A stretch of 64,000 bases of DNA, taken from NCBI RefSeq assembly GCF_006517235.1, contig NZ_CP041188.1:4650001-4714000 (forward strand). The letters run 5' to 3'. Positions 1-64,000 of this stretch are shown piece by piece. The notes beneath the pieces are model-generated. The model saw only the letters and a list, made by a program, of their open reading frames with translations. It was not told where the DNA came from and did no database searches. Each line of letters starts with the position of its first letter. Positions within the stretch are counted from its first letter, which is position 1. The position numbers and the translations under genes are program-made. The DNA comes from Pseudarthrobacter sp. NIBRBAC000502772 (GTDB taxonomy: Bacteria; Actinomycetota; Actinomycetes; Actinomycetales; Micrococcaceae).

Positions 1-1
1 C

Positions 2-910
2 GCCATGGACGCGCTGTCCGGCAACGTTGGCATCGAAGAGTTCTTCATCGCCTCGGCCGATGCCGACTTCACGTCCCTGATCCAGCGGTTCCGGGCCGCT
101 GACCGGATGACCACGGTCATCGCGGCCGGCGCCGTGGCCTTCGCGTACCGAGAGATGGCGGACCATGTGGTGGAATCCCACGACTTCGTCGCCATCCTCA
201 ACGGCTCAACGGTGGAGCCGGTTCATGCAGTGGCGTCCGGGAAGCAGCAGACTGTCCCCGCCGCAGCGAAGGCGAAGGCCAAGTCCGCCTCGCCCGCCAT
301 CCGTGAGGTCCTCGAGTTTGTCCGCGCCGCTCCGGGACCGGTAAACGGCGCGATGGTGGCCCACCGGGCGCTCACGGCAGAGCCATCCCTGAAGACGGAC
401 TGGGGCGGCTGGGGAAAGTTTGGGACATGGGTGTCCCAGATCGGCCAGGGCGTCGAATATTCCCCGGCACAAGGTGGCTGGGTCTGGGACGCGAAGCGCT
501 TCTCGAGCGAGGACCTGCCTGCGCCCGCGGACCTGCAGCCGGGCATCGAGGAACAGGTCACCAGGGTGACGGACGTGCCGGCCCTTTCCGCAGCCCAGTT
601 CCGGCAGATGTTCCAGTCCATGGCAGCCAGGCTTCGTGAGCATCCGCTCAACCGCACCGAACTGTCCCGGCAGGTGAGGGACGACTGCGTCAACGCGGAC
701 CAGCCGGTCTCCCGCAACGCCGTGAGCTTTGTCCTTCAGGGCCTGGCCTACGTCAATTTCCCGCTCACCGACGAGGCGACGGCGGAAGGCCTGGCCGCAG
801 CCTGGACCGCGAACGTCGAGGAACTCTGCCGGGTGGCGCTCCTGGAGTTCGACGCCGCCGAGAAGCTCGCCGTCCGCCGCTGGGCCAGCGGCGGACTCCT
901 GGACAACTGA
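2..910 (+). CDS. NYN-domain protein with LOTUS-like winged helices, 5' truncated
   Basis: The reading frame is open to the window edge, and the first residues (SADADFTSLIQRFR) match the middle of an NYN (LabA/DUF88) nuclease-like domain, so the true start lies upstream; the ATG at 5 is internal. Residues about 15-70 carry the NYN aspartate motif (ASADADF). Residues 95-165 look like an OST-HTH/LOTUS-type winged helix (GWGKFGTWVSQIG, ending GGWVWD), and residues 195-290 form a second helical region. NYN proteins are predicted metal-dependent RNases, and LOTUS domains bind RNA, so an RNA-related role is inferred. Convergent with the aldolase gene, with palindrome copy 1 in between. Confidence 0.75.
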   Translation, partial: AMDALSGNVGIEEFFIASADADFTSLIQRFRAADRMTTVIAAGAVAFAYREMADHVVESHDFVAILNGSTVEPVHAVASGKQQTVPAAAKAKAKSASPAIREVLEFVRAAPGPVNGAMVAHRALTAEPSLKTDWGGWGKFGTWVSQIGQGVEYSPAQGGWVWDAKRFSSEDLPAPADLQPGIEEQVTRVTDVPALSAAQFRQMFQSMAARLREHPLNRTELSRQVRDDCVNADQPVSRNAVSFVLQGLAYVNFPLTDEATAEGLAAAWTANVEELCRVALLEFDAAEKLAVRRWASGGLLDN

Positions 911-921
911 ACAACGGGAGA

Positions 922-957
922 AGCGGACGACGGCGGGAGGTCCCGCCGTCGTCCGCT
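922..957. terminator. Palindromic element, copy 1 (GG centre)
   Basis: A perfect 17-bp stem (agcggacgacggcggga and complement) with a 2-nt gg centre, lying 12 nt after the NYN-gene stop and 31 nt from the stop of the convergent aldolase gene. No T-tract on either side. One of twelve copies in the window; the position suggests a bidirectional terminator. Confidence 0.8.
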
Positions 958-987
958 CACCTTCAGGGGCGCTGAGCACATGGTGCG

Positions 988-1887
988 TTAGGACGCCACC
1001 AGCGTCCCGTTTACAACGGCTTCGAGTTCCTGCAGGCGCGGAAGCGCCCGTGTTGTCAGCAGTTGCTCGCGGACTTCTGCCGAGACAGCCAGGCTGTCCT
1101 TCCAGAGTGAGCGTCCCGCCATGGCGCCGCCGGCGCCATTTGCGACAGCGATCTCTACCTGCCTGATGAACGTCTCGTGGTCCACACCTGCAGACAGCAC
1201 GGCCCACGGCACGCCGGCAGCCGCCTCGGTGACCAAGGCGCTCGCCTCCCCGGATCCGGGGTACTGCAGCTTAAGCACCTTGGCGCCGCATTCGACCGAG
1301 AGCCGGGCAGAGCTGGCGACCAGTCCGGGGAACGCGGCGGCGTAGGCTTCCTCGCTTTCGCCCTCGAGGCGGTAGACCAGGATCTCGACGATGAGGAGGA
1401 GTCCTTCGTCGGTGCATGCCGTGACGAGCTCGCGGATTTCGTCCGCGACGCGGGAGCCGGCGTCCTGAAGGTCGGGGCGCATGTACCAGAGCATCTTCGC
1501 CACGTCGCCACCGAGTTCACGCACCCTGCGTGGCGTCATTCCCGGGACAAACTTTGTGTAGCGCAGGCCGTCGACGGTGTCGAAACCCGAAGCGTCAAGA
1601 CCTACAACCAGGGCGGTGTCGCGGGAGAGAACGCCCTCATCCGCCACGCGGGGCAGGGCAATCTCAGGGTCGAGCAGAATGGCCGGCGCGGCGTTTCCCA
1701 GGTAGCGGACCAGGTCCACTTTCGCGTCGGAGAGCTGCTCGGCTGTGATGGAGCCCGGCCCGTCCGGTGCGTCGTTCATAACGGCCTTCATGCCGTTGCG
1801 CTGGTCGGCCGCAACGATGAGCATCTTGCCGCCGGCGGTCGAGATCGCTGCCATGCCGCGGCGCTCGAGAGTCGTGAGAGTGTTCAC
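988..1887 (-). CDS. LacD-type class I aldolase (tagatose-1,6-bisphosphate aldolase-like)
   Basis: A 299-residue TIM-barrel aldolase of the DeoC/LacD family. Visible motifs are the N-terminal VAADQRNGM segment and AKVLKLQYPG (about residues 200-210), whose lysine corresponds to the Schiff-base lysine of LacD/YihT aldolases. It should cleave a ketose bisphosphate or related sugar phosphate to DHAP plus an aldehyde. It is the last gene of the minus-strand polyol operon, behind two kinases and two dehydrogenases, so it fits the final cleavage step. A Shine-Dalgarno-like aggag precedes the ATG. The exact substrate (tagatose, fructose or sorbose phosphate) cannot be read from sequence. Confidence 0.82.
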   Translation of the reverse strand: MNTLTTLERRGMAAISTAGGKMLIVAADQRNGMKAVMNDAPDGPGSITAEQLSDAKVDLVRYLGNAAPAILLDPEIALPRVADEGVLSRDTALVVGLDASGFDTVDGLRYTKFVPGMTPRRVRELGGDVAKMLWYMRPDLQDAGSRVADEIRELVTACTDEGLLLIVEILVYRLEGESEEAYAAAFPGLVASSARLSVECGAKVLKLQYPGSGEASALVTEAAAGVPWAVLSAGVDHETFIRQVEIAVANGAGGAMAGRSLWKDSLAVSAEVREQLLTTRALPRLQELEAVVNGTLVAS

Positions 1888-2053
1888 TGGTATCTCCTAA
1901 ATAGATGGTTTGGTTTTGTGAGGTTCTGGACCGGCGGCCGGATGCACCGGAAACCGCCGTGATGAGGGCGCGACAAATCGCGTCTCGAAGGACGTGCGCC
2001 TTGGGAGGCGTGGCCCCTCGGTAGGGAATGGCGGGGTAACCGCTAGCGGCGGC

Positions 2054-2644
2054 TCAGTGCACGGCCTCGCGCACCGCGAAGTCCGACAGGAAGTGCTCGA
2101 GCTGTTGACGCGGCGTAAGTCGGCCATCGATGCGGATATGCCCGACGCCGGGGGCCTGCGTAACCTCCGGAGAGAGGAATCGCCCCGGATTCTTGACCTT
2201 GTCGAGGTCGCGTGCCGCTCCGCGGAGCCGCATGCGCCTCACCACCTCGCCCGGCGGGGTGTCCATCCAGGCGAGGTGCACCCGCGATTCAGGGATCGCG
2301 AGGCGCTCGACGAGGCGTGCCCATGCAGCCGGGAAGGTGCGTTCGGACGTGAACGGGGCAACAACAACCACGCTGTTGCCCAGTGCGAGGTTCTCCCGGG
2401 TGGTGTCGAAGAGGCAGGTGTAGCGAATGTCGTTCACACTCGCACGCACAGCTGGTTGCGCTGTGGGGACATCGACCAGGAATTCGCCGCCCATGTGCTC
2501 AAACAAGGGGTTCGTGACGGTGTCCAGGTCGAGGATGGTCCAGTGGAGCTCGCGGGCCAGGTCATGGGCAAAGGTCGTCTTGCCACTCGCCGGCACCCCG
2601 CAGACGATAATCGCCTCGGATGCGCGTTCTTCGGTCAGGTTCAT
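2054..2644 (-). CDS. P-loop kinase, gluconokinase/AAA-like small-molecule kinase
   Basis: About 196 residues with Walker A GVPASGKTT near the N-terminus, a DLD segment after strand 2, and an arginine-rich lid (RRMRLRGAARD) typical of gluconokinase/shikimate-kinase-like folds. It probably phosphorylates a sugar or sugar phosphate. It sits between the SDR and the aldolase gene of the polyol operon, so a second phosphorylation giving a bisphosphate for the LacD-type aldolase is a reasonable inference. An alternative ATG at 2659 adds five residues; neither start has a strong ribosome site. About 166 nt without recognisable features separate it from the aldolase. Confidence 0.7.
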   Translation of the reverse strand: MNLTEERASEAIIVCGVPASGKTTFAHDLARELHWTILDLDTVTNPLFEHMGGEFLVDVPTAQPAVRASVNDIRYTCLFDTTRENLALGNSVVVVAPFTSERTFPAAWARLVERLAIPESRVHLAWMDTPPGEVVRRMRLRGAARDLDKVKNPGRFLSPEVTQAPGVGHIRIDGRLTPRQQLEHFLSDFAVREAVH

Positions 2645-2699
2645 TGTTATCCATTTCAAACTGAGGTCCGGTCGCAGCGCCCCGCGCCGGAAACGGCGG

Positions 2700-3476
2700 T
2701 CAGCGGCTGGTGTAGCCGCCGTCGATCGGGAGGGAAACGCCGGTGATCATGCCGGCGGCGTCACTGAGCAGGAAGACAATGGGGCCGGCGACGTCGTCGA
2801 CTGTGGCCCATCGTCCGAGTGGCATCTGCTCAAGGAACGGGCCGCCGACTTCCGGTCGTCCCCAGTAGAAGTTGGACATGTCGGTCATGACCACCGTCGG
2901 GTTGACGCTGTTGACGCGGATGTTGTGCTTGCCAAGTTCCAGGGCCGATACCCGGGTGATGTTGTCCAGGGCGGCTTTGGAGGAGCCGTAGGAGATGTGG
3001 CCATGAAGTGCGACCATGCTGGCCTGGCTGGAGACGTTGACGATTGCGCCGCCGTTGCCCTGGCGGATCATGGAGGGCACCGCATGTTTGATGACCAGGA
3101 GGGCGCCGCGGGCGTTGATGCTGATGACCTGGTCGAAGACGTCGATGTCGGTGTCCTGCGGTGTAGCGATTTCGCCGCCGAAGCCGCCGCAGTTCACGAC
3201 GCCCCACAGGTCCAGGGCCTCGATGGCGTCTCTAATGCTTTCCTCGGAGGTCAGGTCAAACGCCAGCGGCTGGGCGCCGGTTTCATCGCAGAGCGGGGCC
3301 AACGAATCCAACGTCCGGGCGCTGGCGATGACTTTGGCCCCCGCGGCGGTGAGCTGCTTTACGGTGGCGGCCCCGATGCCGCCGCTGGCTCCGGTGACGA
3401 GGATGGAACGGCCGTTGAAGTCGGTTGTTGCAGACCGGGCTTCGACTGCCGTGCTGGCTGTGGGTGGGTTAGTCAC
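2700..3476 (-). CDS. SDR polyol/L-xylulose reductase-like dehydrogenase
   Basis: A classical short-chain dehydrogenase of 258 residues: cofactor motif TGASGGIG (about 30-37), catalytic Ser in NVSSQAS, and YGSSKAALD supplying Tyr and Lys. The segment VNPTVVMTDMS and the C-terminal LPIDGGY closely resemble the dicarbonyl/L-xylulose reductase (DCXR) branch, which interconverts ketoses and polyols. The start overlaps the stop of the upstream polyol dehydrogenase gene by 4 nt, implying translational coupling. It probably oxidises a polyol imported by the adjacent ABC system; which one is unknown. Confidence 0.82.
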   Translation of the reverse strand: MTNPPTASTAVEARSATTDFNGRSILVTGASGGIGAATVKQLTAAGAKVIASARTLDSLAPLCDETGAQPLAFDLTSEESIRDAIEALDLWGVVNCGGFGGEIATPQDTDIDVFDQVISINARGALLVIKHAVPSMIRQGNGGAIVNVSSQASMVALHGHISYGSSKAALDNITRVSALELGKHNIRVNSVNPTVVMTDMSNFYWGRPEVGGPFLEQMPLGRWATVDDVAGPIVFLLSDAAGMITGVSLPIDGGYTSR

Positions 3477-4969
3477 GAAGTACTCCTTGTAGGCATCAAG
3501 AGTTCAGTCAGGTCCTTAACGGCGGTTCGCGCCCCGGAGCGTTGCAGGGCTTCGCGGGCCTGCCGGTACGCGGCGGCGAAGCGGGCGTCCTGGCCCAGGT
3601 CGCCGAATATTTCGGTCAGGTTGAGGAAGGCGCCCGGCTCTCTCTGGTCCGCACGGGCAGCCGCGCGGAGTTCGCTTAGGCGCCGGTCGTCGGCTACCGG
3701 TTCGCCATGTTCGTCTGTGCTGTCCAGGAACCGCGCCCAGGCTGCGATCGCGAGCGCGGCCCTGTCTATGGGACCTCCGAGTTCGAGCTGTTCACGCACC
3801 ACCGGAAGCACGAATTTGGGGATTCGCTCGGATGCGTCGACCATTTGGCGGGCGAGCGTGTCCTTGATGGCGGGGTTGGCGAAGCGGTGGATAAGTTCAA
3901 TCCGGTACGCCTGCAGGTCGATGCCGGGCACGGGTCGCAGGGTGGGTGTCGCCTCCCGTTCCATGAAGCCGCTGATGAAATCGGCGAACAGCGGATCGGC
4001 GCAGACCTCATGGACGTACGTGTGTCCGGCGAGATATCCGAGATAGCTCATGACCTGGTGGCTCGCGTTGAGCAGCCGAAGTTTCATGAGTTCATAAGGC
4101 TCGACGTCGTCCACGATCTGCACACCGGCGTCTTCCAAAGGCGGACGCCCGGCTGTGAACTGGTCCTCGAGAACCCATTGCTCAAACGGCTCGGCAACGA
4201 CCGGCCATGCATCTGAGAATCCGTAGGCTTCGGCCACCGCAGCCCGGTCATGGTCGGTGGTGACTGGGGTGATGCGGTCGACCATGGAGTTGGGAAAGGC
4301 CACGGTCTCGGCGATCCAGCCGGCCAGTTCGGGATCCATGAGCCGGGCGAAGGACACGAGCGCTTTGCGGGCGACGTTGCCATTCCCCTGAATGTTGTCG
4401 CAGGACATGACGGTGAACGGGGCAGTGCCCTGATCACGGCGCCGTGCCAGGGCTGCGGTGATCAGACCGAACGCGGAGCCTGGAACGGTGTTCGGTATCA
4501 GGTCGCGGAGAATGTCCGGCGTTCGGGGATCAAATTCTCCTGTGCTGTCGCTGATGCTGTAGCCGCCCTCGGTAATGGACAGGGAGACTATGCGGGTAGT
4601 GGGATCTGCGAGTTTGCGGATGACCGCGGCCGGGTCGTCAGGGGCATAAAGGTACTCGGTGATGGAACCGATGATTCTGGCCTCTTCGGTGCCTTCTGCG
4701 CCCTTCAGCACGAGTGTGTACAGGCCGTCCTGGTTTTCGAGGACATCGCGCATGAGGGCATCCGAGGGCAGGACGCCGACGCCGCAGATTCCCCAGTCCT
4801 GGGAGCCGCCCAGGTTCAGGAGGCGGTCGATGAACATGGCCTGGTGCGATCGGTGGAATCCGCCGACGCCGAAGTGGACAATCCCGGTCCGGACCGCACG
4901 GCGCTGATACGAGGGGATGGGTAGCCGGCCCGCCGCTTCTGGAAGGGCCGCTTCATTGAGGGAGGTCAT
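3473..4969 (-). CDS. Mannitol dehydrogenase-family (long-chain polyol) dehydrogenase
   Basis: A 498-residue member of the polyol-specific long-chain dehydrogenase family (mannitol dehydrogenase/fructuronate reductase). It shows the N-terminal NAD-binding strand IVHFGVGGFHRSHQA, the family DNIQGNG motif, and the catalytic Lys-Asn-His pattern in KLRLLNASH (about residue 300). Start chosen at 4969, 6 nt after a purine-rich gaagagaaga; an upstream ATG is in frame but poorly supported. Expected to oxidise a hexitol or pentitol to a ketose with NAD. It lies between the transporter genes and the SDR, overlapping the SDR start by 4 nt. Confidence 0.88.
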   Translation of the reverse strand: MTSLNEAALPEAAGRLPIPSYQRRAVRTGIVHFGVGGFHRSHQAMFIDRLLNLGGSQDWGICGVGVLPSDALMRDVLENQDGLYTLVLKGAEGTEEARIIGSITEYLYAPDDPAAVIRKLADPTTRIVSLSITEGGYSISDSTGEFDPRTPDILRDLIPNTVPGSAFGLITAALARRRDQGTAPFTVMSCDNIQGNGNVARKALVSFARLMDPELAGWIAETVAFPNSMVDRITPVTTDHDRAAVAEAYGFSDAWPVVAEPFEQWVLEDQFTAGRPPLEDAGVQIVDDVEPYELMKLRLLNASHQVMSYLGYLAGHTYVHEVCADPLFADFISGFMEREATPTLRPVPGIDLQAYRIELIHRFANPAIKDTLARQMVDASERIPKFVLPVVREQLELGGPIDRAALAIAAWARFLDSTDEHGEPVADDRRLSELRAAARADQREPGAFLNLTEIFGDLGQDARFAAAYRQAREALQRSGARTAVKDLTELLMPTRSTS

Positions 4970-5055
4970 GTCATTCTTCTCTTCGATCGGGAGAGGTGGG
5001 ATGGTGCCGTTGCCAGCTTGAGAGTCGGCAGGCAACGGCACCGGAACGCTCGCTG

Positions 5056-6036
5056 TTAGCAGGAGGACTTGTAGACGTACTCGGCGCCGTCACCGCTGAT
5101 GTTGTCCGCGGTGATCTGCTTGAACCCGGTCTGGATTTCCTTCTCTGTGGGCTCGCCCTTGATGGCCTTGAGTGCCTGGTCCACACCCTTAGTCCCGATT
5201 GACGCCGGCTCCTGTGCGATCAGGGCTTGGACGATGCCCTCCTTGAGCTGCTTGACCTGTGCCGGCCCGGCATCGAAGCCGACGATTTTCACCTGGTTCT
5301 GTTTGCCGGCCTGGCGAATGCCCGTAGCTGTTCCTTCTGCCGCGAACGTGTTGGCCGCGAAGACGCCGACAATGTCCGGGTCCTTGGTCAACGCAGCAGA
5401 AACGAGCCGGGCGGCTTCGGCCGGATCGTTGTGGCTGTACTGCACTCCCAGGTACTGGAAGGCTGAGTCGGCTTTGGCACCCTCTTCGAAGCCCGCAACA
5501 CGGGCATCGGCTGTCGAGACACCGGGATCGGTGGAAATGACGAGGACTTTGCCCCCGTTGGGGCTGAGGTTCTTGATTGCCTTGAAGGCCTCAAGGCCGC
5601 CGCCTTTGTTGTCCGAAGCGATCGCAGACGCGGCGAACGAGGGGTCCTGCACCGTGGTGTCAACGAGGATGACCTTGATGCCCGCTGCCGCGGCTGCCTT
5701 CAGGGGCGCCTGCATTGCCGCCACGTCCGTTGGCGCGATCAGGATGGCATCCGGCTGGGATGCCACCACGGAATCAACGATAGGCTTTTGGAGGGTCGGG
5801 TCGAACTTGGCCGGCCCTTGCGTGTTGATGTTTGCGCCGGCCGCCTTGGCAGCGGCGTCGATGCCGCACTGCATGCTGACGTAGAACTCGTCACCGGCGA
5901 CACCCTGGATGAAGGTGAGCTTGGGCTGGGCTCCGGCTGGGCTCCCGGCCGAGGCGCTTCCGCCGGCACAGGCCGTGAGGGACGTTGCGGCGAGGAGGCC
6001 GGCGGCGAGCAGGGTGGCTTTAGGGGTCAACTTCAT
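5056..6036 (-). CDS. Ribose-type sugar ABC transporter substrate-binding lipoprotein
   Basis: About 326 residues with a lipoprotein signal (MKLTPKATLLAAGLLAATS, lipobox LTAC) and a periplasmic-binding type 1 fold of the RbsB class (YVSMQCGIDAAAKAAG, then DAILIAPTDVAAM, later VKIVGFDAGP). Start 6036 is preceded by ctaggag. It should capture the operon's sugar or polyol outside the cell and deliver it to the permease and ATPase encoded just upstream in the operon. The order ATPase-permease-binding protein-dehydrogenases is typical of polyol uptake operons. Confidence 0.9.
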   Translation of the reverse strand: MKLTPKATLLAAGLLAATSLTACAGGSASAGSPAGAQPKLTFIQGVAGDEFYVSMQCGIDAAAKAAGANINTQGPAKFDPTLQKPIVDSVVASQPDAILIAPTDVAAMQAPLKAAAAAGIKVILVDTTVQDPSFAASAIASDNKGGGLEAFKAIKNLSPNGGKVLVISTDPGVSTADARVAGFEEGAKADSAFQYLGVQYSHNDPAEAARLVSAALTKDPDIVGVFAANTFAAEGTATGIRQAGKQNQVKIVGFDAGPAQVKQLKEGIVQALIAQEPASIGTKGVDQALKAIKGEPTEKEIQTGFKQITADNISGDGAEYVYKSSC

Positions 6037-6082
6037 TGTGTAGCTCCTAGTTTGCTTGGACGGGTTGATGCGGGGAGGAAGA

Positions 6083-7168
6083 TCAGTTGGAGCGTCGGCC
6101 GAACAGCTTCTTTTTGCCTTCAGGCTTGGCGGACTGCCCTCGGGCTGCCGCGGCCCTGCGGCGCTGGTCGACATAGACGGCGACGACGAGAACGGCACCG
6201 ACTGCCACCTGCTGCCAGAACGGCTGAATGCCGACGATGACGAAGCCGTTTTGGAGTACCGCGGGGATGAAGAGGCCGATGACGGTTCCGAAGATGGTGC
6301 CGACGCCGCCGAAGAGTGAGGTTCCACCGATCACGACGGCGGCGATTACGTTAAGGTTTGTCGCTGACTGGCCGGCGATGGCGGTAGTGCCGTATTGGGA
6401 CAGTGACAGGATGCCTGCCACGCCGGCGAGGCCACCGGAGAGTGCGTAGATGGAAATCAGTTGGCGGTCCACTTTCACGCCAACCCGGCGGGCGGATTCC
6501 TCGTTGGAGCCGACGGCAAAGGTGTAGAGGCCGAATTTGGTCCGGTGGAGCACAGTACCGAAGATCAGGATCAGGATCATCGCGATCAGGGAAATTGTTG
6601 GCCAGGTGGTTCCCGGAACGTTGCCGTATCCGATGGTGTCCTGGAGAACCGCAGGGACTTCGCGGATGTCCACGCCGCCTGTTATGACCTGCGCCAGGCC
6701 CAAGGCGCCGCCAAGTGTTCCGAGGGTGACAATCAGCGGCGGCACCTTGGCCTTGGCGATGAGGACCCCATTGAGAAGCCCCCAGCCGAGCCCGCATCCG
6801 ACGGCGACGAAGATGCCGACAATGGCAGTTCCCCATCCGGAACCGCCCATGGCCTGCATAACCTTTGCCGCCACGACTCCGGAGAAGACCAGGTTGGACC
6901 CGACGGACAGGTCGATGCCCGAGGTGACGATGACGAAGGTCATGCCGATACCCAGGACACCAAGGATCGAGACATTCTGGATGATCTGGCGGACGTTGCC
7001 CCACGTCGGAAACACATCCGGTGCCAAGGCTGTGAAGGCCAGGAAGATGACCACCAGAACAAGCAGGATTTGGAACGATTGAACCCGGAGAACTTGCTGG
7101 AGGGTGTGTGGGTATGAGATCTCGGATGCGGTCCCGGCTGTGCGGGGTACGGCTTCGGTTGTGGTCAT
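6083..7168 (-). CDS. Ribose-type sugar ABC transporter permease
   Basis: A 361-residue RbsC/BPD_transp_2 permease with eight to ten hydrophobic segments and the family loop GIDLSVGSNLVFSGV (about residues 105-120). The C-terminal tail is basic and lysine-rich (EGKKKLFGRRSN). The start has ggag at the expected distance and overlaps the ATPase stop by 4 nt. With the neighbouring ATPase and lipoprotein it forms one importer. Confidence 0.92.
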   Translation of the reverse strand: MTTTEAVPRTAGTASEISYPHTLQQVLRVQSFQILLVLVVIFLAFTALAPDVFPTWGNVRQIIQNVSILGVLGIGMTFVIVTSGIDLSVGSNLVFSGVVAAKVMQAMGGSGWGTAIVGIFVAVGCGLGWGLLNGVLIAKAKVPPLIVTLGTLGGALGLAQVITGGVDIREVPAVLQDTIGYGNVPGTTWPTISLIAMILILIFGTVLHRTKFGLYTFAVGSNEESARRVGVKVDRQLISIYALSGGLAGVAGILSLSQYGTTAIAGQSATNLNVIAAVVIGGTSLFGGVGTIFGTVIGLFIPAVLQNGFVIVGIQPFWQQVAVGAVLVVAVYVDQRRRAAAARGQSAKPEGKKKLFGRRSN

Positions 7169-7929
7169 GAGTGTGCTCCATCTAGTGCGCCGGTCATTGC
7201 GCCGACTAGTTCTTCCACCGTCGTTTTCTTCGCCTCGTAGGTGGCCACGCGGCGTCCGAGCCGGAGTACCTGGACTCGGTCGGCTACATCGATGACGTGC
7301 GGCATCGAGTGGCTGATGAACACGACGCCCACACCTTTGTCACGGACCCGCCGGATGGTCTCGAGTACGTTTTTTGTCTGCACGACTCCCAGTGCGGCTG
7401 TCGGTTCGTCCAGGAAGATGACGCCCTTGGCCCAGGCAACAGCCCGTGCAATGGCGATCGCCTGCTTCTGGCCTCCCGACATGCTGCCGACTGGGTCGGA
7501 GAGGCTTCGAACCGTGGCTCCAAGTTCATCGAAGGCTTCCTTGGACTTGGCACGCATCGTCCTGTTGTCCATGAATCCGAGCCGCCCTTGAAAGCCGGGC
7601 TTGGGGATTTCTCGGCCGAGGAACATGTTTTGGGCCGCGTTCAGGTGTGGTGCCAGGGCAAGGTCCTGATAGACGGTTTCGATGCCCAGGCTGCTGGCAT
7701 GACTCGGGGAATTTAGTTCAACCTCGCCGCCGGCAAACAGGATCTTGCCGGAGTCCAAAGCAAGGTTCCCCGACAGCGCCTTTACGAGGGTCGATTTTCC
7801 GGCGCCGTTGTCACCTATGAGTGCAACCACTTCGCCTGCGTTGACGTCGAAGTCGACGCAATCGAGGGCGCGTACGTTGCCAAAGCTGCGGGTAAGGCCG
7901 CGGGCTTCCAAAACGGGGATTGTTGTCAT
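7165..7929 (-). CDS. Sugar ABC transporter ATP-binding protein, single-domain
   Basis: A 254-residue ATPase with Walker A GDNGAGKST, Q-loop ETVYQDLAL, signature SGGQKQAIAIARA, Walker B VIFLDEPTAAL and H-loop ISHSM. It contains one nucleotide-binding domain, unlike the fused RbsA of enteric bacteria; single-domain versions (FrcA type) are common in sugar alcohol and fructose importers. A 98-nt gap without visible signals separates it from the kinase gene upstream. Confidence 0.92.
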   Translation of the reverse strand: MTTIPVLEARGLTRSFGNVRALDCVDFDVNAGEVVALIGDNGAGKSTLVKALSGNLALDSGKILFAGGEVELNSPSHASSLGIETVYQDLALAPHLNAAQNMFLGREIPKPGFQGRLGFMDNRTMRAKSKEAFDELGATVRSLSDPVGSMSGGQKQAIAIARAVAWAKGVIFLDEPTAALGVVQTKNVLETIRRVRDKGVGVVFISHSMPHVIDVADRVQVLRLGRRVATYEAKKTTVEELVGAMTGALDGAHS

Positions 7930-8027
7930 GGTGTAACACCTGTCAGCTGGTACGGGACGAATGCGGCGGCCCCGGCCATGCAGCCGGAGACACTTCGTTG
8001 TGCTGTCACTTCTGTCTTCCTCTTCAT

Positions 8028-8732
8028 TCAGGCCTTCGTGAAGGTTTCACGGCTGTCGGAGTAGCTCAGGTCGATGATCAAATCGGCGCGTTCCCGGGTA
8101 GCAGAAACCACCGCAGCATTCCTCTGGTCGCTGCCCAGGACCCACGCCTCTGCTTCCGCGGGCGGCTTTCCGAAGGCTTCGTGGCGCCGGAGCAGCCGCA
8201 GCTGCCGCTCGTCGTCGCTGAGGTTCAGAAACCAGACCTCGTCGATCTGCGCCCGGCTCTCCCGCCAGCCCTCGGCGTCCAGGAGAAGATAATTCCCTTC
8301 GGTAATGACCAGCGGCACCTCGCGGGCCACAGGGATCGCGCAGCCGATGGATTCCTCCAGGCTGCGATCGAACATCGGGGCGTAAACAACCGGCTCGCCG
8401 TTCGTCTTGAGCCGGCGCAGCAGGTTGGCAAATCCCCAGGGGTCAAATGTGTCCGGAGCGCCCTTGCGGTCCGTCGAGCCACGTGCAGCAAGAACTCCGT
8501 TCGCCAGATGGAAAGCATCCATTCCGACCCGGGCGGCCTGGCCATCCAAGGCATCGGCGATAGCCTGCGCCACTGTGGACTTTCCTGCACCAGGCGCTCC
8601 CGTAATGCCCAGGATGCGACGGTTTCCACTGGCCGCGAGAGTGCGGGCCCGCCCTATCAGCTCGTCCAAGGTGCAAGTCAGATGCTCGGCTTCTCGCTGG
8701 GAAACCGGTGTCCGAACTTCAGCGGTGTTCAT
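8028..8732 (-). CDS. FrcK-like P-loop sugar kinase (uridine/pantothenate kinase fold)
   Basis: About 234 residues with Walker A GITGAPGAGKST, the GMDAFHL motif after strand 2, an RKGAPDTFD segment and ITEGNYLLLD, the pattern of the uridine kinase/phosphoribulokinase-like family that includes the kinase linked to the rhizobial fructose importer Frc. ATG 8732 follows ggagga by 7 nt; a GTG one codon upstream is less likely. As the first gene of the polyol operon it probably makes the first ketose phosphate (inference). The LacI operators lie directly upstream. Confidence 0.78.
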   Translation of the reverse strand: MNTAEVRTPVSQREAEHLTCTLDELIGRARTLAASGNRRILGITGAPGAGKSTVAQAIADALDGQAARVGMDAFHLANGVLAARGSTDRKGAPDTFDPWGFANLLRRLKTNGEPVVYAPMFDRSLEESIGCAIPVAREVPLVITEGNYLLLDAEGWRESRAQIDEVWFLNLSDDERQLRLLRRHEAFGKPPAEAEAWVLGSDQRNAAVVSATRERADLIIDLSYSDSRETFTKA

Positions 8733-8891
8733 CACTGTCTCCTCCGTTGGTTATGCCACGGTGAAGAAGCTCTGCTGCTACACCCTTGAAGCGCTGACCT
8801 GAATCAAACTCACAGGTCTGCATCGAATGGCTCGAACCTTCGGCTTCGAGGAACTCGCTGTGACCTGCCTTACAGAAACTTAGATTGCCCA

Positions 8892-8905
8892 TGTCATCGA
8901 TGTCA
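8892..8905. promoter_or_regulatory. LacI-type operator 1 (imperfect)
   Basis: TGTCATCGATGTCA, matching the consensus TGTCATCGATGACA except for one arm. It is the site nearest the minus-strand operon and has the CG centre typical of LacI-family operators. Confidence 0.65.
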
Positions 8906-8919
8906 AGGGAAACTGAAAA

Positions 8920-8943
8920 ACTCATGTCATCGATGACATGAGT
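8920..8943. promoter_or_regulatory. LacI-type operator 2 (perfect 24-bp palindrome)
   Basis: A perfect 24-bp palindrome centred on CG, core TGTCATCGATGACA at 8925-8938. Its centre is 33 bp from the centre of operator 1, about three helical turns. It is the likely main binding site for the LacI protein encoded at 9085. Confidence 0.8.
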
Positions 8944-8991
8944 TGCTTGAAGTTGCTGCGGACATCGGGCAGGATGGGGTGGGCAGCTGAT

Positions 8992-9005
8992 TGTCACCGA
9001 TGACA
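8992..9005. promoter_or_regulatory. LacI-type operator 3
   Basis: TGTCACCGATGACA, a near-perfect copy of the same operator, 80 bp before the lacI-family start. It is placed to allow autoregulation and DNA looping with operators 1 and 2. The rest of the 352-nt divergent region shows no clear -35/-10 pair. Confidence 0.65.
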
Positions 9006-9084
9006 TCCTGAGCAGTAGAGGCGCTCCCGCATTCGAACAGCCCAGCCTGTAGGGTGTGCCCAGCGAACAAAGAAGGAGCCGAAC

Positions 9085-10104
9085 GTGACTACGATGCAGG
9101 ATGTGGCCACGCGCGCCGGAGTGAGTGCCAAGACGGTTTCCAGGGTTTTTAACGACGACCCGCACGTCACGGAAGACACGCGGCAGCGCGTTCAGTCGGC
9201 CATGCGAGAACTCAAGTACGTGCCGAACATGCTCGCGCGCACCTTCCGCGAGGGCAAATCCGCCGTCATTGGCATCGCTGTGCCTGACGTCGCCGACCCC
9301 TTCTTCGCTGCCGTCACGAAGGGAATTGAGCTGGCAGCACGCGAACACGACATGGCCATAGTCGTGACCAGCCTCGGGGACAACCCGTCCTTGGAGCAAA
9401 GCATCATCGAAGCGACGGTCCGCCGCCAGATCGACGGCCTCATCATCGCCCCGATCGCAGCCGATCAGTCCTACCTCGCACGGTGGCAGGACAGCTTCCC
9501 CATCGTCTTCATTGACCGCACACCCACCAAGCTCAACGCCGACTACTTCGTCGAAGATGACTTCGGGGGGGCCTTCGAAGCGACGCAGCACCTCATCGCC
9601 CACGGCCACCGCCGCATCGCTATCGTCGGAGACTCACCGGACGTCCCCACCACGAGACTGCGCCTGGAAGGATATCGTGCCGCCCTTGATGATGCCGGTT
9701 TGGGCGTCGACGAGGAACTGATTGTGCTTGGGTCGCGCGACGCGGACGCTGCCGCCCAAGTCTGCAAGACCCTACTGGCGCTGCGCGATGCGCCGACGGC
9801 CATCTTCTCCTCTAACGCGCGGTTTTCAACAGGCGTTTTCCCAGCCCTTCAGGCTTTGAAAAGAAGCGACATTGCGCTCATCAGTTTTGGCGACTTTCCC
9901 ATGGCGGATGTCCTCCAACCCTCAGTTTCAGTCATTGATCAAAATCCTCGCCAGGTCGGACGCGTTGCTGCCGAGCGAATTTTCGCCCGAATCGCGACGC
10001 CCGACAAGAGGTTCCGGCGCAAAAACGTCATTCCCGTCAGGCTGATCGAACGCCAGTCGTGCCGGCCGGCCGGAGCTGTCCTGGCAACTTCAGCCGCAGT
10101 GTGA
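9085..10104 (+). CDS. LacI-family transcriptional regulator of the polyol operon
   Basis: A 339-residue LacI/GalR regulator. The N-terminal helix-turn-helix reads TMQDVATRAGVSAKTVSRVFN with the hinge region YVPNMLARTFREGKSA; a periplasmic-binding-like effector domain follows (VIGIAVPDVADPFF). GTG start with agaaggag 7 nt upstream. It is divergent from the polyol operon, and three copies of a matching CG-centred palindrome lie between them, so it very likely represses both directions until a sugar or sugar phosphate binds. Confidence 0.92.
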   Translation: MTTMQDVATRAGVSAKTVSRVFNDDPHVTEDTRQRVQSAMRELKYVPNMLARTFREGKSAVIGIAVPDVADPFFAAVTKGIELAAREHDMAIVVTSLGDNPSLEQSIIEATVRRQIDGLIIAPIAADQSYLARWQDSFPIVFIDRTPTKLNADYFVEDDFGGAFEATQHLIAHGHRRIAIVGDSPDVPTTRLRLEGYRAALDDAGLGVDEELIVLGSRDADAAAQVCKTLLALRDAPTAIFSSNARFSTGVFPALQALKRSDIALISFGDFPMADVLQPSVSVIDQNPRQVGRVAAERIFARIATPDKRFRRKNVIPVRLIERQSCRPAGAVLATSAAV

Positions 10105-10155
10105 CGCCCTTCACTCCGACCGGATTGTCTTTTCCATCGACAGATACCGTCAGGA

Positions 10156-10191
10156 AGCGGACGACGGCGGGACCTCCCGCCGTCGTCCGCT
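10156..10191. terminator. Palindromic element, copy 2 (CC centre)
   Basis: A perfect 17-bp stem with a 2-nt cc centre between the convergent lacI-family gene and the amidohydrolase gene, ending 6 nt before the amidohydrolase stop. No T-tract. Confidence 0.8.
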
Positions 10192-10196
10192 GACGT

Positions 10197-11242
10197 CTAG
10201 TACGGCCCCACTGAGGCGGGCCGCCAGCCGTCCAGCTTGAGGAGCCGCGCGGCATTTCCGCCGAAGATCTGCTGAAGCCCGGCAGCGGGCATTCCCATTT
10301 CCCAGCAGATCCTGAGTTGGTCCACGAGGTACCGCCGCGCGAAACCGCGCGGGAACCACGACGAGTCCGAGCCGAAGATGATGCGTTCGGATCCCATGGT
10401 TTCGTAGAAACGGCGGAAAAGGTCCTCCAGGGTCAGCCGCTGCGCCATGTACCTGACCCACTGGTTGGAACCGGACGTATCCACCACCACGTTGGGGCAG
10501 GCCCACATCAGGAAGAGCACCTCCTGGACGTGCTGGATTCCGAAGTGCGGGATCACGAACGTGATCTCCGGGTATCTTTTGGCCGCGCGTTCGAGGCTCG
10601 CAGGGTTGCTGTACGCATTCTGCGCGATGCCGCCCGCCGATCCACAGTGGCCGAAGTGGATCAGGACGGGGACGTTGCGGCGGGACGCGACGTCCCACAC
10701 GGCGTCTGCCCCCGGATCGTCCATCCGCGCCGATGCCAGGGGCGCGAACAGTTTCAGGCCTCGGAGTCCCCGGGCCACTGCGTTTTCGAACTCCCGGGCA
10801 GCTCCCGGCGCGAACGGGTCAGCCATCGCGGCCAGGCCCAGGAACTTTCCGGCGCCGTGGGCAACCAGCTCCACCATGGCGTCGTTCCCGCCGGCGGTCA
10901 CGAAGGAGGCGTGCTCGATCCCGTTGTCGGCCAGCTCCCTGGTCCAGCGGTCCGCTTCCGCTTCCCAGCCGGCGTCCGCCGACAACGGTTCGGGGTCGGC
11001 GAAGTCCCAGCTCCGGCGCCATTGGGCAGAGGTCCGGGCGACGGCGGCGGACCGGGCGGCCTGGCCGGCGTCGTATTCCTCGCAGCCGCTTCTGTCGTCG
11101 GCGCCGCCGTCCGGCCCGAACTGACCGCCCGCCAGGGAGCGGGGCGGGTCAAGGGGTCGTGGGGCATCCGGAAATGCAGGTGGAAGTCGATGATGGAAAG
11201 CCCCTGGACGGTGGGGCGGCCGTTGACGATGTCTGTTTGCAC
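10197..11242 (-). pseudogene. Amidohydrolase (PF04909-like) with a single-base frameshift
   Basis: The N-terminus (GTG 11242, preceded by gagggga) encodes the metal-binding motif IIDFHLHFRMPHDP, but the rest of the protein lies in another frame. The frames rejoin if one base is added in the ccc run at 11115-11117: APWRAVSSG then continues as PDGGADD. The downstream frame has the amidohydrolase-2 features FVTAGGND, LIHFGHCG, FVIPHFG and IIFGSDSSW. It is the last gene of the seven-gene operon. The frameshift is either a real inactivation or a homopolymer sequencing error. Expected activity is hydrolysis or decarboxylation of a small molecule; the substrate is unknown. Confidence 0.75.
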
Positions 11243-11259
11243 TGGGATTCCCCTCTAGC

Positions 11260-12183
11260 TCAGTGTCGCGGTTGAAGTACGACGGCGGCCCGGCGTTCCG
11301 GCGCGGTGGCCACCATTTCGGTGGCGTAGCCGACCCCGGATGCCAGGGCGTCCGGCCAGACTGCGCCGCGTGCCGCTGACACGAGGAATGCCGCGTTGAA
11401 CCCGTCCCCCGCCCCCGTTGAATCGACCACGTCAACGCGTGCCGCCGGCTGGGCGGACCATCCCCCGTCAGGGGAGGCCAGGCCGGCGCCGCGGGCGCCC
11501 ATCTTGACCGCAACGAGCGTATTCGTGGTCACGGACAACCGGCGGGCGGCCCGTTCGGTGTTCCCGTCATCCATGAGGCCGTGCAGTTCGTCGTCGTTGG
11601 GCAGGAAGATGTCCACCAGGGCAAGGGCGCTGAGCACTTCCTGCCGCGTGGCCGCGGTCCACCCCTCCGGCGGCCAGCCGGTGTCCAATACCGTCCGGGC
11701 GCCCGACAGTCCGGCCCGTCCGAACAGTTCCGCCGACGCGGGGCCGCGCATCCCGGGCAGCAGGAAGTAGCCGGCCAGGGCGACGTACCTGCTGGAAAGC
11801 ATGTCTTCAGTGATGTCGTCAGGAGTCATCGACGCCATGGCGCCCAGGGAGGAAATGAACGCACGGTCGCGCCCCGGCGCCTCCACGGCAACGGTGATGC
11901 CGCTGGGTTCACCCGGGGTCCGAAGCAGCCGCGCCTGGAGCGACGGCAGCCGGAGCTCCGCTTCCAGGACCATCACCGACGTGTCGTCGCCAACGCGACT
12001 GACCAGGATGGTGGGGAAGTCCAGGCCGGCGCACCGGACAGCGAAGTTTCCCGCCGAACCGCCCAGCCGGAGGGAAACCGAGGACACCACGCGCTCGGTT
12101 CCCGGCTCGGGCAGGTCCCGGGTGTCCGCCACCACAACATCGATATTGGTGTTCCCGATGATGGTGATTCCATCAGTCACCAA
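11260..12183 (-). CDS. PfkB-family carbohydrate/nucleoside kinase
   Basis: A 307-residue ribokinase-fold protein: N-terminal glycine motif LRLGGSAGNFA (about 40-50) and C-terminal signature VDSTGAGDGFNAAF with the catalytic Asp. It phosphorylates a hydroxyl of a sugar-like compound. Its start overlaps the lyase stop by 7 nt, so it is translationally coupled. In this operon (Fbp-type importer, argininosuccinate-lyase-like enzyme, amidohydrolase) it probably acts on a carbohydrate-bearing moiety released by the lyase or hydrolase; this is inference. Confidence 0.85.
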   Translation of the reverse strand: MVTDGITIIGNTNIDVVVADTRDLPEPGTERVVSSVSLRLGGSAGNFAVRCAGLDFPTILVSRVGDDTSVMVLEAELRLPSLQARLLRTPGEPSGITVAVEAPGRDRAFISSLGAMASMTPDDITEDMLSSRYVALAGYFLLPGMRGPASAELFGRAGLSGARTVLDTGWPPEGWTAATRQEVLSALALVDIFLPNDDELHGLMDDGNTERAARRLSVTTNTLVAVKMGARGAGLASPDGGWSAQPAARVDVVDSTGAGDGFNAAFLVSAARGAVWPDALASGVGYATEMVATAPERRAAVVLQPRH

Positions 12184-13697
12184 TGGCCTCTTCCTGCGTC
12201 CGCGGCGGCTGCCATCAGCCGTTCCCTGGCCGAGTCAATCTGGCTCCGTCTGCGTTGGACATCACGGCCGAAATCGTCTGCGCGCTGCCGTGACTCGGCG
12301 GCGTTGCGCCGCACGGCCTCGCTGCCGGGACTTCCGTCCTGCGTCCGGGCAAGGATCAGTTCCGGCTGCTGTCCGGCGCTCAACGTCGTGGCCACCAGCT
12401 CCTCGTCAAGGCCGGCGTCTATGCCGGCATCCGCGAAGGCCTTCGCGACCCCGTCCGCGGTCCAGTCCGCCGGCGCGTCGGCGCGCACCAGCCGGCCGAC
12501 GACGTCGTGGGCCGTCCGCCACGGGATTCCCCGGGCGGCGAGCGCCTCCGCAACGGCGGTGGTGGTGGCCCCGGAGGCGACGATTTCCGCACGGTCCGGC
12601 AGCTGGAGCACCTTCAGGTCCAGCAGCAGCCCGTCCATCATCCGCATAAAACGGACCACACGTTCCCCGGCGCGCCACAAGTGCTTTTGCACATCAGTGG
12701 TGGCGTTGTTGGAGTCCTCGTACCAGGCCGAGCCGATGTTCGCGTAGGTGGCTGCCATGTCCGCCGCGGTAACACCGGCCATGGACACCATGTGCTCCAG
12801 CACCACGGGGTTCTTCTTCTGCGGCATGATCGACGAGCCCTGGGTGTAGGCGGTTGGCGTTTCCACCCATTTGAAGGTCATCCACTCAAGCAGCACGCGG
12901 GCGAAGCGGGCGCCGGTGGCGGTGATGCGGGCCTGGACCGCGGCCAGCCGCATGAAGTGTTCCGCTCCCGCCACGGCCTCATAGCTGGAGGTGAAGCTGG
13001 AATCGAAGCCGGTCAGCTCGCCCACCATCAGCGGGTCGATCGGCAGGTCGGTGCCGGTGAACGCGGCCGATCCCAGCGGCGAAACGTTCAGCTCGTCGTA
13101 GATGCTGAGCATCTCCTTTGCCTGGCTGAGCATCGCTTCGGAGAGACCGGCGAGGACGTGGCCGATCGTCGTCGGCTGGGCGGGGCGGCGGTGGGTGAAC
13201 CCGATGATCAGGCTGTCTGCGTTCGCGGCGGCCTGCACGGCCGCGTCGTTGGCTGCCTGGACCACCAGGGCGGCCTGGTCCAGCAGTTGGCGCCGCAGGA
13301 CCATCCGGAACACGCCGGCGTCGAGATCGTTCCGGCTCCTGGCCAGCTGGACGTCGAGTTCGGAGGTTGGGATCCCGCACTCGGCGGCGAGTTGCTGCTC
13401 CAGGAAGTAATACGGATCCTCGACGCTGCCATCGAAAACGTAAGCCTGTTCGCCCGATTCGGTCCTGGCCCACAGGGTCAGCAACCCCTTCATCAGGACT
13501 TCCCCCCGGCCACGCGGAAGGATGCCCTGCCGGGTCAGCATCAGGACGTGGGCCAGGCTTGCTTCGACCATGCCCGGGTAGATGTGCGGTGCTGCTTCGT
13601 AGAAGGCGTCCCGCAGGTGGTTGTCCCAGTAGATGCTGAGGTTTTCCTGGTCCTTGAGGTCGGGGCGCGGCATGGACGGATCGGTGGGGGTGTTCAT
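12177..13697 (-). CDS. Argininosuccinate lyase-like C-N lyase, catabolic paralogue
   Basis: About 506 residues of the aspartase/fumarase superfamily. The signature GSSIMPQKKNPVVLEH is intact (about 300-315), TGTDLPID and QLARSRND resemble argininosuccinate lyase (ASL), and the C-terminal ASL domain is longer than in ArgH. Start 13697 has ggaga upstream. It is not beside arginine biosynthesis genes but follows an ABC importer, so it more likely eliminates an amine from an imported amino-dicarboxylate. ASL-related lyases of this kind include EDDS lyase; that parallel is suggestive only. Confidence 0.78.
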   Translation of the reverse strand: MNTPTDPSMPRPDLKDQENLSIYWDNHLRDAFYEAAPHIYPGMVEASLAHVLMLTRQGILPRGRGEVLMKGLLTLWARTESGEQAYVFDGSVEDPYYFLEQQLAAECGIPTSELDVQLARSRNDLDAGVFRMVLRRQLLDQAALVVQAANDAAVQAAANADSLIIGFTHRRPAQPTTIGHVLAGLSEAMLSQAKEMLSIYDELNVSPLGSAAFTGTDLPIDPLMVGELTGFDSSFTSSYEAVAGAEHFMRLAAVQARITATGARFARVLLEWMTFKWVETPTAYTQGSSIMPQKKNPVVLEHMVSMAGVTAADMAATYANIGSAWYEDSNNATTDVQKHLWRAGERVVRFMRMMDGLLLDLKVLQLPDRAEIVASGATTTAVAEALAARGIPWRTAHDVVGRLVRADAPADWTADGVAKAFADAGIDAGLDEELVATTLSAGQQPELILARTQDGSPGSEAVRRNAAESRQRADDFGRDVQRRRSQIDSARERLMAAAADAGRGHW

Positions 13698-13718
13698 TCG
13701 TATCTCCGGTTCCATGGA

Positions 13719-15485
13719 TCAGGTGGGTGTGGGGGCCATAACGGGACTAAGGGGCGCACCGGCGGGCTGCCCGCCCCGTGCCTTCCTGTCGCGGCGGGGT
13801 GTCTCCAGCCGCTGGGCGATGACCAGCACGATGAGGATCAGCGCCATCTGAAGCGTGCCGTAGGCCGCGGCCGTGCCGAACTCGTTGGAGTAGATGCGGT
13901 TGTAGATCTCCACGGACAGCGGCGCAAAGCGTGCCGGGTAGACCACCACGGACGCCACGTACTCACCGAAGCCCTGGATAAACGCCATCAGCGCACCGGC
14001 CAGGATGCCGCGGGACATCAGGGGCACCGTCACGGTGCGCAGGGCACGCCAGGGACCCGCGCCAAGGTTCCGTGCCGCTTCCTCGACGCTGGGGTCGATC
14101 TGGGCCAGCGACGCGTTGGCGGAGCGGAACACCAGGGCCAGGAAGCGGACGAAATAGGCCACCGGGAGGATCCACAGGGATCCGATGAGTACCTGGCCGA
14201 GATTGAACGGGCCCGGGGTGGCGAAGGCCGTGACGATGTTGACGCCGATGACGGTGCCGGGGAGTGCCCACGGGAGCATCACCATCACATCGAGCAAACC
14301 CCTGCCCGGGCCTTTCCACCGGGTGACCACCCAGGCGGCAAGGACCCCGACCAGGATGCAGCCGATCATGGCCACGAAGGACATCTGGGCGCTGACCAGG
14401 ATGGGGCGCAGCGTGACGGGGTCCGTGAAGATCCGGGCGAAGTTGTCCAGGGTGTAGTCCGGCGGCAGGATCTGTGTGGTCCACGACCCGTCCACGGTGA
14501 AGGACAGCAGGGCGATCGTGGCCGGCGGCGCCATCAGGAACAGGACCAGCAGCAACGATCCGACCCCGGCAAGGGTGCGGGGCAGCACACCGTGCAGGAC
14601 CTTCACGGCCTGGGGCGTTCCCTTGGAGGAACCGCGGTGGAGGCGCCGGTTTTCGTACCAGCGCATGGCCAGCAGGAAGAAGATTGACACGACGGAAAGG
14701 ACCACCGCCTGGGCCGCGGCGACATCGTACGCGCCGCTGGTTCGTGAGGCGACGATCTGCATGGTCAGGGTCTGCACGTTGTAGAACTGGGGCGCGGTGA
14801 AGGATGCCATCGAGACCATAAAGGTCAGCAGCGTTCCGGAAACCAGCGCCGGGGTGAGCATGGGCAGGAGAACCGTGCGCCACATGCGGAAGCGGCTCGC
14901 GCCCAGGTTGAGCGCCGCCTCCTCCATGGACGCGTCGGATCCGGCCAGCGCCGAGGAGACGGCGAGGTAGAAATAGGGGTACATGGTCATGGTGTGGACC
15001 AGGAGCACGCCCCAGACGCCGTTGGCGGAGACGGCCGCGGCGTCGGCGCCGAAGTAGCGCTCCAGAAAGCGCGGAACAATGCCGCTTTCGGCGTACAGGA
15101 AGTAGAAGGACACGGCGCCGATCAGCGGAGGCAGCGCCATGGGCAGCAGCGCGAAGAGCCGCAGCACCCTGCGGCCCGGAAAATCAAAGCGCGACAACAG
15201 GACGGCGAGCGCCGTGCCGAGTACACCGGTGGTCAGGACCGATCCCACCGAGATGCCCACCGAGAGTCCCAGCGCCGTGGCGGATGAGCCGTTGATGAAT
15301 CCCTTGTAGGCGCTCCCTCCGCTCTCGGCGCTGGTGGTGGCGGTGGCCAGCATCGGCACCACGATGTACACCAGGAGCACCAGAACCACCGGGGCGGCGA
15401 GGAAGTAGACGAACCGGTCCGACGACGTCAGGGAGGACCGGTTCCGCAGCCTCGGAACGGTGACCGTCACGGCTCCACCAGCCAC
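13719..15485 (-). CDS. Fused two-domain ABC permease, Fbp/iron(III)-type
   Basis: 588 residues with two tandem BPD_transp_1 domains and about twelve membrane segments; the cytoplasmic EAA loops read EEAALNLGASRFRMWRTVLLP (first domain) and, in the second, EEAARNLGAGPWRALRTV. Such fusions belong to the Fbp/Sfu/Pot group of importers for iron chelates, 2-aminoethylphosphonate or polyamines. GTG 15485 follows an agga at 6 nt; an alternative GTG at 15470 overlaps the ATPase stop (gtga). It works with the ATPase and the binding protein of the same operon. Confidence 0.88.
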   Translation of the reverse strand: MAGGAVTVTVPRLRNRSSLTSSDRFVYFLAAPVVLVLLVYIVVPMLATATTSAESGGSAYKGFINGSSATALGLSVGISVGSVLTTGVLGTALAVLLSRFDFPGRRVLRLFALLPMALPPLIGAVSFYFLYAESGIVPRFLERYFGADAAAVSANGVWGVLLVHTMTMYPYFYLAVSSALAGSDASMEEAALNLGASRFRMWRTVLLPMLTPALVSGTLLTFMVSMASFTAPQFYNVQTLTMQIVASRTSGAYDVAAAQAVVLSVVSIFFLLAMRWYENRRLHRGSSKGTPQAVKVLHGVLPRTLAGVGSLLLVLFLMAPPATIALLSFTVDGSWTTQILPPDYTLDNFARIFTDPVTLRPILVSAQMSFVAMIGCILVGVLAAWVVTRWKGPGRGLLDVMVMLPWALPGTVIGVNIVTAFATPGPFNLGQVLIGSLWILPVAYFVRFLALVFRSANASLAQIDPSVEEAARNLGAGPWRALRTVTVPLMSRGILAGALMAFIQGFGEYVASVVVYPARFAPLSVEIYNRIYSNEFGTAAAYGTLQMALILIVLVIAQRLETPRRDRKARGGQPAGAPLSPVMAPTPT

Positions 15486-16564
15486 ACGCGGTCCTGGTGC
15501 GGTGCCATCGATACGAGGTCCCCGGGTTCGGCGCGGTCCACGGTGTCCGGCGCAGAAACAACGATCTGCTCGCCGTGCCAGTCGATCTCGTAGATATTGA
15601 CGGCGCCGGTGAACTCGGCGGTAAGGACCCTCCCGGCGAGTTGGCCCGCCGTCTCCTTCCCCTGGCTGACGGTGAGGCCGATGGATTCCGGCCGGAGCGA
15701 CACCGCGGCCTTGTCCCCGGCGGAGACCCGGGCCGATATCGACCCCTCCACCCGGGGTGTCTTGAGAACGGTGCCATCGGCCAGGCTGATGCTGACGGAG
15801 CCGCCGTCGGCGCCGCCGTCCACACCCAGCACGGTACAGGGCAGCACGTTGGAGCGGCCGATGAATCTGGCGACGAAGGCCGTGGCGGGGCGGTTGTAGA
15901 CCTCGCGGGGAGAGCCGACCTGGTGGAGCTCGCCTTCGTTAAGCACCGCCACGCGGTCGCTCATCGCCATTGCCTCGGCCTGGTCATGGGTGACGTAGAG
16001 GCACGTGGTGCCTGCCGCCTTCTGCGTGGACCTGATTTCGGTACGCGTTTCCTCGCGCAGCTTCGCGTCCAGGTTGGAGAGCGGCTCGTCCAGCAGCAGG
16101 GCCGCCGGGCGGATCACCAGGGCCCGGGCCAAAGCCACGCGCTGCTGCTGCCCGCCGGAAAGCATGTCGATCCGGCGGTCGCCGAACTCCTGGAGTCCCA
16201 CCTGGGCGAGCGCCTCGTCGATCCGCCTGTTCTTGTCCTGCTTGGGCACGTTGCGCGCATTCAGGCCGTAGGCAACGTTTCCCCGGACGCTCATGTGCGG
16301 GAACAAGGCGTAGTTCTGGAAGACCATGCCGGTGTCCCGCTTGTTGGGTGCCGTGTTGGTGACGTCCTTGTCGCCGAAGTGGATGCTTCCGCTGGAAGGC
16401 TGGATGAATCCTGCCACCATCCGCAGCGTTGTTGACTTGCCACAGCCGGAGGGACCCAGCAGGGTGAAGAACTCGCCGTCCTCGATGGTGACCGTGAGGT
16501 TCGATACCGCCGGTTTGGCCCCCGGGTACTGCTTGCTGATGGCGTTGAGGAAGACGCGTGTCAT
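15467..16564 (-). CDS. ABC transporter ATP-binding protein, PotA/FbpC-like with TOBE domain
   Basis: 365 residues: Walker A GPSGCGKST, Q-loop MVFQNYALFPH, signature LSGGQQQRVALARAL, Walker B LLLDEPLSNLD, H-loop VTHDQAEA, then a C-terminal TOBE-like domain (about 240-365). It powers the fused permease encoded immediately downstream; the genes overlap. Confidence 0.92.
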   Translation of the reverse strand: MTRVFLNAISKQYPGAKPAVSNLTVTIEDGEFFTLLGPSGCGKSTTLRMVAGFIQPSSGSIHFGDKDVTNTAPNKRDTGMVFQNYALFPHMSVRGNVAYGLNARNVPKQDKNRRIDEALAQVGLQEFGDRRIDMLSGGQQQRVALARALVIRPAALLLDEPLSNLDAKLREETRTEIRSTQKAAGTTCLYVTHDQAEAMAMSDRVAVLNEGELHQVGSPREVYNRPATAFVARFIGRSNVLPCTVLGVDGGADGGSVSISLADGTVLKTPRVEGSISARVSAGDKAAVSLRPESIGLTVSQGKETAGQLAGRVLTAEFTGAVNIYEIDWHGEQIVVSAPDTVDRAEPGDLVSMAPHQDRVWLVEP

Positions 16565-16649
16565 GGCTGCTCCACAGGGGTGGTAGTTGTGTGCTGGCGG
16601 GGCGGCGTGTCCGGCGGGGCAGCCGGTGGCCGCCCCGCCGTGCGCGGTA

Positions 16650-17726
16650 CTATTTGTTGCCTTGGCCCTTGATGTTCGCGGCCCAGTAAGCGCTCCATTC
16701 GGGCTCGCTCTTGTTGACGCGTTCCCAGTTGACCTTCATTTCCTTCAGGTCCAGGTCGGCCAGCCAGGCCGGTTCCTTGGGCAGTGAGATCGTCGGGATC
16801 TGGAAGTACGTCTCGGACAGCTTGGTCTGTTCATCCTTGCTCATAAGGAAGGACAGGAAGGCGTCCGCTCCGGCCGGAGACGGTCCGTCCTTGATCTTTG
16901 CCACACCGTCAATGAGCATCGGCGCACCGGATGCAGGCACCACTGGAGTGAAGGGGGCCTTCTGGTTCTTGATCTGCAGCATGACATCCTGCAGGTTCCA
17001 GGCAGTCACGGCAGCTTCCTGGCGTGTGATCCTCAGGTAGAGGTCCGTCGGGTTGGCGGCGTAGACCTTGGTGTTGGCATCGAGTTTCTTGAGCCACTCG
17101 TAGCCTGCGTCGGGGCTGCCCGCGGCGTCGAACTGGCGGTCAATCATCGCCGCAGAAATGCTGCGCATGGTGCCGGATGCCAGGACGTCGCGGATGGCGA
17201 TCTTGTCCTTCATCGCGGGGCTGATGAGGTCGTCCCAGTCTTTGGGAGCCTGGTCGGCGGTGAGCATGTCCTTGTTGTAGAAGATGACCTCGGCCAGCTT
17301 CATCTCACCTACCCAGACACCGTCAGCGTCGCGCTGTCCGGCGGGGACGGCGTCGATAACGTCCTTCGGCGCAGGAGACAGGACCTGCTCGGCAGCGGCC
17401 TGCTGCATCTGCTGCTGAGTGCCGCCCCACCAGATGTCGCCCTGCGGGTTGGACTTTTCGGCCTTGACGCGTTCCAGGGCCTCCTGGGCGCCCAATGTCA
17501 GCAGTTGGACTTTGCCCGCGTATTTCGGGTTGGCCTTTTCGAAATCTGCTATCACCTCGGTAGCGAGGGCTTTGTCCCGTGCCGTGTAAATGGTCAGGGT
17601 CCCGGTGTCCTCGGCACCGGCCGACGTTCCGGAGGGCTTGGGAGAGTCGAGTCCGCAGGCAGACATTCCAAGCATGAGTGCGAGGCCGCCAGCTAGCAGC
17701 GCGGATCGCAATGGACGTAACGTCAT
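16650..17726 (-). CDS. Fbp-type extracellular substrate-binding lipoprotein
   Basis: 358 residues with a lipoprotein signal (lipobox MSAC) and a type 2 binding fold: LTIYTARDKALATEVIADFE at the start, GDIWWGGTQQQMQQA, later AFLSFLMSKDEQTKLSE. It is related to iron(III)/2-aminoethylphosphonate/putrescine-type binding proteins. No iron-coordinating tyrosine pair is evident, so an organic anion is a better guess than iron. It is the first transport gene after the ROK regulator (59-nt gap). Confidence 0.88.
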   Translation of the reverse strand: MTLRPLRSALLAGGLALMLGMSACGLDSPKPSGTSAGAEDTGTLTIYTARDKALATEVIADFEKANPKYAGKVQLLTLGAQEALERVKAEKSNPQGDIWWGGTQQQMQQAAAEQVLSPAPKDVIDAVPAGQRDADGVWVGEMKLAEVIFYNKDMLTADQAPKDWDDLISPAMKDKIAIRDVLASGTMRSISAAMIDRQFDAAGSPDAGYEWLKKLDANTKVYAANPTDLYLRITRQEAAVTAWNLQDVMLQIKNQKAPFTPVVPASGAPMLIDGVAKIKDGPSPAGADAFLSFLMSKDEQTKLSETYFQIPTISLPKEPAWLADLDLKEMKVNWERVNKSEPEWSAYWAANIKGQGNK

Positions 17727-17785
17727 TGGTTTCTCCTAGTACTTTGGTGTGGCTGATGGTTGGACAGAAAAACTTGGTGGTTCGT

Positions 17786-18940
17786 TCATCCGGCGACCTC
17801 GGTGAAGAGGGTCGCGGGGCTCTTCACCACCTTCGCGATGGCGCCATGCAGGATTGCCGCCTGTCCGAGCTCGGCGAAGACCACTTCGGTCAGGGACGGC
17901 GCTGACCTCTGGACCGTGCCGCGGAGCTTTTCCCGCGCATCGCGGGTCAGGAGGACCGCGTCGCCGGAGAAGATCACGCGTGCGGGGTTGACGACGCAAA
18001 CGCAGATGATGGCGGCGAAAGCCCAGGCCTGAATAACGTCATCCAGCAGCCGGACAGCCGCCGGCGAATCGGCGCTGCAGAGGGATTCCACCACCGTTTC
18101 CTCAGCGAGCGACAGACCGAGCAGCGCGCCGGACTCGCGGATGCCGGCGGCGGTCCAGCGCCGTTCGTAGTCTCCGCGTTCCCCGCGCGGGCTGGCCGCC
18201 AAACCCTGCGGAAGGAAGCCGATTTCGCCTGCGGAACGGCTTGATCCTTCCAGGACCTCTCCGCCGGCGATGATCGTCGCGCCGATGCCCTCGGCAACAT
18301 GGATCAGGACCAGGTCCTCCACGCCGTTGCCCGCGCCGTCCACCCGCTCCCCCAGGGCGATCAGGTTGACGTCATTTTCCACCGTGGTGCGGAGCCCTGT
18401 TGCGGCTTCGAGTTCGTCCACGAGGCGAAGGTGGGCAACGGGGCCGAACGCGGGCGCCAGGGCCACGGAACCGTCGGAGGCGACGACGCCGGGCAGTGCC
18501 ACCACCACGTGAACGGGCGGTATCACCGCCCGACGGTGGAGTGACATCACAGTACTCGCCGTGCTGCCCACCGGGTCCGCGGGATCGAAATCCTGTTCAG
18601 CGGCATCCAGGCGGTTGCCGTCCAGGTCCACCAGGGCGCACCAGATCCGGGTGCCACGGAGACCGACGACGGCGATGGTCACCGAGGAGCGGTTGAGCTC
18701 GATCAGCGTCCGCCGCCGGCCGCCGGTCGATTCCTGTTGCCCCACAACCCGCAGGTAGCCGGCGTCGCTGAGGTCCTGCACGATGCCCGTGACCGTGGAG
18801 GGGCTGTAACCGGTCCGGTGCGCCAGGTCTGTCCGGGCCAGGGGACCCGCCTCCAGCAGGGTGCTGAAGATGGCGCTGACCCGGATTCTGCGCAGCGCAT
18901 CCCTCCCCGTCGGGGCGTCGCGCTGTGATCCAGGTAACAT
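17786..18940 (-). CDS. ROK-family (XylR/NagC-like) transcriptional regulator
   Basis: About 384 residues: a MarR-like winged helix at the N-terminus (ARTDLAHRTGYSPSTVTGIVQDLSDAGYL) followed by a ROK domain. The kinase motifs are degraded (GERGDYERRW replaces the usual zinc CGCG motif), as expected for a regulator. ATG 18940 has no ribosome site; a TTGCGC-17-TATAAA promoter would start the RNA at this ATG, so a leaderless mRNA is likely. A XylR-like inverted repeat overlaps that promoter, implying autoregulation. It heads the importer-lyase-kinase-amidohydrolase operon. Confidence 0.88.
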   Translation of the reverse strand: MLPGSQRDAPTGRDALRRIRVSAIFSTLLEAGPLARTDLAHRTGYSPSTVTGIVQDLSDAGYLRVVGQQESTGGRRRTLIELNRSSVTIAVVGLRGTRIWCALVDLDGNRLDAAEQDFDPADPVGSTASTVMSLHRRAVIPPVHVVVALPGVVASDGSVALAPAFGPVAHLRLVDELEAATGLRTTVENDVNLIALGERVDGAGNGVEDLVLIHVAEGIGATIIAGGEVLEGSSRSAGEIGFLPQGLAASPRGERGDYERRWTAAGIRESGALLGLSLAEETVVESLCSADSPAAVRLLDDVIQAWAFAAIICVCVVNPARVIFSGDAVLLTRDAREKLRGTVQRSAPSLTEVVFAELGQAAILHGAIAKVVKSPATLFTEVAG

Positions 18941-18941
18941 A

Positions 18942-18968
18942 CTTACTTTATACGGCGAATAAAGTAAG
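18942..18968. promoter_or_regulatory. ROK/XylR-like operator, 10-bp arms
   Basis: An inverted repeat with arms CTTACTTTAT and ATAAAGTAAG separated by 7 nt. Its layout and A/T-rich arms resemble XylR operators of other Gram-positive bacteria. It covers the -10 box and spacer of the regulator promoter, 2 nt upstream of the start codon. Confidence 0.75.
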
Positions 18969-18975
18969 AGCGCAA
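18947..18975 (-). promoter_or_regulatory. Promoter of the ROK regulator operon (leaderless)
   Basis: On the minus strand, TTGCGC (18970-18975), a 17-nt spacer and TATAAA (18947-18952). The distance from the -10 box to the ATG is 6 nt, placing transcription start at or next to the start codon. Confidence 0.65.
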
Positions 18976-18986
18976 GGGGTGGGCGG

Positions 18987-19018
18987 CGGACGACGGCGGG
19001 ACGTCCCGCCGTCGTCCG
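18987..19018. repeat. Palindromic element, copy 3 (gapless, divergent context)
   Basis: A perfect 32-bp palindrome with centre ggacgtcc. It is the only copy between two divergent starts (ROK regulator and MFS transporter), upstream of the regulator's -35 box, so it cannot be a simple 3'-end terminator for either gene. Confidence 0.8.
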
Positions 19019-19095
19019 TTTGCGTAGGTGCCCGCGCCGAAAGTACACCGCGGTGACCGTGTCCACGAGCGTCGGTTGTCAGTAAACTGGGACGC

Positions 19096-20532
19096 ATGAC
19101 CGAGCACGAACCGGCCCCGGCCGGCGTCGCAGCGGCTGCAGGCCCGGCCGATGCCGACGCCATCGATACGTCCTTACGCACTCCGGCGCAGCGGTCCCGC
19201 ACGTTCGCGGGGATCCTGGTGAACACCGCCCTCGCCAACATCACCACGAGCTACCTGTGGTTCGCCCTGACGTTCTGGGTGTACCTGGAGACGCGGAACG
19301 TGATCGCCACCGGGGTGATCGGCGGCGCGTACATGCTATTGATCGCCCTTTCCAGCATCAGCTTCGGCACCTACGTGGACCGCTACCGGAAGCTGGCAGT
19401 GATGCGCTTCGCCGCCGGTTTCACGCTGGTGATGTTCGTGCTGTCCGGGGTGATGTTCCTACTAACACCGGCCGCCAGCATGCTGGACCTGACACTGCCG
19501 TGGTTCTGGGTCTTCGCCATGATCATCCTGATCGGTGCGGTGGTGGAAAACATGCGGAACATTGCCCTCTCCACCACGGTCACCATCCTTATCGAGCCTG
19601 ACCGGCGGGCCAACGCCAACGGGATGGTGGGCATGGTGCAAGGGCTGGCATTCATCGTCACCTCCGTGCTCTCGGGGCTGTCGGTGGGATTGCTTGGCAT
19701 GGGGTGGACGATCGTCGTCGCTTTGGTGCTGACGGCCCTGGCCTTCGCGCACTTACTCACGCTGCGCATGCCCGAGGAAGTGCGGGTGGCCGCCACGGAC
19801 GCCCACGGCACGTTCGACCTGCGCGGATCCCTCGCCGCAGTGCTGGCGATTGCCGGGCTGTTCGCGCTGATCCTGTTCTCCACGTTCAACAACTTCATCG
19901 GCGGCGTCTACATGGCGCTGATGGATCCGTACGGCCTGGAGATGTTCCCGGTGGAACTGTGGGGAACCGTCTTCGCAGTCGGCGCCACCGGGTTCATCCT
20001 GGGTGGCGCGGTGATCGGCAAGTTCGGGCTCGGGGCCAACCCGTTGCGCACCATGCTCATCGCGGTGGTCGTCATGGGCGTCCTCGGTGCGGTGTTCACG
20101 GTGCGGGAGTGGGCGTGGCTCTACATCGCCGGCATCTGGCTGTACATGGTCCTGATCCCCTTCGTGGAGGCCGCCGAACAGACGGTCATCCAGCGGGTGG
20201 TGCCGTTGCCGCGGCAGGGCCGGGTGTTCGGATTCGCCATGGCATTCGAGTCCGCGGCAGCGCCGATCACCGCGTTCCTCATCGCGCCGATCGCCCAGGT
20301 CTGGATCATCCCGTACGCTCGGTCCACGGAGGGCGCTGCCCAGCTGGCTCCGCTGCTCGGCGAGGGCGTCTCCCGCGGCATCGCCCTGGTGTTCCTGGTG
20401 GCCGGCATCATCATGATCGCCGCCGCGTTGCTGGCCTTCCTGACCCCGGTCTACCGCCGGGTCTCGGCGACGTATGCGCAGGCAGCTGCCGAGGCGCCGG
20501 AGACGGCGGAATCGCCCCCTCCGGATAAGTAG
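19096..20532 (+). CDS. Major facilitator superfamily transporter
   Basis: 478 residues with about twelve membrane segments, an Ala/Pro/Glu-rich N-terminal cytoplasmic tail and the loop 2-3 motif SFGTYVDRYRKLAVMR, characteristic of MFS drug/metabolite exporters. Insertion-rich loops before segment 7 and a Pro/Glu tail are visible. It is transcribed away from the ROK operon and is convergent with the GPP34 gene, with palindrome copy 4 between. Substrate unknown. Confidence 0.85.
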   Translation: MTEHEPAPAGVAAAAGPADADAIDTSLRTPAQRSRTFAGILVNTALANITTSYLWFALTFWVYLETRNVIATGVIGGAYMLLIALSSISFGTYVDRYRKLAVMRFAAGFTLVMFVLSGVMFLLTPAASMLDLTLPWFWVFAMIILIGAVVENMRNIALSTTVTILIEPDRRANANGMVGMVQGLAFIVTSVLSGLSVGLLGMGWTIVVALVLTALAFAHLLTLRMPEEVRVAATDAHGTFDLRGSLAAVLAIAGLFALILFSTFNNFIGGVYMALMDPYGLEMFPVELWGTVFAVGATGFILGGAVIGKFGLGANPLRTMLIAVVVMGVLGAVFTVREWAWLYIAGIWLYMVLIPFVEAAEQTVIQRVVPLPRQGRVFGFAMAFESAAAPITAFLIAPIAQVWIIPYARSTEGAAQLAPLLGEGVSRGIALVFLVAGIIMIAAALLAFLTPVYRRVSATYAQAAAEAPETAESPPPDK

Positions 20533-20543
20533 GAACTTACAGA

Positions 20544-20581
20544 AACCGGACGACGGCGGGACCTCCCGCCGTCGTCCGGTT
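20544..20581. terminator. Palindromic element, copy 4 (CC centre)
   Basis: An 18-bp stem with cc centre; the outer bases are changed in both arms (accgg/ccggt instead of agcgg/ccgct), a compensatory difference that preserves pairing. Located 12 nt after the MFS stop and 2 nt before the GPP34 stop (convergent). Confidence 0.82.
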
Positions 20582-20583
20582 CC

Positions 20584-21222
20584 CTACGTTGCGGCTTCCG
20601 CCTCCGCCAGCCTGATCATGCGGAGCTCGCCGGCCACCGCGCGGGACGGCCAATAGTCATTCGCCAGTTCCCTCGCATGGCCCTGATCCGCTGCCGGGAA
20701 GATTTTCCCGAGCAGCTCCGCCGAGTAGAGCAGCGCGGTCAGTGCGGTGGTACGCGGATCGGAGGCTCCACCCCTGAGCGCGGCCTCGACCCCTTTCAGC
20801 AGCGCTGCCTCAGGAGCGTGGTTCTTCTCCGGGTACCGCGTGGTCCTGAACAGGCCAAGGTGCCGTTCGCCCACGTGGTCCACGATGCCCAGCGCCGCCA
20901 TCCCCTCATAGACACGGTGCAGCTCAGCGCGGCTCTCCAGCATCGAGACCCACCGTTTGGGAGTGTGCGGTCGCGACGTATCCCGGATGAGTTCCAGCTG
21001 GTGCTGGAAATCCGTTTGCGGGGTGGCGCCGGTAGCCCTGACATGCTTCCCCTGCAGCTCGATGGCGCCGAGCAGGTCCAGCTCGGCCAGTATCGCCCCG
21101 GCCAAAGCGACCTTGAGCACAACATGTGGAACGGCGGGCTGGCCGTCCTTGTCGTTGGTCGCCAGCAGGAGCAACGCCTGGGGAATGTTCAGCTCTTCCG
21201 CCCTGGGTATTTCAGCGTCCAT
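20584..21222 (-). CDS. GPP34 (GOLPH3-like) family protein, short paralogue
   Basis: 212 residues of the GPP34 family: LNIPQALLLLATNDKDGQP near the N-terminus, AGAILAELDLLGAIEL, and a C-terminal FPAADQGHARELANDYWPSRAV. Eukaryotic relatives bind phosphatidylinositol phosphate at the Golgi; bacterial members are common in actinobacteria and their role is unknown, with membrane-surface binding the best guess. It is closely similar to the protein at 22512 but lacks that protein's low-complexity insert. The two genes also share their upstream sequence, including a hairpin. Start fixed by the shared MDAE N-terminus. Confidence 0.85.
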   Translation of the reverse strand: MDAEIPRAEELNIPQALLLLATNDKDGQPAVPHVVLKVALAGAILAELDLLGAIELQGKHVRATGATPQTDFQHQLELIRDTSRPHTPKRWVSMLESRAELHRVYEGMAALGIVDHVGERHLGLFRTTRYPEKNHAPEAALLKGVEAALRGGASDPRTTALTALLYSAELLGKIFPAADQGHARELANDYWPSRAVAGELRMIRLAEAEAAT

Positions 21223-21229
21223 AGGATCA

Positions 21230-21255
21230 TGGTGGACCCGACCGGGCGCCCACCA
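21230..21255 (-). promoter_or_regulatory. Conserved 5' leader hairpin, GPP34 copy 1
   Basis: tggtgg (21230-21235) pairs with ccacca (21250-21255) just upstream of the start codon. The same arms and spacing occur before the paralogue at 22512, while the loop sequence differs. Confidence 0.45.
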
Positions 21256-21282
21256 CAACGGTGATTCTCCGGCACTAACGCT

Positions 21283-21345
21283 CAACGCGGGGTCACTTAC
21301 TGCCCAATTACGGGCACATATCGGGCCAAAAGTGACCCCGCGTTG
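21283..21345. repeat. REP-like nested inverted repeat
   Basis: 16-bp perfect arms (caacgcggggtcactt and complement) flank a 31-nt loop that itself contains the hairpin tgccc-aattac-gggca (21301-21316). The cloverleaf-like layout resembles bacterial REP/BIME-type elements. It lies in the 223-nt gap upstream of the short GPP34 gene and before the debranching-enzyme remnant; no ORF explains it. Confidence 0.7.
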
Positions 21346-21445
21346 GCCGTAGCGCAGGGGAGCCAGCAAGCGTAGCGTCGTTTGGAGAAACGGCGGGTGC
21401 CGGCAGCCGTGGGACCGACAGGCAAACGGCACCCTCGCTAGGTTC

Positions 21446-22504
21446 TTGGAGGTGGCCACGGTGGCTGGATGGAATGCTGACACGGCGGCCGGCCCGCTGG
21501 GGGCCGGGTCGGTCACGTTGGTCGAGGGATCGTCCTTCTGCATTTCTTTGCCGAACGGGGACATCAATGCCGACCATCCGCATGGTCTTTTCGTGCAGGA
21601 TGCCCGCATCCTCTCGGGCTGGAGTCTGACCGTTGATGGCCAGCCGCTTGAACCTTTGGCGGCGGAGACGAAGGAGCCGTACCGGGCGCTGTTTGTCGGG
21701 CGGGTTCCCCGCTCTGACGGTCGAGGCCGACTTCGCGGACCTCTTCGAGGTGAAAGAGGCACGGATCCAGCGGCGCTGGGACGAAACGCGCCAGGCCGAC
21801 GGCGGCACGCTCACCATCCGCGCCGTCTGGCAGGACGTCCGGAAGGGCGTCGCCATCCAGGCACGCGTAGCAGACATAACGCCGGAAGCCCTCACCTACA
21901 AGGTGACCATCCCGCCGCACGGCCACTGGAGCACCGTCCTGACCGTGGCGCCCAGCACCGAGGGAGACAGCCCCGCGGCGGCATTCGTCCATCCCGACGC
22001 GAACGGATTGTCGCCCCGGGACCTGCGCCGGCAGGAATGGGTGGCCAAGATTCCGGTGCTCCAGATGGGAAACCGGTCCATCGAACGGACCCTGCGGCGC
22101 AGCTACGACGATCTAGGTGCCCTTCGGATCGAGGACCCCGATCATCCGGAACGTGTCGTGGTGGCCGCCGGCGCACCCTGGTTCATGACACTGTTCGGCC
22201 GCGACTCGCTGTGGGCTTCAGTCATGGCGATGCCGGTTGACCCGTCCCTGGCCCTTGGCACGCTGCAGACCCTGGCAGGAACCGGGCAAGATCCTCCACG
22301 AAGTCCGGCTGGAGACGTCGAGCTGTTCTGCGGGTTCAGCCGGGAGCAGCTCGCCGGATCACCATCGACATTGCCGATTCCGTCCCTTCCGTCCAGGGAC
22401 TGCCGGAAGGGATGGCGTTCCACCGCGGGCACCGTCCGTGGATGAGTGAACTCGTAGCGCAGGCCGATTCGCGCCGAACGGAAGCGCGGCGCGACCGCGC
22501 CTAG
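21446..22504 (+). pseudogene. Glycogen-debranching-enzyme-like gene, multiply deleted
   Basis: Pieces of an amylo-alpha-1,6-glucosidase (GDE N-terminal domain plus GH63-like domain) lie in order but in changing frames. They are an N-terminal part with DINADHPHGLFVQDARILSG, a middle part from LTVEADFADLFEVKEARIQR to WFMTLFGRDSLW and LGTLQTLA, then PGKILHEVRL in another frame, ELFCGFSREQ, and a C-terminal ITIDIADSVPSVQGL ending at 22504. About 345 codons remain of an expected 650-720, so at least four internal deletions and frame changes have occurred. No function is expected. It is flanked by the two GPP34 paralogues. Confidence 0.85.
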
Positions 22505-22511
22505 CGATTTA

Positions 22512-23309
22512 TCACAGGTTCGCGGCTTCTTGCTCCGCCAGTCTGATCATCCGAAGTTCGTCCTCTACCGCGCGGGACGGCCAATAGTCCTTCGACAGCT
22601 CAGTTGCCCGGGTCAGATCTGCCGCCGGGAAGAGCTTGCCCAGCATTCCGGCCGCCTGAAGCAGGGCGATCAGCACTATGGTCCTGGCATCGGGCGCCTT
22701 CGAATCAGGCTTGGCATCAGTCGCCCCGGCAGCTGGCTTCGTGGCCTCGGACGCCCCCGCATCGGACGCGGCATCACTGGTCCCCGCATCAGAGCCGGCG
22801 TCGGTCGCCGTGGTATCGGTCGCCGTCGTATCCGGCGGCTCAAGATCGGACGGCGGGCCGCTGAGTGCGGCCTGGATCTTTTCCAGGAGCGCCGCCTCCG
22901 GAGCGTGGTCCTTCTCCGGGTACCGCGCGGCCCGGAACCGGCCCAGGTGCTTTTCGCCGACATGTTCCACGATGCCCAGTGACGCCATGCCCTCGTAGAC
23001 ACGCTGCACTACGGCGCGGCCCTCCAGCATGCCCACCCAACCCTTGGGGCTGTGGGGCCGGGATTTGCCGCGGATGACTTCGAGCTCGCGCTGGAAGTCT
23101 GTTTGCGGGGCGTCGCCGGTGGCCCTGACGCGCTTCCCCTGCAGCTCGATCGCACCGATCAGGTCCAGCTCGGCCAGTATTGCCCCTGCCACAGTGGTCC
23201 TGAGTGCGAACACCGGCACTTCGGGTTTGCCGTTCATGTCGTTCGTTGCCAGCAGAAGGAAGGCCTGGGGAAGGTTCAGCTCCGCGGCCTTCGGTGTTTC
23301 AGCGTCCAT
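22512..23309 (-). CDS. GPP34 (GOLPH3-like) family protein with low-complexity insert
   Basis: 265 residues, paralogous to the protein at 20584 along nearly its whole length (LNLPQAFLLLATNDMNGKP, AGAILAELDLIGAIELQGK, WPSRAVEDELRMIRLAEQE). It differs by an inserted stretch of about 50 residues rich in Ala, Thr, Asp and Ser at about residues 155-205, which looks disordered and built from short repeats (TTATD, SDAG). Bacterial role unknown; membrane association is inferred from the eukaryotic family. Start fixed by conservation with the paralogue. It ends 8 nt from the stop of the convergent pseudogene, without a palindromic element. Confidence 0.85.
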   Translation of the reverse strand: MDAETPKAAELNLPQAFLLLATNDMNGKPEVPVFALRTTVAGAILAELDLIGAIELQGKRVRATGDAPQTDFQRELEVIRGKSRPHSPKGWVGMLEGRAVVQRVYEGMASLGIVEHVGEKHLGRFRAARYPEKDHAPEAALLEKIQAALSGPPSDLEPPDTTATDTTATDAGSDAGTSDAASDAGASEATKPAAGATDAKPDSKAPDARTIVLIALLQAAGMLGKLFPAADLTRATELSKDYWPSRAVEDELRMIRLAEQEAANL

Positions 23310-23316
23310 ACGAACA

Positions 23317-23341
23317 TGGTGGCCCTATTGGGCGCCCACCA
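23317..23341 (-). promoter_or_regulatory. Conserved 5' leader hairpin, GPP34 copy 2
   Basis: tggtgg (23317-23322) pairs with ccacca (23336-23341), with an additional inner ccc/ggg pairing. It is the same arrangement as upstream of the short GPP34 gene. Confidence 0.45.
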
Positions 23342-23385
23342 CAATGAGGATTTACAAGCGGACAACGGCGCCCTCTGCCCACGTC

Positions 23386-24072
23386 CTATTTGGGGACGGG
23401 AACGGACGACGGCGGGACGTCCCGCCGTCGTACGCTTGCGTTGGGTGCCGCTGGCCGTCGCGCGGTGAGCACCGCGTTGATGAACCAGACAGGCAGCGTG
23501 AGTCCGCAGGCAACCGTCAGGGGCGGCAACACCATGACAGGCACACACGCCACACCGACCGCTACCGCCAGCAGCGACCGGCCCGGACGGCGCAGTGCGG
23601 CGCTCACGGCCGACTTCACCATGACGCCGGCCGTGAGAACGTCGTTGTCCGGTTCGCTGGCCAGCACGATGTAGTTCACGGTGAACGCCAGCACGGCCAG
23701 GAGTATGGGCAGCTGGGCCCCGAGCAGGACGACACTCATGGGCGTCGGGTGGCCGGCAAGCCACAGCATATTCGCCGTGACCACTCCAAAAGCCAGGGGA
23801 ATGCCGGCGGCGGCCGGCAGGTCCCTGCGCCAGGACGTTCGCACGGAGCGGACCACACCGAGGAAGGCCTCGTCGTCAGTGTGGCCGATGGACCGCAGCA
23901 CCCGGGTGGCCCCGACAAGCCCGGAAAGCCACGTCACGACGGGGAGCAAAAAGAGAATGGCCGCGATGTTGGCCAGGAACAGGCTGGAGGGATAGCGCAG
24001 GAGTCCCAGGGACGCTGCTGCCAGGCCCTCCGGCCTCGATCCGCCAGGCCCGGACCCGTTAAGTGTCGTCAT
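23386..24072 (-). CDS. YesL-like (DUF624) membrane protein with repeat-derived C-terminus
   Basis: 228 residues with about five membrane segments (for example SLFLANIAAILFLLPVVTWL) and the DUF624/YesL pattern. In Bacillus, yesL lies in the rhamnogalacturonan locus; here it is the last gene behind two heparinase-like genes, overlapping the upstream stop by 4 nt. The last 17 or so residues (SVRRRDVPPSSVPVPK) are translated from palindromic element copy 5, so the element appears to have replaced the original stop. Role unknown, perhaps an accessory of carbohydrate uptake. Confidence 0.78.
   Translation of the reverse strand: MTTLNGSGPGGSRPEGLAAASLGLLRYPSSLFLANIAAILFLLPVVTWLSGLVGATRVLRSIGHTDDEAFLGVVRSVRTSWRRDLPAAAGIPLAFGVVTANMLWLAGHPTPMSVVLLGAQLPILLAVLAFTVNYIVLASEPDNDVLTAGVMVKSAVSAALRRPGRSLLAVAVGVACVPVMVLPPLTVACGLTLPVWFINAVLTARRPAAPNASVRRRDVPPSSVPVPK
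23403..23434. repeat. Palindromic element, copy 5 (gapless, one mismatch, inside a gene 3' end)
   Basis: A 32-nt palindrome with centre ggacgtcc and one mismatch (position 23432), followed by the conserved tail cgcttgcgttgggtgccgct. It lies inside the last codons of the YesL-like gene. A degraded half copy (agcggacaacggcg) is visible at 23357-23370. Confidence 0.8.
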
Positions 24073-26234
24073 TCCCCCGCCATTCCTATCTCGCCGTCGG
24101 CACTCCACCGGAGGCTCAGCACCCTGCCGGCGTCGCCGGATCCCTGACTGAAAGCGGACAGATCCACCTTACGGCCGTGAATCTCCAGATGGCTGGCACC
24201 ATATGCCAGGAGTCCGCCTCCGGATTCGTCTTCGAAAGCCACCGCTGATTCCGCGGCCAACGTCAGGGGCCCGGCACATCTGGAAGCCCCGTCGTCGGCC
24301 GGCGGAAAGAACCACGTGCTGCGGCGGCCCGCGCCGGGACGGCCGGCAAGCCGCGGCTGTCCCGCACTGTCCCCGGCGAGGCTGAAAACACCGTTCCCGG
24401 CGTCCGGCCGGATGGCTGCCCTGTCGCCGTGCGGGTCGGTGCGCGGCTGAAGGATCCGCGTAAACCGGGCCTGCTTAACTGGGCCAGCGTCGGATCTGAG
24501 GCGCTGCATGGTCCTGGTGATGCTCAGCGACGGCGTGCTTGATGTGGGGTTAGCGCTCACCTCGACACATTCCGTCCCCGTCGTCGTCCCCTCGTCGAAA
24601 ATATCGATAGTCAGGGACCCGAAGCCTTTGCGCACGGTCCACCATTGCGGCGTTTCCTGTGTGGCCGGTACATCGGAGTGCAACAGCCAACTCCACTCAC
24701 GTGGTGCGCTGGCCTCCAGCCGGTCATCAATGAAGAGTTCCCCGCCCGGACCAACCAGCAGCGTGCGCAGCATTGTCTGAACCCCGAGTTCCGGCGGATA
24801 GCAGGGGGCCGTATCGACGATGAGCAGTCCCAGCGCTCCGGTGCCCGGTGCGCCTGCGGCGCAGGCATGCAGCACGGGGGCCGCGACTTCGGGCAGGTTC
24901 TTCCACACGCTGTAGCTGCCTTCACCGCGCATCCCGCGCCCGTCAACGAGAACGACGTTGTGGTGTCCGGACAGCTTCCGGCTGCTGTAGCCCTCATCGA
25001 TGGCAAGGTATTCGCCGCCGCCAATCACCACAAACGCACCCATGTCGGGGTGCGAGTGTCCGTCGCTCGCCGCCTGCCACTTGCCGGATGCTGCCAGCAC
25101 GTGGCCTTCCCGCCAGGAACCGTGCCCGCTTCCGGGCGAGGCTTTGACCGAGACCATGTTTGCATCATCGCGCCACGATGTCCGGGTGGCCAGCAGTCCC
25201 AAGTCAGCAAAGCTGCGCCCCGTTGGCAAGGCCGCGGGCGATACCGGTTCAATCGTCTCGTCGAACCAGAGGAACTCGAGGTAGGCCTCCGGCATCACCC
25301 CGGGACGTACGCCGCTTTCATAGGCTTCGCGCCAGAAATACTGATCGGCAACCCGGTTGGCCAGCCACTGGGCCTCGCCGATTCCATATTCGCTGGCGAG
25401 CTTGTAGTACAGCGCCACACTGTGACCGCTGCGCCGGTCGTGGCAGTCGCCGTGATCGATAATCGTTTCAAAGCCCGGGGCGGCCTGGTGCAGCCGGTAC
25501 CAGAACGTCTGGCGCAGAAAATCGAAGTCCTTGAACGCGTTGTGGCCGTCCGGGTCGTGGGCTGTCCGCATGAGGTCAGCATGTGCGGCCAGCCACGGGA
25601 CGCCGTATCTCCAGTAGACGACCCCTTCGCCGTCGGCGCCATCGGCCGGCAGCCGGCGCCGCAGTTCGCGTGCGTTGGCGGCCGCCGACGCGGTCCAGTC
25701 CCCCGACCCCGGGTGGCCGTGCAGTGCATAACCAACGGCGGCCAGGCCCGAATAGCAGATCCAGTTGTGGTTTTGCCAGTACGCGTCGGCCCACCAGGCG
25801 CCGCGGTTTTCCTCGATGTATTGATGGAGGCGCTCCGCCTGCAGCGCCAGCTTGGCCTGCAGCATGCTGTGCTCCTCAGCCGGGAGCAGATGGCCCACCC
25901 AGTTCTCCACCAACGCCAGTCCGAAGCAGAGCCACCCGGCGTCGAGGTCGGTATCGGGCATGTGTTCCTTGCCCCAGTGCGGCAGGGCGCAGGTGGCCCG
26001 CAGCCAGCGGCGGAGTTCCGTCAGGTACCAGGGCTGGCCGGTGAGCAGATGGGCGAGCGCCAGATTGGGGGCGCCCGCCCCCAGCCAGGTGATGCTGGCC
26101 GAGGGATGCTGTTCCGGCAGCACCTGCCGGGCGGACCATTCACATTGCTCATGGAGCCGTCGGAACTGCGAGCGGTGTGAAGTTGTGACGGCGCTGCGGA
26201 GCGCCTCAAGCCTGTCGCCGATCAGGAGGCTCAT
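24069..26234 (-). CDS. Heparinase II/III-family polysaccharide lyase-like protein
   Basis: 721 residues: an N-terminal alpha-barrel region (about 1-330, WADAYWQNHNWICYSGLAA, VVYWRYGVPWLAAHADL) and a heparinase II/III domain with SDGHSHPDMGAFVVIGGGEYLAIDEGYSS (His and Tyr typical of the family), then beta-sheet domains. It should act on a uronic-acid polysaccharide or oligosaccharide. No signal peptide is visible, so it is probably cytoplasmic and works on imported oligomers. Its ATG overlaps the upstream stop by 1 nt. It follows a second, divergent heparinase-like gene. Confidence 0.82.
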   Translation of the reverse strand: MSLLIGDRLEALRSAVTTSHRSQFRRLHEQCEWSARQVLPEQHPSASITWLGAGAPNLALAHLLTGQPWYLTELRRWLRATCALPHWGKEHMPDTDLDAGWLCFGLALVENWVGHLLPAEEHSMLQAKLALQAERLHQYIEENRGAWWADAYWQNHNWICYSGLAAVGYALHGHPGSGDWTASAAANARELRRRLPADGADGEGVVYWRYGVPWLAAHADLMRTAHDPDGHNAFKDFDFLRQTFWYRLHQAAPGFETIIDHGDCHDRRSGHSVALYYKLASEYGIGEAQWLANRVADQYFWREAYESGVRPGVMPEAYLEFLWFDETIEPVSPAALPTGRSFADLGLLATRTSWRDDANMVSVKASPGSGHGSWREGHVLAASGKWQAASDGHSHPDMGAFVVIGGGEYLAIDEGYSSRKLSGHHNVVLVDGRGMRGEGSYSVWKNLPEVAAPVLHACAAGAPGTGALGLLIVDTAPCYPPELGVQTMLRTLLVGPGGELFIDDRLEASAPREWSWLLHSDVPATQETPQWWTVRKGFGSLTIDIFDEGTTTGTECVEVSANPTSSTPSLSITRTMQRLRSDAGPVKQARFTRILQPRTDPHGDRAAIRPDAGNGVFSLAGDSAGQPRLAGRPGAGRRSTWFFPPADDGASRCAGPLTLAAESAVAFEDESGGGLLAYGASHLEIHGRKVDLSAFSQGSGDAGRVLSLRWSADGEIGMAGE

Positions 26235-28164
26235 CAGTGGGCCGCGTAGGTGTAGGTGCGGCCGGAAACGGTCACGATGATTCGGCCGTCCTGAACGTCC
26301 AGTCCGGCTGCCGGATCGGCGGCTGAGTACAGGGACGCGAACCGCGTGAGGGGTTTCCGGCCAGCCCGGCGTCCAGCGTCCAGTCTGCGCCTGAACGCCA
26401 GAGATGAGGGCGGTCCGCCGGTGCCCGCACGGGCACCGAGCGGAGGCCGAAGGGCCCTTGCGGAGTATGCGGGAGCAGGTGGGTCCCGAAGAGGAGTTCT
26501 GAGCCCTCGCCCCAGGTGCTCCGCCACTGCAGAGGGTCCCCGGGCACGGGCCGCACCGCGAAATCCACGTCCGGCCTGAATCCCAGGCTGATCTCGCCGG
26601 AGGGCGTGTCGGCACCGTGGTCCGCTTCCACATCGAAGATGTCGATGATGTGGTCCGGCGCCATGATCACCCGCCGGCGCAGGAGCACGCCCGGGTACGC
26701 TCCCCGGGTTTCCGCCGCGAGGAAGGCTGTCCCGCCGTCCATACGGGTGTCGAGCAGTTTTCCGGAACACTCAGCCTGTTCCCCGTTGCCGATCCGCACG
26801 GTGGGATGGGACCGGACACCTGCGTACGGGTAGCGCAGGAATGAACCGTACGGCGGCGCCCCGGGATCCGGCTGCCACCAGACACCCCGGCCATAGAAGT
26901 AGAGTGCCAGTTTGTCGAAGTGCCCGTGCGATCCGCCGTGCGGTCCGAAATCGAGAATGGCGCTGAACCCCGTTCCGCCCTGGCGCACGATTCCGAAGCC
27001 GGCGTCGGGAAAGACGGAAAGGCCGACGGCGTCCTCGGGTTGTGCAGGTTCCGCCGGGCCCGCTGCGGCACCGGTCTGCGTGCCGGGTCCGGACTCACTG
27101 CGGCCGGCCACGCCGTCGCCGGCTCCCCCAATCCAGCCGCGGATCATGGCCACCGTCTCCCGCGCCTCCGAGCCCAGGCGGGCCGCAGCTGCATCGCGGA
27201 TGGCGGCGGTCTGCGCTACGAGGTCCGGAAACAGCTGACTGGCGAGCTCCATCGTTTCCAGGTACTCAAGATCCTGCGCCCGGCGGGCCACTGGGCTGTC
27301 ATGGATGGCCGGCACCGTGCCATCGGCGGTGCTGATGGCGGTGAGTGCGCCGATCATGGCCCGCAGCGTCTGCTGTGTCTCCTCCGGGATTTCGACTGCG
27401 GACCATCCCCGCAGTGACAGGAGGGAGGCCCTCAGAACGAACATGTGATAGTACGGTGCGCCTTCCCATTCCCATCCGTCCGGGAGGATTGCGGCCTGAA
27501 GGTGCCGGGCCAGGCCGACGGGGCCGGTCATCAAATCCCCGCGCGTATCAAGGTCCCCGTCCAGGGCGGCCAGGGCGCCGCTGGCCAGGCGTTCCGCGGC
27601 GGTCAGCCAGGCGGTGTAGTTGCTCTTCAGCTTTCCGGCGTCGATGAGTTCGGCACGCCCGGCCCGGACTGTTTCGAGGATGGCAGCCAGGAGGCTGCGG
27701 GCATCGTCTTCGGCGGGGCCCCAGTCAAAATCCGGAAGCTGTTCGCACAATGCCCAGATGCCGTCAGCCACGGCCACACCCCAGATGGCCTCGGTCAGTG
27801 CCTGGTGGAACAAGCGGCCGCGGACCATCCAGGGTTCGGCGTCTTCATTGGGTTTGTTCCCGACCGTGTCCAGCAGCGCACGGTATTGGGCGAGGGCCTC
27901 GAAGACATGTGCCGCGTCGCCGCGGTGACCGGCGAGCCGGATGCGGCGGGCAGCCTGCTGATGGCACATGACGGTCCAGGCGCCGGAATACGGTTCACCG
28001 GAGACCTCGCATCCCGCCGGGCAGCGGAAGGTCTGGGTTTCGCTGGTCGACTCACCCGGGAGCAGCTCGGCACCATGCACCGGGCAGGCAAAGTTGTGCC
28101 ACCAACCGCCAGGCCGGTTGGGGATGGCCGGCCGTTCGTACGTGGTCTGCGGTGTGGCCGTCAT
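26234..28164 (-). pseudogene. Second heparinase II/III-family protein, single-base frameshift near the 3' end
   Basis: The frame from ATG 28164 encodes a heparinase II/III-like protein: alpha region, then FGPHGGSHGHFDKLALYFYG with the family's GHxD-type motif. Near 26350-26353 a run of four G on the plus strand shifts the frame. With one more base, DAGLAGNP continues as LTRFASLYSAADPAAG and ends RTYTYAAH at 26234, exactly overlapping the next start. As read, the protein instead ends at 26272 with about 25 unrelated residues. The defect affects only the last 35 or so residues, so activity may survive. It could also be a sequencing error. Confidence 0.78.
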
Positions 28165-28946
28165 TTGATCTTTTCTCCGCCGGTGACATCCCAGGTTTCC
28201 CCGGTGATGAACGAAGCCTTGGGGGAACTGAGGAACGTGACAACATTGGCGACGTCCTCGGCGGTACCGGAGCGGCCCAGTGGAATCCCGGAGGAAATCT
28301 TCCTCTGCGCCTCCGCACCCGTGAACGTGTCATGGAAAGCGGTGTTGGCGATAAAGCCCGGTGCCACGGCATTGACCCGCACGCCCGCAGGCGCCAACTC
28401 CTTGGCCAGGGCACGGGCCAGGCCGTCAACGCCGGCCTTCGCCGCGGCGTAGGCGATGGCACCGGGACCGCCGCCGTTGTGCGCGGCCACGGAGGACATC
28501 AGGACGACGGAACCACCGCTTTCCGCCAACAGGGGCGCTGCGGCCTGGACGGTAAAAAAGGCGCTGCTCAGGTTGACGTCAATCACTTTGTGCCAGAATT
28601 CGGCGTCGATATCCGCCAGGGCGCGGCGGTCCACCAGGTGGCCGGCATTGGCAACCACGGTGTCCAGGCCGCCCAGCTCGTCCCTTGCGGCGCGCAGTAG
28701 ATCGTCCACATCCTGTTGGATTGTCAGGTCGGCACGCACCGCGACGGCGTTCCGCCCCAGGGCCTGGATCTCGGCAACGGTATCCTGCGCGTCATCCTTG
28801 CTCGTGTTGTAGTGCACAACGACGTCGGCGCCGGACTTTGCGAGGGACAGCGCGCAGGCGCGGCCAATACCGTGGCCGGCCCCAGTGACGAGGGCACGCG
28901 TGGGAAGGGCGGGGGAAGTCAAAGACAAGGTGTTCTCCTGTTTCAT
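28161..28946 (-). CDS. SDR family oxidoreductase
   Basis: 261 residues: cofactor motif TGAGHGIG, NAG motif VVANAGH, catalytic Ser in LMSSVAAH, Tyr/Lys in YAAAKAG and a C-terminal WDVTGGEK. Overlaps the downstream heparinase-like gene by 4 nt and the upstream permease stop by 1 nt, so it is translated as part of the polysaccharide operon. It probably reduces or oxidises the 4-deoxy uronate product or a derived keto-sugar; KduD-like activity is possible but not proven. Confidence 0.85.
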   Translation of the reverse strand: MKQENTLSLTSPALPTRALVTGAGHGIGRACALSLAKSGADVVVHYNTSKDDAQDTVAEIQALGRNAVAVRADLTIQQDVDDLLRAARDELGGLDTVVANAGHLVDRRALADIDAEFWHKVIDVNLSSAFFTVQAAAPLLAESGGSVVLMSSVAAHNGGGPGAIAYAAAKAGVDGLARALAKELAPAGVRVNAVAPGFIANTAFHDTFTGAEAQRKISSGIPLGRSGTAEDVANVVTFLSSPKASFITGETWDVTGGEKIK

Positions 28947-29893
28947 TATTTGATGCCTGCGTGGGTGAATCCGTCGACGAAATAGCGCTGGCCCAGCAGG
29001 AAGAGCGCCACCATCGGGAGCGTGGCCAGGGCAGTCCCGGCCATCAGCAGCGACCATTGGGTGGTGTTTTCGTTCTGGAAGACCGACAGACCTACCTGGA
29101 TGACGCGCAAGTTGTCCGAGGATGTGACCAGCAGCGGCCACAGGAAGTTGTTCCAGGAGGACTCAAACGTCAGCAGCGCCACGGTGGCAATGGCCGGTTT
29201 GATCTGCGGGGTGATGATCCTGGCATAGATGCCGAATTCGCTGACGCCATCCAGGCGGGCTGCTTCGGCCAGCTCAACGGGAACGGAGGCGTAGAACTGG
29301 CGGAACAGGAACACTGCAAAAGGTGTCACCGCGCCCGGAATTATCAACGCCCACCAGGAATCCAGCCAGCCAATGCCGCCCTGCCCGAACGCGTCGTTGC
29401 CCCCGAAGAACGGCATGAACCGCACGATCAGGAACTCCGGGACGATCTTCGTGTAAGTCGGGATCATCAGGGCGGCGATGAACGCTCCCATAATCAGGGT
29501 TGATCCACGGAATTTGAGTCTGGCCAGCGCGTATCCGGCCATCGAGGCCATCACCAGGTTGAGCACTGTGTGGCTGATGGCGATGATGAAGCTGTTGCGC
29601 GCATACGTGGCGAAGGGGGCGGCCTTCAGCGCATCGGAGTAGTTGCTCCACTGGAGTTCTCCGGGAATCAGCGGCGGATTGGCCATGCCCAGCTCACTCG
29701 GCGGCCGCAGCGAGGTAATGATCATCCACAGGAACGGGACCAGCATGACGAACGCAATGGCGATCAGCGCCAGGCACAGCAGACCGCGCCGGAACCGGGC
29801 CTTTCGTTTGTGGTCCACCAGGGTGGCTGCCCCCGGCGCTGCGGTAGGCCCGGTGTGTTGCGGCGCTCGCTTTGGAGCCTTAACTATCGTCAT
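28946..29893 (-). CDS. Carbohydrate ABC transporter permease, MalG-type
   Basis: 315 residues, six membrane segments, with the EAA loop ELAEAARLDGVSEFGIYARI. The N-terminal tail is basic. Together with the MalF-type permease and the Tat lipoprotein it imports oligosaccharides; no ATPase is encoded in the operon, so a shared MsiK-like ATPase elsewhere is likely. Confidence 0.9.
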   Translation of the reverse strand: MTIVKAPKRAPQHTGPTAAPGAATLVDHKRKARFRRGLLCLALIAIAFVMLVPFLWMIITSLRPPSELGMANPPLIPGELQWSNYSDALKAAPFATYARNSFIIAISHTVLNLVMASMAGYALARLKFRGSTLIMGAFIAALMIPTYTKIVPEFLIVRFMPFFGGNDAFGQGGIGWLDSWWALIIPGAVTPFAVFLFRQFYASVPVELAEAARLDGVSEFGIYARIITPQIKPAIATVALLTFESSWNNFLWPLLVTSSDNLRVIQVGLSVFQNENTTQWSLLMAGTALATLPMVALFLLGQRYFVDGFTHAGIK

Positions 29894-30821
29894 TGGATCC
29901 TCCCATCAGGCGGCGGTTGATCAGCGTCAGGACGATCAGGAAGACGAACAGCACCAGAGACTGCGCACAGGCCAGGCCCATCCTGAACTGCTGGAACGCT
30001 GACTTGTAGATCTCGTAGGTAATCAGGGTGGTGGAGTTGGCGGGGCCGCCCTGGGTCAGGATGTACACCTGGTCGAAAGCCTGGAACGCGCCGATGATCG
30101 AGGTCACCAGGACGAAGAAGGTGGCGGGTTTGAGCATCGGCACGGTGATCTGCATGAACTTCTGCACCGCGGTGGCGCCGTCAATGGAGGCGGCTTCGAA
30201 CACATCCTTCGGCAAGCCCTGCAGGGCGGCCAAGTAGATCAGCATCTTCAGCCCGATCCCCTGCCAGACACCCACGGCAATGATCGACGGCAGCGACCAC
30301 GCGGTATCCGTCAGCCACGACACCTGGCCAATGCCGAAGAATCCGAGCAGCTGGTTGGCCAGGCCGCCGCGCGGGTTGTAGATCCAGAGCCACACCAGGG
30401 CGATGGCCACGGTGGCGGTGACCTGCGGAATGAAGATCGCCGTGCGGTACAGCATTTGCCCGCGGATGCCCTGGTTCAGCATCACGGCCAGGACCAGTGC
30501 GATGGCCATGGAGACCGGCACGGTGAAGAAGGCGTAGACGGCCGTGTTCCTCAGGCTGGTCATAAACACCGGATCGGTGAACAGATCTTCGAAATTGGCC
30601 AGGCCAATGAAGCGGGGAGCTGAGATGACGTCGTACTGGGTGAAACTGAGCACGATCGAGGCGAGCATCGGAAGGCCGATCCAGATGCCGGCGTGGAGGC
30701 TGGCCGGCAAGGCCATCCATACCCCTGCGCGCCGCTGGGATCGCAGCAGGCTGGAGACCTTTTTCCGTGGCGGGACGGACTGGGCTGCGGTATCCGGCGA
30801 GGCGGTGGCGACCGATGTCAC
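29880..30821 (-). CDS. Carbohydrate ABC transporter permease, MalF-type
   Basis: 313 residues with six membrane segments and the EAA-type loop VFEAASIDGATAVQKFMQI. Overlaps both neighbours (14 nt with the MalG-type gene, 4 nt with the binding protein), so the three transport genes are tightly coupled. Confidence 0.9.
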   Translation of the reverse strand: MTSVATASPDTAAQSVPPRKKVSSLLRSQRRAGVWMALPASLHAGIWIGLPMLASIVLSFTQYDVISAPRFIGLANFEDLFTDPVFMTSLRNTAVYAFFTVPVSMAIALVLAVMLNQGIRGQMLYRTAIFIPQVTATVAIALVWLWIYNPRGGLANQLLGFFGIGQVSWLTDTAWSLPSIIAVGVWQGIGLKMLIYLAALQGLPKDVFEAASIDGATAVQKFMQITVPMLKPATFFVLVTSIIGAFQAFDQVYILTQGGPANSTTLITYEIYKSAFQQFRMGLACAQSLVLFVFLIVLTLINRRLMGGSNDDS

Positions 30822-32113
30822 TGGAGCCGGCCGATCGCGTCGTTGGCCGTATCTGCCAGCCGGTCCAGGGCTTCCTGGGCCGTTGCTTTCCCGGTGAGTG
30901 CTTCCTCAACGGCTGCCTTGATGGTGTCCCGGATCTCCATCCACGCCGGCGTGCCGCCTTCGCTGACCGACTTGTCCAAGTTGTCGACGGCGAACCGGAC
31001 GAAGTCGTTGTTCTTGACGTAGTCGCTGGAGGCCAGCGCACTGATCGCGGGAACGGAACCACGGTATTCACAGGTATGGAGGATGACCTCAGGGCTGGCC
31101 AGGTACCGCACAAAGGTCTGGGCGGCGTCGGGGTTCTTGGACCGCGCGGAGACCGAGGCCAGCGTCCCGCCTTGGAACATCGCCTCCGTGGTGTTCTTCA
31201 GAAGGAAAGTTCCGATCTTTCCTTCCTTGATGAGCTCCGGACTCTGCTGCTGGATGGTCATGAAGTGTGCGTTGTTGACCAGGGCCATCGCGGCGTTGCC
31301 TGTCTGCAGCTGCAGCGGCTTGCCCGCTTCGGAACGGAAGTCGAAGGCGGTGGATCCGTCCTTGATCAGCCCGGCCAGGAATTCAAGTGCCTCGACGCCT
31401 TCGCGCTGATTGAACAGGACCTTCCTGCCCGTTTCGTCAAAGAGCTTGCCGCCGTTGGCGAAAAGGGCGTACTCCCAGCCCTGGCGGAGGTCGATCGAGA
31501 AGGCGTCAATGCCTGCCCGTGATATCCGGCCGCCGCTGGAGCGGGTGAGCTCCTTGGCGATTCCGCGGAGCTCTTCCCAGTTCTGCGGCGGTGCAGTGAT
31601 CCCGGCTTCCTCGAAAATGTCTTTCCGGTAGGCCACGAATCGTGTGTCGAGCACGGCGGGCAGGGCGTAAAGCTTGCCCTCGTGCCTGGAAGGATCGAGC
31701 ACCCGCGGGTGGAAGCCTTGGCCGTCGGCGAATTCCGCCGGCAGCTCGGCCAGCACGCCCTTGGCGGCGAAGGGCGGAATCCATCCCACGCCGAGCATCA
31801 GGACGTCGGCCACGGTTCCGCCGGCCAGTCCGGTGGTCAGCTTTTCGTTCAGGGCCGAGTAATTCACGTAGTCGACCTTGAAGCTCACATCCGGGTGGGT
31901 TTTCTGGAAGGCGGGGATGAGTTTCTGCTCCAGCAGTGCCTTGCCGGCGGCGCCTTCGAAGATCGGGGTAAGCAGCGAAACCTGGCCGGACAGTTTGCCG
32001 GTGGCCACAGTGGCCGGCCCTGATCCCGCTGTTGGCCCGGAACAGGCGGCGGCCGACAGGGCTACCGAGCTGATTCCCACGGCTGAAAGAAATGAGCGGC
32101 GTGTCAGCGTCAT
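30818..32113 (-). CDS. Carbohydrate ABC transporter substrate-binding lipoprotein, Tat-type signal
   Basis: About 431 residues. Twin-arginine signal TRRSFLSAVGISS followed by lipobox SAAAC indicates a Tat-exported lipoprotein. The rest is an extracellular binding protein family 1 fold (VSLLTPIFEGAAGKALLEQK, GKLYALPAVLDTRFVAYRKD). ATG 32113 is preceded by aaagg at 8 nt; the ATG at 32140 lacks a site. First gene of the minus-strand uronide locus, divergent from the IclR regulator with an operator between. Confidence 0.88.
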   Translation of the reverse strand: MTLTRRSFLSAVGISSVALSAAACSGPTAGSGPATVATGKLSGQVSLLTPIFEGAAGKALLEQKLIPAFQKTHPDVSFKVDYVNYSALNEKLTTGLAGGTVADVLMLGVGWIPPFAAKGVLAELPAEFADGQGFHPRVLDPSRHEGKLYALPAVLDTRFVAYRKDIFEEAGITAPPQNWEELRGIAKELTRSSGGRISRAGIDAFSIDLRQGWEYALFANGGKLFDETGRKVLFNQREGVEALEFLAGLIKDGSTAFDFRSEAGKPLQLQTGNAAMALVNNAHFMTIQQQSPELIKEGKIGTFLLKNTTEAMFQGGTLASVSARSKNPDAAQTFVRYLASPEVILHTCEYRGSVPAISALASSDYVKNNDFVRFAVDNLDKSVSEGGTPAWMEIRDTIKAAVEEALTGKATAQEALDRLADTANDAIGRLQ

Positions 32114-32207
32114 TACTGAACCTTTCTTATCAAGCGTCATGTCGAGAGGGGTTCGATCTGAATCGGTGAACTTTTGGCGTCACGGACAGTTTGTCAGGAT
32201 GCCGAGT

Positions 32208-32225
32208 CATTCAGTATGCTGAATG
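32208..32225. promoter_or_regulatory. Putative IclR operator
   Basis: The dyad CATTCAG-tatg-CTGAATG lies in the 206-nt divergent region, with a related half-site gtatgatgaatg at 32271-32282. It sits between the importer gene and the IclR gene and is the only clear dyad there. Confidence 0.6.
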
Positions 32226-32319
32226 GCAATCACATATAGAACTCTACATTCACGGATAGCACTGTCAACCCGTATGATGAATGAAATATCGAAACTTGGG
32301 CCGAGGAGCTGAACCAGGA

Positions 32320-33102
32320 ATGGCCATCGATGAAGTGACAAAGGCGTCTCCAGGAGCCGCCGTGAAGTCAGCGGACCGGACGTTGTCGGTTCTGGAATAT
32401 CTCGCGCAGAACAGCCATGCCGGCCTGCCGGAAATGGCCAATGCCCTGAACATCCCGAAGTCGAGCCTGCATGGCCTGCTGCGCACCATGACCGCACGCG
32501 GCTGGGTTGCCACCGAGGTCACCGGCACTAGGTACTCGCTGGGGGTCCGCGCACTGCAGGTCGGCACGGCGTACGTCGAATCCGACAAAGTTGTCTCGCG
32601 CGCCCAGAACATCCTGGACTGGCTTTCCGACGAGCTGCACGAGACGGTCCACCTGGGCCGCCTGGACGGCAGCGACGTCGTGTATCTGGACAAGCGGGAA
32701 TCGCAGCACCAGCTTCGTATGCACTCGGCCCTCGGCAAGAGGCTCCCGGCACATGCCGTTTCCCTGGGAAAAGCCGTCCTGGCGGAATACAGCCCCGGGG
32801 ACGTCCGCGCACGTCTGGGGGAGAATCTCGTGGCACTCACCCAGCACACCATCACGGACATGGACCGGCTCCTTGAAGACCTGGCCCTGACGCATGAGCG
32901 CGGCTATTCGTTTGAACGGGAGGAGAACACCATCGGGACCGCCTGTTTCGCCATCGCGCTTCCGGGACCGGGCCCGATCGTTGACGCGGTCAGTGTTGCC
33001 CTCCCCCTGGTCCGGCTTGATAAGGAGCTGGAGGAAAAAGTGATTTCCTCGCTGCAGACCGCCCGTCAAAGTTATTCACCACCAAGCACATGGGGTCGCT
33101 AA
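32320..33102 (+). CDS. IclR-family transcriptional regulator
   Basis: 260 residues: N-terminal winged helix (ADRTLSVLEYLAQNSHAGLPEMANALNIPKSSLHGLLRTM, given here only by its ends SADRTLSV and LLRTM) and a C-terminal IclR effector domain (HETVHLGRLDGSDVVYLDKR, GTACFAIALPG). ATG 32320 chosen over 32281 because family members start about ten residues before the helix and a gga precedes it. It is divergent from the ABC importer operon and 1 nt upstream of the esterase gene; it likely controls both. Confidence 0.88.
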   Translation: MAIDEVTKASPGAAVKSADRTLSVLEYLAQNSHAGLPEMANALNIPKSSLHGLLRTMTARGWVATEVTGTRYSLGVRALQVGTAYVESDKVVSRAQNILDWLSDELHETVHLGRLDGSDVVYLDKRESQHQLRMHSALGKRLPAHAVSLGKAVLAEYSPGDVRARLGENLVALTQHTITDMDRLLEDLALTHERGYSFEREENTIGTACFAIALPGPGPIVDAVSVALPLVRLDKELEEKVISSLQTARQSYSPPSTWGR

Positions 33103-33103
33103 A

Positions 33104-34078
33104 ATGGCATTTTTTGATTGGCCGCAGGATCGCCTCGTTTCCTATCTTCCCGAACGCGAAGAGCAGCCGGACTTCGATGATTTCTGGCAGGCCACCCTTG
33201 ACGAAGCAGCCAGCCACCCCCTGAATGCAACGTTCACGCCATGGTCCGGCGGCCTGGATACCGTTGACGTCTTCGATGTTGAGTTTTCGGGATTCCACGG
33301 CCAGCGCGTCAAGGCGTGGCTGTTGCTGCCCAGGCACCGCAGCGGCAGGCTTCCCGGCCTGGTGCAGTACATCGGATACGGCGGCGGCCGTGGCATTCCC
33401 TACGAACGGCTGGCCTACAGCGCTGCCGGCTACGCCCATCTGGTGATGGACAACAGGGGCCAGGGCGGCGGCGGGAAGACCACCGCGGACACGCACGACC
33501 GAGAAGTTTCCGGGACCGCCCCCGCATCACCGGGTTACCTGACCAGGGGCATCGACGACCCGGCCAACCACTATTACCGCAGGCTCATCACGGACGCTGT
33601 CCGGGCCGTGGACGCCCTCGCGGCACACCCTGACGTCGACCCCAAGCGGATCGGCGTGGTGGGCGGCAGCCAGGGCGGAGGCCTGGCCCTGGCCGTCGGC
33701 GGCCTGCGCCAGGACCTTCGTGCGGTGGTGGCCGATGTGCCGTTTCTCTGCCACTACCGCCGGGCGAGCCAGGTCACCGACGCCGGACCCTATTGGGAAG
33801 TTGCCCGGTATCTGGCCGGCAACCGCTTCGAAGTCGAAAACGTCATCCGGACCCTGTCGTACTTCGACGGCGTGAACTTCGCGTCCCGCGCCACGGCACC
33901 AGGCTGGCTGTCGGTGGGCCTGATGGACAAAATCTGTCCGCCGTCCACGGTCTACGCCGCCTTCAACCACTACGCGGCGGACAAAGACCTGGCCGTGTTC
34001 CCGTACAACGGCCACGAAGGCGGCGGAGACTACGGCCTTCCGCGAAAGCTCGCCGCCCTCGAGTCGTCGCTGCGGTAA
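33104..34078 (+). CDS. CE7 acetyl xylan esterase / cephalosporin C deacetylase-like
   Basis: 324 residues of the AXE1 family with the alpha/beta-hydrolase fold. Family motif RGQGGG after strand 4, nucleophile serine in GGSQGG (about 185-190), acidic residue in GLMDKICPP and catalytic His in NGHEGGGDY. No signal peptide, so it deacetylates imported oligosaccharides in the cytoplasm. Cotranscribed with the IclR regulator (1-nt gap) and the MFS gene. It suggests that the polysaccharide handled by this locus is O-acetylated. Confidence 0.9.
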   Translation: MAFFDWPQDRLVSYLPEREEQPDFDDFWQATLDEAASHPLNATFTPWSGGLDTVDVFDVEFSGFHGQRVKAWLLLPRHRSGRLPGLVQYIGYGGGRGIPYERLAYSAAGYAHLVMDNRGQGGGGKTTADTHDREVSGTAPASPGYLTRGIDDPANHYYRRLITDAVRAVDALAAHPDVDPKRIGVVGGSQGGGLALAVGGLRQDLRAVVADVPFLCHYRRASQVTDAGPYWEVARYLAGNRFEVENVIRTLSYFDGVNFASRATAPGWLSVGLMDKICPPSTVYAAFNHYAADKDLAVFPYNGHEGGGDYGLPRKLAALESSLR

Positions 34079-34086
34079 GGCGTTTG

Positions 34087-35277
34087 GTGCCCCCTCCAGC
34101 GGACGGCGTACCGGCGGGCACATCCAAGGCGTTGTGGGTGCTTTATGCGGACACCTTCATCATGGCTGTCGGGTTCTACATGCTCATCCCGCTGCTGGCC
34201 TTCCACCTCCTCGAAGACCTCTCGCTCACCATCGCGTTCGTCGGAGTTCTCACGGCAGTGCGGTCCGCGTCCCAGAACGGGCTTATGCCGCTGTCCGGCT
34301 GGATCGCCGACCGCATTGACTACAAGAAGGCCATCGCGGTGGGGGTGCTCGTACGCGCCGCTGGGTTCGCCTTGCTCGGGACCGTCGATTCGGTGCCGCT
34401 GTTGGTTGCCGCTTCCATCCTTTCCGGACTTGGCGGGGCACTGTTCCACCCGGCCAGCTACGCCGCGTACACCGCCCTCGCAGAAGGCAGGGACTCGGTG
34501 CGCGTTTATTCGACGCGCGAAATGATCTCCAACCTGGGGTTCGTCATCGGACCGATGATCGGCGGCCTTCTGGCCGGATTCGACTTCAAATGGGTCAGCC
34601 TGGGCGCCGCGCTGCTCTTTCTTGTCGCCTTCATTTTCACTGTCGCTGGGCTCCCCGCGGGACTTTCAGCACGGAATCCTTCCGCGTCAGGCATCCGTGA
34701 CGTGCTGTCAAACCGCGGGTTTCTTCGGTACTGTGCACTCGCCAGCGCCCTGTGGCTGCTCGCCTCGCAGCTCTACCTCGTCGTTCCCATCCGGGCCGGA
34801 GATGTTCTCCCGGGACCCGTGGGCGTGGGACTCGTCTACACCGCCGCCGCTGTTCTTATGGTCGTCACGATGCTTCCCCTGACCGCTTTCGTAGCCCGCC
34901 GTTTATCCGCACGCGCCATTCTGGGCGCCGGCGCTCTGTCTCTTGGTGCCGGCATAGCCGTCATGGGGCTGTGGGGCACAACGGCGGGGCTGCTCGCCGG
35001 AGTCGGTCTCTTCACCGTCGGCCAAATGCTCTCGCAGCCCGTGATGAATGCAGTGGTCGCAGACTTTGCCCGCGGCGGATCCATCGCCTCGCACTTCGGC
35101 GTTTTTGGCCTGGCTCAAGCCGCGGGCAGCGTCGTCGGCAATCTGGTTGGCGGCCTCCTTTACACAATCGCCGGCGAGGCTTCCGCTGTCGCGCTCGTGC
35201 CCTGGTTCGTGTTTTTCGGCTGGGGAGGTCTCGTCGCTGTTGCGTTCTGGACCCGGGGTCCGCGTCCGGAGCAGTGA
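34087..35277 (+). CDS. MFS transporter of the uronide locus
   Basis: 396 residues from GTG 34087 (taagg 6 nt upstream, 8 nt after the esterase stop), about twelve membrane segments, loop 2-3 motif SGWIADRIDYKKAIAVG. It may export deacetylated by-products or import monomers; direction is not readable. Its stop codon is 1 nt before palindromic element copy 6. Confidence 0.82.
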   Translation: MPPPADGVPAGTSKALWVLYADTFIMAVGFYMLIPLLAFHLLEDLSLTIAFVGVLTAVRSASQNGLMPLSGWIADRIDYKKAIAVGVLVRAAGFALLGTVDSVPLLVAASILSGLGGALFHPASYAAYTALAEGRDSVRVYSTREMISNLGFVIGPMIGGLLAGFDFKWVSLGAALLFLVAFIFTVAGLPAGLSARNPSASGIRDVLSNRGFLRYCALASALWLLASQLYLVVPIRAGDVLPGPVGVGLVYTAAAVLMVVTMLPLTAFVARRLSARAILGAGALSLGAGIAVMGLWGTTAGLLAGVGLFTVGQMLSQPVMNAVVADFARGGSIASHFGVFGLAQAAGSVVGNLVGGLLYTIAGEASAVALVPWFVFFGWGGLVAVAFWTRGPRPEQ

Positions 35278-35278
35278 A

Positions 35279-35310
35279 CGGACGACGGCGGGACGTCCCG
35301 CCGTCGTCCG
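35279..35310. terminator. Palindromic element, copy 6 (gapless)
   Basis: A perfect 32-bp palindrome immediately after the MFS stop, followed by the conserved tail (cttgcattgggtgccgctcc to 35345) shared with copies 5, 8 and 10. The 318-nt gap to the PEBP gene contains only this element and a gene remnant. Confidence 0.82.
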
Positions 35311-35379
35311 CTTGCATTGGGTGCCGCTCCCCTACAGCGCCGACCTGGGAATCACCAAGTACGACCGGAATCCGCAGCC

Positions 35380-35595
35380 CTACGAGGCGCGCGTGAATGT
35401 CCCCAGCCCGGTTCCGTCATAGAAGTCCAGGGCGACGCTTGGCGAGGAGCCGCTGCCTGCTCCTGCAAACAGTGCACCGGCCACGCCGTCAAAGTGGGTA
35501 AGCGTGGCGTAGAGGAAGAGCTCTTCGGCTCGGCGCAGCCGGAGGCTACCAGCCGCATCCGGCGCGAACTCGCAGGTCCGGCGATTTCGGCGGTC
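35380..35595 (-). pseudogene. Open C-terminal gene fragment downstream of and in frame with the PEBP gene
   Basis: After the PEBP stop (TGA, 35596-35598) the same frame stays open for 71 codons and reads like real coding sequence (EELFLYATLTHFDG, VALDFYDGTGLGTF) up to TAG at 35380. There is no ATG or GTG inside it, so it is either a 3' remnant of a lost gene or, less likely, a readthrough extension. Family not recognised. Confidence 0.4.
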
Positions 35596-36123
35596 TCAGC
35601 GTTCGAAGATGGCCGTGATTATCCCGCGCCCCAGGGAGTGTGCGGACAGCTTCGATTCCAGCTTGGCGGGGCTGAATCCGGCGTCCAGCCCGAGGTGTTC
35701 CACATCCAGGGCGTAGACCGTGAAAACATACCGGTGCGGGCCGTGTCCGGGTGGCGGTGCGGCGCCCACGTAGCCGTGGAAACCGGCGTCGTTCTTCAAC
35801 TGGATCGCGCCGGACGGAAGCTGGCGCACGCCTTCGGCACCGGCTCCGGCGGGCAGCGACGTGACGCCTGCGGGGATGTCCAGCATGGCCCAGTGCCAGA
35901 ATCCGCCGCGGCCCGGGGCGTCTGGATCGAACGTTGTCACGGCGTAACTCATGGTGCCAGCCGGCGCGCCGCCCCAGCTCAGTTGAGGCGATTCGTCCTT
36001 GCCGCCGGCACGCATCTTGCCGCTGCGCTGTGCGGGCGGCAGGGTCTGGCCATCCTGGATGGACTCGCTGCTGAGGTGCAGGGAAGGGGAACCGTGGCGG
36101 GTATGGGAATCGTGGGGAGACAT
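35596..36123 (-). CDS. YbhB/YbcL-family (PEBP) protein
   Basis: About 175 residues of the phosphatidylethanolamine-binding-protein family: the ligand-site motifs FDPDAPGRGGFWHW and GPHRYVFTVYALD are clear. ATG 36123 is preceded by aaagg. Bacterial members are small cytoplasmic proteins of unclear function, perhaps ligand-binding or kinase-modulating. It is upstream of palindrome copy 6 and convergent with the MFS gene. Confidence 0.88.
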   Translation of the reverse strand: MSPHDSHTRHGSPSLHLSSESIQDGQTLPPAQRSGKMRAGGKDESPQLSWGGAPAGTMSYAVTTFDPDAPGRGGFWHWAMLDIPAGVTSLPAGAGAEGVRQLPSGAIQLKNDAGFHGYVGAAPPPGHGPHRYVFTVYALDVEHLGLDAGFSPAKLESKLSAHSLGRGIITAIFER

Positions 36124-36139
36124 CTGTTGCCTTTCAGTT

Positions 36140-36334
36140 GCTGGCGGAGTCGGCATTCCTGAACTCTTCGCCGGCGTGGGCCGCGGCCGGATCAACCGCA
36201 CGACGGCGCCGCGTCGTAGCTGCGGTGTCCGGAGTGGTCGCGTTCGGGCTCGGCGAGCAGGCCGGTCTGGTGATAGTGCCGGGGACTGGCACCGTCACCC
36301 CGGCATAGGAGGCCAGTTGGCTGATTGTGAGCAT
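36140..36334 (-). pseudogene. MerR-family regulator, N-terminal remnant
   Basis: From 36334 the sequence encodes MLTISQLASYAGVTV, the start of a MerR helix-turn-helix. It then continues in a second frame as HYHQTGLLAEPERDHSGHRSYDA and in a third as VRLIRPRPTPAKSSGMPTP. At least two frame changes and loss of the C-terminal part are needed, so it is broken. It begins 16 nt after the hydrolase stop, and the hydrolase has a MerR-type promoter, so this was probably its regulator. Confidence 0.75.
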
Positions 36335-36349
36335 GGGCTCCAGACCGCC

Positions 36350-37141
36350 TCAACCGGCGACGCCGCGGACCGCCTCGGCGATCGCGCGGAAGTCCTTGCG
36401 AAGGATCGCGCCGTGATTGCTCGCGACTTTGGCGTGAATCGTGATGTGCGGGTTGCGTTCGGCCACCGCGGGCACGCTGGCGCGGATCTTCTCCTGCTCA
36501 TCCCCCTTGCTGCCGAACGACGTTCCGGATGCGAGGACATACCGGGTCGGGACGGTGATCCTGTCCATCACCGGACCGAGTTCCCGTTCACGCGCGAGCC
36601 TGCCGACTTCGATGTTGCATTGGGCCATCTCCAGGGCGGTCATTCGCGGCGTGAGTCCCGTCAGGCGGAGTGGCACCATCAGCCATTGCAGGCGACGGAA
36701 GACCCCTTGGATCCCTTGCACCATCTCATCGGTGAACCAGTCGTGCGGCTGTGCCCCATCGACCAGGACAGCGCCGATCGTCCGGTCCGGATTGCGGCTC
36801 GCCCAGTGCGCGGCGACGAAGGCGCCGTACGACCACCCGACCACCAGCGCTCGGTCGACACCTCGAGCCTCGAGCACGGCATCGACATCGCCGACGGCGG
36901 CCGCGAACGAATAATCCGCCGAACGTCCGGACTTGCGCCCACGGGCCCGCTCGTCGTAAGTGATGTGCCGCCAGTCTGGCCCGAGTTCGGCGATGACCCG
37001 CCGCCAGTAGCCCTGGGTCGCGAACTGGCCGTTGAGGTAGATCACCGGCGTCCCGGAGCCACCTGAATCGGTGACGGCCAGAGCAGTGTCGTCGACCAGT
37101 ACCATGCCGGTCCATTTCGGGGTCGCGTTCGTGCTGATCAT
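36350..37141 (-). CDS. Alpha/beta hydrolase
   Basis: 263 residues, alpha/beta-hydrolase fold: IYLNGQFATQGYW at the oxyanion strand, nucleophile elbow VVGWSYGAF with the catalytic Ser, an acid in the IGAVLVDGAQP region and the C-terminal His in KVASNHGAI. ATG 37141 follows cggaga. Substrate unknown; esterases or peroxidase-like hydrolases next to MerR regulators often detoxify small molecules. Upstream lies a MerR-type promoter, and the cognate MerR gene is decayed downstream. Confidence 0.85.
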   Translation of the reverse strand: MISTNATPKWTGMVLVDDTALAVTDSGGSGTPVIYLNGQFATQGYWRRVIAELGPDWRHITYDERARGRKSGRSADYSFAAAVGDVDAVLEARGVDRALVVGWSYGAFVAAHWASRNPDRTIGAVLVDGAQPHDWFTDEMVQGIQGVFRRLQWLMVPLRLTGLTPRMTALEMAQCNIEVGRLARERELGPVMDRITVPTRYVLASGTSFGSKGDEQEKIRASVPAVAERNPHITIHAKVASNHGAILRKDFRAIAEAVRGVAG

Positions 37142-37186
37142 GGCGTCTCCGTTCCGTTCTGCAATGTGTGATCCAGCGTGCAGAGT

Positions 37187-37206
37187 TGACGCCGCGTCAG
37201 GGTCAA
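37187..37206 (-). promoter_or_regulatory. MerR-type promoter/operator of the hydrolase gene
   Basis: On the minus strand, -35 TTGACC (37201-37206) is followed at once by the dyad TGACGCCGCGTCA (37187-37199; perfect around one centre base). A dyad directly behind a TTGACC box inside a long spacer is the hallmark of MerR-regulated promoters. The -10 box is not clear. Confidence 0.6.
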
Positions 37207-37385
37207 GCCTCCAGATGGGGGCTTTCTCATGCTCATCGCTGGTGTCGGCGTAGCGCTTGGCCTGTGGCAGGCTGTGCAAATGATCCACACCCCGGGCTTG
37301 TGGTCCCTGACGCATCTGGCACGGTCAACGTGCCGGGCTCACGAATGTGTGTAGATTCTGCATCCACTCCGCTACCTCCCTTGGT

Positions 37386-37499
37386 GTGCAGAGGAGTAGT
37401 AAGCAACAACGACATTAGTGCAGAGGAGTATTGAAAAACTAGTGCTCAACACCCGCCTGCACAACCGCGAAAACAGGCGGCCCGCAGTGCAGGCGAGTA
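37386..37499. repeat. Three direct copies of a GTGCAGAGGAGTA motif
   Basis: GTGCAGAGGAGTA at 37386-37398 and 37418-37430 and GTGCAGGCGAGTA at 37487-37499, the last two followed by ttgaaaa/tggaaaa. A hairpin (cgcctg...caggcg, 37455-37479) lies between copies 2 and 3. The 364-nt stretch from the hydrolase promoter to 37505 otherwise holds no gene. Confidence 0.55.
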
Positions 37500-37505
37500 T
37501 GGAAA

Positions 37506-38036
37506 ATGACACAGGTGCTGTCCCAGTGGGCGACTGAGGCAGCTGGGCAGGGTCACCTCGTTCCGCGCATCGCCGATTTGGAGGCCATCTCCGCGGCCAG
37601 GACCGTCGAAGCCCCGGGGGTGAGCAGGGAGGCCGTCCAGCCATGGTTGCCGACAATCCAGTGGCTGTTGAAACAAGCGGCTTTTGGCGTCGTGGACCCA
37701 CACATCCAGCTCCCCGACGAATTGTCGCGTCCCGTGGGTCCAGCCCGTGCTCTCCAAGTCGTTCCACCCGACGAAAATTCAGCCGACGCGCCAGCGCCGC
37801 CGGCGATGGAAGTAAGCCTCGTGGCGGTCGTTTCCCCGGACACTGAACACGGAAGCAGCCACGGCGCCGAAGCCGTCACAGTCATCGCGGAGATCAAACC
37901 CACGCCCACCATTGCCAAGGGACCGAAGTGGGAGTCCGAGCCCATGAGCAGGTTAAAAGTGCCGTGCAGCGATTCACCAGACCACTCCACGATCTCCTCA
38001 CCTGTGACGCCAATGAGGGCGACACCCGCCTTTTGA
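37506..38036 (+). CDS. Hypothetical protein (doubtful)
   Basis: An open frame of 176 codons with acceptable actinobacterial codon use in its first 140 codons, then it overlaps the better-supported restriction-like fragment in another frame. No family recognised. No good ribosome site. It may be the degraded 5' part of the same locus as the fragment at 37928. Confidence 0.3.
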   Translation: MTQVLSQWATEAAGQGHLVPRIADLEAISAARTVEAPGVSREAVQPWLPTIQWLLKQAAFGVVDPHIQLPDELSRPVGPARALQVVPPDENSADAPAPPAMEVSLVAVVSPDTEHGSSHGAEAVTVIAEIKPTPTIAKGPKWESEPMSRLKVPCSDSPDHSTISSPVTPMRATPAF

Positions 38037-38233
38037 TTACGGACATGCTCTGCGAGGGTTTGGGCTATGACAAATTCCGCGACCTGACAACCGAATACAT
38101 GGTCAAGCAGGATTTCGCGGACTACGGCGTAAGAATTGACAAGCAGCTGATTGCCTTCATCGAGGTCGCGGAATACCGGGATCACCACAACGGTCCAGAC
38201 GCTGGCGACAGTGATCCGGACAGGGATCGTTGA
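37928..38233 (+). pseudogene. Type I restriction HsdR N-terminal-like domain, truncated
   Basis: About 75 residues from HEQVKSAVQRF to FIEVAEYR match the N-terminal nuclease-like domain seen in type I restriction HsdR-related and COG4748-type proteins: NEGDTRLLITDMLCEGLGYD, DLTTEYMVKQDFADYG, and the E-V of an ExK-type motif (IEVA, where lysine is expected). The frame ends in about 20 unrelated residues, and the usual remainder is missing. Probably a remnant, or a small solo domain with a lost catalytic Lys. Confidence 0.55.
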
Positions 38234-38254
38234 CCCTAAGCTTCGAAACAAGTA

Positions 38255-38292
38255 GAGCGGACGACGGCGGGACCTCCCGCCATCGTCCGCTC
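38255..38292. terminator. Palindromic element, copy 7 (CC centre, one mismatch)
   Basis: An 18-bp stem with one mismatch (38265/38282) between the truncated restriction-like ORF and the convergent GntR gene. Confidence 0.78.
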
Positions 38293-38353
38293 AAGGCCCA
38301 GGCGGACGTCCTCCGCGATACTTTTAGGAGTTTCAGCGGGAAGCCGTGTCAAC

Positions 38354-39115
38354 TCAACGCTGTGGTGCAGTCGATTGCGGGGAAACCTCAGGCTGGGAAT
38401 GTCCGAGGAATCCATGTAGCAGCGACGCTGTTCCCTGCAGATGATCTTGCGCCGCCTTGAAGGCTGCCTCATCGTCGCCCCGGAGTATGGCGTCCACGAT
38501 TTCCTGGTGCTGCCGGTTGGAATGTTCCAGGTTGGGTTGGATAAGAGGTATCCGGTCCAGCAGGTCACTTACCTTTGAGCGGACATCCGCCACCGCGAGT
38601 GCAAGGCTTGGCGATCCTGCCACTTCTGCGATCGCCACATGGAATCTTGCGTCCTTCGGCCGGTACAGATTCGCAGGTGCACTGGCCACCTCGGCCAAAG
38701 TCCTTAACAGGTGACCGCGCTGGGCAGGTGATAACGTCGCCCTGGCCGCCAAGGATGCGGCCGCCGGCTCGAGTACGCCGCGAAAGGTCAGGACGTCGTC
38801 TACCTCGGCCGGATCGAGTTCCGGGTAGGACCCCGAACCCGCAGGGGGCCGGCTGCACACGTACGTTCCTCCATAGCGGCCGCGCTGAACTTCAACGTAT
38901 CCGGCCTTCTGCAGCTCGGCCAGGGCATCCCTCAGGGTGGCGCGCGATACGCCCAGCATCTCGGCAAGTTCCCGCTCAGCTGGCAGCTTGGTCCCTACAC
39001 CGAACAGACCGAGTTTGATGTTCTGGAGCAAGCGTTCGATGGTCTCCTCGAAGGCGTTGCCGTGCCGGACCGGGCGGAGAATCGGTGCGGGGCTTCCGAG
39101 CAGTTCCTCTTCCAT
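38354..39115 (-). CDS. GntR-family regulator, FCD/FadR subfamily
   Basis: 253 residues: winged helix with GTKLPAERELAEMLGVSR and LAELQKAGYVEVQRGRYGGTYV, then an all-helical FCD domain with FRGVLEPAAA, DARFHVAIAE and the metal-binding His in HQEIVDAI. It is divergent from the permease-ligase operon at 39311 and likely controls it. The 195-nt region between contains only a weak dyad TGGT-N10-ACCA at 39280-39297. Confidence 0.88.
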   Translation of the reverse strand: MEEELLGSPAPILRPVRHGNAFEETIERLLQNIKLGLFGVGTKLPAERELAEMLGVSRATLRDALAELQKAGYVEVQRGRYGGTYVCSRPPAGSGSYPELDPAEVDDVLTFRGVLEPAAASLAARATLSPAQRGHLLRTLAEVASAPANLYRPKDARFHVAIAEVAGSPSLALAVADVRSKVSDLLDRIPLIQPNLEHSNRQHQEIVDAILRGDDEAAFKAAQDHLQGTASLLHGFLGHSQPEVSPQSTAPQR

Positions 39116-39310
39116 ACGCTCATCCTAATCGGTCCAAAAAAAGGCCTATGGAAGGGGCCCATTGAAGCGGGAAAAACCGCCGCACCGGCCGGAAGCACGG
39201 TTGAACCGAGGAAAAGTTGGCCGAGATCAAAGAACCCCTTGACCGCGCTCGTGATCTGCCACACACTGTAACGAGCTTATGGTCTTATTTCATACCAATA
39301 ACCTTGGACG

Positions 39311-40759
39311 ATGGGAACTACAGTGGCATCCTCTGATTCAGCCCAGCTTACCGACGACAAGCGATATCTCCAGCACCGCCAACTGAAACGCGGGGCCGCG
39401 GGGTGGATCCTGCTTGCCGGACTCGGAGTTGCATATGTCATCTCCGGCGACTTCGCAGGGTGGAACCTCGGCCTCGCCCAAGGCGGCTGGGGCGGTCTCC
39501 TCATCGCATTTGTTCTCATGGGCGTCATGTACACCTGCATGGCTTTCGGACTCGCCGAGCTATCCTCGGCGCTTCCTGCCACAGGCGCCGGATATGGCTT
39601 CGCCCGTCGCGCACTGGGTCCCTTGGGCGGATTCGCCACCGGAATGGCCGTGCTCATTGAATACGCCGTTGCGCCGGCTGCGATTGCCATCTTCATTGGC
39701 GGCTATGTTGAAGCGCTGGGACTCTTTGGCCTGACCAACTCCTGGCCGGTGTATCTGGTGACCTACGCTGTTTTTGTGGGCATCCATCTCCGCGGAGTGG
39801 GAGAGGCTCTCAAGATGATCTTCGGCATCACCGCAGTCGCCGTCGTTGCCCTGGCCGCCGTCGTCGTGGGCCTGATCCCACATTTCAACGCCCAGAACCT
39901 CTTTGACATAGTCCCTGACGGCTCGCCCACCTCGAGCGCTTTTCTCCCTATGGGAATCAGCGGCGCCGTCGGTGCACTCGTGTATGGCATCTGGTTTTTC
40001 CTTGCAGTCGAAGGGGTTCCCCTGGCCGCCGAGGAGACGGCCAATCCGAAGAAGGACATGCCGCGGGGCATCATGGTCGCTGTTGTGATCCTGGTCGTCT
40101 TCGGGGCCCTGATGCTCGTACTCGTTCCGGGCGCCGCAGGGTCAGCCGCAATGAGTGAATCCGATAACCCCCTCCCCGAGGCTCTGCGCCTGGCGTACGG
40201 TGGCAACACTTTCCTGGCAGACTTCGTCAACTATGCTGGCCTCGCCGGGCTCGTAGCCAGCTTCTTCTCCATCATTTATGCCTATTCCCGCCAGCTCTTT
40301 GCGCTGTCCCGGGCAGGGTATCTTCCCAAATGGCTGTCCCTGACAGGCAAACGGCGGACCCCTTATTGGGCACTGATCGTCCCTGGCTCGATCGGCTTCT
40401 TACTGGCGGCAATAACCGGTGACGGCGCACTCCTGATCAACATCGCCGTCTTTGGTGCGACAGTCTCCTACGTCCTCCTGAACCTCTCGCACATTGTGCT
40501 GAGGAGGAAGGAACCGGACCTGCCCCGCGGATACCGGACACCCGGAGGGGTCGCCACCACCTCAATCGCGCTGGTCCTTGCTGCCGTCGCGGTCGTCGCA
40601 ACATTTGTGGTCGACATATTCGCCGCATCCATAACAGCTGCAATCTTCGGCGCAGCGCTCCTCTACTACTGGTTCTACAGCCGGCACCGCATCGTTGCAG
40701 GTGCTCCCGAAGAGGAATTCGCGCAGTTGGCTGCAGCCGAGGCCGAACTCAAGAGCTGA
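39311..40759 (+). CDS. APC-superfamily permease, ethanolamine permease-like
   Basis: 482 residues, about twelve membrane segments. GVAYVISGDFAGWNLGLAQGGWGG and the segment ELSSALPATGAGYGFARRALG closely follow the ethanolamine permease (Eat) branch of the APC superfamily; YAYSRQLFALSRAGYLPKWLS is the conserved segment 8 loop. It probably imports ethanolamine or a similar amine. First gene of a five-gene operon with a gamma-glutamyl ligase, hydrolase, aldehyde dehydrogenase and SDR, which fits amine uptake for catabolism. Confidence 0.85.
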   Translation: MGTTVASSDSAQLTDDKRYLQHRQLKRGAAGWILLAGLGVAYVISGDFAGWNLGLAQGGWGGLLIAFVLMGVMYTCMAFGLAELSSALPATGAGYGFARRALGPLGGFATGMAVLIEYAVAPAAIAIFIGGYVEALGLFGLTNSWPVYLVTYAVFVGIHLRGVGEALKMIFGITAVAVVALAAVVVGLIPHFNAQNLFDIVPDGSPTSSAFLPMGISGAVGALVYGIWFFLAVEGVPLAAEETANPKKDMPRGIMVAVVILVVFGALMLVLVPGAAGSAAMSESDNPLPEALRLAYGGNTFLADFVNYAGLAGLVASFFSIIYAYSRQLFALSRAGYLPKWLSLTGKRRTPYWALIVPGSIGFLLAAITGDGALLINIAVFGATVSYVLLNLSHIVLRRKEPDLPRGYRTPGGVATTSIALVLAAVAVVATFVVDIFAASITAAIFGAALLYYWFYSRHRIVAGAPEEEFAQLAAAEAELKS

Positions 40760-40820
40760 CACGCGTCCCGTCACGGTCCAAAATTTCTCTCATAAATACG
40801 ATCAAAGTTACGGAAATCAA

Positions 40821-42203
40821 ATGACGAATCAAACAACCAGTACGTCCGCGCAAGGCCAACTCGGCGTCGATGAGCTGAGGGACCTGGTCGCTTCCGGTGA
40901 CATCGACACCGTAGTCGTTGCCATCACCGATTCCATGGGACGCCTGCAAGGTAAACGCTGCGGGGCAAGGTCTTTCCTCGAAGACGTGCTGGGGCACGGG
41001 GCAGAAGGCTGCAACTACCTACTCAGCGTGGATGTGGAGATGAACACCATTGACGGGTATTCCATGTCCTCGTGGGCGAACGGCTATGGAGACATGGTGA
41101 TGCGGCCCGACGTCGCCACCCTGCGCCGGGTGCCGTGGCTGGAAGGCACTGCCATGATCCAGTGCGATATCTTCTGGCTGGACGGCCGCCCCGTCTCCCA
41201 GTCCCCACGCCAGATCCTGCGCGCGCAGATCGAACGCCTGGAGGCCTTGGGATACCGCGCCCATATCGGCACCGAGCTCGAATTCATCATGTTTGACGAC
41301 AGCTACGAAGAAGCATGGGACAAGAAATACGAGGGACTCACCCCCTCGACCCGCTACAACGTGGACTACTCCCTCCTAGCCACAGCAAGACTGGAACCGG
41401 TCATCCGAAGCATTCGAACGGGCATGGAAAAGGCAGGCCTGGTCGTTGAATCTTCCAAGGGCGAGTGCAACCTGGGCCAGCAGGAAATCACGTTCCGATA
41501 CGCAGAAGCGCTTACTGCATGCGACAACCACGTTTTCTACAAAAACGGGGCCAAGGAAATCGCCGCACAACAAGGCAAGAGCATTACGTTCATGGCGAAG
41601 TACAACGAACGTGAAGGCAGTTCCTGCCATATCCACTTCAGCTTGACCGACCTGGACGGCAATCCGGTCCTGGCCGGGGATGGCGAGCATGGCTTCAGCC
41701 CTGTCATGGAGCATTTCATCGCAGGCCAACTCGCCGGACTGAAGGAGCTGGCCTACTTCGTCGCCCCGAACATCAATTCCTATAAACGCTTCGTCGAAGG
41801 CAGCTTCGCTCCCACAGCCATCGCCTGGGGGCTGGACAACCGCAGTTGTGCACTGCGGATCGTCGGCCGCGGTCCCAGCCTTCGGGTGGAAAACCGCGTT
41901 GGAGGCGGGGACGTCAACCCGTATCTCGCAGCCGCCGCGCTTATCGCCGCCGCCATCCACGGTATCGAGAATGAGCTCCCCCTCGAACCGATCATGACCG
42001 GCAACGCCTACCAGTCGGACGCAGATCGCATACCCACCAACCTGCGGGACTCCCGTGCCCTGCTGACCAACAGCGAGATTGCGCGCAAATCCTTCGGCGA
42101 TGACGTTGTGGACCACTACGTCTTCGCAGCAGATGTCGAGCTGAAAGCTTTTGACAGCACCGTAACGGACTGGGAGCGCAAGCGTGTCTTTGAACGGCTC
42201 TGA
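40821..42203 (+). CDS. Glutamine synthetase-like gamma-glutamyl-amine ligase
   Basis: 460 residues of the GS-I/PuuA/GlnA4 type. Visible: GTELEFIMFDDS (metal Glu), SKGECNLGQQEITFRY, the ATP-site SSCHIHFSL, NSYKRFVEGSFAPTAIAWG and NRVGGGDVNPYLAAAAL. It lacks the adenylylation-loop tyrosine context of biosynthetic GlnA. It should use ATP to join glutamate to an amine. The permease upstream and the SDR downstream favour an amino alcohol such as ethanolamine as acceptor (inference). It overlaps the next gene by 20 nt. Confidence 0.88.
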   Translation: MTNQTTSTSAQGQLGVDELRDLVASGDIDTVVVAITDSMGRLQGKRCGARSFLEDVLGHGAEGCNYLLSVDVEMNTIDGYSMSSWANGYGDMVMRPDVATLRRVPWLEGTAMIQCDIFWLDGRPVSQSPRQILRAQIERLEALGYRAHIGTELEFIMFDDSYEEAWDKKYEGLTPSTRYNVDYSLLATARLEPVIRSIRTGMEKAGLVVESSKGECNLGQQEITFRYAEALTACDNHVFYKNGAKEIAAQQGKSITFMAKYNEREGSSCHIHFSLTDLDGNPVLAGDGEHGFSPVMEHFIAGQLAGLKELAYFVAPNINSYKRFVEGSFAPTAIAWGLDNRSCALRIVGRGPSLRVENRVGGGDVNPYLAAAALIAAAIHGIENELPLEPIMTGNAYQSDADRIPTNLRDSRALLTNSEIARKSFGDDVVDHYVFAADVELKAFDSTVTDWERKRVFERL

Positions 42204-42945
42204 TAGCTACCGCCCACGGATCGGGCTGACAACCTACTTTCAGCAGGCTTCCTGGGGCGTTTGGACAGCGGATGCGGCAGTTCTGCCGGGAACCTATGTC
42301 CAAGCGGTCGTTGCTGCCGGCGGCACTCCTATCCTGTTGCCGCCCGTCGGCACTGACCCATCGGTTGTGGAGGTCCTGGACGGACTGATCATCTCCGGAG
42401 GCAGCGATGTGGGCCCGGAACAGTACGGGGCTCAGCCCCACCGGCTCACCCGCGCTCAACCGGCGAGGGACGTGCACGATATCGCCCTGACCAAGGCAGC
42501 CTTGGACGCCGAAGTCCCCCTTTTCGCCATCTGCCGGGGAGCCCAGATCCTCAATGTCGCCATGGGCGGGTCGCTGATCCAGCACATCCCCGATGTGAAC
42601 CCGGAGGCGGACTACCAACCGGCGCCGGGTGTATACGGCAACGTGGAGTTCACGACGGCGCCGGGCAGCATCAGCCGGCATCTGCTGGGAGCATCGGCCA
42701 GCGCACCTTGTTACCACCACCAGGCCATGGACCGGGTCGCTGACGGCCTTTCCGTCACGGCGGCGGCGGCCGATGGCACCGTGGAAGCCCTCGAAACGGC
42801 AACGGGCGGATGGGCACTAGGGGTCCAATTCCACCCGGAACAGAATCCCAATGATCTCCGGCTTTTCAATGGGTTCATTGAGGCTGCAACCAACTACCGC
42901 AAGAATCGAACGGAGAGCCCCGGCAATGTCCACGAGCACGTTTGA
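42184..42945 (+). CDS. Peptidase C26 gamma-glutamyl hydrolase, PuuD-like
   Basis: 253 residues, class I glutamine amidotransferase fold: LDGLIISGGSDVGPEQYG, nucleophile Cys in FAICRGAQILNVAMGG, and His/Glu in VQFHPEQN. PuuD-type enzymes release glutamate from gamma-glutamylated catabolic intermediates. Overlaps the ligase gene (20 nt) and the aldehyde dehydrogenase gene (20 nt), so translation is coupled. In this pathway it is the last step, after oxidation of the acceptor part. Confidence 0.88.
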   Translation: MSLNGSDSYRPRIGLTTYFQQASWGVWTADAAVLPGTYVQAVVAAGGTPILLPPVGTDPSVVEVLDGLIISGGSDVGPEQYGAQPHRLTRAQPARDVHDIALTKAALDAEVPLFAICRGAQILNVAMGGSLIQHIPDVNPEADYQPAPGVYGNVEFTTAPGSISRHLLGASASAPCYHHQAMDRVADGLSVTAAAADGTVEALETATGGWALGVQFHPEQNPNDLRLFNGFIEAATNYRKNRTESPGNVHEHV

Positions 42946-44293
42946 CGTACTGAATCCGGCAACGGAAGAGGTAATCGAGACCATAACCCTTGCAACACTT
43001 GAGGACACTGACCGGGCAATCGAAAAAGCCGTCCAGGCATTCGAGACCTGGCGCCATGTTGCCCCTGCAGACCGGGCCCTCCTGCTGCGCAGGTTTGCTG
43101 CGGCAGTAGACGCCGACCTGGAAAATCTCGCCCAGCTGGAGGTCCGCAACGCCGGGCACACCATCGGTAACGCCCGGTGGGAAGCAGGGAATGTCCGCGA
43201 TGTCCTGACGTACTACTCCGCAGCCCCCGAAAGGCACCTTGGCCAGCAGATTCCAGTAGCTGGAGGGGTCAACGTCACCTTCAACGAACCCCTCGGGGTC
43301 GTTGGGGTAATCGTCCCGTGGAACTTCCCCATGCCCATTGCCGCTTGGGGCTTCGCCCCCGCCCTTGCCGCTGGCAACACTGTCGTTCTGAAACCGGCGG
43401 AACTGACTCCGATGACTGCCATCCGGCTCGGACAGCTGGCAAGGCAGGCAGGCCTGCCCGAAGGTGTCCTGCAGATCATCCCGGGCAAGGGCTCAGTCGT
43501 CGGGGAACGATTCGTGACCCATCCTGCTGTGCGGAAGGTTGTCTTCACCGGTTCAACCGGGGTCGGTAAGCGGATCATGGCCGGCTGCGCTGAGCAGGTC
43601 AAGCCCGTGACCCTGGAGCTGGGCGGCAAGAGCGCCAACATCATCTTCGCGGATTCGGACCTCGAAGCCGCTGCTGCAGCAGCACCCGGAGGCGCTTTTG
43701 ACAACGCCGGGCAGGACTGCTGCTCCCGCTCCAGAATCCTGGTCCAGGACAGCGTCTACGAGAAATTCCTCGAGCTCCTGGAACCAGTTGTGAAGGCCCT
43801 GAAGGTCGGCGACCCCAGCGACGAGGCTTCGTTCATGGGGCCGCTGATTTCCGCAGCCCAACACCGCACAGTCTCCGGCTTCGTCCCGGACGGGTCATCT
43901 GTGGCTTTCCAGGGATCCGTGCCGGACGGCAAGGGGTTTTGGTTCCCCCCCACCGTTCTTACGCCCTCCCGCGAGGACAGGGTGATGCATGAGGAGATCT
44001 TCGGCCCCGTCGTGGCAGTCGTTCCCTTCAAGGACGAAGCCGACGCACTCCGACTGGCGAATGACTCGATCTACGGTCTGTCCGGATCCATCTGGACACG
44101 GGACATCGGTCAGGCGCTGAGGATGGCGCGAGGACTCGAGTCGGGAAACCTCTCAGTCAACTCCCACTCCTCGGTGCGCTACTCCACACCCTTCGGCGGA
44201 TTCAAGCAGTCAGGACTCGGACGGGAACTCGGCCCGGACGCCCTGAACGCGTTCACCGAAACAAAAAACGTCTTCATCTCCACCAACCCATAA
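42926..44293 (+). CDS. Aldehyde dehydrogenase family protein
   Basis: 455 residues: NAD-site VVGVIVPWNFPMPIA, FTGSTGVGKRIM, catalytic Glu in TLELGGKS and catalytic Cys in NAGQDCCSRS, EEIFGPVVAV near the end. ATG 42926 follows ggagag at 8 nt. Probably oxidises a gamma-glutamyl-amino aldehyde to the acid, NAD-linked. No FAD-dependent PuuB-like oxidase accompanies it; the SDR next to it would supply the aldehyde instead. Confidence 0.9.
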   Translation: MSTSTFDVLNPATEEVIETITLATLEDTDRAIEKAVQAFETWRHVAPADRALLLRRFAAAVDADLENLAQLEVRNAGHTIGNARWEAGNVRDVLTYYSAAPERHLGQQIPVAGGVNVTFNEPLGVVGVIVPWNFPMPIAAWGFAPALAAGNTVVLKPAELTPMTAIRLGQLARQAGLPEGVLQIIPGKGSVVGERFVTHPAVRKVVFTGSTGVGKRIMAGCAEQVKPVTLELGGKSANIIFADSDLEAAAAAAPGGAFDNAGQDCCSRSRILVQDSVYEKFLELLEPVVKALKVGDPSDEASFMGPLISAAQHRTVSGFVPDGSSVAFQGSVPDGKGFWFPPTVLTPSREDRVMHEEIFGPVVAVVPFKDEADALRLANDSIYGLSGSIWTRDIGQALRMARGLESGNLSVNSHSSVRYSTPFGGFKQSGLGRELGPDALNAFTETKNVFISTNP

Positions 44294-44318
44294 CGTCCTC
44301 ACCACAAAGGAAGAAAAA

Positions 44319-45098
44319 ATGATTGAAGTAATTTCCAACCGCCTCAAGGGACGCAGCGCTGTCATCACCGGCGGCGCCAGCGGGATCGGGCTCGCCACAG
44401 CTCGCCGCTTCGCCGCAGAAGGGGCTCATGTCGTCATCGCGGATCTGGACCCAACCGCTGGGCAGCGGGCTGCCGACGAGGTCGGCGGCCTCTATGTGAA
44501 GGTGGATGTCACCAGCGAAGAGGAAGTGAAGAACCTCTACGCCGTGACCCACGAAACTTATGGAAGCGTTGACATCTCCTTTAACAATGCGGGAATCTCG
44601 CCGGCAGACGATGCCTCAATCATCGATACAGGAATCGATGCGTGGCGCAGGGTCCAGGAAGTAAACCTGACCTCCGTTTTCTACTGCTGCAAATACGCCC
44701 TCCCTTACATGCAGGCGCAGGGGAAGGGCTCAATCATCAATACTGCGTCGTTCGTTGCGGTCATGGGTGCCGCCACTTCCCAGATCTCCTACAGCGCATC
44801 CAAGGGCGGGGTGCTGGCCATGAGCCGGGAACTCGGCGTCGAATTCGCCCGGCAGGGAATCCGGATCAACGCACTCTGCCCGGGACCCGTCAACACGCCC
44901 CTGCTGAAGGAACTCTTCGCCAAGGATCCCGAGAAGGCAGCCCGCCGCCTCGTTCACGTTCCCTTGGGCAGGTTCGCGGAACCGGAAGAACTGGCAGCAG
45001 CAGTCGCCTTCCTCGCCAGCGACGATTCATCCTTCATCACCGCCTCAACCTTCCTGGTTGACGGCGGCATTTCAGGCGCTTACGTAACACCCGAGTAA
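44319..45098 (+). CDS. SDR family alcohol dehydrogenase
   Basis: 259 residues: TGGASGIG cofactor motif, NNAGISP, catalytic Ser in NTASFVAVMG, YSASKGG with Tyr and Lys, CPGPVNTPLL, and VDGGISGAYV at the end. Last gene of the operon. In a PuuABCD-like pathway an amine oxidase would be expected; an NAD-dependent alcohol dehydrogenase instead makes sense if the gamma-glutamylated substrate carries a hydroxyl, as with ethanolamine. Confidence 0.85.
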   Translation: MIEVISNRLKGRSAVITGGASGIGLATARRFAAEGAHVVIADLDPTAGQRAADEVGGLYVKVDVTSEEEVKNLYAVTHETYGSVDISFNNAGISPADDASIIDTGIDAWRRVQEVNLTSVFYCCKYALPYMQAQGKGSIINTASFVAVMGAATSQISYSASKGGVLAMSRELGVEFARQGIRINALCPGPVNTPLLKELFAKDPEKAARRLVHVPLGRFAEPEELAAAVAFLASDDSSFITASTFLVDGGISGAYVTPE

Positions 45099-45171
45099 CG
45101 GCCAGGTCTTCCGCGTGGACCCTATCCCCAAGGCACGTGCGCGGCAGATCGGGGGCGTCGCAGGGTTATTT

Positions 45172-45208
45172 AGCGGACGACGGCGGGAGGCACCCGCCGT
45201 CGTCCGCT
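45172..45208. terminator. Palindromic element, copy 8 (5-nt loop aggca)
   Basis: A 16-bp stem with loop aggca, 73 nt after the SDR stop, followed by the conserved tail cttccgttgggtgccactcc to 45241. It starts a 740-nt gene-poor stretch (45099-45838) that also holds two remnants and small repeats. Confidence 0.8.
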
Positions 45209-45239
45209 TCCGTTGGGTGCCACTCCCCTACAGCGCCGA

Positions 45240-45268
45240 CCAGCCGCCGTCGGACGCGAGGATGGCGC
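45240..45268. repeat. 29-nt dispersed repeat, copy A
   Basis: Identical over 29 nt to 53361-53389. On the minus strand it encodes AILASDGGW, here continuing SAL and a stop (45229-45231), the usual C-terminus of some SDR proteins. It looks like a 3' fragment of a lost SDR gene. Confidence 0.7.
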
Positions 45269-45368
45269 GTTCACTAATTAGGTATAGGGGTTTTCGCACA
45301 TTCCTTGAACATAGGTATAGGGGATTTATTGCTCATTCTTTCGCTTCTGGTCTACGCTTTGATATCTG

Positions 45369-45396
45369 GCATTTGCATTTAGGCATTTACATTTAG
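45369..45396. repeat. Tandem duplication of a 14-bp unit
   Basis: gcatttgcatttag followed directly by gcatttacatttag, in an AT-rich patch. Nearby ataggtataggg-like copies (45281-45292, 45311-45322) add to the repeat content. Confidence 0.6.
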
Positions 45397-45491
45397 CCGT
45401 CGTTGTTTCTGGGTCGACGCTTGCTTAACCCAATCGGATACTTTAAATCCCCAATAGAAACAGCGATGAATATGAAAGCTACGTCCGCTGA

Positions 45492-45818
45492 CTTAGTAAA
45501 TCCCTCGCCCCCGCCACAAGCATCGCTACGAGTCTGCTCGGTAATTCCAGCCGTGCTTGGGCCGCCGGCAATTACGGCTACCAGAGCATCAGTCATTCAG
45601 GCGTTGCCAATCCGCCGAGGTCGGACAAGTCGCAGAGCAAGCTGTCGTGGAACGACGGGTCCTGGTGGGCCAACATGTGGAAGTCCGGCAGCGGGTGGCA
45701 CATCTACCGGCTGGGCCGCAGCCCGGAGACATGGATGGACCGGCACGAACTTCCCGATTGTTCCTCATGGCGGCGATGTAACAATCGCATGGGACAACGG
45801 GTCCAACAAGATTTTTAG
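45492..45818 (+). pseudogene. Remnant of a large secreted/surface protein
   Basis: A frame without a start codon reads SKLSWNDGSWWANMWKSG and GWHIYRLGRSPETWMDR, a repeat-like pattern seen in big actinobacterial surface proteins. The sequence then continues in another frame as TGTNFPIVPHGG and VTIAWDNGSNKIF. Start, end and frame are lost. It lies directly upstream of the GH16 gene. Confidence 0.55.
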
Positions 45819-45838
45819 GCTTAGTAGGGGGCGGGCTG

Positions 45839-47059
45839 ATGTTCTGGCGTAAATGCGTGGCGATTGCATTATCCATTCTGGTTGGGTTCGCAATCATTAC
45901 TCCGACAACGGCAAGCGCCGCAACGACGATCTCGCCGACCATAGACACATACGTACAGGCGGACAAGGCGACTACCAACTTTGGGGCTAGCGTCCGTTTG
46001 TCCACAGAGGGCCGTGCGAACATCTGGCGGAACACACTCCTACGGTTCAATGTTCCAGTTCCCGCTGGCGAACATGTTGTTTCGGCTAAACTGCGGGCAT
46101 ATTCGGAGGCATCCACAACTTCCACTGAGTTCGTGGATGTTTTCACTACGTCTGGCGGCTGGACCGAGAGGGGAGTTACCTGGAATAACGCACCAGTACG
46201 CGGGACGTGGCTGGGGAAGGCTGGCGGGTTCGCTACCGGCTCGTGGGTTGAATGGGATGTTACTAAGGGCGTTAGCGCAAAGGGTGGCGAGCAGAACTTC
46301 AAGCTGGAAAGCAACGCGCAGAAGTGGATCGGATTCAAGTCGAAGGAATCTTCGTCCGCCCTGCGTCCACGGCTGGTGGTGACGACCGCGCCTGACGCGG
46401 TAACACCTACCGAGGCGGCCGTAGTCCATGGTTGGGGTACGCGTGTAACTGGCGACGAGTTCAATTACACAGGTGCGCCGGATGCCACCAAGTGGATTGT
46501 TTACAACAGCGCCGGGCACGCGGGCCAGGGTATGCGGAGTCCACAGCAGGTTACCGTGGACGGCTCCAAAATGGTCATGACTGGAACTCCGGACGGCACG
46601 ACCGCTGGAATGGGCGCGAAGTTCGCAAACCAGAAGTATGGGCGGTGGGAAGTCCGTGCGGCCGGGTCCGGTGATAATGAGTACCATATGGTGTCCATCC
46701 TGTGGCCGGATAGTGAGAATTGGCCCTGTGACGGCGAAGTTGACTACTCGGAGACGACTGGTGACTGGAACCTCATCACGTTCTTCCACCACTATGGATG
46801 TTCGAACTCGCAGACGTCGGCGTCCAGGGCCCTGGACGTTACGCAGTTCCACAACTACGCGGTTGACTGGTCTCCGAATGGGATCGTCGGCTACGTCGAT
46901 GGGGTGAAGTGGTTTGAGGACAACGACCCGGCGCACCAGCCTCCTGGTTCGATGCACCAGACGCTACAACTGGACTGGTTCCCAGACAGCACTGCTAATG
47001 GCGCTGGCGAGATGCGAGTGGATTGGGTTCGCGTGTATACGGCGGCTGGAACGGCCTAG
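45839..47059 (+). CDS. Secreted GH16-family glycoside hydrolase with DNRLRE/CBM96-like domain
   Basis: 406 residues. Signal peptide MFWRKCVAIALSILVGFAII up to ASAA; residues 30-180 form a DNRLRE-type beta-domain (TISPTIDTYVQADKATTNFG, LLRFNVP, WTERGVTWNNAP). Residues 200-400 are GH16-like with GRWEVRA and the catalytic E-x-D-x-x-E in CDGEVDYSE, two cysteines nearby. It should cleave a beta-glucan- or exopolysaccharide-type polymer outside the cell. Codon use is less GC-rich than that of neighbours, and it sits beside an AT-rich stretch with remnants, suggesting transfer. Confidence 0.85.
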   Translation: MFWRKCVAIALSILVGFAIITPTTASAATTISPTIDTYVQADKATTNFGASVRLSTEGRANIWRNTLLRFNVPVPAGEHVVSAKLRAYSEASTTSTEFVDVFTTSGGWTERGVTWNNAPVRGTWLGKAGGFATGSWVEWDVTKGVSAKGGEQNFKLESNAQKWIGFKSKESSSALRPRLVVTTAPDAVTPTEAAVVHGWGTRVTGDEFNYTGAPDATKWIVYNSAGHAGQGMRSPQQVTVDGSKMVMTGTPDGTTAGMGAKFANQKYGRWEVRAAGSGDNEYHMVSILWPDSENWPCDGEVDYSETTGDWNLITFFHHYGCSNSQTSASRALDVTQFHNYAVDWSPNGIVGYVDGVKWFEDNDPAHQPPGSMHQTLQLDWFPDSTANGAGEMRVDWVRVYTAAGTA

Positions 47060-47133
47060 ACCTACACGCTGACCCGACTGCCGGGCGAGACCCGGTTACG
47101 CAGACCCCGTGCGCCTGCCGTAGCACCCCGATT

Positions 47134-47184
47134 AAACTCAGGCGGACGACGGCGGGAGGCACCCGCCGTCGTCCGCTTGAGTTT
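47134..47184. terminator. Palindromic element, copy 9 (longest stem)
   Basis: The usual core with loop aggca, extended by aaactca/tgagttt to a 23-bp stem with one G-T pair. Between the GH16 gene and the convergent small gene (stop at 47192). Confidence 0.85.
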
Positions 47185-47191
47185 GCGGCAA

Positions 47192-47455
47192 TTACTGTCT
47201 GTGGTGTTCGGCAGTGGCCACGCGGGCCTCGCGCGACTCCGTCTTGTTTGCCGGGAGGCCTGCGTATGTCCAGATGCAGGGCCGGCCGGAATCGCTCGGA
47301 ATGAGCTGGCCCTCGTAGAGCTGAATGCTCGCTCCCGTGGGGCTCCGCCAGACGCCGGTCAGCTCGCAGTGTGTTCCGGTGGCCTGCTGGCGTGGCACCG
47401 ACAGGTTGATGACGCGGCGGGCCCGTTTCTCGGCCACGGGGAGTCTCCGCTTCAC
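47192..47455 (-). CDS. Small hypothetical protein in the DUF1445 operon
   Basis: 87 residues, basic N-terminus ([15 protein letters not shown]), no membrane segment, one pair of cysteines. Its ATG overlaps the stop of the DUF1445 gene by 4 nt, which argues that it is real. Family not recognised. It ends 8 nt before palindromic element copy 9. Confidence 0.6.
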
Positions 47456-48255
47456 GATGGCTCTCCCGCCGGTTCCCGGTAGGTGCTTTCGGGAACATCA
47501 GTGATGAACATGTGCCCCGGAGCGTGGCTGATGGCGAAGGCGGGCCTGGATGCCATCACTGCGCTCTGCGGTGTCACGCCGCAGGCCCAGAAAACCGGCA
47601 CCTCCCCTGGCCGGATCTCCACCGCATCCCCGAAATCGGGGCGGTTGATGTCGGCAATACCCAGATCCTCCGGTGACCCGACATGGACCGGGCCGCCGTG
47701 GACCTTCGGCACTTCCGACGTGACCCTGATGGCGGTTTCAACCAGCTCGGGCAGCATCGGACGCATGGAGACCACCATGGGGCCGTGGATCCGACCGGCC
47801 GGAATGCACTCGACGCTCGTGCGGTACATGGGCACGTTGCGGCCGGTTTCGGTGTGCCGCAGCGGGATCCCTTCGCTGGCCAGCGCGGCCTCGAAGGTGA
47901 AGCTGCAGCCGATGAGGACGCCCACCATGTCGTCACGCCAAACAGACGCGACGTCGGTGACCTCCTCGGCCAGTTCGCCGTCCACCCACACGCGGTAGGC
48001 GGGGATATCGGTGCGGATATCGGAGCCGGGCGCCAGGGCGCTTTCATACTGTCCCGCGGGAATGACGTCGATGACGGGGCAGGCCTTGGGGTTCAGCCGG
48101 CAGAATTCGATGAATTCATCGGCGTAGTCGGCCGTCACCGCTATCAGGTTCGCCTGGGTGTAGCCGTCGCTCCAGCCGGAGGTGGGGGTGACCAGGCCGT
48201 TACGGAACTTCAGGCGTGCGTCGGCGGGGGCCAGGAGGGCGTGTGGCTGGCTCAC
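47452..48255 (-). CDS. Putative hydro-lyase, DUF1445 / D-glutamate cyclase family
   Basis: 267 residues of the DUF1445 family: [56 protein letters not shown], and [16 protein letters not shown]. Related proteins include mammalian D-glutamate cyclase and putative hydro-lyases. It is coupled by 4-nt overlaps to an MHS transporter upstream and to a small ORF downstream, so it probably processes an imported organic acid or cyclic amino acid derivative. Confidence 0.88.
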
Positions 48256-49616
48256 TTGGACTCCACAAGTTCAGCCGGCGCCTGCCCGGCCTGCAGGTAT
48301 TCCTCATCCTCGGCAACGTTGGAGTCGCGGCCCAGGGCCAGGCCCACCAGGGTCAGCAGGCAGGCGACGCTGAGGTAGATGGCCACCGGGACCCAGCTGT
48401 CATACGTGCTCAGCAGGAGGGTGAACATAAACGGGGCGATCGCGCCGCCGATGATTCCGGCGAACGTGTAGGCCAGTGAACTGCCGGTGGAGCGGAGCCG
48501 CGGCGAGAACTGCTCGACGACGAACGCTGCCTGGGGTCCGTACATAAACGAGTGGCAGAGCAGGCCCAGCACGATGCCCACGATCAGCATGACCGGGGAC
48601 CGTCCCTCAAGGACGATGAAGAACAGGTAGGCCCAGACGGCGGCGCCAACTGCGGCGATTCCGTAGACCAGGCGGCGGTTGATGCGGTCGGAGATGGCGC
48701 CGGCGAGCGGCATGGTGAAGATCTGGAGGGCTGACCCGATCAGGACGGCGACGAGCACCTGGCCGCGGTCGAAGCCGAGCTCCTGGATGCCGTAGGTGAG
48801 CGTGAAGACGGTGCACATGGCGTACAGAACGTCCGGGCCGATGCGGCTGAGCATGGCGGCGATGAGGGGCCGGCGCTGGGTGGCCAGCACCTCGCGGATG
48901 GGGGCCTTGGGCTTGTCGCCCCGGGCCTCCATGGCCTTGAAGATGGGGGTGTCTTCGAGCTTGAGCCGGATCCAGAGGCCGAAGGCCACCAGCAGTGCGG
49001 AGATCAGGAACGCGATGCGCCAGCCGAAGCTCAGGAAGTCTTCTTCGGAGAGGGTCAGCGTGAGGACAGCGAGTGCGCCGTTGGCCATGAGGTTGCCGGC
49101 GGGCGGGCCGATCTGTGCGGCAGAGGCCCAGAATCCGCGCTTGTTCGGGTCGCCGAATTCGCTGGAGAGCAGCACCGCGCCGCCCCATTCGCCGCCGACG
49201 CCAACGCCCTGGGCGAAGCGGAGGAACACGAGGATGGCGGGGGCGATGACGCCGATGTTGTCATACGTGGGCAACAGGCCGATGAGGAAGGTGGCCACTC
49301 CGATCAGCATCAGCGTAATGACCAGGATCTTCTTGCGGCCGATCTCGTCCCCGAGCCGGCCGAAGATGATGCCGCCAACGGGACGGGAAATGTAGCCCAC
49401 GGCGTAGGTGGAGAAGGCCAGCAGGGTGCCCGTGACCGGGTCCGCGGCCGGGAAGAAGATGAGCGGGAAAACGATCGCAGCCGCGGCGGAGTAGACGGCG
49501 AAGTCGTAGAACTCCAGCGCGGTTCCGGTCAGGCTGGCCGCGAATGCCTTGTACATGTCCTTGCGCGCCACCGGGGGCTTTGCGTCAACGGGGGCCATTG
49601 CTTGGGGAGTGGCCAT
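48252..49616 (-). CDS. MHS-family MFS transporter (metabolite:H+ symporter)
   Basis: 454 residues, twelve membrane segments; loop 2-3 motif [18 protein letters not shown] and the MHS-type start [27 protein letters not shown]. Members import shikimate, citrate, ketoglutarate, proline betaine and similar compounds. First gene of the operon with the DUF1445 enzyme. Two tandem GntR-type palindromes lie about 160 nt upstream. Confidence 0.9.
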
Positions 49617-49777
49617 GTTAATCCTCCATGAAGAGAGTTGATGTCATCCGAGTGCGGGATGGATGGTGCTGGTGCCTGTTTCTGTCCCCGCCTGCGGCGT
49701 TGCAGGGTGGGACATTTGGGCGTTTAGGCGGCTTGCCGTCAGGGTGGCTGCGGAAGTCGGAAAATGCGGCGATCGTT

Positions 49778-49808
49778 GGATTGTTGAACAATCCTCTTGT
49801 TGAACAAG
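49778..49808. promoter_or_regulatory. Two tandem GntR-type operators
   Basis: GGATTGTTGAACAATCC (49778-49794) and CTTGTTGAACAAG (49796-49808), sharing TTGTTGAACAA, with centres 16 bp apart. They lie in the 367-nt gap upstream of the MHS operon. No regulator gene is adjacent. The remainder of the gap holds palindromic element copy 10 and nothing else recognisable. Confidence 0.7.
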
Positions 49809-49932
49809 TTACGCGACGCAGATCACACCGTCAAGGGGTTCATGGGATTCAGACGCCGCCGGCAGTTCCGGAGTTGAGGGCGCGGGGCATCGCAGGAGGG
49901 GCCGGGCATTGGGCTACTTCGAGGGCACGGGA

Positions 49933-49972
49933 AAGCGGACGACGGCAGGAGGCTCCCCGCCGTCGTCCGCTT
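49933..49972. terminator. Palindromic element, copy 10 (loop aggct, one mismatch)
   Basis: A 17-bp stem with one mismatch (49947/49958), followed by the conserved tail ccgtttggtgcc. It lies 11 nt beyond the stop of the metallophosphatase gene (minus strand), a 3'-end position in a tandem arrangement. Confidence 0.78.
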
Positions 49973-49983
49973 CCGTTTGGTGC

Positions 49984-51027
49984 CTACTGGCTGAAGGGGA
50001 CCTTCTCCCAGCTCAGGACATCATCGCTGTCGCTGCTGTTGCCGGCGACGGTGAACCGAACGTAGTTGGTAGCGTTGGCCGATCCGTCCACGGTGATGCG
50101 CTGCAGGTCATCCGCGGCGGGCTGGCCGTAGACCTCCAGCCATGGTGAGCCGTCCGCCAGCGGCTGGTTCTCGGCAAAGACGTGGCTGTCGCCGTTTATG
50201 AGATAGACCGGGCGGTCAAAGCGGTTGGTCTCTTCAATGATGGCCGCAACGATCTCCCGGAACCCGGAGACCGTTTCCGGGTTGGCAGTGGCCGCGGCGA
50301 GCAGCGACGGATCAAACATGTCGGCCTGCGTCATCAGCACTACGGCGCGGTCGTTGCGGCGCTCGGCGTCGGTGAACGTGTCACGTATCTGGCCCAGGAC
50401 GGCATCCGTCCGGTGCTCAACTTCGGCCAGCTGCTCGGGCGTGGGCGTGGTTTCGCCCAGGCCGCTCCAGGGAAGCAGCGAGTTGTTGCTGCCCTGGACG
50501 TTCACCACGGAGAAGGCCACGCGGTTCTGGGTGAAGCGGACATTTTCCGGAAGCCCAAGCTCCAACTGCGTCTTGACCGGCATGGTGGCGCCCAGGGTCT
50601 TGCCGGGCTCGTCGAAGAAGACCTCCCGCAGCTTGTCCAGCCGTTCCAGCGGGTTGTAGGCGCCGTTGTTGGTGCGGTGGCAGTCCACCCACTCGTTGTC
50701 GCCCGGGGTGAAGACCAGCGGGTGCTCGAAGGTGTCGAACTGGGAGCGGATGTTGGCGAAGTACTCGTCTGAGCACACCGAGGAGCCGTTCTTGATGTCG
50801 CCCACATGGGTGACGAACTTCAGTGCACTGTCGGCGTTGATGTCCTGGATGCGGGACGGGAACTTGGCGATTTCGGCGTCGCCGTAGGGGATGTCGCCGA
50901 TGACGCCAAAGGTGAAAGCCTGGCTGTCAGAGGTGTTATTGGCTGCGATGGCGGGCTGGGACGCAAGGAGGCCGAGCGCCAGGACGGCCGCCGCCGCCGT
51001 CGTCGTTTTCACGGTCTTTGAAGGCAT
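49984..51027 (-). CDS. Secreted metallophosphoesterase (calcineurin-like)
   Basis: 347 residues. Signal peptide (AAAVLALGLLASQPAIA, ending before about residue 30), then metal-binding motifs GVIGDIPYGD, VTHVGDIKNG, FTPGDNEWVD and NGDSHVF. The order D...GD...GDNE...GDSH is that of calcineurin-like phosphatases. Next to the glycerophosphodiesterase-like gene (34-nt gap), it probably frees phosphate from organic phosphates outside the cell. Confidence 0.85.
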   Translation of the reverse strand: MPSKTVKTTTAAAAVLALGLLASQPAIAANNTSDSQAFTFGVIGDIPYGDAEIAKFPSRIQDINADSALKFVTHVGDIKNGSSVCSDEYFANIRSQFDTFEHPLVFTPGDNEWVDCHRTNNGAYNPLERLDKLREVFFDEPGKTLGATMPVKTQLELGLPENVRFTQNRVAFSVVNVQGSNNSLLPWSGLGETTPTPEQLAEVEHRTDAVLGQIRDTFTDAERRNDRAVVLMTQADMFDPSLLAAATANPETVSGFREIVAAIIEETNRFDRPVYLINGDSHVFAENQPLADGSPWLEVYGQPAADDLQRITVDGSANATNYVRFTVAGNSSDSDDVLSWEKVPFSQ

Positions 51028-51061
51028 GGTGGTGTTCCTGTGTCTGCTGGGTGGGGCGGCT

Positions 51062-51919
51062 TTAGAGCGTGCGGGCGGCGAGGAACTGTTCCAATGCCTC
51101 AAGGTCGTCGGTGTTGATGTGGTCCACGCCGGCGTCGAAGAGTTCGTTCCAGACAGCTTCGCGTGCGGAGCCGGGCTGGTCAGGGGTGGCCCAGAAGCGG
51201 ACCCGGTAGCCCTTGGCGTGGGCGTCAGTCACGTATGCCTGGAGCTTGGTGCGTTCGGCCTCGGGCATGGGGCCCACACCCTGCCAGGTGAAGAGTTTGG
51301 TCCAGTTGTCGCTGATCAGCGGCATCAGCCCGGCAGGCATACCGGAGGTGAGGTTAGCGGAGCGTCCGTCATAGAAGCCGAACCGCTTTTCCTGCGCCTG
51401 CATGGTGGCCAAGGGGCGGTTTCCGCTGATGACGGCGGTGACGGGCCCGGTGTTGGTGGTGCCGTTGCTGTAGCGGCTCATGATGTCCCGGTGCTCGGCC
51501 AGTTCCTGCTCGATGGCGGCGTAGGTGGCCTCGCCTTCACTCTTGATGTCGATCAGGAGCTGCAGGCTGCCGTCCCAGTGGGGGTAAACGCTGTGGCCCT
51601 GGTTCCGGACCAGCTCGTCCAGGGGATCGAGGTAGAGGCTCTCGAGAGTTACTCCGGGCTTGGCATCCTCAACGTCGTGGGCCACCAGAAGTTCGCCGTC
51701 CACCAGCCACACGTCGGCCTCAACGCTGGTGAACCCATGCTCCAGCGCATCGAACAGGGGACGATCGTGCTCATAGTCGTTGTGGGCATGGGCTGCGGCC
51801 AGCGGCTGTCCGAGGACCACGGACGACGGCGCGTTGGCGGGATTCGCAGCCGGCGGGGCGGCGATTCCGGTCAGGGAAGCTAGGACGGCGAGGGCGGCAA
51901 GGGTGCTTTTCACGAACAC
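51062..51919 (-). CDS. Secreted PI-PLC/GDPD-fold phosphodiesterase, AIM6-like
   Basis: 285 residues: signal peptide, then AAHAHNDYEHDRPLFDALEHG and SVEADVWLVDGELLVAHD, the catalytic His and Glu/Asp set of the PLC-like phosphodiesterase superfamily closest to AIM6-type proteins; LLIDIKSEG follows. GTG 51919 is 6 nt after ggag. It likely hydrolyses glycerophosphodiesters. Forms an operon with the metallophosphoesterase gene. Confidence 0.82.
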   Translation of the reverse strand: MFVKSTLAALAVLASLTGIAAPPAANPANAPSSVVLGQPLAAAHAHNDYEHDRPLFDALEHGFTSVEADVWLVDGELLVAHDVEDAKPGVTLESLYLDPLDELVRNQGHSVYPHWDGSLQLLIDIKSEGEATYAAIEQELAEHRDIMSRYSNGTTNTGPVTAVISGNRPLATMQAQEKRFGFYDGRSANLTSGMPAGLMPLISDNWTKLFTWQGVGPMPEAERTKLQAYVTDAHAKGYRVRFWATPDQPGSAREAVWNELFDAGVDHINTDDLEALEQFLAARTL

Positions 51920-51950
51920 GGAGTACTCCTACGCATACAGGGGATTCTCC

Positions 51951-51974
51951 GCCCGGCCGGTTGGGGGGCCGGGC
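51951..51974 (-). terminator. Hairpin after the kinase gene
   Basis: 8-bp stem gcccggcc/ggccgggc with an 8-nt loop in the 171-nt gap between the kinase stop and the phosphodiesterase start. Another short dyad (gccgtgc/gcacggc, 52066-52081) sits nearer the stop. No T-run on the minus-strand 3' side. Confidence 0.4.
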
Positions 51975-52090
51975 AAAAGAGGGCGTGAAAAGACTGCCGG
52001 TCGCGGAAAAACGGCGAAGGACCTCCCGGTTGCCGGACGGTGAACTGGAAGGGACCAATGCCCGTGCCGTGCCAGCACGGCCAGCCTGCG

Positions 52091-53266
52091 TTACGGCGCC
52101 CCCAGGTAAACGCTGACGGTGGTCCCGCCGCTGGGGCTGGGAGAGATTTCCAGCCGTCCCCTGTGCGCGGCAGCGATCCTGGCACACGTGGCCAGGCCCA
52201 GCCCCGTGCCGGCAGGGTCGCCTTCCCGGTGCAGGCGGACGAGCGGTTCAACCACCCGGCGCCGGTCCCCCGCGCCGATCCCCTTGCCGTTGTCCTCCAC
52301 CCGCACCAGGACGCCGGCTCCGGAGTCCTGCCCGGTGACGCTGATGACCGGGGGAACGTCCTGGCGGCGGTAGGCCACCGCGTTCTGGATCAGGTTCTGC
52401 AGCGCTACCCGCATCTGGCTTTCGTCAGCGTCGAAAACAAAGTCCTCGCATTGCACCACGGCACCGGCTTCCCGCAGGCCCAGGCTGAGGTCATCGGCGA
52501 CCTCCTTCACCAGGGCAGCCAGCGACAGCCGGGACCTGGACAGCGAACCGCCGATGGACGCGAACGCAAGCAGTTCCTCCACCATGGACAGCATCCTCCG
52601 CGCACTGCTGCCCACGATTTCCAGATACTCTGCAGCCTCCTCCGTCTGGCCCCTTGCGGCGTCCGTGGCACCCAGCTCGACGTAACCCAGGATGGAGGTC
52701 AGCGGATTGCGGAGGTCATGGCTGACCCGGCCGGTGAATTCAGCAAGCCGTTCATTGCTGCCCTTGGCTTCATCGAGGGCGTCGGCCAGGGCACCGTGGA
52801 GTGCCGTGACCCGCCGGGCAGCCAGCAGGCGGGTGTGCAGGACGAAGGGGTCCAACGGCTTGGTCACGTAGTCGTCCGCCCCGGCCCGCATGCCTTCCAG
52901 CACGTCCTCTTGGGCGCCGTGCGAGGTCAGCAGTACAACGTACGTATAGGAGCTTGTCTCGGCGGCCCGGATCGCCCGGCACAGGTCAAACCCGTCGAGC
53001 CCGGGCATCATCAGGTCGCTAACCACCACCTGGGGACGCCGCTCCAGGTAAAGCTGCCACGCCGTGTCACCGTCCGCGGCCACAATGCATTTATGCCCGA
53101 ATTTCTCGACGGCGGCCTTCGCCACGAGCAGGGACCCTTCGTCGTCGTCGACAACCAGCACCGTCATGGCGGCCCCGGAGTTGCCCAGCAGTCCGGAAAT
53201 CTTCGCGACGTCCACGTCCGGGCGGCCCAGCCCGCCCGGCGCACTCCACTTCGAATCAACAGTCAT
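52091..53266 (-). CDS. Soluble REC-histidine kinase hybrid
   Basis: 391 residues in the order receiver (about 35-150: VLVVDDDE, phospho-Asp in VVSDLMMPG, Lys in TKPLDP), HisKA (H-box VSHDLRNPLTSILGY), HATPase (NLIQNAVAY, VEDNGKGIG, GTGLGLATCARI). There are no membrane segments, so it is cytoplasmic. The N-terminal REC suggests it is itself controlled by another kinase. ATG 53266 is preceded by gggggcct; a start at 53167 would also keep all domains. No partner regulator lies nearby. Confidence 0.85.
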   Translation of the reverse strand: MTVDSKWSAPGGLGRPDVDVAKISGLLGNSGAAMTVLVVDDDEGSLLVAKAAVEKFGHKCIVAADGDTAWQLYLERRPQVVVSDLMMPGLDGFDLCRAIRAAETSSYTYVVLLTSHGAQEDVLEGMRAGADDYVTKPLDPFVLHTRLLAARRVTALHGALADALDEAKGSNERLAEFTGRVSHDLRNPLTSILGYVELGATDAARGQTEEAAEYLEIVGSSARRMLSMVEELLAFASIGGSLSRSRLSLAALVKEVADDLSLGLREAGAVVQCEDFVFDADESQMRVALQNLIQNAVAYRRQDVPPVISVTGQDSGAGVLVRVEDNGKGIGAGDRRRVVEPLVRLHREGDPAGTGLGLATCARIAAAHRGRLEISPSPSGGTTVSVYLGAP

Positions 53267-53360
53267 GAGGCCCCCAGGCCATTTATCGTCACGAAGCCAG
53301 CCCACAATAGGTCCGCTGGACCTAATCGTCCCACGGACCACGCTGGCAGGGATCGAACCA

Positions 53361-53389
53361 CCAGCCGCCGTCGGACGCGAGGATGGCGC
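53361..53389. repeat. 29-nt dispersed repeat, copy B
   Basis: Identical to 45240-45268. On the minus strand AILASDGGW continues here as WFDPCQRG. It lies in the 201-nt divergent gap between the kinase and the zinc-ribbon gene and overlaps no intact gene. Confidence 0.7.
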
Positions 53390-53467
53390 TCCAATTCCAG
53401 GGCGCCCGCACGGACCAGCAGGCATAAGCTAGATGCAGAACGTCTCTTCCAACGCCGGGAGGTCATC

Positions 53468-53791
53468 GTGGACACTGAAACCGCCGATGTTATCGATCAT
53501 GATGTCACCACCATCATCTGCGTGTGCGGCAACACCGTCAGCAAGGACGGGTTGATTCAGGCGAACTCAGAAGGCGTCCCGGTCTTCATCGGAGAGACCA
53601 GCCCGGTCCCAGCGGAGCTGGCGGAATGGCCGGCGGATGGGGAGCTCTACACGCTGTGTCCGTCATGCGGCCGCGTGTACCGTGACTCGGTCATCGAGGA
53701 GACGGGGACCGCACCCGTTGCTTTCCGGGTCGACGTCAGCGCCGGCCCAATGGCCGAGGCCATCCGGGTCCACTGGAACCTCAGCACGTAG
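53468..53791 (+). CDS. Small protein with a putative zinc-binding CxC...CPSC motif
   Basis: 107 residues from GTG 53468 (gggagg 6 nt upstream). IICVCGNTV and LCPSCGRVY give a CxC-CxxC arrangement that looks like a split zinc ribbon. No membrane segment, no recognised family. Open reading frame without good competitors, and the start is well supported. Confidence 0.65.
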   Translation: MDTETADVIDHDVTTIICVCGNTVSKDGLIQANSEGVPVFIGETSPVPAELAEWPADGELYTLCPSCGRVYRDSVIEETGTAPVAFRVDVSAGPMAEAIRVHWNLST

Positions 53792-53881
53792 GCCAGGCCG
53801 CGTCCTCAGAGGCCAGAACCTGGCAGAGCGGCAGACCTTCCGAACCTTTCATTGGACGGGGAGGGGCCGCATGATAGGCGC

Positions 53882-55246
53882 ATGACTGAAATCGCATCAG
53901 CCGACGAATCCGCTGTTGCCAAGGCTCAGCGCGAGCTCGAAGCGGCCGGCGTCCGCACCGTGATCGGCACGGTGGTGAATGCTTCGGGCATCACGCTGGC
54001 CAAGAGCGTTCCGTTAGCCCGGCTCAAGGCCTTCCACCAATCCGGGATGGGCGCTGCCCCCGTCTGGCATGTTTTCACCATCGACGGCGGGATAGCGTTC
54101 ACGGACAGCATCACCCCCGTTGGCGATATGCGCCTCAAGATCGATATTGGGGGACTCCGTGTCCTGCAGGCTGGCCGGGCATGGGCACCGGGCAGCCTTT
54201 TTGAACAGGACGGGGCCGCGTCTCCGGCCTGTGCCCGCGGCCTTCTGGCCGGCGTCCACGGCAGCCTCGACGAGGCCGGATACCAGGCACTCGTGGGCCA
54301 CGAACTGGAATTCTTCCTCGTCGCCCCGGACGGTTCAGCACTGGAAACCACACCCTGGGTTCCGTACGGGGCAACCGGCCTCCTGGACCGGTCGGAATTC
54401 CTCGATGATCTGCTGTCGGTGCTGAACCATGCCGGCATTCCGATGGAACAGATCCACGCCGAGTACGGCAGGAACCAGTTCGAGTTTTCGCTTCCCCCTG
54501 CTTCGCCGGTTCAGGCAGCGGACACCGTGGTCGTTGCCAAGATCATCGTTGGCATCGTCGCCCGGGCCCACGGCATGCAGGCCTCGTTCTCCCCGCTGCC
54601 CTTTCCCGGCACCGTTGGAAACGGAGCCCACCAGCACTTTTCGTTCCACAAGAACGGCCTGCCGCTGTTCTCCGGCGGCAGCGGACCGCACGGCATCTGC
54701 CCCGAGGGAGGCGCGGCCATTGGCGGAATCATCGCAGGACTGCCCGATATCCAGGGTTTCCTCACGGGATCAATCTTGTCCGGAAGCCGGTTGGCACCCG
54801 GCACGTGGTCGGGCGCCTACTTATGCTGGGGCCTGGAAAACCGGGAGGCCTCAGTGCGTTTTCTGAACGAGGGCAACAGCAATCCGCACGGAGCCAACGT
54901 CGAGGTGAAAATCGTCGACCCGTCGGCAAACGTGTATCTGGCCTCCGCAGCCATCCTCGCGCTCGCCCTTGACGGCATCCGTACCGGACGCAGGCTTCCG
55001 GCAGAGATCCCGGGTGACCCCGGACGGCTTTCGGAAGACGAGCGGCACCGGGCCAACGTCCGGCTGCTCCCAAACTTCCCCACCGCCATCATCGACACGC
55101 TGGACACGTCACGCCTTGCACGCGGGCTTCTCGGAGACGCGATCGTCGACGCCACGGTGGCCGTCCGGCGCTACGAACAGCGAATCGCGGCGGACCTCTC
55201 GCCGGAGGAGCTTGCTGAACGCTTTCGGCTTGCCTGGTCGATCTGA
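53882..55246 (+). CDS. Glutamine synthetase-like protein, FluG C-terminal-type
   Basis: 454 residues, GS-I-like: GHELEFFLVAPDG, EYGRNQFEFSLPP, FPGTVGNGAHQHFSF, NREASVRFL and ANVEVKIVDPSANVYLASAAIL. The N-terminal beta-grasp domain is short and differs from GlnA (VNASGITLAKSVPLARL). It overlaps the amidohydrolase gene by 1 nt. GS-like plus amidohydrolase in one unit mirrors the two halves of fungal FluG. It probably forms a gamma-glutamyl amide of an unknown amine. Confidence 0.85.
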   Translation: MTEIASADESAVAKAQRELEAAGVRTVIGTVVNASGITLAKSVPLARLKAFHQSGMGAAPVWHVFTIDGGIAFTDSITPVGDMRLKIDIGGLRVLQAGRAWAPGSLFEQDGAASPACARGLLAGVHGSLDEAGYQALVGHELEFFLVAPDGSALETTPWVPYGATGLLDRSEFLDDLLSVLNHAGIPMEQIHAEYGRNQFEFSLPPASPVQAADTVVVAKIIVGIVARAHGMQASFSPLPFPGTVGNGAHQHFSFHKNGLPLFSGGSGPHGICPEGGAAIGGIIAGLPDIQGFLTGSILSGSRLAPGTWSGAYLCWGLENREASVRFLNEGNSNPHGANVEVKIVDPSANVYLASAAILALALDGIRTGRRLPAEIPGDPGRLSEDERHRANVRLLPNFPTAIIDTLDTSRLARGLLGDAIVDATVAVRRYEQRIAADLSPEELAERFRLAWSI

Positions 55247-56388
55247 TGGCGGGCGGTTCTTTCCCGGACTTCGTCGAACAAGTCAGGCTGATTGATCACC
55301 ACGTGCATGGCGCGTTCCACGCTGACGGTGATGAGGCACGCTTTCAGAACTCGCTCAACGAGGGAAACACCGAACCACTGGCCAAGCCCGAGGACACCTA
55401 TGACACCCAAATCGGGCTCGCCATCCGGCGCTGGTGCAGCGGCATTCTGGATTTGCCGCGGCACGCTTCACCAGCGGACTACTGGAGCCGGCGCTCCGAG
55501 CTTGGAGAACTCGAGGTGTGCCGCCGCATGACCCGCGCTGCCGGCGTGAGCGACTGGCTGATCGATACAGGACTGGATGCCGCTGGCTACCTCGGCACGG
55601 CGGGCATGGCCGACGTCTCCGCTGGGCGGACCCATGAGATCGTTCGGCTGGAACGGCTCGCCGAGTCTGTGATCCGGGAGATCGCCAATCCGGCAGATTA
55701 CGTCGACGAGTTCGGCAAGCGGCTTCACGAGCTCACCCGCAGCGCCGTGGGCGTCAAAACAGTTCTCGCCTACCGCGCAGGATTCGACCAGGATCTCAGC
55801 CGGCCGGCTCCGGCTGCGGTTGTTGAAGCGGCCCGCCGCTGGCAGGAGAACGCGCACGCCGGCAGCAACGCGAAGCTCACCGATGTGACGCTCATTGCCC
55901 ACGGGATCCACACGGCGGTGTCGATGAAGCTTCCGCTGCAATTCCATGTGGGATTCGGTGACCGCGACCTGGACCTCCACAAAACCAATCCCCTGTACCT
56001 CCTGGATTTTCTGCGGTCCCCCGAAGTCCGGGACACACCCATCATGCTGCTCCACTGCTATCCGTTCGAGCGCGAGGCCGGCTATTTGGCCCACGCCTTT
56101 GAGAACGTCTACCTCGATGTGGGCCTTGCCGTGAACTTCACCGGGTCACGGAGCCGGGATCTGGTGGCCCGCTCATTTGAACTGGCTCCCTTCACGAAAA
56201 TCCTGTACTCCTCCGACGCGTTGGGCCCGGCCGAACTTCACTACCTCGGCGCGAGACTGTGGCGCAACGCAATCACCAAGGTAGTGGGCGGATGGATCGA
56301 CGACGACGACTGTTCCGAGGCAGACGCCCGCAAGATCGTGCAACTCGTCGCACACGACAACGCCCGCCGCGTGTACGCACTCCCCTGA
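55246..56388 (+). CDS. Amidohydrolase, FluG N-terminal-type
   Basis: 380 residues, TIM-barrel amidohydrolase-2 fold: metal site LIDHHVHG at residues 15-22, LPLQFHVGFGD, MLLHCYPFEREAGYLAH, VYLDVGLAVNF and ILYSSDALGPAELHYLGA (late Asp). Translationally coupled to the GS-like gene by a TGATG overlap. It may hydrolyse the gamma-glutamyl product or a related amide; reaction unknown. Confidence 0.85.
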   Translation: MAGGSFPDFVEQVRLIDHHVHGAFHADGDEARFQNSLNEGNTEPLAKPEDTYDTQIGLAIRRWCSGILDLPRHASPADYWSRRSELGELEVCRRMTRAAGVSDWLIDTGLDAAGYLGTAGMADVSAGRTHEIVRLERLAESVIREIANPADYVDEFGKRLHELTRSAVGVKTVLAYRAGFDQDLSRPAPAAVVEAARRWQENAHAGSNAKLTDVTLIAHGIHTAVSMKLPLQFHVGFGDRDLDLHKTNPLYLLDFLRSPEVRDTPIMLLHCYPFEREAGYLAHAFENVYLDVGLAVNFTGSRSRDLVARSFELAPFTKILYSSDALGPAELHYLGARLWRNAITKVVGGWIDDDDCSEADARKIVQLVAHDNARRVYALP

Positions 56389-56441
56389 GCGCCGGCACGA
56401 GATCCGAGCAAGCAGAACGGACATCATGCTGAACCTGGCGC

Positions 56442-56477
56442 AGCGGACGACGGCGGGACCTCCCGCCGTCGTCCGCT
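56442..56477. terminator. Palindromic element, copy 11 (CC centre)
   Basis: A perfect 17-bp stem with cc centre, 53 nt after the amidohydrolase stop and 35 nt before the stop of the convergent membrane-protein gene. Confidence 0.82.
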
Positions 56478-56512
56478 TGAGTCAGTGCCGCACAGCTTGT
56501 GACTCTCTGCCG

Positions 56513-56953
56513 TCAGCACTTCACCGTGGCGCTGCTGTGGATCGCTGAATCCGCTGCCCGCCCGTCGCGCAGGCTGGCCTGGCACTCTGCCGCGCGTGCG
56601 GCGACGTCGCCATGAACGGCAAAAGTAATTGCCTCGACAACAGCGATTTGGCCGGTTGTGTCAGGGACACCGGGAAATTGCACCTGCGGCGCCTCAACTG
56701 CGGCCACCGGCGACTCTTGCGTGGACCGCATGCGAAGAATCGCGATGGCGGAAATAAGGCACCAGGCAACGTTCGTGACCACTGAGGGCCACGCTTCGTG
56801 GACCGCACCATTAATGATGAAGGCACATGCACCGATGAGGTTGGCCACCTGGAAGTGCTTGCCGGCCTTCACCCAACCCATGGAGACAGACAGGTATGCC
56901 GACAGGATCAGAACTGCCCCTGACCAGCCTGCAATTTCCCACATCAGTTCCAT
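56513..56953 (-). CDS. CBU_0592-like membrane protein
   Basis: 146 residues with three hydrophobic segments in the first 80 (EIAGWSGAVLILSAYLSVS, FQVANLIGACAFIINGAV, VVTNVAWCLISAIAIL), the CBU_0592 pattern, then a soluble tail of about 65 residues. ATG 56953 follows aaaggac. Function unknown. Divergent from the LysR gene. Confidence 0.75.
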   Translation of the reverse strand: MELMWEIAGWSGAVLILSAYLSVSMGWVKAGKHFQVANLIGACAFIINGAVHEAWPSVVTNVAWCLISAIAILRMRSTQESPVAAVEAPQVQFPGVPDTTGQIAVVEAITFAVHGDVAARAAECQASLRDGRAADSAIHSSATVKC

Positions 56954-57077
56954 GATGTCCTTTCAGAGGTGATGCCCGTCGTCTCCCGCAGGCCCGTCGT
57001 TTTAACAGCAATTATGAGTAAGACCCACCTTTAGAGCAATTGCATTCCACTGAAGACATGGTTTAGAACTACTTAAC

Positions 57078-58001
57078 ATGGACATCGATCCGCGCAGGCT
57101 GCGCGTGCTTCTTGCTGTTGCCCGCACGGGCGGGGTGCTGGCTGCGGCTGACGAACTGGGAATCAGCCCCTCGGCCGTCTCACAGCAGCTCACCAAATTG
57201 GAAGACGAAACCGGGCATGCCTTGGTGGTTCGCACGCCCAAAGGCTCAGTTTTGACACCCGCCGGCCTGGCAGTGGCGGAAGCCGGCGAGGAGATTGAAC
57301 GTGCTCTCAGCGTTGCCCGCGCCCGGATCGAAGGCGGGGCCACGGTGGCTGGCGTCGTGCGCGTGGGCGGATTCACCAGCTTTGTCAGGACGGTGGTGAT
57401 CCCGCGCCTGCCCGAGTGGCGCACGCAGTACCCGCAATTGCAGATCCGGATCGTCGAGGATGACTTTCCGGACCTGATGCGGCTGCTCCGCCAGCGCCAG
57501 CTCGACGCCGTCGTGGTGGAGCTCGATTCGACCACGGCCGAGCAGCGTTCGCTCTCCGCCGGAATGACTGAGGAGCCCTTGCTGGACGAGCCGTGGAAGC
57601 TGGTGGTCCCTTCCGGTGCCCTGCTCACCACCGAGAACATCGACCTGGCCCGGCTGCCCCTGCCGTGGCTCGGCGTCGACCCAACAGCCGCCAACGCTGC
57701 GGTGCTCGGCCGGCTCCGTCAGTCAACGGGCGCCCAGATGGAGAGTGCGCACCAGTACCAGGAAACACTGACCGCACTCGCACTCGTCGCCGCCGGCGAA
57801 GGAATTGCGATCGTGCCCACCCTGGCACTAAGCGGCATCGCCCACGACGGAGTGGACGTCCTGGACGTCCCCGGACTCGGAACCCGTCGCATCGTTCTGC
57901 GACGGTTCGATCGGCGGCGGTCACCCAGCACGCCGGTGGACACCGTCGCACGCCTGCTGCGGGAATCGGCTGCGGCGTTCGACACACGGTCAACACCCTG
58001 A
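57078..58001 (+). CDS. LysR-family transcriptional regulator
   Basis: 307 residues: helix-turn-helix LAAADELGISPSAVSQQLTKLEDETGHALV and a type 2 binding-like effector domain (VRVGGFTSFVRTVVIPRL, LVAAGEGIAIVPTLAL). The 124-nt gap to the divergent membrane-protein gene has short palindromic pieces such as gcaattgc (57032-57039) that could be LysR sites. Its regulated genes are not certain; the neighbouring membrane protein is the first candidate. Confidence 0.88.
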   Translation: MDIDPRRLRVLLAVARTGGVLAAADELGISPSAVSQQLTKLEDETGHALVVRTPKGSVLTPAGLAVAEAGEEIERALSVARARIEGGATVAGVVRVGGFTSFVRTVVIPRLPEWRTQYPQLQIRIVEDDFPDLMRLLRQRQLDAVVVELDSTTAEQRSLSAGMTEEPLLDEPWKLVVPSGALLTTENIDLARLPLPWLGVDPTAANAAVLGRLRQSTGAQMESAHQYQETLTALALVAAGEGIAIVPTLALSGIAHDGVDVLDVPGLGTRRIVLRRFDRRRSPSTPVDTVARLLRESAAAFDTRSTP

Positions 58002-58025
58002 ACCACCGCGGGGCGGAAACTCAGA

Positions 58026-58063
58026 GAGCGGACGACGGCGGGAGGTCCCGCCGTCGTCCGCTC
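58026..58063. terminator. Palindromic element, copy 12 (GG centre)
   Basis: An 18-bp stem with gg centre between the LysR gene and the convergent arabinofuranosidase gene. Confidence 0.82.
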
Positions 58064-58083
58064 CTAGTTTGGTCCGGCAAAAG

Positions 58084-59622
58084 TCAGTTCTTGACGACCT
58101 CCAGCTCGATCACAGCCCAGGACAGCGCCGGTAGCGTCAACCGGAGTTCGGAGCCGGTCGCCTTCGCGCCTTCCAGCGGCTTGAGCCCCACCTGGTCCTG
58201 ACGGCTTTGGGTGTTGGTAGTGAAACGGTCCCCGCCCTCCGGAATTTCCAGGACCTCGGCACGGACCACCCGGCGGGCGTCGAACCCGCGCAGGGCCACC
58301 TCGACGTCGGCAGCTTCCTCCAGGCCGCGGTTCGCGAAGAACAGTGCCACGCGCCCCGTTTCCTCGTTCCACGTTGCGCTGACGTCCACCAGGTCCGTGC
58401 CGCCGAAGCGGGCATTCTCGTACTTGTCCGAGTCCACGGACAGCCGCAGGATCTGGCCCTTGGCCAGCTCCGCCATGCGGGCGAACGGGTGGAAGATGGT
58501 CTGCTTCCACGCCGGCCCGTTCTCCTCCGAGAGGATCGGTGCAATGACGTTGACCAGCTGCGCCTGGTTGGCGATCTTGACGCGGTCGCCGTGGCGGAGC
58601 AGCGAGTTCAGCAGGGTTCCCACCACCACGGCGTCCGTGACGTTGTACTTGTCCTCGATGACCCGGGGGTGCTCGCGCCAGCCCGCCTTGGCGACGTTGT
58701 GCGGCTGGTCCTCGGTGTCCAGGCCGCGCTGGTACCAGACGTTCCACTCGTCGAAGGACAGGTTGATGTGCTTTTTGTGTTTGCCCTTGGCACGCACGGC
58801 GTCGGCTGTGGCGATCACGGACTCGATGAAGTAGTCGGTGTCCACTGCGCTGGCGAGGAAGCTGCCGACGTCGCCCTCGTTTTCCTGGTAGTAGGCGTGG
58901 AGGGAGACGTAGTCCACCTCGTCATAGGTGTGCGTCAGGACCGTCTGCTCCCAGTCGCCGAACGTCGGCATGTTGGAGCTGGAACTTCCGCAGGCCACCA
59001 GTTCGATGTCCGGGTCCACGAAGCGCATGGCCTTGGCGGCTTCCTGGGCGAGGCGGCCGTATTCCTCGGCGGTTTTATGGCCGATCTGCCACGGCCCGTC
59101 CATCTCGTTGCCCAGGCACCAGAGCTTGATGTCGAACGGATCCTTGTGGCCGTTCTTGGCGCGGAGGTCGGACCAGTAGGTGCCGCCGGGGTGGTTGGCG
59201 TATTCCACGATCTCGCGGGCCGCGTCCACTCCCCTGGTGCCCAGGTTGATGGCTTCCATGATTTCCGTGCCGGCCTGGCGGGACCAGTCCACGAATTCGT
59301 GCAGGCCGAACGCGTTGGTCTCCACGGTGTGCCAGGCGCCGTCCAGCCGGCGGGGACGGTTTTCCCGCGGGCCGATGCCGTCTTCCCAGTTGTAGCCGGA
59401 GACGAAGTTGCCGCCGGGGTACCGGATGACGGTGGCGCCGAGCTCCTTGACGAGCTTGAGCACGTCCTGGCGGAAGCCGTTCTCGTCAGCCTCCGGGTGG
59501 CCCGGCTCGTAGATGCCGGTGTAGACGCAGCGGCCCATGTGCTCCACGAAGGAGCCGAACAGGCGGCGGGGGACTTCGCCGATGGTGAAGTCGCGGTCGA
59601 GGGTGATCCGTGCGCGGGACAT
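58084..59622 (-). CDS. GH51 alpha-L-arabinofuranosidase
   Basis: 512 residues, GH51: FGSFVEHMGRCVYTGIYEPG at the start, RYPGGNFVSGYNWEDG, acid/base Glu in LWCLGNEMDGPW (about 175-180), nucleophile Glu in LSFDEWNVWYQ (about 295), and a C-terminal beta-sandwich. No signal peptide, so it removes arabinose from imported arabino-oligosaccharides in the cytoplasm. Last gene of the ABC importer operon, which fits. Confidence 0.93.
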   Translation of the reverse strand: MSRARITLDRDFTIGEVPRRLFGSFVEHMGRCVYTGIYEPGHPEADENGFRQDVLKLVKELGATVIRYPGGNFVSGYNWEDGIGPRENRPRRLDGAWHTVETNAFGLHEFVDWSRQAGTEIMEAINLGTRGVDAAREIVEYANHPGGTYWSDLRAKNGHKDPFDIKLWCLGNEMDGPWQIGHKTAEEYGRLAQEAAKAMRFVDPDIELVACGSSSSNMPTFGDWEQTVLTHTYDEVDYVSLHAYYQENEGDVGSFLASAVDTDYFIESVIATADAVRAKGKHKKHINLSFDEWNVWYQRGLDTEDQPHNVAKAGWREHPRVIEDKYNVTDAVVVGTLLNSLLRHGDRVKIANQAQLVNVIAPILSEENGPAWKQTIFHPFARMAELAKGQILRLSVDSDKYENARFGGTDLVDVSATWNEETGRVALFFANRGLEEAADVEVALRGFDARRVVRAEVLEIPEGGDRFTTNTQSRQDQVGLKPLEGAKATGSELRLTLPALSWAVIELEVVKN

Positions 59623-59682
59623 GTGCGGTATCTCCTTGGTTGTGGTTCAGGTCTTTTGGTGAGTGGTCAGCAAGGTGCCGGA

Positions 59683-60579
59683 TCAGGTTCCGGCGAGTCC
59701 CGTCGTCGCGACGCCCTTGATGATCTGGCGCTGGAAGAACAGGAAGACGAGGATCAGGGGCAGTGCGGCGAGGAGCGCGGAGGCCATGTTCTGCGCGTAC
59801 TGGATGCCGTACGCGCTCTTGATGGTCTGCAGCCCCACCGGGAGGGTGAGGAGCGCGCCGTCGTTCGTGGCGATGAACGGCCACAGGAAGTTGTTCCAGG
59901 CGCCGATGAACACAAAGATCGCGACGGCGGCCAGGATGGGCCGGGACAGCGGCAGGATGATCTGGGTGAAGATCCGCAGCCGGCTGGCCCCGTCCATCAC
60001 CGCGGCTTCTTCAAGTTCGCGGGGAATCTGGTCGAAGAACTTCTTGAGCACAAACACCATGGCCGGGTGGATGACCTGCGGCAGGATGATGGCCCATGAG
60101 GTGTCGATCAGGTGCAGCGCCAGCATTTGGTAGAAGAGCGGGATGATGAGGACCGGCGGCGGGATGATGATCGAGGCAATGATCACCGTCATGAGCACCT
60201 TCTTGCCCTTGAAGTCGATCCGGGACAGGGCGTAGGCCACCAGCGCCGAGATCACCAGCGTGATGGCCGTGATGGCCGCCGAGGTGTAGAACGAGTTCCA
60301 GGTCCAGAGCGGGATGTTGCCGTCCTGGAACACCTTGACGAACGCTTCAGCGGTAAAGCCCGACGGCGGCATCCAGCTGACCTTCGGAGCTGCGGCATCC
60401 GTCTCGGTCTTGAAAGCCGTGGCCGTGGCCCAGGCGAACGGAACCAGCCACAGCACGGCGATGAACGCCGCAACAACGAGCGCGGCGATCTTGCCCGCGG
60501 TCATCTTCTTGCGCGGGCGGCGGAGCCCTTCGCTGGTGCTGGTGCGTGGGGTGGGACGGGTGAGGGTAGGGGTTGCCAT
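59683..60579 (-). CDS. ABC transporter permease, AraQ/MalG-type
   Basis: 298 residues, six membrane segments, EAA loop ELEEAAVMDGASRLRIFTQI. Start follows gagg. No ATPase in the operon; a shared ATPase is expected elsewhere. Part of the arabino-oligosaccharide importer. Confidence 0.9.
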   Translation of the reverse strand: MATPTLTRPTPRTSTSEGLRRPRKKMTAGKIAALVVAAFIAVLWLVPFAWATATAFKTETDAAAPKVSWMPPSGFTAEAFVKVFQDGNIPLWTWNSFYTSAAITAITLVISALVAYALSRIDFKGKKVLMTVIIASIIIPPPVLIIPLFYQMLALHLIDTSWAIILPQVIHPAMVFVLKKFFDQIPRELEEAAVMDGASRLRIFTQIILPLSRPILAAVAIFVFIGAWNNFLWPFIATNDGALLTLPVGLQTIKSAYGIQYAQNMASALLAALPLILVFLFFQRQIIKGVATTGLAGT

Positions 60580-60581
60580 GG

Positions 60582-61538
60582 TTATGCCCTCCTGCGGCGG
60601 GTGACGGCGAACTGCATGACCGAAATGAGCACGATCAGTCCGAAGAATATGTAGGAGATGGCTGCGGAGTACCCCAGCCGGTAGCCGGTGAAGCCGGTTT
60701 CAAAGATGTACTGCACCACCGGGCGGGTTGATCCTCCGGGCCCGCCGGCGGTCATCTGGTACACCTGATCGAAGATCTTCATGGACGCGAGGATCTGGAG
60801 GAGCACGATCATCACCGTGGTGGGGGTCAGTTGCGGCAGGGTGATCGAGAAGAACTGCCGCCAGGCTCCGGCGCCGTCCAGGGACGCTGCCTCGTAGTGC
60901 TGTGCGGGGATGGTCTGCATCGCGGCCATGTACAGCAGGAAATTGAACCCCACGGTCCACCACAGCGTGGCGATGACGATCGCCCACATGGCCACGTTGG
61001 GATCGTTGAGCCAGGCGACTTTGGGGATGCCCAGCTTGGACAGCGAGTCATTGATCAGGCCCAGCTGCGGGTTGTACATCCAGGTGAAGAACAGCGAGAC
61101 CACGGTGGAGGCCAGCAGGTACGGGGCAAAATAGGAAAGCCGCCACAGCCACTGGGCAGGCAGCCCCACGTTCAGCAGGGCCGCCATCACCAGGGCCACG
61201 AGGACCAGCGGGACGGTGCTGATGACGGTGAAGTAGAGCGTGTTTCCCAGGGAGCGCCACATGTCGGCGTCGGCCAGTGCCTCGGCGTAGTTCGCGAAGC
61301 CGATCAGGCTGTCATTGGCTCCGGTCAGGGACTTGCCGGTGAGGCTCATATAGATGCCGTAGAGAATGGGCCACACCAGGAAGACCAGGAAGAAGACCAG
61401 GAACGGGGTGGCGAATCCCCAGCCGCTCAGGTTGCTCCTGGTCCGGCTCTGTGAGGGGCGGCGCGGTGGTTGGGGTGGGGTTGCTGTGGCGATGTCCGGC
61501 TGGCCGGTGCTGCGCCGGGACGCTAGTGAAGAACTCAT
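60582..61538 (-). CDS. ABC transporter permease, AraP/MalF-type
   Basis: 318 residues, about six membrane segments, EAA-type loop HYEAASLDGAGAWRQFFSI, Ser/Gln/Pro-rich N-terminal tail. Two nucleotides separate its stop from the AraQ-type start. Part of the same importer. Confidence 0.9.
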   Translation of the reverse strand: MSSSLASRRSTGQPDIATATPPQPPRRPSQSRTRSNLSGWGFATPFLVFFLVFLVWPILYGIYMSLTGKSLTGANDSLIGFANYAEALADADMWRSLGNTLYFTVISTVPLVLVALVMAALLNVGLPAQWLWRLSYFAPYLLASTVVSLFFTWMYNPQLGLINDSLSKLGIPKVAWLNDPNVAMWAIVIATLWWTVGFNFLLYMAAMQTIPAQHYEAASLDGAGAWRQFFSITLPQLTPTTVMIVLLQILASMKIFDQVYQMTAGGPGGSTRPVVQYIFETGFTGYRLGYSAAISYIFFGLIVLISVMQFAVTRRRRA

Positions 61539-61565
61539 GAAGGACTCCTTTGTCGCTCGGTGCGG

Positions 61566-62897
61566 TTAGACCGGGTTGGGCCGGGAAAGAAGGGTGTTGG
61601 TGCGGCGCTCAAAGGCGTCCCAGCCTGCGGCCGCCTTGTCGCGGCCCAGGAGAACGTTCTGGACGTTCTCCGCAAAGTAGGTCTGCCAGTCCGAGCCCGA
61701 GCCGCTGAACCAGGCTTCGGGATCGTAGGCGATGATGTCCGCTGCGTTGGCGTAGTGGATCTGCGGCGTGAGGTCGCGGTAGGCATGCGACTGGACCACG
61801 GGCTGGTAGGCCGGAATGTGGCCGGCTTCCGCCCAGGAGATTGATCCCTTGAGGACATCGCTTACGAACTTGTAGACGTCCCGCCGTTTCGCTTCATCCA
61901 CATTCAGCTGCCGCGGCAGGACGAACGAGTGCGAGTCTGCGTAGGCTGCCGGCGTTCCGTAGAGCGTGGGAAGGGTGGCGGCGTCCACCGGAAGTCCGGC
62001 TTTCTTGAGCGTGGGCAGTTCCCACACCCCGCTGAACAGCATTCCCGAGCCGCCGCGGGCGAACTCCGCGATGCCCGTGCTGATGTCGCCGGCCTTGGCG
62101 GCGATGGTGTCATCAAAGAGCGAGGCCATGAATTCCAGGGACTCAATCGCGGCGTCGCGGTCCACTTTCATCGGCTGGCCCGGGATGAGTTCAATGTCCG
62201 CGCCATGCTGCTTGTAGAGCGTGTAGAACAAGCGCCACATCTGGGAGCCGCTGCCGAGGTAACCGAAGGACAAACCATGGGCCTGGGTGACCTTCTGCAT
62301 CTCCCTGGCCATGGCCATGAACTCCTGCGGAGACGTTACCTCCTGCAGTTGTCCGTTGCTGCCCAGGACGCCGGCCTTGCCGGCGATGTCCGTGTTGTAG
62401 AACATAACGAACGGGTGCGAATCCAGGGCGATGGAGAATAACTTGCCGTTCTGCTGGCTCTTCTCCCAGATGCGCGGGGCAAAGTTGTCCCCAGTCACGC
62501 CGTGCTCGGCCAGCAGGTCCAGGTCCCAGGGGTCGATGAGCCCGCCGGGGGCGTATCCGGGCACCCGACTGGCATGCATGATGGCCACTTCCGGTGGCCG
62601 CCCGCCAGCCGATGCCATGGCCAGCTTGGTGTAGTACGGCGGGCCCCAGGCCAGGACCGTGGGTTGGACCTTGACGCCGGGGTTGGCCTGGTTGGCTCTG
62701 TTGATCATGGCCTGCATCTTGATGCCGTCACCGCCGGACAGCAGGTGCCAGAACCCGATGTCCCGCGGGCCAGAGGCTTGGGCGTTTCCGCCGCAGCCCG
62801 TCAGGCCGCCTGCTACCAGGACGCTGCCTAAAGCTGCCGTCCCTGTCAATAACTGCCGTCGGGACACTTGCTTCCCGAAAAATTCAAACTGCTTCAC
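61566..62897 (-). CDS. Extracellular substrate-binding lipoprotein, AraN-like
   Basis: 443 residues, Tat-type signal SRRQLLTGTAALGS with lipobox LTGC; family 1 binding fold (DIGFWHLLSGGDGIKMQAMI, LFSIALDSHPFVMFYN). First gene of the operon, preceded by two operator-like palindromes. The linked GH51 enzyme indicates arabinose-containing oligosaccharides as substrate (inference). Confidence 0.88.
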   Translation of the reverse strand: MKQFEFFGKQVSRRQLLTGTAALGSVLVAGGLTGCGGNAQASGPRDIGFWHLLSGGDGIKMQAMINRANQANPGVKVQPTVLAWGPPYYTKLAMASAGGRPPEVAIMHASRVPGYAPGGLIDPWDLDLLAEHGVTGDNFAPRIWEKSQQNGKLFSIALDSHPFVMFYNTDIAGKAGVLGSNGQLQEVTSPQEFMAMAREMQKVTQAHGLSFGYLGSGSQMWRLFYTLYKQHGADIELIPGQPMKVDRDAAIESLEFMASLFDDTIAAKAGDISTGIAEFARGGSGMLFSGVWELPTLKKAGLPVDAATLPTLYGTPAAYADSHSFVLPRQLNVDEAKRRDVYKFVSDVLKGSISWAEAGHIPAYQPVVQSHAYRDLTPQIHYANAADIIAYDPEAWFSGSGSDWQTYFAENVQNVLLGRDKAAAGWDAFERRTNTLLSRPNPV

Positions 62898-63009
62898 CCG
62901 TCACTCCTTTGGATGGGTCCGCGGAAAGGTCACTTCTTGTAGCTCAAAACTCCGGTTCCGGCGCGTCCCCGTCCCCGGCCGATGCCTTCAGGGGTGACGC
63001 ACGCCTCAC

Positions 63010-63025
63010 ATTACATCGATGTAAT
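63010..63025. promoter_or_regulatory. LacI-type operator upstream of the arabinoside operon, site 1
   Basis: attacatcgatgtaat, a perfect 16-bp palindrome centred on CG, 112 nt upstream of the binding-protein start. Confidence 0.65.
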
Positions 63026-63042
63026 AGACAGGGCAAGAGAAA

Positions 63043-63060
63043 ATTGTTAGCGCCAACAAT
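63043..63060. promoter_or_regulatory. LacI-type operator upstream of the arabinoside operon, site 2
   Basis: attgttagcgccaacaat, palindromic except one pair and close to the common LacI-family operator TTGTTAGCGCTAACAA. It lies 33 bp from site 1 and 19 nt after the regulator gene's stop. Confidence 0.7.
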
Positions 63061-63079
63061 CTGGTGGGCGGCTCTCGTT

Positions 63080-64000
63080 TCAGGTGCGAGTGCTGTCCCG
63101 CTCCACGATGGAGTAGTCCACGGAAACCACGCGCTGCTCGTGGCCCCTGTCCGCCATCCGCTCCGTGAGCAGGCGCAGGGCTTCGCTGGCGATGGCACGC
63201 TTGTCGAAGGAGACCGTGGTCAGCGACGGAACCGCGTAGCGGCCGTCGGCGATGTCGTCAAAGCCCGCCACCGCAATGTCCTCCGGGATGCGCAGGCCCC
63301 TCTTCCACAGCACACTCAGGGCGCCGATGGCCATGGAATCCGTGAAGCAGAACAGCGCCTGAGGCAGCGGATGGGATTCCAGGTAGGCAGTGAGCGCATC
63401 GGCAGCAGTCTGTGGCGTCCACTTCTCGCAGGGAATCAGCAGTGACTCGTCCCGTTCGATGCCAAGGATCTCCAACGCCTCTTCATAACCCTGGGTTCGC
63501 TGGATCGCCGCAGCCGATCCCCTGCCTTGGGTGGTTCCCAGCACGGCGATCCGTCGGCGCCCGGGCTGCGCCAGGGCGAGCGTCATGTCACGGGCGGCAG
63601 CGAAGCTGTCCACAAAGACACGGTCGGCGAGCTTCTGCGGAACCTCGCCGAGAAGGACCACGGGCGGCAGGGCGACGCCCACCTGGACGGCGCTCTCATC
63701 CAGCACCACAGGGTTGAGGATCAGCCCGTCGATCAGGTTGGAGCGGGCGCGCACCATGAGTTCATGCTCGCGCTGGGGATCGGAGCCGGTTTCCTCGATC
63801 TGCACGATCCAGCCCTGCTCGTGCGCCACTTCCACAATATGGTGGGCAATTTCTGCGGAGTACGGCGTGCCAAGATCGGGCAGGGCCAGCGCAATGACGC
63901 CGGACCTCCCGTTGCGCAGTCCGCGGGCGGAGAGGTTGGGCACGTAGTCCAGCTCGAGAATGGCCTGCTCCACCTTGGTCCTGGTGGCTCCGCTGACCGG
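63080..64000 (-). CDS. LacI-family regulator, 5' truncated by the window edge
   Basis: The frame is open to the window end; the ATG at 63973 is not the start, since the helix-turn-helix continues upstream (VSGATRTKVEQAILELDYVPNLSARGL). The effector domain follows (GVIALALPDLGTPYSAEI, FDDIADGRYAVPSLTTVS). It precedes the arabinoside importer operon on the same strand, and two CG-centred palindromes lie between, so it is the likely repressor. Confidence 0.9.
   Translation of the reverse strand, partial: PVSGATRTKVEQAILELDYVPNLSARGLRNGRSGVIALALPDLGTPYSAEIAHHIVEVAHEQGWIVQIEETGSDPQREHELMVRARSNLIDGLILNPVVLDESAVQVGVALPPVVLLGEVPQKLADRVFVDSFAAARDMTLALAQPGRRRIAVLGTTQGRGSAAAIQRTQGYEEALEILGIERDESLLIPCEKWTPQTAADALTAYLESHPLPQALFCFTDSMAIGALSVLWKRGLRIPEDIAVAGFDDIADGRYAVPSLTTVSFDKRAIASEALRLLTERMADRGHEQRVVSVDYSIVERDSTRT

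Follow-up and report, generated by a model that had tools for sequence, protein, structure and literature searches.

About 30 near-identical palindromes occur in the genome of this soil actinobacterium (Arthrobacter group), almost all of them in one much-reshuffled stretch of the chromosome. Judging from their sequence and surroundings, they are probably bidirectional transcription terminators of a single sequence family, which belong to the 3' ends of transcription units and are carried by those units within a plastic zone. Twelve copies lie in the window, i.e., the whole 64,000-nt stretch analyzed here, which is part of the same 4.80-Mb chromosome (genome G000 in the comparisons below). A sequence-only reading had listed all twelve within a few bases of where we find them, and its three centre types are borne out by the window sequences; its description of the palindromes as perfect holds for six, since either a mismatch or unequal outer bases are seen in those at 18985, 23401, 35277, 38256, 47141 and 49934. 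Gene calls are from our own codon-usage script, which missed at least 45839-47059 and 38354-39115. Palindromes are listed without strand.

922..957, palindrome 1: centre AGGT; convergent, gene ending at 910 (+) and DeoC/LacD aldolase gene 988-1887 (-)
10156..10191, palindrome 2: centre ACCT; convergent, LacI-type regulator 9085-10104 (+) and amidohydrolase 10197-10985 (-)
18985..19020, palindrome 3: centre ACGT; in the divergent gap that separates ROK-family gene 17786-18940 (-) from MFS gene 19096-20532 (+); the sole window copy off a 3' end
19044..20581, + strand, transcription-unit module: MFS gene with its leader and the palindrome that follows it; identity to a block of the relative G143 is 92.7%
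20545..20580, palindrome 4: centre ACCT, outer pair changed in both arms; convergent, MFS gene 19096-20532 (+) and GPP34 gene 20584-21222 (-)
23401..23436, palindrome 5: centre ACGT, imperfect; overlaps the 3' end of ORF 23386-24072 (-)
35277..35312, palindrome 6: centre ACGT; convergent, MFS gene 34138-35277 (+) and PEBP gene 35596-36123 (-)
38256..38291, palindrome 7: centre ACCT, with a single mismatch; flanked by a short (+) ORF that ends at 38233 and by ORF 38354-39115 (-)
45172..45208, palindrome 8: 5-nt centre AGGCA; 3' end of SDR gene 44319-45098 (+)
45209..45268, - strand: probable relic, the 3' end of a lost convergent gene, reading ...ILASDGGWSAL* and adjoining palindrome 8
47141..47177, palindrome 9: 5-nt centre AGGCA; convergent, GH16 gene 45839-47059 (+) and ORF 47192-47437 (-)
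49934..49971, palindrome 10: centre AGGCT, imperfect; 3' end of gene 49984-51027 (-)
56442..56477, palindrome 11: centre ACCT; convergent, amidohydrolase-domain gene 55246-56388 (+) and ORF 56513-56953 (-)
58027..58062, palindrome 12: centre AGGT; convergent, LysR regulator 57078-58001 (+) and alpha-L-arabinofuranosidase-type gene 58084-59622 (-)

Over 97 nt, palindrome 8 and the relic together show an 88.7% match to the terminal part of a 226-aa gene called in the relative G020. The right flanks of palindromes 6 (35277) and 8 (45172) are alike.

Position relative to genes is the most direct clue to function. When ORFs 38354-39115 and 45839-47059 are added to our gene calls, the window has nine convergent junctions, eight of which contain a palindrome; the exception is a glycogen-debranching-enzyme fragment (21693-22445), just as the sequence-only reading had it. 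That reading was also right to place three further copies (23401, 45172 and 49934) at 3' ends, where they adjoin the ends of co-directed genes; one copy (18985) is in a divergent gap. It had named random placement relative to gene ends as part of what would speak against a terminator, and placement in the sampled zones does not look random: among 181 intergenic copies from 20 genomes, 157 are closest to a 3' end, usually some 20 nt beyond the stop codon, and the other 24 are closest to a 5' end; 17 of 198 copies overlap a called gene. Distance past the stop has quartiles of 12, 20 and 34 nt (164 convergent and co-directed copies). Convergent junctions are enriched as that reading anticipated, with 91 of 198 copies, although they make up only 304 of 1638 junctions. 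Genome sets with and without names overlap, so Sinomonas, a separate genus, is the sole separate sample among the extra contexts of this type; there, all 12 copies with readable context are at convergent or co-directed junctions (median 20 nt), and four more are at locus edges.

The palindrome also tends to remain with its upstream gene. Where the downstream neighbour has changed, it was kept in 546 of 909 comparisons, against a base rate of 330 of 2750 (these, like our other counts over all pairs, share genomes and are not independent). The arms, in turn, change together. The compensatory change that had been seen in copy 4 is real and is general to the family, with 69 two-sided changes among 201 copies compared to 15.9 expected if the arms were independent, and 643 outer stem pairs, where 2000 shuffles gave 539 on average and 593 at most. 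Template switching in palindromes can likewise give rise to symmetric changes. Window copies are predicted to fold at -31 to -49 kcal/mol on both strands. Taken together, position, covariation and retention at orthologous 3' ends make a predicted role in bidirectional termination well supported. The RNA hairpin would release RNA polymerase on either strand, and a newly joined unit beside an existing palindrome would use it from the other side.

The earlier statement that the palindromes have no T-tract was too strong. A 6-nt stretch with at least four T is found in the first 12 nt on 144 of 402 sides, vs. 18 of 401 stretches 60-72 nt out, and the outward flank on both sides tends to T-N-C-S-T-T-T-G-G (201 copies). 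Inside the window T-tracts are weak, so the efficiency of factor-free termination is uncertain. Intrinsic terminators that work in both directions where convergent genes end (A-tract, stem, T-tract) share with these palindromes their place, stem and two-sided use, as well as the A-rich side and the T-rich, interrupted side seen in many copies; the palindromes differ in being one sequence family with a near-fixed core, weak T-tracts and a concentration in one zone.

Core positions 7, 8, 10, 11 and 13 are changed in at most 4 of 201 copies; because the palindrome caller picks for the core, overall conservation is inflated, but differences between positions are not. The looser caller misses four copies found by the stricter one (in G001, G048 and G006). 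Near-fixation of the inner core goes beyond what pairing alone explains, implying a further sequence requirement, and termination alone does not account for it. Palindromes that organize or mark parts of a chromosome are known elsewhere (matS and parS), and a protein-binding site of this kind would fit the near-fixed core, the regional clustering and the dyad symmetry. However, the 15-nt arms are separated by anywhere from 4 to 13 nt, which together with joint changes in the outer pairs is more in keeping with a hairpin than with a fixed site; the copies are placed according to the 3' ends of genes, and 20 of 73 same-genus genomes have no exact copy. We therefore regard a protein site as exceedingly improbable.

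Confinement to one chromosomal zone is visible only beyond the window. The window has twelve copies, with 29 matches to the core at up to three mismatches compared to 3.3 expected from shuffling (maximum among 100 shuffles, 10). The family that the sequence-only reading proposed extends to the rest of the genome and to relatives: in a three-mismatch search the form with a 2-nt centre has 20 copies chromosome-wide, 19 of them inside 228 kb of the 4.80 Mb, and exact copies occur in 53 of 73 same-genus genomes vs. none of 46 genomes of other genera. Within G000, 15 of 29 convergent gaps in the zone contain a palindrome, compared to none of 102 sampled outside it, where sampled gaps carry other hairpins; termination alone thus leaves one sequence in one zone unexplained. 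Copies are clustered in several other genomes as well, and several relatives have most of theirs in one chromosomal zone. The G000 zone and the cluster regions of 12 relatives have gene content in common, in changed order. These comparisons cover the relatives around their palindrome clusters, so a gene missing there may exist elsewhere in the genome, and the control is sampled gaps of G000. With dnaA at 467,258, the zone is ~0.5-0.74 Mb from dnaA if the contig is circular, and we rejected a replication terminus on this basis.

A conserved word in inverted pairs also serves as the terminator stem in Neisseria and Pasteurellaceae, where terminators are built from paired DNA uptake signals and, in Neisseria, long stems are accompanied by fewer T (available portion of PMC1852404). 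Uptake signals generally number 1,000 or more copies according to the same portion of that paper; here the exact 14-nt word is mostly bound to the zone, with 42 at 4.53-4.78 Mb among the 55 matches listed. The 9-mer CGACGGCGG is the commonest in sampled convergent and co-directed gaps outside the zone, and its inverted pairs number 18-72 per genome in 79 same-genus genomes, where the reversed pattern is found 0-4 times; 50 genomes from other genera have 0-33 such pairs each. Sampled coding DNA has the same word as its most frequent 9-mer (350 observed vs. 294.8 expected, 1.2 times the Markov expectation), and the uptake-signal idea was dropped for lack of a strong genome-wide excess.

The sequence-only reading had called the palindromes a mobile or amplified bidirectional terminator family. 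Besides the terminator part, amplification is supported in the regional sense; the evidence does not establish mobility in the sense of an element that spreads itself. The idea of a short, REP-like mobile element, in which a trans-acting transposase copies the palindrome and some flank into gene ends, now or in the past, draws on junctions where the same two genes have a called palindrome in one genome only. These comprise 20 entries from 14 distinct junctions, seven with clear presence/absence; among the other seven, four retain a palindrome or a degenerate one in the "empty" genome and three hinge on gene calls. A palindrome is likewise present at the end of several window genes whose families have no member in the other sampled zones, which also fits copying. 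REP elements are likewise palindromic and intergenic and favour convergent and co-directed gaps, but in the GTAG and CGTC superfamilies they have an unpaired GTAG or CGTC tag at one foot and a stem of 5-13 or 8-9 bp, and most families are spread through the genome (PMC3733652, available portion). The window copies, read by eye, have no such foot, their stems are longer, and the family is zone-bound. A profile search for the transposase of this type (PF01797, Y1_Tnp) gave no match in G000 but gave matches in 5 of 14 control genomes, and an unsystematic reading of junctions noticed no constant ends or target duplication. We accordingly set RAYT-driven REP low and consider any REP-like element very unlikely. 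Phage or plasmid origin was rejected: viral contigs have no exact match to the palindrome, a single 29-nt phage match is of no weight, and BLAST, which is weak for a 48-nt palindrome, found no plasmid copy at E 0.01.

Movement of transcription units together with their 3' ends is observed. The 19044..20581 module is an example, as its G143 counterpart stops at the palindrome's far edge and the sequences outside the block differ on either side. Such cases could also mean that palindromes are joints of exchange, at which units break and are joined anew, whether through homologous recombination of one copy with another or through cruciform breakage, in an integrase-free cassette region with termination as a by-product. 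Consistent with this, 107 of 540 rearrangement edges in related pairs are within 60 nt of a copy, compared to 9.7 if uniform, and the odds ratio is 2.15 when stratified by junction type and gap length (z 4.6 for overlapping pairs, 2.8 for five independent pairs). Both neighbours have changed in 118 of 161 blocks with palindromes on both sides, 1002 of 1676 with one and 1627 of 3188 with none. The arrangement A-pal-B in G054 is A-pal-X-pal-B in G051, one right flank meets four different left sequences (window 35277, window 45172, G020 and G143), and in five of the six comparisons homology begins at base 1 or 3 of the palindrome, in the sixth ~10 nt before it.

Other counts point away from such joints. 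Five independent pairs show no excess at convergent junctions (15 of 43 palindromic vs. 31 of 92 non-palindromic ones; for all pairs, 50 of 105 vs. 87 of 243), so a role in recombination is unproven even though rearrangement edges favour palindromes overall, and the co-directed excess may merely reflect palindromes marking real unit ends. For the 118 moved double-palindrome blocks, the other genome has palindromes on both sides in 18, on one in 68 and on none in 32. Units inserted at palindrome junctions have a palindrome on both edges in 12 of 86 cases, on one in 51 and on none in 23, as fits terminators riding along, and the relic at 45209-45268 places one break inside the lost gene. On balance we judge exchange joints unlikely. 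A recombination hot spot had been suggested by our first count, in which tandem palindromic junctions were broken in 40 of 40 cases vs. 82 of 246 without a palindrome; it was dropped, and the stratified test used instead, because convergent junctions are broken nearly as often without a palindrome (41 of 46) as with one (58 of 61). Also rejected was a longer element with a fixed tail (shared at 35277, 45172, G020, G058, G062 and G143), as the tail at 45172 looks like a gene-end stub.

If the palindromes are terminators carried by their units, the family may be common in the zone since units were exchanged and duplicated together with their terminators, and since a newcomer placed beside an existing palindrome would share it. 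A bolder reading, conceivable though rather doubtful, is that the zone is a natural exchange region of Micrococcaceae chromosomes, where the palindrome both ends transcription two ways and offers shared sequence at which units join, are lost or are swapped, its core being kept by recombination or a dedicated factor rather than by folding alone. If this were true, any newcomer unit would arrive already insulated.

No Rfam match exceeded a gathering threshold within the window, and we found no description of the palindrome family in open-licence PMC literature (listings with abstract openings). A table in PMC12306157 gives counts of 5,512 and 705 for Arthrobacter livingstonensis, apparently predicted palindromes and terminators, and the available portion of that paper names no palindrome family for the species. 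The present family would be one of terminators conserved in sequence as well as in fold, across unrelated genes and beyond a single genus, and concentrated in a reshuffled zone. It may provide a handle on how actinobacterial chromosomes gain accessory operons with neighbours undisturbed, and a source of short candidate two-way terminators for Arthrobacter-group hosts. Such terminators can escape tools that require a T-run: our T-run scan of 44001-60000 detected none of the five palindromes there, among them palindrome 9 (47141), which has seven extra outer stem pairs with A-rich and T-rich sides.

All twelve palindromes that the sequence-only reading had placed in the window were found at the positions it gave, and their centres sort into the three types it proposed (2-nt gg/cc, gapless acgt and a 5-nt loop). 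Six are perfect palindromes, as all had been described; the other six carry a mismatch or unequal outer bases. With up to three mismatches allowed, the conserved inner arm sequence, or core, has 29 matches in the window where shuffling predicts 3.3, and none of 100 shuffles gave more than 10. The sole convergent junction without a palindrome holds a fragment matching the N-terminal domain of glycogen-debranching enzyme (window 21693-22445). Two paralogues with GPP34 domains (window 20584-21222 and 22512-23309) lie close to palindromes, and this domain family has 17 members across 13 of the 20 sampled zones.

The palindrome family is real, conserved in sequence and bound to one chromosomal zone in the Micrococcaceae. 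The genome of this strain (G000) is a single contig of 4,803,563 bases, the window being 4,650,001-4,714,000 thereof. A whole-genome search for the 2-nt-centre form, allowing three mismatches, returned 20 copies. All but one lie within 4,546,472-4,774,937 (chance bound for 19 of 20 in a span that short, about 6e-22); the lone outlier, with three mismatches, is at 2,645,408. A looser caller found 30 copies in 4,510,001-4,803,563 and, in eight stretches of 20 kb from other parts of the genome, a single one, in the stretch containing the 2.645-Mb copy; on reversed sequence of the stretches from the 20 genomes it found none. Strong hairpins (117) from 49 pieces of G000 totalling 1.25 Mb, the zone among them, were grouped by arm sequence; 28 fell together, 23 of them from the zone, the other five being divergent and lying outside it. 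Among convergent gaps of 20-600 nt, the family occupies 15 of 29 in the zone vs. 0 of 102 outside, where other hairpins occupy 31 of the 102. The interest of the family lies in what holds its core fixed and keeps it within one zone.

Exact copies were present in 53 of 73 same-genus genomes, this one included, and in none of 46 genomes from other genera of the order. A named scan across organisms gave at least 80 loci; genera among the matches listed were Arthrobacter, Pseudarthrobacter, Paenarthrobacter, Sinomonas, further Micrococcaceae and one Promicromonospora. Copies are clustered in some relatives and mixed in others:

Clustering of exact copies in related genomes
G058, clustered: 9 of 9 in 115 kb
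G068, clustered: 7 of 7 in 62 kb
G063, clustered: 5 of 5 in 49 kb
G040, clustered: 6 of 6 in 39 kb
G016, clustered: 4 of 4 in 50 kb
G020, clustered: 11 of 13 in 112 kb
G029, mixed: 5 of 7 in 68 kb
G026, mixed: 4 of 7 in 44 kb
G011, mixed: 4 of 8 in 59 kb
G001, mixed: 3 of 5
G006, mixed: 3 of 5
G035, mixed: only 2 of 5 within 40 kb

The first six, well-assembled genomes picked as the clearest cases, have chance probabilities of 4e-6 to 6e-14. Blocks of the G000 zone recur in shuffled order in the cluster region of relatives (DNA comparison, five relatives), and all 12 relatives examined have reciprocal best protein matches to the zone, 7-43 each. The cluster regions and the G000 zone thus match one another at least partly, with a content that turns over.

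Placement at gene 3' ends, also claimed earlier, was borne out. Of 201 copies in 20 genomes, 198 had both neighbors: 91 convergent, 73 co-directed, 17 divergent and 17 that fall within a called gene or overlap one. A 3' end was the nearest gene end for 157 of the 181 intergenic copies, with distance quartiles of 12, 20 and 34 nt for the 164 convergent and co-directed ones; a 5' end was nearest for 24, which termination does not account for. Matches listed for Arthrobacter and allies, whose named loci overlap the genomes of the 20-genome sample, comprised 30 convergent, 28 co-directed and 3 divergent copies, with 6 at locus edges; those for Sinomonas comprised 6, 6, 0 and 4, respectively, and the one listed for Promicromonospora was divergent. 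In Sinomonas the identical core stands mostly at unrelated genes, since among the matches listed only 2 of 15 loci have a homolog of a sampled-zone gene. The proposal of a bidirectional terminator family holds as to the family, and its members are probably such terminators.

Inner core positions 7, 8, 10, 11 and 13 are changed in just 0-4 of the 201 copies, and the 15-nt arms stand 4 to 13 nt apart. Outer positions change frequently and in step (69 two-sided changes vs. 15.9 expected, with 225 one-sided), as is directly visible among orthologous copies, e.g., in the gene family of G000 4530489-4530686. Pairing extends outward past the core, with 643 pairs at eight positions where shuffling gave 539 on average and 593 at most; a continuous outer extension is absent in 87 of the 201, including 7 of the 12 in the window. 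One-sided A-C and G-T pairs are nearly equal (62 vs. 56), which fits a role for both strands. The earlier claim of compensatory change under selected pairing stands as to covariation; selection is not proven by it, because template switching in palindromes can also yield symmetric change.

For a gene with the palindrome at its 3' end, the orthologue also carries one in 162 of 193 comparisons where the downstream gene is the same and in 546 of 909 where it differs, the base rate for unit-end genes lacking a palindrome being 330 of 2750. Mean edit distance between copies is 3.5 for orthologues with the same neighbor and 5.3 with different neighbors; it is 5.2 within a genome and 6.2 between genomes, so copies from one genome resemble each other somewhat. 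At 14 junctions both genes are kept and the called palindrome differs: presence or absence is clear in seven, some with another hairpin substituted, and a full or degenerate palindrome is still readable in four. The MFS gene at window 19096-20532 (+) has palindromes on both sides in G000, downstream only in the related genome G143, and upstream only in two others, G057 and (degenerate) G171. Of 150 same-genus genomes, 93 carry this gene, its location varying among them; in some (e.g., G006, G029, G026) the match contains one internal stop. Next to palindrome 8 (window 45172-45208), positions 45209-45268 are probably the stub of a lost convergent gene.

Rearrangement edges lie near copies in 107 of 540 cases vs. 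9.7 if uniform, and controlling for junction type and gap length gives an odds ratio of 2.15 (z 4.6 for overlapping pairs, 2.8 for five independent pairs). The palindrome itself may act directly as the joint: at four places one common right flank is met by different left sequences, which begin at the palindrome or within about 10 nt of it. Among convergent gaps, edges occur in 50 of 105 with a palindrome vs. 87 of 243 without for all pairs, and in 15 of 43 vs. 31 of 92 for the five independent pairs. We read the zone as rearranging at unit ends, which the palindromes mark; on a direct role of the palindrome, the comparisons speak partly for and partly against.

Other hairpins were seen in G000. 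A second long-hairpin family (TTGCTCCGTA...TACGGAGCAA), unrelated to the palindromes, lies outside the window at 1,000,893, 1,075,393, 1,075,758, 1,076,817 and 4,795,692, three of its five copies within 1.5 kb. A third, around GACACTTGAGGCCC, has three copies in the sampled sequence (1,965,198; 4,320,005; 4,528,818). A further set of 3'-end hairpins, at 302,006, 1,296,818, 1,405,566 and 3,651,563, has CGACGGCGG at the base of the stem and, inside it, GGTCACC or a GGCACCTGG-like sequence, and similar ones were found in other families of the order among the matches listed.
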